A stretch of 64,000 nucleotides of DNA from Glandiceps talaboti. Taxonomy: Eukaryota > Hemichordata > Enteropneusta > Spengelidae. The translations under genes were made by a program, and so were the position numbers. Below are positions 1 through 64,000 of the stretch, piece by piece. The DNA lies in contig NC_135561.1 of the NCBI RefSeq assembly GCF_964340395.1, positions 434,501-498,500 of the forward strand, given 5' to 3'. A model generated the notes under the pieces. The model was given only the letters and a program-made list of their open reading frames with translations. It was not told the DNA's origin and did not search any database. How positions within the stretch are numbered: position 1 is the stretch's first letter; each line of letters starts with the position of its first letter.

Positions 1-440
1 CATGGTGTGTATATATGTCCATACTATCAGGGTACAATTCATGCTGTGTATATACAGTATGTCCATATTATCAGGGTTCAATTCATGGTGTGTATATATG
101 TTCATATTATCAGGGTTCAATTCATGATGTGCATATATGTCCATATTATCAGGGTACAATTCATGGTGTGCATATATGTCCATATTATCAGGGTTCAATT
201 CATGGTGTGCATATATGTCCATATTATCAGGGTTCAATTCATGGTGTGCATATATGTCCATATTATCAGGGTTCAAATCATGGTGTGTTTTTATGTCCAT
301 ATTAGCAGGGTTCAATTCATGGTGTGCATATATGTCCATACTATCAGGGTACAATTCATGGTGTGTATATATGTCCACATCAGATTAATTGTTAATGTCA
401 TGTATTATGTTCATATTATCAGGGAGTGTTAATGGCATGT
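1..440. repeat. 39-bp minisatellite at the 3' end of the Frizzled/FN3 gene
   Basis: Roughly ten 39-bp units, running off the left edge of the window. Read on the minus strand each unit contains CCCTGATAATATG, close to the sequence around the stop codon of the neighbouring gene (CCC TGA TAG TATG, stop at 451-453). Copies next to the gene (380-450) are the most diverged, and the array lies where the 3' UTR should be. Short open frames through the array exist only because 39 is a multiple of three. Confidence 0.9.
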
Positions 441-450
441 ATTCATACTA

Positions 451-1981
451 TCAGGGGTTGTTTTCTACAATGATTTTATGGCCTAGCCATGGATTAACCA
501 GTGTATTGTGACATGGTATTGGAGTATGTGAAGGTTGTATTGTTTCTTGCAGAAATCCATCCTTCCCTGCCTTGATGCAAGATACATAGGTATTGGTTGG
601 TTGGTCCCCAATACACCTGTAAAGCAGTGAAGATCAATATGTAAAAGACGACATACAGAGAGAATATATATTTTGTATAAAATGACTGGTTTGTTGAAAG
701 AAATGTGAATCATCGAATCTTTATAAAAAATGAAACAACAAACAAAATATTACAGTTGAAGATTTCATGCTTTATTTTACCCGGAATATGAAAAGATATT
801 AGAAGTTTAATCTCATGTATACTTGGAAAAAACATGAGAAGGGAAAAAACAAATGAGTACAGTTTAAAAAATGCTAAAAATCAAATTTAAAAAAAGAAAA
901 GAAAAAAAAGATATGTCATTGACTGACTGACTGACAGTCAGGATGGTATGTCATTATTTTATCTTCATATATGTCAGTGAGTCACTGGTAAGAATTAACA
1001 CTGACAGCATGGTATTGTTTCTCAATCTGTCAATGATACAATTAAGGGGGCTATCAATGACCCACTGCCTGGGAGCCATCAATAACTTACCTACAGTAGT
1101 CATCCCTTCCATCTTCATCCTCATCCTTCATGTACCAAGTTTCAAAATATCCAGGATCAAACCAAGTTTCTTCATCTTCATATTTGTAATTATTTTCATC
1201 CTCACCTGCTGTTCCTGCCAATGCACATGACAGAACCATGTCTAGACCACGTCCAACAACCCTTGAAGAATTGAATAGAATAAAATGTGTGTGAGCTCAT
1301 ATCTATACAGTCTAGTTAATAGCCAAGGTTCATTTCTCTTTTTTACTAATGTTATATGATTAGCAATGAACTATATTAAGCTGACATTGCAAGTGCATAT
1401 GTTCTCCATATGAACTAGTGTAAGAAAGAGACATCCTATAATTATTATTATTATTATTATTATTTAATTTCTTAAAAGCGCACTACACTACATCTCAGAG
1501 CTCTTTACACAACAAAGAGGATTGCATATAAAAGGTACCAAACAATAAAAAATAAAAAATTGACATATAATAAAGTACTAAAATGTGTCATACAAAAAAA
1601 ATGAAAAATAATTAATTATTAATTATAAACTAAACTATATTAACTATAAAACTTTTTCATACACTTTTGGTTGTAGAGTTATTTCAGGATTTAAAACCAC
1701 ATAAATTTCACAAAGTTAAAAATTGAAATTTGATTGGTCCATTTTTGCCTCATGGGACTTTAGCAGACATGCATATGTATTAGATGAACACTTAACATTC
1801 ATGAATCCTAAGTGTGCATTACTGATAAATACTCACATGATATTATATTATATTACTTATAGCTACCTGCAGTAATCATTAGCTGCACCCTGGCCTTGTA
1901 CATCGGCCCATCCATGAAACATAGCAGGATTACCCACATCATATATATCATACCGTCTTGGTGCAGGAGTTAGTTTCTGAT
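451..1981 (-). CDS. C-terminal exons F, G and H: duplicated DYCR cysteine motif and stop codon
   Basis: Exon F is 1981-1867, G 1261-1091, H 616-451. F to G reads ANDYC|R-VVG then VLSCALAG; G to H reads RDDYC|R-CIG then YVSCIKAG. The same motif therefore occurs twice, and in both copies a phase-2 intron cuts the Arg codon that follows DYC. F also carries GWADVQGQG just before the motif. G holds an acidic linker rich in Asp, Glu and Tyr. The protein ends in IIVENNP and TGA at 451-453. I do not know a named family for this module; disulphide-bonded extracellular repeats are an inference from the paired cysteines. Confidence 0.75.
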
Positions 1982-4900
1982 CTACAAAATATTCAAAATT
2001 ACACAAATACAACAAACAGGACACACTTGTTATTGAATTACAGTCACAAATGTAGAAATTCTTACACACCCATATTGAAATCACTGGCCTGCTGTCACAC
2101 ATACAGTAAATCTTGCACACTGCTACATTTTACAGTCGACAATGCAAAACTTTAACAACTGTTATTTGCAGTTGCAGCACTGAAGTTGTACACACTGGTA
2201 TATATTATGTTTTATTGCAGTCACAGTTGCAGCATATTGTATACACCTGTATTATCCTGCAGTCACAAATACAGCAACTTTACACACCTATCAATTGTGC
2301 AGCAAATTGTATACACCTGTATTATCCTGCAGTCACAAATACAGCAACTTTACACATCTATCAATTGTGCAGCAAATTGTATACACCTGTATTATCCTGC
2401 AGTCACAAATACAGCAACTTTACGCATCTATCAATTGTGCAGCAAATCGTATACACCTGTATTATCCTGCAGTCACAAATACAGCAACTTTACACATCTA
2501 TCAATTGTGCAGCAAATCCAATATACCTGCATTCTATTGTGGTCACAAATACAGTAACTTTACATACCTGTAAATTGCACTGCACTCAGTTGCAGCACAT
2601 TCTACATACATGTAGTTACAGATGCAGCAAATCTCGCCCACTAATACATGTATGTATTGTATTGCAATCACAGGAGCAGTATTGAAAGGCTTCAACACAC
2701 CTGTTTTGCACTCAGTCAAAGATGCAGCAAATCTTGCTGACCAATGTATTGTAGAGCAGTGTTCAGTTTCAGTCAATCTTAGACACCTGTATTGTACATA
2801 CTGCTTTCACAAATAACTCAGATCTCATACATCTTAATTGTAATTTCAAATTACCTGTTAGACCATCTTTTTCATGTTTTTTGACAGACTTGACATTGTT
2901 GTTAGGTAGACAGATGAATTCCCCAGAAGCATCAGTAGGAATTTCTTTAAAAATCAGTTTAATAGCAGTAGATATATTGGTATCATTGTGTATCAATCCA
3001 TCGTCTGGCTTTTCTGGAATATGAATATAACGATACATTATAAGTCCTTAAACGAAGAAACACTCAACTCTACAGCTGAATCGATTTGAATTGATTTTGA
3101 TTCTATGAAGGAAAGAAATTTAACTTGTAAAAACCTACCTGTTACTGAAGTCCATATTTCTTTGTACAGTACATTGACATTGCCAAAGTCATAAGTGTAA
3201 ATGCATTACCAACTAGATGACAGTGGACCACAGCAAAATTGTATATTAGTTGACTATTCTCTAGCCAAATGCCTATCACTTCAGTAACAGTGTAATATTA
3301 ACAGCTTCTTGTTACTTTCCTAAGTTCTTAAAATTATACATTTGTTATAAAATTTTCTGATGCACACATATATAATCTGAAGTTATTAATTTGAGAAATA
3401 ACAGATTGATGATACTATGCTATCAATATTTCTAGGGGTGTCGATATAAGAATCAGTGAGACAAAAACAACTGGCTACCCTACCATGTTTTGTCAGCTAT
3501 TTTTCCAGGGATTTGTTTTGAAATTCTTTGTCATTATATTTCCATCAAGGGACAGATTTAAGAGTCTCATTCCTTAGTTTTAATACCGTCTACTATTCAA
3601 TATTTTACCTACTTTTCAAATAAACTACATCCCTGAACAACATAATTATATATGTAAACAAGTGATCTTGCAAGTAAACACTTACCATTATCTGTCATAT
3701 CTTCAGTTGATGCAGTACTAAATGTAAAGAATCTATGCATACCATCTTGATAACCATCCCAGCCCCACAATTCTACTGAGTATTGTGTCCCAGGTTCAAG
3801 ATTGGTTATTTCATAGCTAAGATTATTTGCATTCACAGTTTTTGCATCTCCCCAGTCCTGGGATACCTAAGTAAACAAATTCATCCGATACACATTATGA
3901 GTATCAGTGTAATGAATTGAATATACATCACTCACTTTTCAAATTAAGTTTTGCGTGTCCATAGATTTAATTTGCATTGTTTCAAAATTGACTTTTGCAC
4001 ATTTACATATTCCATTTTGTTCTATTTCAAAATTATGCTCTGCATGTTCACAGCTTAGTTTGCATTGTTTCAAATTAAATTTTGCATGTGAAAAATATGT
4101 TTTAATTGTTGTCAAAACATATTATAAGGTGTTTCTTTTTTAGAAAAGTGCTGGAAATTTGTTTAATCTTGTCACTTAAGGGCCACTGTATTTCTTAGCA
4201 AGCATGGAAATATGACATAAATTACCTCTTTAAGCCGCAACTCGTAATGAATGATAGAGTCAGAGCCATCAGTTGGTGCTTCCCATTTCAAGACATAGCT
4301 GGTCGGTAAAAGAGAATTATCTGGACTTGTTATGAGTGGTGGAGATGCCTTGGCTGGGGAGATTGACACAAAAAACAGTTAATGAAGAAACAAAGAGAAA
4401 GAAATTAAAATGACTAATTTTAATTTATTTAATTATTATGTCTTCTATCACTACACTACATTACTATATTGTAGTTACATTAAATAGTATCCCATAATAT
4501 TCTTCATTCAGCCACGGTAAATATGAATGACCTAAGGGGCCATGTCAATATCAGTTGCTAGGTGAGTAGAAATAATTATTTTCTGGCTGAATGAAGAAAA
4601 ATATCTGAGAATAATATAATCATACCTCCTCAAGCTTAATTTGTGAAAAATCTGGAAGTAATGGCAGTTTTGAACGAGTTGACTTATATATTTTGATCAC
4701 CGCAGAACCAATGATAACTTATAGGTTAGACAACGGTTCTCATGATGCTGAATGACAAGGGTGTGTAATTAATATTATTTTGTTCCTGCAAAAACTAAAA
4801 GTGTATAGTATAATAGTCTTATATCACTAAAATTTATGTTTTTTGTTTTTATCTCAAATATGGCGCAGTCTGGGAAATGTTATACTATTAGGCTAGTTTA

Positions 4901-7900
4901 GATAAATTGAGTAACACCACCTAACAGCTAAATATAAATTAATTACAAATGAAATTTTAGTATAATAAACCAAAATATCAAGTACATGCTCCGTGTTCTC
5001 AATATCATAAGACTGGCAATACGAGAACTAGTGTTTAGTTAGTGTTGACCATTAAAGTTCATAAAAGCATTTGAATGGGTAATGATATACATTATTACAA
5101 TGTCGGTGTTTATACCAATGTAGGGTAATGATATACATTATTACAATGTCGGTGTTTATACCAACATAGCGTAAATCTTGGTAATTATATACAAATTAAA
5201 GCTTTAAATTCGTGTAGTTTGATACATATAGTAATGATAACCTGTTGGATGTTACTTGTTGATGTAGCTTTTATATCCGGCATTCTATCTTTATATCTGG
5301 CCCAGTATACTTACGGGGTATGGTAGTTGTGAAGTGGTAGGGCACTGACCCAGTATACTTACGGGGTATGGTAGTTGTGAATTGGTAGGGCACTGACCCA
5401 GTATACTTACAGGGTATGGTAGTTGTGAAGTGGTAGGGCACTGACCCAGTATACTTACGGGGTATGGTAGTTGTGAAGTGGTAGGGCACTGACCCAGTAT
5501 ACTTACGGGGTATGGTAGTTGTGAAGTGGTAGGACACTGGCCCAGTATACTTACGGGGTATGATAGTTGTGAAGTGGTAGGGCACTGACCCAGTATACTT
5601 ACGGGGTATGGTAGTTGTGAAGTGGTAGGGCACTGACCCAGTATACTTACGGGGTATGGTAGTTGTGAAGTGGTAGGACACTGACCCAGTATACTTACGG
5701 GGTATGGTAGTTGTGAAGTGGTAGGGCACTGACCCAGTATACTTACAGGGTATGGTAGTTGTGAATTGGTAGGGCACTGACCCAGTATACTTACGGGGTA
5801 TGGTAGTTGTGAAGTGGTAGGGCACTGACCCAGTATACTTACGGGGTATGGTAGTTGTGAAGTGGTAGGGCACTGACCCAGTATACTTACGTGGTATGGT
5901 AGTTGTGAAGTGGTAGGGCACTGACCCAGTATACTTACAGGGTATGGTAGTTGTGAATTGGTAGGGCACTGACCTAGTATACTTACAGGGTATGGTAGTT
6001 GTGAAGTGGTAGGGCACTGACCCAGTATACTTACGGGGTATGGTAGTTGTGAAGTGGTAGGGCACTGACCCAGTATACTTACGTGGTATGGTAGTTGTGA
6101 AGTGGTAGGGCACTGACCCAATATACTTACGTGGTATGGTAGTTGTGAAGTGGTAGGGCACTGACCCAGTATACTTACGTGGTATGGTAGTTGTGAAGTG
6201 GTAGGGCACTGGCCCAGTATACTTACGTGGTATGGTAGTTGTGAAGTGGTAGGGCACTGACCCAGTATACTTACAGGGTATGGTAGTTGTGAAGTGGTAT
6301 GGCACTGACCCAGTATACTTACGGGGTATGGTAGTTGTGAATTGGTAGGGCACTGACCCAGTATACTTACAGGGTATGGTAGTTGTGAAGTGGTAGGGCA
6401 CTGACCCAGTATACTTACGGGGTATGGTAGTTGTGAATTGGTAGGGCACTGACCCAGTATACTTACAGGGTATGGTAGTTGTGAAGTGGTAGGGCACTGA
6501 CCCAGTATACTTACGGGGTATGGTAGTTGTGAAGTGGTAGGGCACTGACCCAGTATACTTACGGGGTATGGTAGTTGTGAAGTGGTAGGACACTGGCCCA
6601 GTATACTTACGGGGTATGATAGTTGTGAAGTGGTAGGGCACTGACCCAGTATACTTACGGGGTATGGTTGTTGTGAAGTGGTAGGGCACTGACCCAGTAT
6701 ACTTACGGGGTATGGTAGTTGTGAAGTGGTAGGACACTGACCCAGTATACTTACGGGGTATGGTAGTTGTGAAGTGGTAGGGCACTGACCCAGTATACTT
6801 ACAGGGTATGGTAGTTGTGAATTGGTAGGGCACTGACCCAGTATACTTACGGGGTATGGTAGTTGTGAAGTGGTAGGGCACTGACCCAGTATACTTACGG
6901 GGTATGGTAGTTGTGAAGTGGTAGGGCACTGACCCAGTATACTTACGTGGTATGGTAGTTGTGAAGTGGTAGGGCACTGACCCAGTATACTTACAGGGTA
7001 TGGTAGTTGTGAATTGGTAGGGCACTGACCTAGTATACTTACAGGGTATGGTAGTTGTGAAGTGGTAGGGCACTGACCCAGTATACTTACGGGGTATGGT
7101 AGTTGTGAAGTGGTAGGGCACTGACCCAGTATACTTACGTGGTATGGTAGTTGTGAAGTGGTAGGGCACTGACCCAGTATACTTACGTGGTATGGTAGTT
7201 GTGAAGTGGTAGGGCACTGACCCAGTATACTTACGTGGTATGGTAGTTGTGAAGTGGTAGGGCACTGGCCCAGTATACTTACGTGGTATGGTAGTTGTGA
7301 AGTGGTAGGGCACTGACCCAGTATACTTACAGGGTATGGTAGTTGTGAAGTGGTATGGCACTGACCCAGTATACTTACGGGGTATGGTAGTTGTGAATTG
7401 GTAGGGCACTGACCCAGTATACTTACAGGGTATGGTAGTTGTGAAGTGGTAGGGCACTGACCCAGTATACTTACAGGGTATGGTAGTTGTCAAGTGGTAG
7501 GGCACTGACCCAGTATACTTACGGGGTATGGTAGTTGTGAAGTGGTAGGGCACTGACCCAGTATACTTACGGGGTATGGTAGTTGTGAAGTGGTAGGGCA
7601 CTGACCCAGTATACTTACAGGGTATGGTAGTTGTGAAGTGGTAGGGCACTGACCCAGTATACTTACGGGGTATGGTAGTTGTGAATTGGTAGGGCACTGG
7701 CCCAGTATACTTACGGGGTATGGTAGTTGTGAAGTGGTAGGGCACTGACCCAGTATACTTACGGGGTATGGTAGTTGTGAATTGGTAGGGCACTGGCCCA
7801 GTATACTTACGGGGTATGGTAGTTGTGAAGTGGTAGGGCACTGACCCAGTATACTTACGTGGTATGGTAGTTGTGAATTGGTAGGGCACTGACCCAGTAT

Positions 7901-10900
7901 ACTTACAGGGTATGGTAGTTGTGAAGTGGTAGGGCACTGACCCAGTATACTTACAGGGTATGGTAGTTGTGAAGTGGTAGGGCACTGACCCAGTATACTT
8001 ACGGGGTATGGTAGTTGTGAAGTGGTAGGGCACTGACCCAGTATACTTACGGGGTATGGTAGTTGTGAAGTGGTAGGGCACTGACCCAGTATACTTACGG
8101 GGTATGGTAGTTGTGAAGTGGTAGGGCACTGACCCAGTATACTTACGGGGTATGGTAGTTGTGAAGTGGTATGGCACTGACCCAGTATACTTACGGGGTA
8201 TGGTAGTTGTGAAGTGGTAGGGCACTGACCCAGTATACTTACAGGGTATGGTAGTTGTGAAGTGGTAGGGCACTGACCCAGTATACTTACGGGGTATGGT
8301 AGTTGTGAAGTGGTAGGGCACTGACCCAGTATACTTACGGGGTATGGTAGTTGTGAAGTGGTAGGGCACTGACCCAGTATACTTACGGGGTATGGTAGTT
8401 GTGAAGTGGTGGGGCACTGACCCAGTATACTTACGGGGTATGGTAGTTGTGAAGTGGTAGGGCACTGACCCAGTATACTTACGGGGTATGGTAGTTGTGA
8501 AGTGGTAGGACACTGACCCAGTATACTTACAGGGTATGGTAGTTGTGAAGTGGTAGGGCACTGACCCAGTATACTTACGGGGTATGGTAGTTGTGAATTG
8601 GTAGGGCACTGACCCAGTATACTTACGGGGTATGGTAGTTGTGAAGTGGTAGGGCACTGACCCAGTATACTTACGGGGTATGGTAGTTGTGAAGTGGTAG
8701 GGCACTGACCCAGTATACTTACGGGGTATGGTAGTTGTGAATTGGTAGGGCACTGACCCAGTATACTTACAGGGTATGGTAGTTGTGAAGTGGTAGGGCA
8801 CTGACCCAGTATACTTACAGGGTATGGTAGTTGTGAAGTGGTAGGGCACTGACCCAGTATACTTACGGGGTATGGTAGTTGTGAAGTGGTAGGGCGCTGA
8901 CCCAGTATACTTACAGGGTATGGTAGTTGTGAAGTGGTAGGGCACTGAGTAGTGACCAATACCCTTGCTATTCACTGCTGCCACTTTCACCGTATATGTA
9001 GTGTTTGGATTTAAACCAGCCATGTGGAACGTGTTACCTGATGATTTAATAGTTCAATGTGTTATTCCATGTATTAAGTGGATAATCAAAAGTCTAAGAT
9101 CATGTCTATGCTGTTCTATTGTATTCTATTGTATTATGTTATTATTCACTTATGTCGTCAAACAAAGGTCCAGTAATTCTAAACCTAGCTGCGTATGTAT
9201 ATAGAGCAGAGGTTTTATTAAAGGAATTCTGCTAATTTGTTTTCTGTACACTTCCGTGATATTTTGTAATCTAGTACTGGAATTTTTTTTTTTTTTGCGA
9301 TATGGGCTGGAGGCCTTAAGAAGCAATAAACCATTATTGTTTATATATATTCTATTCTGTTGTATTGTATTGTATCGTATTGTATTGTATTGTGTTGTTT
9401 TGTATTGTATTGAATTGTATTGTATTGTATTGTATTGTATTGTATTGTATCATATTGTATTGTATTGTATCATATTGTATTGTGGTGTTTTGTATTGTAT
9501 CATATTGTATTGTATTGTATCATATTGTATTGTATTGTATCATATTGTACTGTATTATATCATATTGTATTGTATTGTGTTGTATTGTTTTGTATTGAAT
9601 TGTATTGTATTGTATCATATTGTATTGCATCATATTGTATTGTGGTGTTTTGTATTGTATCATATTGTATTGTGTTGTATTGTTTTGTATTGAATTGTAT
9701 TGTATTGTATCATATTGTATTGTATTGTATTGTGTCGTATTGTATTGTATTGCATTGCATTGGATGGTATTGTTTTGTTTTGTATTGCATTGTATTGTAT
9801 TGCATTGTTATGTTAGACTATTCTATTCTATTCTCTCTATTCTTTATTTGCTCTTCTCTTTTCTTCCCTTCCCTTCCACTACATCTATTCCATTTTAGTC
9901 CATTCTATTCCATTCTATTCTATTCTATTCTATTCATAACCAATACCACTGTGCACTGACATGTCCACCTATGTCATGTATTGACATAACAGAATAGAAG
10001 TGTCTCAGTAACATCAATACCACTCTTCTCTGGTGATGTTATAATAATTTACTGATCTGTGATGTATACTTACCCATCTCAAACTTTCTTTCCTGGTGCC
10101 CAGACTTTATTCGGATTATGTATCCAGTCACTGGAACGTCATTGTGGTTTTCAGTGACTTCAACAACAACACCATTGTGAGATAAATCTGTAAACTTGAC
10201 ATCCAGTGGAGGGTAAGGTCCTATGGGATAACACATTGTGAGATCAAATCAGTAAACTTGACATCCAGTGGAGGGTATTATGGGATAACACATTGTGAGA
10301 TAAATCTGTAAACTTGACATCCAGTGGAGGGTATTATGGAATAACATAAATCATGCATATCACAATTAATTGGGTTTAACTTTAAAGAGGAACAAAGATT
10401 CGTCCTAACAGCTCACAACTTCTCTAAAATGGGAAAATGAATAAAGTTTTAAAATTACTCATGGGCTGACATCTGTTCACTTGGGTAGGGAATTCTGGGT
10501 ATGGTGCCCATTCTAATGTCATCAAGAGCATATAGTGACTTTATGTATAGTTGTTTCCTACCCTACAGTTCGACAAGGTAGAAAGACTGATAGAAATTTA
10601 GAGTACTGGTGATATGAGCATGATAAATACATAATGCCCAGAATTTCCCCCACACCAGTGTACAGGGGTGGTAGTTGCTACAAGTTATCATTTAATTACT
10701 GGGGTCGATGAACTTTGTGTTAGATAGAGGGTCAGAGTTCAAGGTTTTCACAGTTCGACATGTTGATATATATATATATGCAGTGATGAATACTTACATA
10801 GGGAAATTACTATAATTTTGTGATGTGGTACTTTTACAACATATATGGCTGTAGATAGACAGTTTATCGAGTCGGAGGTGGCATTTCAAAGTGGCAGGAA

Positions 10901-13900
10901 TGAGTGATGAAATCCTAGGTCATAGGTCATCATGATTAGACTTCATACCCATACTTAGATAGGAAGGTGCATTTGTATGATAGCACACATTTCCAAATTG
11001 TTACAGTGGCTTCTGTTTACTAAGTCCATACACTAGTAATCCATTGATGAGTATAGATCATACAAACCCTTTACAGAATCAATATATGTCTGTCAATGGA
11101 TGAACTTGATTTTTTTGTTTAGAAATTGTCAACATTGTCTGCTATACTATAATGTCAGGATTAGCTTGGTGTTGATAACTGACCCTGAAGGTCAAGGTCA
11201 AGGTCATAAGAGAAAACTTGCACTTGATAATATGAGGAAGCATGCACTTGCTTGGAGTTTCTATGTTAAAACTGAGGTGTGTAGTAAATGTTAATTTACC
11301 ATGAATATGACTGCCATTCAGTCAATTTGCATCTCTCACAAAACAAAGTGACATGCCCATGTTTCACCTGTGTACCAAGTTTGAATGAAATTGAATATTG
11401 CATATCAGAGAAATAATGTGTTATGGACAGGTGGATGGACTGAACCCATTATAATAGTTCCTGTGGGCGGATAAAAATGAAATACCCAGCAATAAATGAA
11501 TAAATAAATGAATAAATGTATACATGCATGAATGCATACATACATACATACATACATACATACATACATACATACATACATACATACATACATACATCTT
11601 CCATTTTTATGTATGATAGCTCTCCAAGGCGATTGAGCACTCTACTTGGCGAAAGAAGAATGAAACTCTATGTACATACATACATACATACATACATATA
11701 CATACATACATACATACATACATACATACATACATACATACATACATACATACATACATACATACATACATCTTCCATTTTTATGTATGATAGCTCTCCA
11801 AGGCGATTGAGCACTCTACTTGGCGAAAGAAGAATGAAACTCTATGTACATACATACATACATACATACATATACATACATACATACCAGGGTTCTCCAC
11901 AATTTAGAAAAATACAGGGGCGCCCTAATTGGGTGTAAATGTGTCATTTATTGTAATTGCCGTCTGTCTAGGGATGACCTCAGTGTTGACCTCTTTGGTA
12001 TGACATCATCGTTTAGTATGTTAATGTAAGAGTAAGCCCTGTACTGCGCATGTGCATGAATTTACTTTTCATTGTAAACTTTCAATCGGTCGTGTGTGGA
12101 GCTGCTCAGTATTTTGGGGCAATAATTTCTCTCATATGTCCCTCCGACTTTGTACCACTTGTCGCAAACCTATCCAGGGCCACCAGGGACTAAGTGGGAA
12201 GCTTTGTTCTGTCAACATGTCAGGGAATTCAAGCGATAATATGGAAGGGGCGGACGTCAATTTAGCAGGTCCGAGTACAAGTACCAGCGACCAGGCCAAC
12301 GGAGGCAAGCATAAGTCAACAGCCAAGTCATCTAAGGACAGGCTAACCAGCCGAGACGACGGTGCAGGTATACAGAGACAGGTTGACAGGTTGGCGGACC
12401 AAATGAAAATATTAACCGAGCATGTAATGGGGAACACCACATCACCCAAGGAGGAGGTAGACCGACCTCACAACTCCGGTACTCGCTACGATCGCCCTTC
12501 GATGAAAGATCTACGTAAAGAAAAAGTTTTACAACGTTCAGTAGCGAAATTGCTCACGCTAGAAAAAGACTCATCATCTTCTACCGTAGATTCAACGGCA
12601 TCATCGACACAAGATTTCAGCGACTCCGAGTCAAGCGATGTACAATCGAATACAAATTCGCGCACATTCAAGACAAGCAGGAAATGTAGCAATACTAAAA
12701 GGAGCGGGAAACCAACGACGCGACGCCAATCGGCAAGTGCGGCCTCATGTAAAAACAAAGGTAAGACTATGAAAAGTGGAGCTCAAAGGAGGTCATCTGA
12801 CAGGGTAAAGAAATATGTACCTTGGCCACACGAGTTTGTTCAGGACCCCAACCCGGGTCAGTTAGACGAAATTAGATATGAGGATCTGTCATTAACTCAG
12901 TTCGTTATAGGCGAGCTAGAAATCATTCAATCCGCGACTTTGACCAGAAATGAAGCTAAGCACAGACTCGCACATCTGCAAGATCTCATGACAGATGCAT
13001 TATTATACCCGTGGGATCGTGTACGTAAATTTCACAGTATCATTTTGCATGCCCTCGAATTACGTCAACTACATTGGGGTGATAGTTTCGACAACATACA
13101 TGCAAAATTTGTTCGGAACCCACCAACTAATAGTAATAGTAACACTAATAATAATACAGTTACGCACGTATCCACAACATCCGGGTATCAGAAGAAAACA
13201 CGCGTACTACGATACTGTGCAGCATATCAGTCGAACACGTGTGCTTTCAGCAAAGATCACACAGTGGACGGACAGTTGGAAAAACACGTCTGTTCAGCCT
13301 GTTTACGCTTCAGACGTCTGGAAAAACGTCACACTTCATTAGATTGTCCTTACAACGACAAATCGTTCAGAGAACAACAACACAAAGACAAAACAATCAA
13401 GGAATGACAATCGGAGAACAATAACATTGAGAGTAGTAGTATGAACATTAACGAGTCTGTTAATTTTTTTGACAGTTTAAGTATACAATAGACACCGGTG
13501 GAAAGATAAACAACAAGGCGGAGCCGCGTTGTTTATCTTTCCACCGGTGTCTATTGTACTTATGCCCGACAAGTTCACAGGATGGCAGGATTAGTCCATC
13601 TCACCCTTGCTAGACTAGATTAAGATAAAGTACACACTGTCTCACCCCTTGCCAGGCTAGGTGATGATAATAACTGAGATAAAAGTGTACACATTCGGGT
13701 GAGGACACACACAGCATGCAGTGTTCACGGCGAAGAAATAAGCCATACAACATTCACAAGCCCTGATATGACTGAACAACGAGACGTGTCTAATATTATA
13801 GTGTAGCTCATCTGAAGATCTGTGTAAAATTCGTTTTTTAAATGTTTACCGTTTCTTTTGAATGGTAACAGTTGTGCCCTTCATCCTTAAACCCTTACTG

Positions 13901-16900
13901 TGCAGTCACTACTCCATTCATGGTACAGTAGTAAAACTAGTATGACTTATTTTTAATACTACTCGCCACAACTATTTTTCTCCGTAATTAAGTTCTCCTC
14001 GTAATTTTGGCAAATTATTTTGGTCCGGGTCGTACTCTTGCATTTCATTCTTGAGACCATGGAGGCTCCCCTTCTATACTTCCATGTGCAGGCATATGGT
14101 TTTTGACTTTGCCGGACTGGTTTTACTTGAACTACAAAGGTCAACCCAATTCACACCTTCTAAGTCCCCCTTTGTCTTACACTATCCAATACTGATAAGA
14201 CTTCAGCGGCAACTCAGACAAGGAGGTGGTTATAACCCGCTACACAAACTTTAATATTAGCTCCGGTAGAGGACTGCTAATCCCGTACATGTCAAACAAT
14301 GTGTCAACATTATGACAGATAAAGGGCATAAAATGTGTTAGTGACTCTGGTTTTACTTTTTGTGATAAGATTCGTACAAGGGATGAGTTAGATTTTAATT
14401 TCCAATCAACTCACTTGCCACTTGGTAGGGTGAGTAGTGTTTCTGATTTTTATTTTGATTTCCAGTCCACTCCTTCACAAATTTTGAGTGGGGAGACAAA
14501 TTCACATACTAGTTACTGTTGTGATGCTGGTTGTAAGGAAGGCAACCAGTCATCAGGGGAAGTAGTATCTTCCGTACCTCCAAATGCAGCAAAGTTTATA
14601 AATAGTGTTTCACCGTCAAGTTTCAACAGTAATTCTGCAACTTTTGATGGAGACTTTTACTTTGAAGACAGTCTTTCAGTAAGACCCTGCATTACTACTA
14701 ATGACAGTAACACTAGTTTGCCGGTGTGTGGCAAGCACAATGATTTTTACAGTGACATTTTTAATGGCATATTCCATGTTCCTAGTTTAATACCTCAAGT
14801 GTTTACACCCTTTTGTGGTGAGAGTTCATATTTTCTTAACAACACCGGTTGCAATGTTAGTCACTTAAGTACAGTTAAGGGTCATAGTATGATTCATAAT
14901 AGGCAGTCAGCCGGTCCAGCTAGCAATCAGGCGCGCACATCACTTAGCGAGTCTACATGCGGGCAAAGTGTCTCGCGTCGTAACCAGCCCCCCATTTCAC
15001 CAGGTACACCAAACCCAAGCTTTTTGTATCCCAAGTACAAGAACCGTAGTATGGAAAACCTAACTTTACATGTTCAGTTTCCAGAGTTACCCAGCTGGAT
15101 AGCACCACCATCTGTTACTTGGCCACCTGCACAAAATATTTCCATAGCATGGCTACGTGATGTGCATTATCAAGTGTTACAGTTGGGAAAACCCAATTTC
15201 TTAGGTGCTCGTTTACCAGTACACAGTGGATTAAATATTCCGGAATGGCGTTCTTGTCTCCGGGGTTATCCAGATTATGGGGTGATAGAATTTTTAGAGT
15301 TCGGTTGGCCAGTCAATTACACTTCCCCTTACTTACCAAAGACTACTAACCGCAATCATGCATCTTCTTTGAATTTTGCAGAGCACATTGACAAATTTAT
15401 TTGCAAGGAGGTTACTTTAGGTGCCACAGCAGGCCCCTTCTCAGATAACCCACTCAAATTGCCCATTGCTACCTCACCCCTCTCTTCAGTACCCAAGAAA
15501 GGGAAAGATGAACGCAGGATGGTAATGGATTTGAGCTTTCCACATGGTACTTCAGTAAACGATGGTATTCCCCATGACACATTTTTAGGCCAACCTTCCC
15601 ACCTAACTTATCCTAATATTGATGCACTTTCAGATATCATTCGTGACCTGGGCCCAGGTTGTCTATTGTTCAAGCTGGATTTGCGAAGAGCATACCGCCA
15701 ATTACCCGTTGACCCGCGCGATTTTCACTTGCTGGGATTCACCTGGAGGGGGTCACTTTTCATTGACACTAAGCTGCCCTTTGGGCTGAGGTCAGCAGCA
15801 ATGGCCTGTCAAAGGACAACTAATGCTATCATTTATATCTTTCAGCAGTTGGGATTCAAGGCCATTAATTTCTTAGATGATTTTTGTGGAGCAGACTTGC
15901 CACACCGTGCACATTCAGCTTTCCTTGCTTTCCGTAGACTTTTAGTACAGCTAGGAGTGGAAGAGGCAGTGGACAAAGCAGTAGCCCCTACAACTTCTCT
16001 GTCTTTCATTGGCATTTCAGTGGACACCGTTACAATGACCTTGCGAGTAACTGAAGACCGACTTACCGAGATCAAACAATTGTTGGTCATTTGGTTAGAT
16101 CGGAAGAAGTGCACAAGAAGAGAACTGCAAGTTTTAATAGGCAAACTGTCATTTGTTGCAGGTTGTGTCCGGCCAGGAAGGCTCTTTATGAGCCGCATGT
16201 TAGCAACTTTAAGGTCAGTTCATTCTTCTAGGCACCACATTTTCCTCAATGGACAATTTCGGAAGGACTTGCAGTGGTGGTACTTGTTTATATGTCGTTA
16301 CAACGGTGTGTCTATCATACCTGATAAGGCTTGGTCAACAGCAGATAGTATAGTGGCTACTGACGCATGCCTCTCTGGTTGTGGTGGCATTACTCATAAC
16401 CAGTTCTTTCACTGTGCTTTCCCAGATTTTATAGCAGCACAGCACTTGGGTATTCACTGCTTGGAAGCACTTACCATTGTCGCCGCGGCGCGTTTGTGGG
16501 GCAACAACTGGGCAGGGCGCCGTATACTTGTATTTTGCGATAACATGGACGTGGTACTGGTCCTGAATTCTGGCAAAGCACGCGACTCCTTTTTGCTCAC
16601 TGCAGCCCGCGAACTTTGGTTTTTAGCGGCACTTAACGAGTTTGAACTCAAAGCAGTTCATCTGCGTGGTTCGGACAATAGATTAGCAGATTGCCTTTCT
16701 CGCTGGCATTTAAGTAATTCATATGCTAGGTCATTTTTAAATAGCACTAGGCACCTAGGGCTAGCAGAAGTGAATATTCCCACTGATCACTTTCGCTTTT
16801 GCAATCCGTTTTAATCTCATTGCAGACAGGAAACATCAATTACAGCTGTTGCAAGAGGACTTGCGGCTTACTAGGTTAGCAGCTTTCAGACCGGGGACTC

Positions 16901-19805
16901 GTCGCAACCTGGTTACCCAGTTTCATGCATTTGGACTATTCTGTTCACATTTTGATTTCAAACCACTTCCAGCATCATCTGAGACACTCTCATTATATGC
17001 ACAATTTCTCTCTCGTTCATTCCGTAACCCAGCATCTATTGGTAACTATTTGGCTGGTGTCAAGACTTTGCACATTTTACTGGGCCATCCAGTTGATTCA
17101 TTCTTGGCTTTAGAACTGAAATTAACATTGGCAGGGCTGAAGAAATCCAGCACGCACACGCCATTGCAAAAATTACCTATTACTCCTGCCATGTTAGCCA
17201 ATATCCTTAAGTTGATTGATCGTTCTGACACTTTTTACTCAGCTGTCTGGTGTGCAATAATAACAGGCTTTTTTACTTTTCTTCGCAAGTCTAATCTTGT
17301 ACCACTTTCACAGAAAGGTTTTGACCCTTCTCGGCATCTTTGCCGAAAAGACATTGATGTTCAAAGGGACTTTGTTATGATCGCTATTCGTTGGTCCAAG
17401 ACACTTCAATGTCACGAACGCATTTTATTGCTGCCCTTAGCACGCATTTCAGGCAGCGCACTTTGCCCAGTGTCGGCGTTCAAGTGTTTATTTAGTAAGG
17501 TACAGGCGGCTGGTGAAGCGCCAGCTTTTACCTTCCTCAAAAAAGGGAAGCTTGTTCCACTTACACAAGGTATGCTCTCGCGCGCTTTCAGCAAACTGAT
17601 ACAAATGCTTGGGGAGGACCCACGTCTGTACTCTCTGCACAGCTTGCGGCGGGGTGGCGCAACACTGGCCTTCGAGGCCGGGGTACCGACTGACCTTATT
17701 AAGCTTCATGGCGACTGGCGGTCAGAGGCGTACACCTCTTATATCAGGGTACCTTTGCAAGCACGCCTGTCGGTTTCCAAGTGTATGGCAGGTCTGGCAT
17801 GTACTCAACTAGCGCAATAGTAGCATTCTCGGTTGTGGACACTGTCTGTCCCTTATTAAGACTTTAAGTCCAGTGCACAGCTATGTATTATATGTAAATG
17901 AGATGTTATTGCAGTTTGCACAACCAAATTTGAGTGGGTCAGTTTGGGTGACGTCGTTTAGTCACAGTGTTTGTAATTCGTTAGGGTTTAGGTAGACTTT
18001 CTACCCCCTTTTTAGAGAGTTCATTTTGAAAAAAGAATTGTTTGTTAATTGCATTATGTCACAGGGTCATACCGCACACAGTTGGATTGCACGGCAAGCC
18101 AAACTACATACCTTAGCCTTACTCAGGCCCTAGCCAGCTTAAACTATACACTAACACCAGCAGTGCAGCCACGGCCTCATCAATAACAAAATTTCATTTA
18201 AAATATATATTTTTGGCGGCTGTTTGTCTGGTGGAGTTCATAATTAAACTTCTTGAACTTCCGGTATTTGCCGCCAAACTTACACCAGTATCCGTGTCAT
18301 TCATTTAACTGCACCTTCTTTACCTTAGGAGGGTAATTGGGTGTAAATGTGTCATTTATTGTAATTGCCGTCTGTCTAGGGATGACCTCAGTGTTGACCT
18401 CTTTGGTATGACATCATCGTTTAGTATGTTAATGTAAGAGTAAGCCCTGTACTGCGCATGTGCATGAATTTACTTTTCATTGTAAACTTTCAACCCACCC
18501 ACCCACTGCCATCATAACCGGTAAGAGCAATGTATTTGTAGGGTGACAAATTTTGAAAGATTTATATTTCTGAGATTATTCAGACTTTTGCCATGTATTG
18601 GTACTTTTGCCATGTATTGGATTTGGTGGAGTTCATAATTAAACTTCTTGAACTTCCGGTATTTGCCGCCAAACTTACACCAGTATCCGTGTCATTCATT
18701 TAACTGCACCTTCTTTACCTTAGGAGGGTAATTTGCATATTTATTTGCATATCATTAGCATATTTCCAGATCATAATATTAGGAAGTGAAAAAAGTTTCC
18801 AAAATCAAAAACTCCTATTTTATTCATTCAGCAAACTAAAATGTACTGAAATGTATTGTAATCACCAATTTCCAAACCTTTCACATAATTCACAATGTAA
18901 AAATTTCAGGAAGGAGGTTGACAGTTACACAAACGATGTTATAGTAATGTTGGCAAGCATGTTTTACACACAGGAGTGACAACACATGGCATTGTTGATG
19001 TACATGTATGCACCTCTAGGCTAGCTATCACTTAGTTTTGAGTTGTTGGTTTCACCTTGTAAATGTGCATGTCATTCATAAAAATTAATTGAAAACAATT
19101 CATTTTCCTTTATTTCTCTAAAATTTGATATCCTTTTAATTTTCATGAATGGAAAATGATTTTTCATCCAAATTTGCCGGAAATACGTACATTTTTAATG
19201 TGACGAATTTGGGCTAAGAATAACCGAATACGTTCAGTGCAAATGTACAGTAACAAACATGGCTGCCACTTCGGAGCTACCTCGTGGTACTACGATCGCG
19301 ATTCACATCCAAACGTGATCATTTAGGACATAAATTTTACCATGGAACCGTACCGGAGTAGTTATTTCTAAAGAACATGTATAAATTTTAGGATTTTGTT
19401 CGTATTTATCGATACAATACGAAAATTGCCGTGACATCGTACATCGTATGCGTACTGTATTACGTATACGGGAAGGCTTGGAAATTACCGGCTTGATATA
19501 CCCGGCCATAGAAACTACCAACGTACCGTCTTCTACTTTACGACGGTACTACATTTACTGTTTTTGTTTCGGCTACCATTGTTATAATCAAGGCGATAAA
19601 TAAGTTCATAAATGATGATAGACGCAGTGTCGCTGTTTACTTCCTTCATTAACGGCATTGAATAGAATCTCTTGAAGACGTTCACACCAAAACAAAGGGG
19701 CGCTGAACGCAAACAGAGGGGCGGTCCATGAAAACAGAGGGGCGGTGCGCCCCTCAAAAACCCCTCGTGGAGAACACTGCATACATACATACATACATAC
19801 ATACA

Positions 19806-19836
<31 letters not shown>

Positions 19837-20534
19837 CATTCTATTTTCACTGTTGACTGCAAAAGATAATTTCTGATTGTAAGATATGTATTGATTCAAT
19901 TTTAGTATATATCAAGTAATTATATTTACCGTGTATCAATTGTCATGTACTGTTATGTTAAGCTGTATTGTCTTGTCATATTTTAAAATTACGCTAATAT
20001 GTTAATACTGTGGTTGTTCTCAATAACATGCTTACTTGCTGATGGATCATAACAATGGTACGTTGAAGAATCCATCCTTGATGGCAGTGAACTGCAATCC
20101 AAGGTTTCAGGCCATTGGAAGCCAAATCTATTCATCAGAGCGACGCATCCCGATCTGGCTTGTTGACACAGTTCTGCACATGGTGGATACACAACATTGG
20201 CATAACATCTTGGTGAGTACATGGCACACAGGAAGTCTCTCAGGTATGGGGAACATTCCACTTTGACAAGAGGAAAGAACTGATGAACCTCAAGACCAGC
20301 ATCTTCTTGAATACGATGGTTTAAAAAGTTTGGGAAACCAGCGTGAGTGTAGTTATGGAGATCTTTACATAGTGGTATTGTAATCTCTTCACATGTCCTA
20401 AATCTGACAAAATCTGTTGATTGGGGACTTTGCTCACTAGTAGACAGACCGGTGTCACTTGATACAATCAACAGGTGGCTCTTTCTAACAAAGTGAAAAA
20501 ACAACAATATTGTACACTGTTTGAGAAAGAACAT
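451..20534 (-). CDS. Frizzled-domain/FN3 extracellular protein, gene-level model (9 exons, 562 residues)
   Basis: Exons, 5' to 3': 20534-20036 (Frizzled), A 10220-10074, B 9037-8915, C 4353-4226, D 3866-3686, E 3013-2855, F 1981-1867, G 1261-1091, H 616-451. All have GT/AG borders and matching phases; joined they give 562 codons plus TGA. Domain order: short hydrophobic start, 10-cysteine Frizzled domain, FN3 (A+B), FN3 (C+D), unassigned segment (E), cysteine motif duplicated (F-H). Frizzled domains bind Wnt-type ligands and FN3 domains are adhesive beta-sandwiches, so a secreted or surface protein is likely; no transmembrane segment is seen. I do not recognise a named orthologue. The Frizzled exon may belong to the same gene (phases match, A|GA) or, less likely, to another. 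The first exon and start codon are uncertain. The largest intron holds an antisense retrotransposon. Confidence 0.7.
2216..2570. repeat. 70-bp intronic minisatellite
   Basis: Four to five units with a 70-bp period (for example at 2251, 2321, 2391, 2461) between exons E and F. Each unit contains CTGCAGTCACAAATACAG. Flanks from about 2000 to 2800 hold decayed versions of the same words, so the array was once longer. It does not touch an exon. Confidence 0.85.
2855..3013 (-). CDS. Exon E, unassigned 53-residue segment
   Basis: It enters in phase 1 (G|AA) after TTCCAG and leaves in phase 1 (ACA G|GTAATT). It encodes a segment with [11 protein letters not shown], which resembles the F-strand cysteine region of Ig-like domains, but a matching first cysteine and tryptophan are not evident. 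I do not assign a fold. It joins exon D in frame upstream and exon F in frame downstream. Confidence 0.7.
3686..4353 (-). CDS. Exons C and D: second FN3 domain
   Basis: Exon C (4353-4226) and exon D (3866-3686) together encode one FN3 domain. C starts with Pro-rich SPPLITSP and holds the B-strand tryptophan (VLKWEAP) and the C-strand [11 protein letters not shown] holds the typical tail [16 protein letters not shown] and ends FFTFSTAS. The intron lies between the domain halves in phase 0, and exon B (ending T|) joins exon C (CC) in frame. The family fold is certain enough from these landmarks; ligand unknown. Confidence 0.8.
4360..5289. other. Intron B-C, non-coding part without the array
   Basis: AT-rich intron with no exon seen. 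A 42-bp word beginning GGGTAATGATATACATTATT occurs twice in tandem near 5078-5165. Nothing else is recognisable. Confidence 0.6.
5290..8950. repeat. 48-bp splice-donor minisatellite, about 76 copies
   Basis: Each 48-bp unit, read on the minus strand, is the last 35 bp or so of FN3 exon B followed by its 5' splice site and start of intron (CCATACCCCGTAAGTATACT). The first copy, at 8950-8915, is the real exon end. Because 48 is a multiple of three and the unit has no stop, one frame stays open for 1,250 codons with a 16-residue period ([16 protein letters not shown]). Copies differ mainly at three sites: CCCTGTAAGT, CCCCGTAAGT or CCACGTAAGT; CACTTC or CAATTC; TCAGTG or CCAGTG. A block of 22 units is itself duplicated (see findings). 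Confidence 0.95.
8915..10220 (-). CDS. Exons A and B: first FN3 domain
   Basis: Exon A (10220-10074) encodes [15 protein letters not shown] and the strand [11 protein letters not shown]. Exon B (9037-8915) encodes [20 protein letters not shown] followed by [11 protein letters not shown], the classical end of an FN3 domain. They join in phase 1 (ATG G|GT). Exon B ends at the first of about 76 identical-phase donors, so its true 3' end could vary. Exon A has two decayed copies of its 5' edge directly upstream (10221-10345). Confidence 0.8.
9350..9945. repeat. TATTG pentanucleotide tract and TTCTA tract
   Basis: About 470 bp of (TATTG)n with CATAT and GTGTT variants (9350-9820), followed by TTCTA/TTCCA repeats (9825-9945). 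It lies in the intron between exons A and B. Long open frames here (rich in Cys, Ile, Leu and Tyr) are artefacts of the five-base period. Confidence 0.95.
10220..10345. repeat. Tandem copies of the 3' splice site of exon A
   Basis: On the minus strand the real acceptor reads CCCATAG|GACCTTACCC. Two further copies of the surrounding 60-odd bp lie just upstream. They keep the exon words CCCTCCACTGGATGTCAAG and the intron words CACAATGTGTTATCCC, but both read CATAATACC where the acceptor should be, so their AG is lost. Confidence 0.9.
10346..11515. other. Intron sequence with a dispersed repeat
   Basis: No exon seen. About 11000-11400 contains words (GGTCAAGGTCA, CTGCCATTCAGTCA, AAAACAAAGTGACAT) that recur near 24600-25400 and, inverted, near 60900-61250, so this is a low-copy dispersed repeat. 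Confidence 0.55.
11516..11888. repeat. CATA microsatellite in two blocks
   Basis: (CATA)n interrupted by an 80-90 bp word (CTTCCATTTTTATGTATGAT and onward, ending TCTATGTA) that is present twice, so a compound unit of repeat plus spacer has been duplicated. It ends at CAGGGTTCTCCAC, which recurs with the same CATA tract near 19770-19840. Confidence 0.95.
11927..12085 (+). repeat. Ngaro-like terminal repeat A1
   Basis: 159 bp starting AATTGGGTGTAAATG and ending GTAAACTTTCAA. Matched base for base, as far as I can read, by A2 at 18335-18493. Preceded by CAGGGGCGCCCT of the host flank. Confidence 0.9.
12136..13407 (+). CDS. gag-like protein of the Ngaro-like element
   Basis: 423 residues from the first in-frame ATG at 12136 (the frame is open further upstream but without ATG). 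The N-terminal third is Ser/Thr/Lys-rich and low complexity. A conserved-looking block starts at [18 protein letters not shown] and continues through [15 protein letters not shown]. The C-terminus carries a Cys/His cluster: [11 protein letters not shown], then [15 protein letters not shown] and DCPY, like the zinc-finger-type motif at the end of DIRS/Ngaro gag proteins. Expected role: packaging the element RNA. TGA ends the frame 77 bp before the palindrome. Confidence 0.75.
   Translation: MSLRLCTTCRKPIQGHQGLSGKLCSVNMSGNSSDNMEGADVNLAGPSTSTSDQANGGKHKSTAKSSKDRLTSRDDGAGIQRQVDRLADQMKILTEHVMGNTTSPKEEVDRPHNSGTRYDRPSMKDLRKEKVLQRSVAKLLTLEKDSSSSTVDSTASSTQDFSDSESSDVQSNTNSRTFKTSRKCSNTKRSGKPTTRRQSASAASCKNKGKTMKSGAQRRSSDRVKKYVPWPHEFVQDPNPGQLDEIRYEDLSLTQFVIGELEIIQSATLTRNEAKHRLAHLQDLMTDALLYPWDRVRKFHSIILHALELRQLHWGDSFDNIHAKFVRNPPTNSNSNTNNNTVTHVSTTSGYQKKTRVLRYCAAYQSNTCAFSKDHTVDGQLEKHVCSACLRFRRLEKRHTSLDCPYNDKSFREQQHKDKTIKE
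13484..13558. repeat. 31-bp perfect palindrome (hairpin) in the retroelement
   Basis: Left arm 13484-13514 and right arm 13528-13558 are exact reverse complements; arm begins TACAATAGACACCGGTGG. The 13-nt spacer holds GCGG-AG-CCGC, which extends the stem. It lies 77 bp after the gag stop. Confidence 0.95.
13715..14345. repeat. Segment with an inverted diverged copy at 21005-21550
   Basis: Non-coding stretch between gag and RT frames. Words such as AATAAGCCATACAACATTC, TTGAATGGTAACA, GGTCAACCCAATTCACACC and CAACTCAGACAAGGAG reappear in reverse complement at 21005-21550 with scattered substitutions and indels. It may be the gag-RT spacer of a related element, or a separate element nested in this one. 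Confidence 0.85.
14316..16814 (+). CDS. Reverse transcriptase and RNase H of the Ngaro-like element
   Basis: Frame open from 14316 to TAA at 16812-16814. There is no ATG before 14889, so translation starts there (641 residues) or by another route. RT landmarks in order: [18 protein letters not shown], catalytic Asp in [13 protein letters not shown] (about 15670), [19 protein letters not shown], and the LDD motif in INFLDDFCG (about 15870), then LSFIGISVD. RNase H follows: [34 protein letters not shown] and [10 protein letters not shown] supply the acidic residues. All key residues are present and there are no stops or frameshifts. It copies the element RNA into DNA. It overlaps the recombinase frame at its 3' end in the +1 register. 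Confidence 0.9.
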   Translation, partial: QIKGIKCVSDSGFTFCDKIRTRDELDFNFQSTHLPLGRVSSVSDFYFDFQSTPSQILSGETNSHTSYCCDAGCKEGNQSSGEVVSSVPPNAAKFINSVSPSSFNSNSATFDGDFYFEDSLSVRPCITTNDSNTSLPVCGKHNDFYSDIFNGIFHVPSLIPQVFTPFCGESSYFLNNTGCNVSHLSTVKGHSMIHNRQSAGPASNQARTSLSESTCGQSVSRRNQPPISPGTPNPSFLYPKYKNRSMENLTLHVQFPELPSWIAPPSVTWPPAQNISIAWLRDVHYQVLQLGKPNFLGARLPVHSGLNIPEWRSCLRGYPDYGVIEFLEFGWPVNYTSPYLPKTTNRNHASSLNFAEHIDKFICKEVTLGATAGPFSDNPLKLPIATSPLSSVPKKGKDERRMVMDLSFPHGTSVNDGIPHDTFLGQPSHLTYPNIDALSDIIRDLGPGCLLFKLDLRRAYRQLPVDPRDFHLLGFTWRGSLFIDTKLPFGLRSAAMACQRTTNAIIYIFQQLGFKAINFLDDFCGADLPHRAHSAFLAFRRLLVQLGVEEAVDKAVAPTTSLSFIGISVDTVTMTLRVTEDRLTEIKQLLVIWLDRKKCTRRELQVLIGKLSFVAGCVRPGRLFMSRMLATLRSVHSSRHHIFLNGQFRKDLQWWYLFICRYNGVSIIPDKAWSTADSIVATDACLSGCGGITHNQFFHCAFPDFIAAQHLGIHCLEALTIVAAARLWGNNWAGRRILVFCDNMDVVLVLNSGKARDSFLLTAARELWFLAALNEFELKAVHLRGSDNRLADCLSRWHLSNSYARSFLNSTRHLGLAEVNIPTDHFRFCNPF
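16774..17820 (+). CDS. Tyrosine recombinase of the Ngaro-like element
   Basis: Open from 16774 to TAG at 17818-17820; overlaps the end of the RT frame by about 40 nt in the +1 frame. No ATG lies before the catalytic domain, so it is probably made as a fusion by frameshift. N-terminal SAM-like core-binding region ([25 protein letters not shown]). Catalytic residues: Arg in [12 protein letters not shown] (about 17290), His-x-x-Arg in [10 protein letters not shown] (about 17640), His in LHGDWRS (about 17705) and Tyr in AYTSYI (about 17735). The set is complete. The enzyme should integrate a circular DNA copy through a 3'-phosphotyrosine link, as in DIRS-order elements. Confidence 0.9.
   Translation: MFPLITFAFAIRFNLIADRKHQLQLLQEDLRLTRLAAFRPGTRRNLVTQFHAFGLFCSHFDFKPLPASSETLSLYAQFLSRSFRNPASIGNYLAGVKTLHILLGHPVDSFLALELKLTLAGLKKSSTHTPLQKLPITPAMLANILKLIDRSDTFYSAVWCAIITGFFTFLRKSNLVPLSQKGFDPSRHLCRKDIDVQRDFVMIAIRWSKTLQCHERILLLPLARISGSALCPVSAFKCLFSKVQAAGEAPAFTFLKKGKLVPLTQGMLSRAFSKLIQMLGEDPRLYSLHSLRRGGATLAFEAGVPTDLIKLHGDWRSEAYTSYIRVPLQARLSVSKCMAGLACTQLAQ
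17821..18228. other. 3' non-coding region of the retroelement
   Basis: No open frame of interest; lies between the recombinase stop and B1. Contains no recognisable motif beyond AT-rich stretches. Confidence 0.6.
18229..18338 (+). repeat. Ngaro-like repeat B1
   Basis: 110 bp from TGGTGGAGTTCATAATTAAA to GGAGGGTAATT; identical by eye to B2 at 18624-18733. Its last bases overlap the first bases of A2 (AATT). Confidence 0.9.
18335..18493 (+). repeat. Ngaro-like repeat A2
   Basis: Second copy of the 159-bp A repeat, followed by CCCACCCACCC and about 130 bp before B2. Confidence 0.9.
18624..18733 (+). repeat. Ngaro-like repeat B2, 3' end of element
   Basis: Second copy of the 110-bp B repeat. 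The host sequence resumes with TGCATATTTATTTGC. Confidence 0.9.
18734..19700. other. Intron sequence, CpG-containing patch
   Basis: No exon found. Around 19180-19560 CpG is commoner than elsewhere (TACGTAC, CGATCGCG, ACGGTACGT), which may mark an old promoter or a transposon remnant. No domain is encoded. Confidence 0.4.
19700..19835. repeat. GGGGCG-rich repeat end joined to a CATA tract
   Basis: Contains three AGAGGGGCGG-like words, then GGAGAACACTG and (CATA)n. On the minus strand the order is CATA tract, CAGTGTTCTCCAC, GGGGCGC: the same order, with the same words, as 11860-11926 on the plus strand. CAGTGTTCTC resembles hAT transposon ends, so a hAT-derived MITE is possible. Confidence 0.6.
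20036..20534 (-). CDS. Frizzled cysteine-rich domain exon
   Basis: 166 codons plus one base; donor GCA A|GTAAGC at 20036. All ten Frizzled-domain cysteines are present and in order: [32 protein letters not shown] and YHC. Typical family words: [35 protein letters not shown]. The domain binds Wnt or fatty-acylated ligands in Frizzled and SFRP proteins. Start chosen at ATG 20534, where a Lys and a run of [10 protein letters not shown] could be a signal peptide; a 3' splice site at TACTAG (20436) or CAACAG (20413) is the alternative. The closing phase fits exon A at 10220 and makes an Arg codon. Confidence 0.8.
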
Positions 20535-21004
20535 GGCTGTATCAAATGTATGGTAGCACTGTGGTGTAGGACAGACTATCGTGACATGTTATGCTGCTCA
20601 CATCGATCTGAAAGACATAACATGGCTTATCTTATCTCTGAAAGTACCATAGTGATTTAGCAAACAACAGGAAGTCTCCAGTCAGTTGATAAACGGTTGT
20701 CAAGGTTGCTACAGCTATTACTAAATATTTTCAAAAACTGAACAACAGTTTGTGTATTGCACTACTTGCTTTGTGTACAAGCTCTGACATACTGTAACAA
20801 GATGTGAACTAAAAATTCCAAAGATTGTAGTTTGTCAAGGCTGAAGATATTCAATTGCAAAAATCATTTAATCAAACAGTTAATTATTCAGATCATACAA
20901 ATTGTACTTCTTTCCAATATTATTGTACTTCAAATGAATTTCATGTATAATTAATCTCACGTTAATTTTGAATCAGTTGCATATTTTTAATATTAGAGTT
21001 TATA
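20535..21004. other. Upstream region of the Frizzled exon
   Basis: AT-rich, no domain-coding exon found on either strand. It would hold the promoter if translation starts at 20534, but I see no convincing core promoter element. Confidence 0.4.
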
Positions 21005-21550
21005 CCCTTTAGCTGTCAAAATGTTGACTCGGTTTTTGACATGTACAGGATTAGCAGTCGTCTACTGGAGCTAATATCAAAGTCTGTGTAGCAGGTTATA
21101 ACCAACTCCTTGTCTGAGTTGCTGTTGAAGTCTTATCAGTATTGGATAGTGTAAGACAAAGAGGATTTAGAAGGTGTGAATTGGGTTGACCTTTGTAGTT
21201 CAAGTAAACCAGTCCAACAAAGTCAGAAACCATATGCCTGGACATGGAAGTATAGAAGGGGAGCCTCCCTGGAGAATGAAATGCAAGAGTATGGCCCGGA
21301 CCAAAATAGTTTGCCAAAATTATGAGAACCTCATTACGGAGAAAAAGAGTTGTGGAGAGCAAGTGGTATTAAAAATAAGTCATACTACTGCACCATGAAT
21401 GGAGTAGTGACTGCACAGTAAGGAGGACACAACTATTACCATTCAAAAGAAACGGTAAACATTTAAAAAAGAATATTACACAGTCTTCATATGAGCATGG
21501 AGGTATAAGGGGAGAATGTTGTATGGCTTATTTGTTTCGCCATGAACACC
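21005..21550. repeat. Inverted diverged copy of the retroelement spacer
   Basis: Reverse-complement relative of 13715-14345. Flanked on the right by a G homopolymer of roughly 26 bases (about 21552-21576). Confidence 0.85.
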
Positions 21551-21589
21551 CGGGGGGGGGGGGGGGGGGGGGGGGGTGTACTCCCACCT

Positions 21590-22010
21590 ATTGGGTATGT
21601 GCCGCCCTTTGGGGTAGGGTTTTTCGCTCTTTGGTCTGACATGGGTACTGTCTTTTGAGAGCTAATGAGTCTAAAATGGGGTCCACATTTCACAATTTTT
21701 TATTTTGTTTGGTCTAAAATGGGGTCCTGGAAGGAGCTCCTTAATAAATTCTGGACGAGTTCAGGATTCCCCCCTTCTAATTCACTGGTTGAGATAGCAT
21801 GCACACCCCCCCTGAAACGCTTGGTTCTAGATATCACCCCATAATGCATTGTTACGGTACCTGCGCATGCGCAAAATTGCATCCTTCGTTCAACCATGCA
21901 TTCAACATTGGTCTAAAACGGGGTATTGGTTTTGGGTCAAAATTGGTCTAAAATGGGGTCTGGGGTTGACAGCATTGGCCACACACCCCTACCAGATCTG
22001 GCCAGGGGTA
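21590..22010. repeat. Dispersed repeat with GGTCTAAAATGGGGTC words
   Basis: The word TCTAAAATGGGGTC occurs several times, along with CACACCCCCCCTGAAACGCTTGG and ATTGGCCACACACCCC. The same words appear near 27950-28240 in a CAND1 intron (CACCCCCTGAAATGCTTG, GGATTGGCCACACCCC), so both loci carry one repeat family. Confidence 0.7.
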
Positions 22011-22116
22011 CCCCAACATATGCAACTCCAAATTTTAGAAATGTTCTGCCTGCAGATAAAAGGAAAGTTTATGTCTAACACATATCTGATGAAGTGTGAT
22101 TCATGTCTATGGTTAT

Positions 22117-22158
22117 CCATAGACCCTCCACCCATATGTATTGGTGGAGGGTCTATGG
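22117..22158. repeat. 16-bp hairpin
   Basis: CCATAGACCCTCCACC and its reverse complement around a 10-nt loop. Intergenic; purpose unknown. Confidence 0.9.
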
Positions 22159-22159
22159 G

Positions 22160-23635
22160 TTATCTATGGACTTACAAATGTTTATATTTAGTTACACCGA
22201 GTCAATTTCTTTGGAGTACACCATTTTTTTATTTAACCTTTTTCATTGGTTGTTGACCAAGTACATTATTTCACTCAAGAAGAGAGTCCACTACATCTAG
22301 TATTTTGCAAAATTGTGATGTCATATACAAAATCTGTCAACTGTAACAAATTTTACTAACGTGCAAACTTATCATCCTGTTCACACTTTTGAATACAATA
22401 TAAGCCATAAAACCTGGAACAGACTATCATCTAGCCTGATAACAATCATACAATCTGTCACAACAACAATGTATGCACAATTGTTACAGTTTGATCCTTT
22501 TTAAGGGTGTGAATCACACAAAGGAAATGTAGCAATGTTGGTACGAATTTTATGCCAGATAGTGAAATGAAGCAATGTTCATAAGATTTTTGTTATGCCA
22601 GACATAATACTCTGTTTCAGGTATCATATAAAATGTATCCGCCATCAATGATGTACTTTTGTCATACATATTTCCTATTGTGGGTAGATAGGTATACATC
22701 ATACTCCTGATAACATTGCTATTTAGCAAAAGGACGAGATTGTTTGAAACAAAGAGAGGACACTTCAGACAATTTTAAAAGTAAATTTTGCTGAAGACTT
22801 TTGTGTGAATCTGATAATTACACTCTAACTAATTTACTTTGTGTGTTGCTCATTTCTACTCTATCAGAAATGTTGTTTTACTTATGCTAGGGGGTCAGAT
22901 CAGTTGCCAGGTGTCATTGTTTTTTACTTATCTATGCTACTAGAAATGTTATTTTACTTATGCTAGGGGGTCAGATCACAGATGCCAGGTGTCAATGCTT
23001 TTACTCATCTATGCTACTAGAAATGTTGTTTTACTTATGCTGGGGGGGGGGGGGGAGGGTTCAGATCATATTGCATTATGGGATAGAACTCCCAGCACTG
23101 TGCCAAATATTTGCTATCTGTCAGTCACAACACTTTTGCAAATTTTTTCTAACTCTAAATTTTTTGTGCAAATTTGAGTGTCATGCTTTTCCTTCAAAAC
23201 TCACAAAATAGCTGTCGATCAGTAAATATATTCCTATTTTTGAGGCCAATATAGTTTTTAGCTTCTAAGAATTTTCAGGTTATGTAGTACATTTAATTTA
23301 AAGTGAAATTTCCCTACATTTCAGCATTATTTGTCACTACGTTTGCAAAAGACTGATTTCTTAGCAAACTGTGAGTTCTCAGTTTTTCACTATTCAGCTA
23401 AACTTGACACTATAATCACTACTGATGTCAAAAGACCGTTTTTCACTGACTGCTGACTGATTCCATAACTAACATACAGTTCAGCACCCTACACCAGCAG
23501 TCAATGAAAACAACAACAAAAAACTGTACAGTAAAAAGGGCAAAACTCAAAAAAGTTCAAAGTGTCTGAATGAAACATTACTATGCTAAAATTCTGCATT
23601 CTAGTATATTTTTTTGAATTGTCTAGAGCTCATAT
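22160..23635. other. Intergenic region and CAND1 3' UTR
   Basis: No coding exon seen. Near 22865-23060 a word around TTTTACTTATGCTAGGGGGTCAGATCA is present three times, the last with a G homopolymer. On the minus strand, sequence next to 23636 should be CAND1 3' UTR; no AATAAA was found close by, only ATTAAA near 23291-23296. Confidence 0.5.
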
Positions 23636-56216
<32,581 letters not shown>

Positions 56217-56508
56217 GTTAGCTTATTTTGAGCCAACTTGTCCTCGTGTTGTTTGTCTTTTACTCCGTTATCGCACGTTTAGTATTTTCTTCGCTTAAAC
56301 TGCATAAACACGCGTTGAAACGCAACCTCCGAATTTAGTTTTCACGTTGATCCACTGGGCTCGTGGATGAGCTGTCTGCGACTGCGCAATTACACTTTCG
56401 CGATGTATTGTGGGTGACAATCAAGCATTTGCCATGCTGGGGTAAGCCACAAGACTTATGACCCGAAGTTTGCTCGGTAAAATTTAACGTGGTTTGCTGG
56501 CATCAGCG
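56217..56508. promoter_or_regulatory. Divergent promoter between CAND1 and the coiled-coil gene
   Basis: 292 bp between the two start codons, facing away from each other. It is richer in CpG than the surroundings (GCGCAATTACACTTTCGCGA, TATCGCACGTTTAG, AACACGCGTTG) and has no TATA box at a sensible distance, as usual for housekeeping divergent promoters. Start sites cannot be fixed from sequence. Confidence 0.6.
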
Positions 56509-59500
56509 ATGAAAGACATTCATCTTCAGCTTCCCCGAAACCCGCAAGATCGTCCGGGATGGGTAAGTCGTTTGTTCGACCTATATCATTCCAAACTACA
56601 CTCGCGACATATTGGACGCCCAACAGTTTCATTGAAACTTATGCGTAGCATGATTGGGTGACGTTTGACAATACACGAGTTTCTTGCATGAAATCTAAGA
56701 CTTTCAGATAAGAATTGTGGATATGTTTCCGTTGTATGTTGTCACGAGTGTCTCCTGCAATGTGTTAGATTACTGTCATAGTTACATATTTCATAAAACG
56801 GGTGAATTTTGATGAAATTCTACTGGTATATTTATTTCCCTACACCAATGAAACGCCCCCTAGAGTTCAAAAATGGTGAGGATAGTGTGTTTATGCAAAT
56901 TTCACCATTTAATAATTCCCAAATTGTCAATATTTACATGCTTGTTATTGCAATCTGGATATGACTGACTTTGGTGTCATGATGACACTTGAAATGAAAG
57001 TTACATTGTTGCTTAACTGCTATGTTGTTTCACATTGATTTTCAGGTAGGAAACCATGATAAAATAGTATAAATTAAAATAAAAATAAATACCAATCCTC
57101 ATCCATATAGTCGCTTTAAGCAAGTTAAACTTCAACCGCCACAAAATGGGCATAAGACGGTTTTGAGTGGAGTTGACTGAGTTATATGCCAGTAGATTTA
57201 TTAATCAATAATTATATGCTGAACACAATCATCATAGATGCCTTGAATATATTGTGATAAGTGCAGATATTTACTCAGTGAATTACAAGTCTCTGACCTA
57301 CAGGTATTCTGACCTACAGGTATCATTACAATTTACACCTCTACTCCAGACTAGTGAAGTACATGTGGTTCTTGTTGACCATAAACCATTACCACATGTA
57401 CACAGTCTAGTATTTCTGATTTGCTTGACAAGCCCTGTAAGAGATACATGTATTATGCAACATGTGCACATTGTAAAATGTGAACAAACAAAATTTCCTT
57501 GTACAACAATCCTGTGCATGCTTTGCCAACCAGATGGTATTTAGCTTGGTAGCCTGTAGCTTCTTGTAATTAAAATAAAATGACAGACATGAATGGAGTC
57601 CCAGATGAGAGTATACTTGACTTGTTGATAGACAGTCATTCAGTGTAGATTTACATCATGAATGGAAACTCACTGGTATCTCTCATTTAGACTAAGGATT
57701 TGTTGGTGCAAGCATTCCAGTAAAGTTCATTTCATTAGCCAACAGTAAACTCTCATACTACTAATACTAGTACATGTACGTCCGATAGCTTAACAACTGA
57801 AAGCCATTTTCTCCGAGAATAAGACATAAATTTACATTTATATTTTGATTTTTAAAAAAAAAGATTTTTAAATCAAAATTGCCTACTACAACATGAAAAA
57901 TATGATATGATAATATACACAGGTGTCAAATTTCATCATAATGTAAACAAACTATAATTTAATGTTTTTATTGTCATGATGAATATTAAAGGGGACAAAC
58001 GCTGAAAATTTGGAGTCAATATCTTTATTTTTAACAAAGTTACAACAATATTTCTACAATAAAGAATTGGATGAAAAATAGCATATACAACAACCTTAAC
58101 TATCTGGTGAAAATCTAAGTATCAAATTGGAATTATAACGACATTGTAGGACAAGTGCTCGGCAATTTACTGTAAATATAGGACCAGGGATTGTACGGTC
58201 CTGGAAAACCCTGGACAACCCTGGAATTTCAAACCCTCCCTGGAAAACCCTGGAAAAATGCTCCATACCCCTGGAAAACCCTGGAAAATGATCGTGATTG
58301 ATTAATATTGATGATCGACATGTCTGTACTCGATCTACACATTCAAATGATTCACTACACTGAGTCTCATAAATGTAAAATCGCGAAAATATTTTAAAGT
58401 CTTTCGCCACCACAGTGAATCACGCTGATTAAACCCAGAGTCAACCGATCATTCCATGAGACACTTTGCCCACAGACCGTGCCTATGCGTAGTTGAATGG
58501 GCGCCGCTTTTTGTTTCGATCTTGCGTATTGCTACTCCAAGTCCAGTTGTCATTTCAGCGACATAATATTGTAACAGTCCCAGGGGTAACAGTAGAGCAA
58601 GATTATCGTAACATTGTAGCGAGTATCAAGCATCACCAGCCCGATCACCAACCACGATTAGAAATTGTTACAAGTTTGGGGCACGAGTCGACATAAGTAC
58701 AAGCTCACGCATTGCAATACTAGGGCCTAGCCTAGGGAAGTGCAGTTGAATTTCCGGGTTGTGGAAGTACGGTTTTGACTTTTATATCGTCGATAAATGG
58801 GTATTTGTTTTACATGTTCTAAAAGTCTACTTTCTTTTTTTATGTTTGTCAGTACAGTACAGTAACATTCCTAAATGGTCAAGTTGAGTTGAGAAATCGC
58901 GATGTTCCGCAACACGTGGCGTCCGTACATAAACATCGAGACACAAGGGATGAACGTATTCAGCTATTCATGGCGCGAAATTTCGTTACGTAAATGACGT
59001 TTTTATTCAAAATTTTGAAGAAAAAAAATTATTTTGGTGACCTCTAAATCTATTCACATCAAACCGTACAATAATGAGGACAAACTTTAGTTTTTAATTT
59101 GTTTTTTTCTGGATATGTCTGACTTAGACTGACGAATGTTGCGACTAAAATCTGACACGATCAATGCACCAGCTTGACGAAACAACTACTTTTGGGATAG
59201 GACAGAGGTTTCTCCGTTAGTCTTAGCGTGCAAACATGGTTTTGAAACCAACATCTTGCATAGTGTCGATTGTCTTTAAAATGTTTTGTGACATATTATG
59301 GGAACCCTTGTTAATTTCTTCTCGTCCACAACTAGATGTCATTCAAAAAATATACTTTGGTGCTCAACACCCCTGGAAAATGGCCAAAATCAATACAAAT
59401 ACCCCTGGAAAACTGACGAAAAACCCCTGGAAAGTCCTGGAATTTTGTTTTGCTCCAAGTGTACAAACCCTGTAGGACGCTTTTGGGTAAACCATCTGTT

Positions 59501-62500
59501 ATATTATCCTTGGCTATGCCTCGGATATTTACAGTAAATGGCCTCTGACTTGACGTATAATTATCAGTAATATATTTCTTTGTTTTGTTATTAGGTGGTG
59601 GTTGTTAATGATTCTCCTCCTTTTGATATCAATGTGTACATCGTCACCTGCAAAGAGTGTGCCAACATCAAGCCAAAACTTCAAAGTGAATTTGAAGAAA
59701 ACGCTCGCCTAAAGCAGTCTTTAGAGCGACTTCGACGGGAGGTGTCATTGGACGGTCCGACAAAGGATAAAAAGAATACAAAAGAAGAAGTAGCAGACAT
59801 AAAAGAGGAGGATGAGGAGGAGGAAGATGACATACAAATTGACTTCAAGAAAACAGTCAAGAAATTTGATCGCCTACAAACTGTATCTAATTCATTGCAC
59901 AAAAGTGTTGTCTCTCCCGACTGTAAAGAATATACCAATTTGAAGAAAGCTGTCAGTGTCGCCGTGGAAACTGGAAAGATGCTCCTCAACAAGGTTGAGA
60001 GATTGGAAAGTAAGATTTCTAATGCCGCAGCAGAAAGTGATCGACAGCAAGAAATGATGCGAGAAATGAGGGCAGAAATAACTGATCTCCAGTGCGAAAT
60101 AACGGAGCTGAAAAACTCCAATAGCGAAATAACCAAGGAGTTCAAACGAGAGAAGAAAGAAGCATTATCAGCTTTAGAGGAAACCAAAAACAGACATGCT
60201 GCTGCTCTGTACAAACAACTGAAAGAAATACAGTCACATACCAAAGACAAAGAACGACAGAATGCAATGTCTCGGGATAGATTACGCATACAGGTGGAGA
60301 AACTCAGTTTTATCACTAAGCAAGACAGGGAAAGGTTGTTCAACGTAATGAACAACCCTAGTATTGAGAGCTGTATAGCAAATATACTGGCTACTGCTGA
60401 GAAACAAATTCACAACCTTGCAGACCAGGTAAATGCAATAATGTTACAGAACGCCATGTCGCGCATGTGTGGTAGGTATACAAGGGGTCTTTGTATGAGT
60501 GCATGCAGTGCAGTGTGCCCTCTAAGGATAGCTAAATTTTGTTGTTGTGAGTCAAAATGAGAAAAACTGGGATTTCTTGTGAGTCATCACATAGTAAGAG
60601 ATAGGGGAACACCAAATTTTGGTGCGTCACTAGAAATTGTATGCATCAGTGGTGCAAAATTGGCCTAGAGGGCACACTGATGCAGTGTCCTCTGTGACTG
60701 TACCTTCATGAACATAGCTAGTGAAAGTGCAGCAGAAAACACTGCCAGCGCAAGTGCAAATACACCTGTGTACCCGCTTTGGCACTCAGAGAGGTTCTGC
60801 TATTAATCCCCAACAGGTGAGGCCCAGAGGGCACTACTACATTGGGTCCCATCTATCTGTCTCTCAGTCCATTACCACCTGTATCTCAAACATCCTTGGG
60901 CTAATTTAAACCAAACCTGGCACAAATGTCATATGCTATAGTGAGCATACATGTATGCATGTCTTTTTGTTTGTAAAAATTCACAAAACTTTGGAAATTA
61001 GATAGAGACCTAATTTGAGTTTCTACACCTACGTTATTTCTGATAAGCTTTCTAATGAGACTTTGACCTTGACCTCTACATGTATGTTCAAGGTCAAATA
61101 ACCAAAATTGTTCAAAGTGTATATGTTTACATCTCAAGCAAACCTGAGATATGCACATTACTTTGTTTCACAACCTTCATGATATTGGTTGAAAGGCAGC
61201 CATATTTGTTGTAAAAATTCACATTTTGCCCAAGTCTGGAAGCATAATAGATGGCAACCTCGTTTGAGTGTCTACACCCATAATATCGATATTTAGCTTT
61301 TGAGGAAAAAGGAGAAGAAATTCTTTGATCTTGTAAGATACGTCGTGATGTTTCGCCCTCACCGGCCTCCTCTCACACTGTGTTAGGGGTTGGCCGATGG
61401 TTGAGGGCGCCCTGTCACGGCGTACCTTACAGACTATGCATACAGCTGCACAAGTAGTACATTTACCTGCAGCTTATTTAATGGTGTTCAGGGCATACAA
61501 TATTTTGACAAGGTTTATGAAAGTCATTGTATCAAACAGTTTCAGAAAATAGTCCACTTGCAGCTGGTGTAGCTTTAACAAGTTGAAACTATGAGTATGA
61601 TATGTCTGTTTGAAAAAGCTAAGGTATAAAAATAGTAAAAAAACAAACTTCATGTCTTTTTTGTACTCAATCCCTACTGAAAAGTATAACAGTATGTCTG
61701 TATATATTCATCAGATTCGGTCCAAGGATGAGACAATACAACATTTTGTTCATGCTAAAAGGGCTGGTTCTAATAATAAGCTGATGGAAATTGAAAGTGG
61801 ATCACGCAAGAGTGGAATACTTTATCTTCGTACTCTTGGAACTCATGATCGAGCCACTTGGGTGCAGTGTTCCCACCCACCAAAAGATACAGACAATGCT
61901 GTAAGGAACAAAACTTTCCTGGACAGAGTGAAGAGTCTCCAAAGGGTAAATAACCATCTATTAACTAGAATGTACCATGGAAGTAAACTCTTAAACTTTT
62001 AATTTATTGTTACTTTGTTTAAGAAAACTCCAACCCCTTCTCAATTAAAATCAAGGAAAGAAATCAGGGGTCAGGAGTCATTGTATATCTCAAGAAGCTC
62101 TCAACACCAGCAACCGAGAGACATGACTTGGTGTTACTATCTCAAGAAGCTCTCAACACCAGTAACCGAGAGACATGACTTGGTGTGACTATCTCAAGAA
62201 GCTCTCAACACCAGTAACCGAGAGACATGACTTGGTGTTACTATCTCAAGAAGCTCTCAACACCAGTAACCGAGAGACATGTCTTAGTGTTACTATCTCA
62301 AGAAACTCTCAACACCAGTAACCGAGAGACATTTCTTGGTGTTACTATCTCAAGAAACTCTCCACACCAGTAACCGAGAGACATGACTTGGTGTTACTAT
62401 CTCAAGAAGCTCTCCACACCAATCCAAAGCAGATGCAATTTAGAAGTACAGAAATCTATTTTGAATTTGAAATTACAGTTCTGCTAAAATCTGAGTGGAC

Positions 62501-63218
62501 CTTGATTGATGACTCCTAAGTGCTTATTCCCTTCAGTATAAAACATTTCTCATGAATATACATTGTTCAACTATGAGTAATCATTTCTGCTGACTCCCAT
62601 GATGCAAAGATACCCTATAAAGGCACAAGATCAAATCTGAAATCACACATAATTGTAGGTGAATCTGAACCCGTAGAAAATGTCTGCAATTCGTGTAGTG
62701 GTATTCTCTTTTGAAAGAAATGGACTGGAAGAGATGTAAAGATTGAAAAGTAACAGAGAGCTTCCTGTGATAGTGATGATGACACATTTCAAGGCTTACA
62801 ATTACATGGTCAGAGTTGGAATGTTTTTGTCTGAAATAGTCTTTCATTTAGTCTTTCGGCATGTGATATCTTCAGTTGTACCCCATACAAAGGACAATTT
62901 GGTGTTGACGCTATCAAAACTTTATATCGTCTGTCATTATTTTTTACCCCATACAAAGGACAATTTGGTGTTGACGCTATCACAACTTATATCGTCTGTC
63001 ATTATTTTTTACCCCATACAAAGGACAATTTGGTGTTGACGCTATCACAACTTTATATCGTCTGTCATTTATTTATTTGTAGGCATGGCATGTGATATCT
63101 TCAAGTGCAACCCCTACACATGATGATTTGGTGTTGACACTATCACAACTTGTCAGAATGAATCCTACAGTTACAGCAAAAGCACTGAAAGAAGCTCGGC
63201 TACACACACTGATGAACA
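56509..63218 (+). CDS. Unrecognised coiled-coil protein, 5' part (continues past the window)
   Basis: Proposed exons: 1 56509-56562 (MKDIHLQLPRNPQDRPGW), 2 59595-60428, 3 60733-60816 (weak acceptor, optional), 4 61715-61945, 5 63083-63218 ending in phase 1. All earlier borders are phase 0, so exon 3 can be skipped without frameshift. Exon 2 encodes about 278 residues: VTCKECANIKPKLQSEF, an acidic run (EEDEEEEDDIQIDF) near residue 90, then heptad-like coiled coil from roughly 120 to 270. Exon 4 (IRSKDETIQHFVHAKRAG, GILYLRTLGTHDRATWVQC) and exon 5 (DDLVLTLSQLVRMNPTVTAK) look globular. I cannot name the family; a cytoskeletal or centrosomal role would be a guess from the coiled coil only. Confidence 0.7.
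57335..57415. repeat. Imperfect hairpin
   Basis: Arms around AGTACATGTGGTTC and GTAATGG..CCACATGTAC; part of intron 1 of the coiled-coil gene. Confidence 0.6.
57550..59590. other. Intron 1 of the coiled-coil gene
   Basis: No exon found. CCCTGGAAAA-type words cluster at 58198-58290 and again at 59370-59440, and TTTACTGTAAAT/TTTACAGTAAAT occurs near 58165 and 59530 in inverted fashion, so an inserted element of about 1.4 kb is possible. No transposase seen. Confidence 0.4.
60890..61440. repeat. Dispersed repeat and CGCCCTCA inverted repeat
   Basis: 60900-61270 is a reverse-orientation relative of the repeats at 11000-11400 and 24560-25420. 61360-61415 holds CGCCCTCACCGGCC and GGCCGATGGTTGAGGGCG as an imperfect hairpin. 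Confidence 0.6.
62075..62425. repeat. 52-bp minisatellite
   Basis: About 6.5 units of GAAGCTCTCAACACCAGTAA plus CCGAGAGACATGACTTGGTG. Lies in the intron between exons 4 and 5 of the coiled-coil gene. Confidence 0.95.
62858..63160. repeat. Array over the 3' splice site of coiled-coil exon 5
   Basis: Three upstream units of about 65 bp carry diverged exon 5 sequence (GGACAATTTGGTGTTGACGC, against GATGATTTGGTGTTGACAC in the exon) and upstream intron (ATCGTCTGTCATT). The first also has GGCATGTGATATCTTCA, the exon start. None of the decoys keeps the acceptor TTTGTAG of the real site (63082). Confidence 0.9.
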
Positions 63219-63965
63219 GTAAGGAAAATTTACACCACAGACTATTTCTTAAAATTTGTGTTTTTTACTTGCCAAAAGTCTTTAGAAGTCAATATTAAAA
63301 GTTAATTGTGTGTTTCAAATCAGGGGTATGTATATGTAATGATCTTTAATGTCTGGATATGGGGTTTGCGGACCAAGGTTGTACTTTAGGAGAGCCTGTA
63401 AGCCATACTAATGAGGTTCGCAAAACCCATATCCGGTCTGTAAAAGTGTTGTCATACACTCCATGTAGTGGCTTGGAAAACATCATTTTAATAAGGTAAT
63501 CACATAGAGTGGCAGTGAAATATTATTTTATTTGCAAAAACATAAAAATAGTGAAGAAATTAATAAAGCCAAATGACTGAGTGAATGGATATCGATGAGC
63601 ATGCCACTTGCCATATTTGGGCAAAGTGTGCCAGGGTGTGTGATATGTAAAATTATTGCCCAGGTTCGATGTGTGTGTTCTCCATTGAATTGCATTGAAA
63701 TTGATACAGGGTATTTTGGGTAATCTATGCAAATGCAGGGAATTCAAACTGTCATACACAGCTTCCTCACAAATGTCTAGTGTACATATTATTTTTCTTC
63801 CCCCAAAAATATGGGACTCTGGTTATTGTGTAAACTGTTTTTGAATGCTCAAAGATTGCAAATTTATAATTAAAAAAACTTTGAAATTATTCATGTTGTT
63901 GGTATTATATAGCATAAAAACCATGGAAACAGAACCTATGTACTTATGCAAGTACCCAAAAATAT
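63219..63965. other. Intron 5 of the coiled-coil gene, part
   Basis: No exon recognised. Two words around TATGGGGTTTGCGGACCAAGG and its near reverse complement (TTCGCAAAACCCATATCCGG) at 63356-63435 form an imperfect inverted repeat. Confidence 0.4.
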
Positions 63966-64000
63966 GATGTAGAGTACACGTCACAATTTCTTTTTGGCTG
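63966..64000. mobile_element. MITE copy 3, cut by the window edge
   Basis: GATGTAGAGTACACGTCACA and then TTTCTTTTTGGCTG match the left end of the 36295-36667 element. Only 35 bp are visible. Confidence 0.6.

Follow-up and report, generated by a model that had tools for sequence, protein, structure and literature searches.

Several exon edges in three neighbouring genes of the hemichordate Glandiceps talaboti lie within or beside tandem repeats, which raises the question of whether some process duplicates exon edges in particular, or whether such duplications are merely tolerated there. The window analysed here is a stretch of 64,000 nucleotides (NC_135561.1, positions 434,501 to 498,500). An earlier note, made from its letters alone, had pointed to eight such places and had left both readings side by side.

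Gene Models and Exon Edges

Human CAND1 (chain 1u6g_C) was the match for the CAND1 exons encoded in the window, and its spliced alignment to the minus strand gave 36 pieces, with 923 identical columns out of 1224. After two pieces were merged into one exon and the first coding exon (56216-56175) was added separately, the final model (56216-23642, minus strand) comprises 36 coding exons, the last being 23766-23642, and 1241 codons with zero stops, a TAG lying one codon further on. The median coding exon length is 102 bp (35 exons measured). These edges were determined independently of the coordinates in the earlier note, and the exon numbering used there turned out to be the same as that of the homology-based model. 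The human CAND1 gene has 15 exons; the split into 36 coding exons, far above this number, is possibly due to lineage-specific intron gain.

The other two models are partial, and are based on open frames and splice consensus. The Fz/FN3 gene fragment (20036-1092, minus strand) starts with a Fz exon that ends at 20036 and whose start is not fixed, followed by exons 10220-10074 (exon B), 9037-8915 (exon A), 4353-4226, 3866-3686, 3013-2855, 1981-1867, and 1261-1092. A single open frame runs from exon B through the last exon found, the join between the Fz exon and exon B is putative, and Pfam matches were obtained for Fz (1.1e-28) and fn3 (1.2e-23). The coiled-coil gene fragment (59595-63218, plus strand) consists of exons 59595-60428, 61715-61945, and 63083-63218, which share one open frame with splice consensus at the joins; a comparison with Pfam gave nothing over the curated cut-off. 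An Rfam scan returned 0 matches at the gathering score.

Duplications Spanning Exon–Intron Boundaries

A local tandem duplication is present at the exon edge in all eight places named in the earlier note. The accompanying claim, that the repeat unit contains a real splice site, has to be given up for coiled-coil exon 5, the unit of which lacks one. A junction was considered to sit within a local direct duplication when the best local alignment covered at least 6 bases on either side of it. This was the case for 7 of the 90 modelled junctions (a set that excludes the donor of CAND1 exon 1), namely the donors of CAND1 exons 14, 20, 21, 24, and 34 and of FN3 exon A, and the acceptor of FN3 exon B. 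A score of zero, given when the best alignment does not cross the junction, was obtained for the remaining 83; the test takes only the best alignment per side, and weaker echoes, such as that at coiled-coil exon 5 (scored 0), may escape it. A self-BLAST overlap test recovered 6 of the 90 junctions and missed CAND1 exon 34, while TRF detects seven of the eight named places, the CAND1 exon 24 echo being absent from its list.

All the donor-side duplications lie on the minus strand. The CAND1 exon 14 array (42937-43650; TRF unit of 33 bp, 21.6 copies) takes in 24 bases of its exon (43812-43627), the exon 20 array (38067-38989; 38 bp, 24.3 copies) 14 bases of exon 39061-38976, and the exon 21 array (37387-37618; 57 bp, 4.1 copies) 37 bases of exon 37696-37582. 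At exon 34 (25695-25635), the duplication is limited to two copies (25582-25667; 44 bp, 2.0 copies by TRF). A diverged echo of the exon 24 donor (35292-35484; exon 35544-35449), found by self-BLAST, has its second copy in the intron, at a depth of about 122-131 bp, and its two copies (35423-35484 and 35292-35362) are 78.9% identical over 71 aligned columns. By far the largest array is found at the donor of FN3 exon A (5297-8948; exon 9037-8915), where TRF reports a 48-bp unit in 76.1 copies, in frame with the exon.

Two duplications lie on the acceptor side: one at FN3 exon B (10168-10346, minus strand; 56 bp, 3.1 copies by TRF; exon 10220-10074), and the other at coiled-coil exon 5 (62845-63100, plus strand; TRF 62879-63074, 65 bp, 3.0 copies), the third exon of the partial model (63083-63218). 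An intronic duplication (45858-45933, minus strand; TRF 37 bp, 2 copies) also adjoins the acceptor of CAND1 exon 11, which starts at 45856. Its upstream copy has AAT where the other has AAG, and no extension into the exon was seen in the alignment.

The unit sequences had been described as unrelated, and this broadly holds: among the 28 pairs formed by the eight units, 5 reached P ≤ 0.05 against shuffles. They scored 17-22, equal to about 9-11 matching bases, a similarity that appears little above what the splice consensus would give.

Donor Copies and the Use of Decoys

The donor hexamer is intact in 127 of the 127 copies inside five donor arrays (21, 24, 4, 2, and 76 copies). It reads GTAAGT in 21/21 copies at CAND1 exon 14, 2/2 at exon 34, and 76/76 at FN3 exon A, GTAAGC in the 24 copies within the exon 20 array, and GTTAGT in 4/4 copies at exon 21; a 25th place, past the end of the exon 20 array (24.3 copies by TRF), has no GT and is excluded from the 127. 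The decoy GT is also retained in the exon 24 echo (GTATGT, against GTACGT at the real site). Column by column, the three large arrays vary at 0 of 18 donor positions and at 22 of 101 others (Fisher P = 0.018 with the copies realigned and the end copies dropped; P = 0.18 before realignment, which dealt with indels at exon 14).

Arrays that do not touch a boundary provide a comparison. The share of copies with an intact donor-like hexamer is 15 of about 18, 20 of about 22, and 9 of about 14 in three of them, and a fourth (41184-41703) has kept all of its hexamers (5 on one strand and 6 on the other, in 5 copies). The TRF match percentages are 91, 95, 92, and 98% in these four arrays, and 96-97% in the boundary arrays, so part of the difference in hexamer retention reflects age. 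No sense-strand excess of donor-like hexamers is claimed, as the intronic arrays carry them in the sense orientation in some cases and antisense in others. Donor retention probably stems from the exchange of units between places in the array, which would put a defective copy at risk of reaching the working position, or else from recent homogenisation; as the copies are not independent, the latter may account for part of the invariance.

The consequences of using a decoy were deduced by translation for donors 2-4 of CAND1 exons 14, 20, and 21 and donor 2 of exon 34. Each of the decoys translated gives an in-frame stop, or a frameshift with stops, so that, compared with these decoys, the CAND1 reading frame requires the exon-proximal donor, which would supply the functional mRNA. 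The 5'-most donor of an array would be the one in use. In the terminal copies, those joined to the exon, the exonic part is the same as that of a decoy type for FN3 exon A and CAND1 exons 20 and 21, and is one base off the commonest decoy for CAND1 exon 14.

Acceptor Copies

The acceptor side looks different, as AG is missing in 4 of the 5 extra copies, which come from two arrays only. At FN3 exon B, the alignment shows AG to be absent from both upstream copies. At coiled-coil exon 5, the duplication takes in the exon start. Both inner repeats, however, lack the acceptor AG along with the intron end and the first exon bases, and the outermost copy carries a displaced AG only; this is a derived case, in which the inner units have lost the acceptor.

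The real donor is transcribed first in its array and the real acceptor last. A positional rule is tentatively proposed, by which extra donors, situated downstream of the real site, would be preserved, and extra acceptors, situated upstream of it, would be stripped of AG. If this were general, the first-transcribed site would win, even with as many as 75 competitors of equal strength, and the growth of arrays at exon edges would be filtered by this rule. The rule would account for both the donor and the acceptor patterns, with two acceptor-side arrays being only suggestive. Simple AG scanning does not fully account for the acceptor cases, and fits FN3 exon B poorly: the AG lost there would be some 56 nt upstream, farther out than another AG at 36 nt. 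No statement of such a donor/acceptor rule was met in the available portions of PMC3087553 and PMC3902484, in a literature search that had a wider aim than this point.

If the rule were to hold genome-wide, boundary minisatellites would form a natural experiment, in several replicates, on how one splice site is chosen among identical ones, with one array offering 76 donors, and would show that a minisatellite can grow beside a coding exon at no cost.

Comparison with Chance Expectation

CAND1 contains 18 minisatellites (TRF rows with a period of at least 15 and a score of at least 50, after removal of redundant rows), totaling 7,380 bp of its 30,366-bp span and touching 17 of the 34 introns examined. 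With repeats this abundant, some should touch exon edges, and array density by itself is no evidence of an edge-aimed process. The P values for edge overlap given below are post hoc and depend on the null model. When one unit per array is placed at random, but not wholly within an exon (the seed-unit null), 4 of the 18 CAND1 arrays are seen at donors against 0.71 expected (P = 0.0045), and 0 at acceptors against 0.70 expected (both sides, 4 against 1.41, P = 0.045). For the three genes pooled (24 arrays), the corresponding values are 5 against 0.93 for donors (P = 0.002) and 1 against 0.94 for acceptors (P = 0.62), with P = 0.008 for the total of donors and acceptors. Random placement of whole arrays gives the opposite picture: 7.6 donors and 7.7 acceptors (15.3 in all) are expected to be covered in CAND1, and the 4 and 0 seen constitute a depletion (total P = 0.0006), 14 of the 18 arrays containing no junction.

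Counting by position, 5 of 34 donors and 0 of 35 acceptors of CAND1 lie in duplications (P = 0.025), against 132 of 400 random intronic points. In the three gene models taken together, local repeats span 3.9% of the exonic and 26% of the intronic positions. Overall, introns are rich in arrays, exons and acceptors have few, and donors tolerate them, the seed-unit null giving donors a modest excess.

These figures make it unlikely that a process targets exon edges, and donors above all, for instance through splicing-linked R-loops or slippage-prone sequence seeding tandem duplications. Such a process would explain why donor arrays exceed the seed-unit expectation, in CAND1 as in the pooled genes, and why donors prevail over acceptors. 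Nevertheless, coverage is lower at donors than at random intronic points, far fewer junctions are covered than whole-array placement predicts, acceptors show no excess, and most of the CAND1 arrays are junction-free, while the tests in its favour are post hoc. Between the two possibilities raised in the earlier note, an edge-duplicating process or selection tolerating such duplications, the data speak for tolerance (5/34 against 132/400; 4 against 15.3 expected) and only weakly for targeting, although the donor excess by the seed-unit null (P = 0.0045) leaves room for a mutational bias.

The arrays are probably mirage-type minisatellites that arise by ordinary turnover and are tolerated at exon edges, in a genome where minisatellites abound; any bias towards donors would be mild. 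An ordinary tandem duplication would hit a piece of DNA that happens to span an exon edge, and slippage or unequal exchange would then change the copy number. On the donor side, the first copy would remain joined to the exon and would still be the first donor transcribed; splicing at this donor would leave the mRNA unchanged, and the later copies, being intronic, would allow the array to grow or shrink almost freely into the intron. On the acceptor side, extra copies would precede the real one in the transcript and would take priority over it, leaving as survivors those devoid of AG. The pattern would then be one of selection on where duplications are tolerated. Both this reason for AG loss and the mutational mechanism are what we infer from the arrangement of the copies.

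Relation to Mirages and to Intron Gain

The earlier note mentioned boundary-spanning minisatellites reported in amphioxus under the name of mirages, and repeats of that name are indeed described in lancelet genes in PMC3087553 and PMC3902484. The former reports them in the globin genes BflGb6 and BflGb9 and cites Adh3, and the latter adds a mirage in PGBD5 and cites troponin C, in Branchiostoma. The unit lengths given are 10-72 bp for Adh3, 60 and 108 bp for PGBD5, and 150-160 bp for the globins. According to these papers, mirages occur at both donors and acceptors and are said to leave the normal mRNA undisturbed, and the terminal copies of the BflGb6 mirage are reported to be outside homogenisation (PMC3087553).

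The boundary arrays of the present window fit the same phenomenon, the preservation of the mRNA being predicted for CAND1 from the reading frame. As in the lancelet cases, a tandem unit spans the exon-intron boundary, at donors and acceptors alike. Unlike in those cases, eight are found in three neighbouring genes, one of them with 76 copies, and most of the acceptor-side copies have no AG, whereas many, but not all, of the lancelet globin repeats carry AG/GT signals (PMC3087553). The case therefore adds three genes to the phenomenon described in lancelets, and argues that a special edge-targeting process is unnecessary.

Intron gain by tandem duplication of segments carrying AG/GT proto-splice sites is discussed in PMC3087553, and a potato RdRp is a reported case (PMC4974935). 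The duplicated segments of the present window also carry splice signals; in contrast to that model, there is no clear sign here of an intron made by duplication. It is very unlikely that the arrays seed new introns, with decoys turning into exons and the repeats between them into introns, as proposed for the lancelet globins. The high number of coding exons in CAND1 compared with the human gene, and the fact that the decoys are full donor sites, would fit such a scheme, as would the donor and acceptor flanks of 4 of the 34 CAND1 introns, the similarity of which exceeds the shuffled 95th percentile (about 1.7 expected). However, the best of the 34 scores 22, short of the 99th percentile at 23, and the mean similarity of 15.1, against 14.2 in shuffles, is no clear excess.

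The 48-bp Array at FN3 Exon A

The array at FN3 exon A displays 19 unit types among its 76 copies, as well as a higher-order structure, made of tandem copies of a block some 22 units long (1,056 bp); 23 of the 54 unit pairs at a spacing of 22 units are identical. The block hints at turnover, possibly of large pieces, or possibly at an assembly fault, since a tandem block is a pattern that misassembly could produce. The view that misassembly inflated the copy numbers, or created the arrays themselves, is nonetheless hard to credit, as two-copy and diverged cases exist (CAND1 exons 24 and 34, FN3 exon B) and as the copies include many variants.

The phase-1 donor of exon A leads in frame to the next exon (4353-4226), and the frame of exon A is stop-free for 1,217 codons through the array. 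The distinct changes between copies, which are few, comprise 3 synonymous and 10 nonsynonymous ones, out of 37 and 100 possible, a ratio that looks as expected of unconstrained intronic DNA. The view that the open frame is translated was set aside, given this lack of synonymous bias. Very improbable is a coding splice ladder, in which any of the 76 in-frame donors could be used and would lengthen the part behind the FN3 domain by a 16-residue linker, once or several times over: a 48-bp unit divisible by three, the long open frame, and a GTAAGT in every copy would suit it, but there is no synonymous bias, a second frame has one stop only, which makes the open frame a property of the unit, and the four CAND1 TRF arrays give stops.

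Other Repeats and Elements in the Window

Another CAND1 intronic array (50679-51712; 46 bp, 22.5 copies) has a unit that, in the antisense (plus) orientation, contains two motifs similar to splice sites, TTTACTTTCCAG for an acceptor and GTAAGT for a donor.

Between the Fz exon and FN3 exon B lies an element with three long open frames (11926-18733). Its Pfam matches to reverse transcriptase and tyrosine recombinase are weak, just under or under the curated cut-offs, and it has split direct repeats, each pair being 100% identical (160 nt at 11926/18334 and 110 nt at 18229/18624). We take it to be a DIRS/Ngaro-like retroelement. A diverged antisense piece at 20980-21330 resembles, by eye, positions 14100-14300 of this element.
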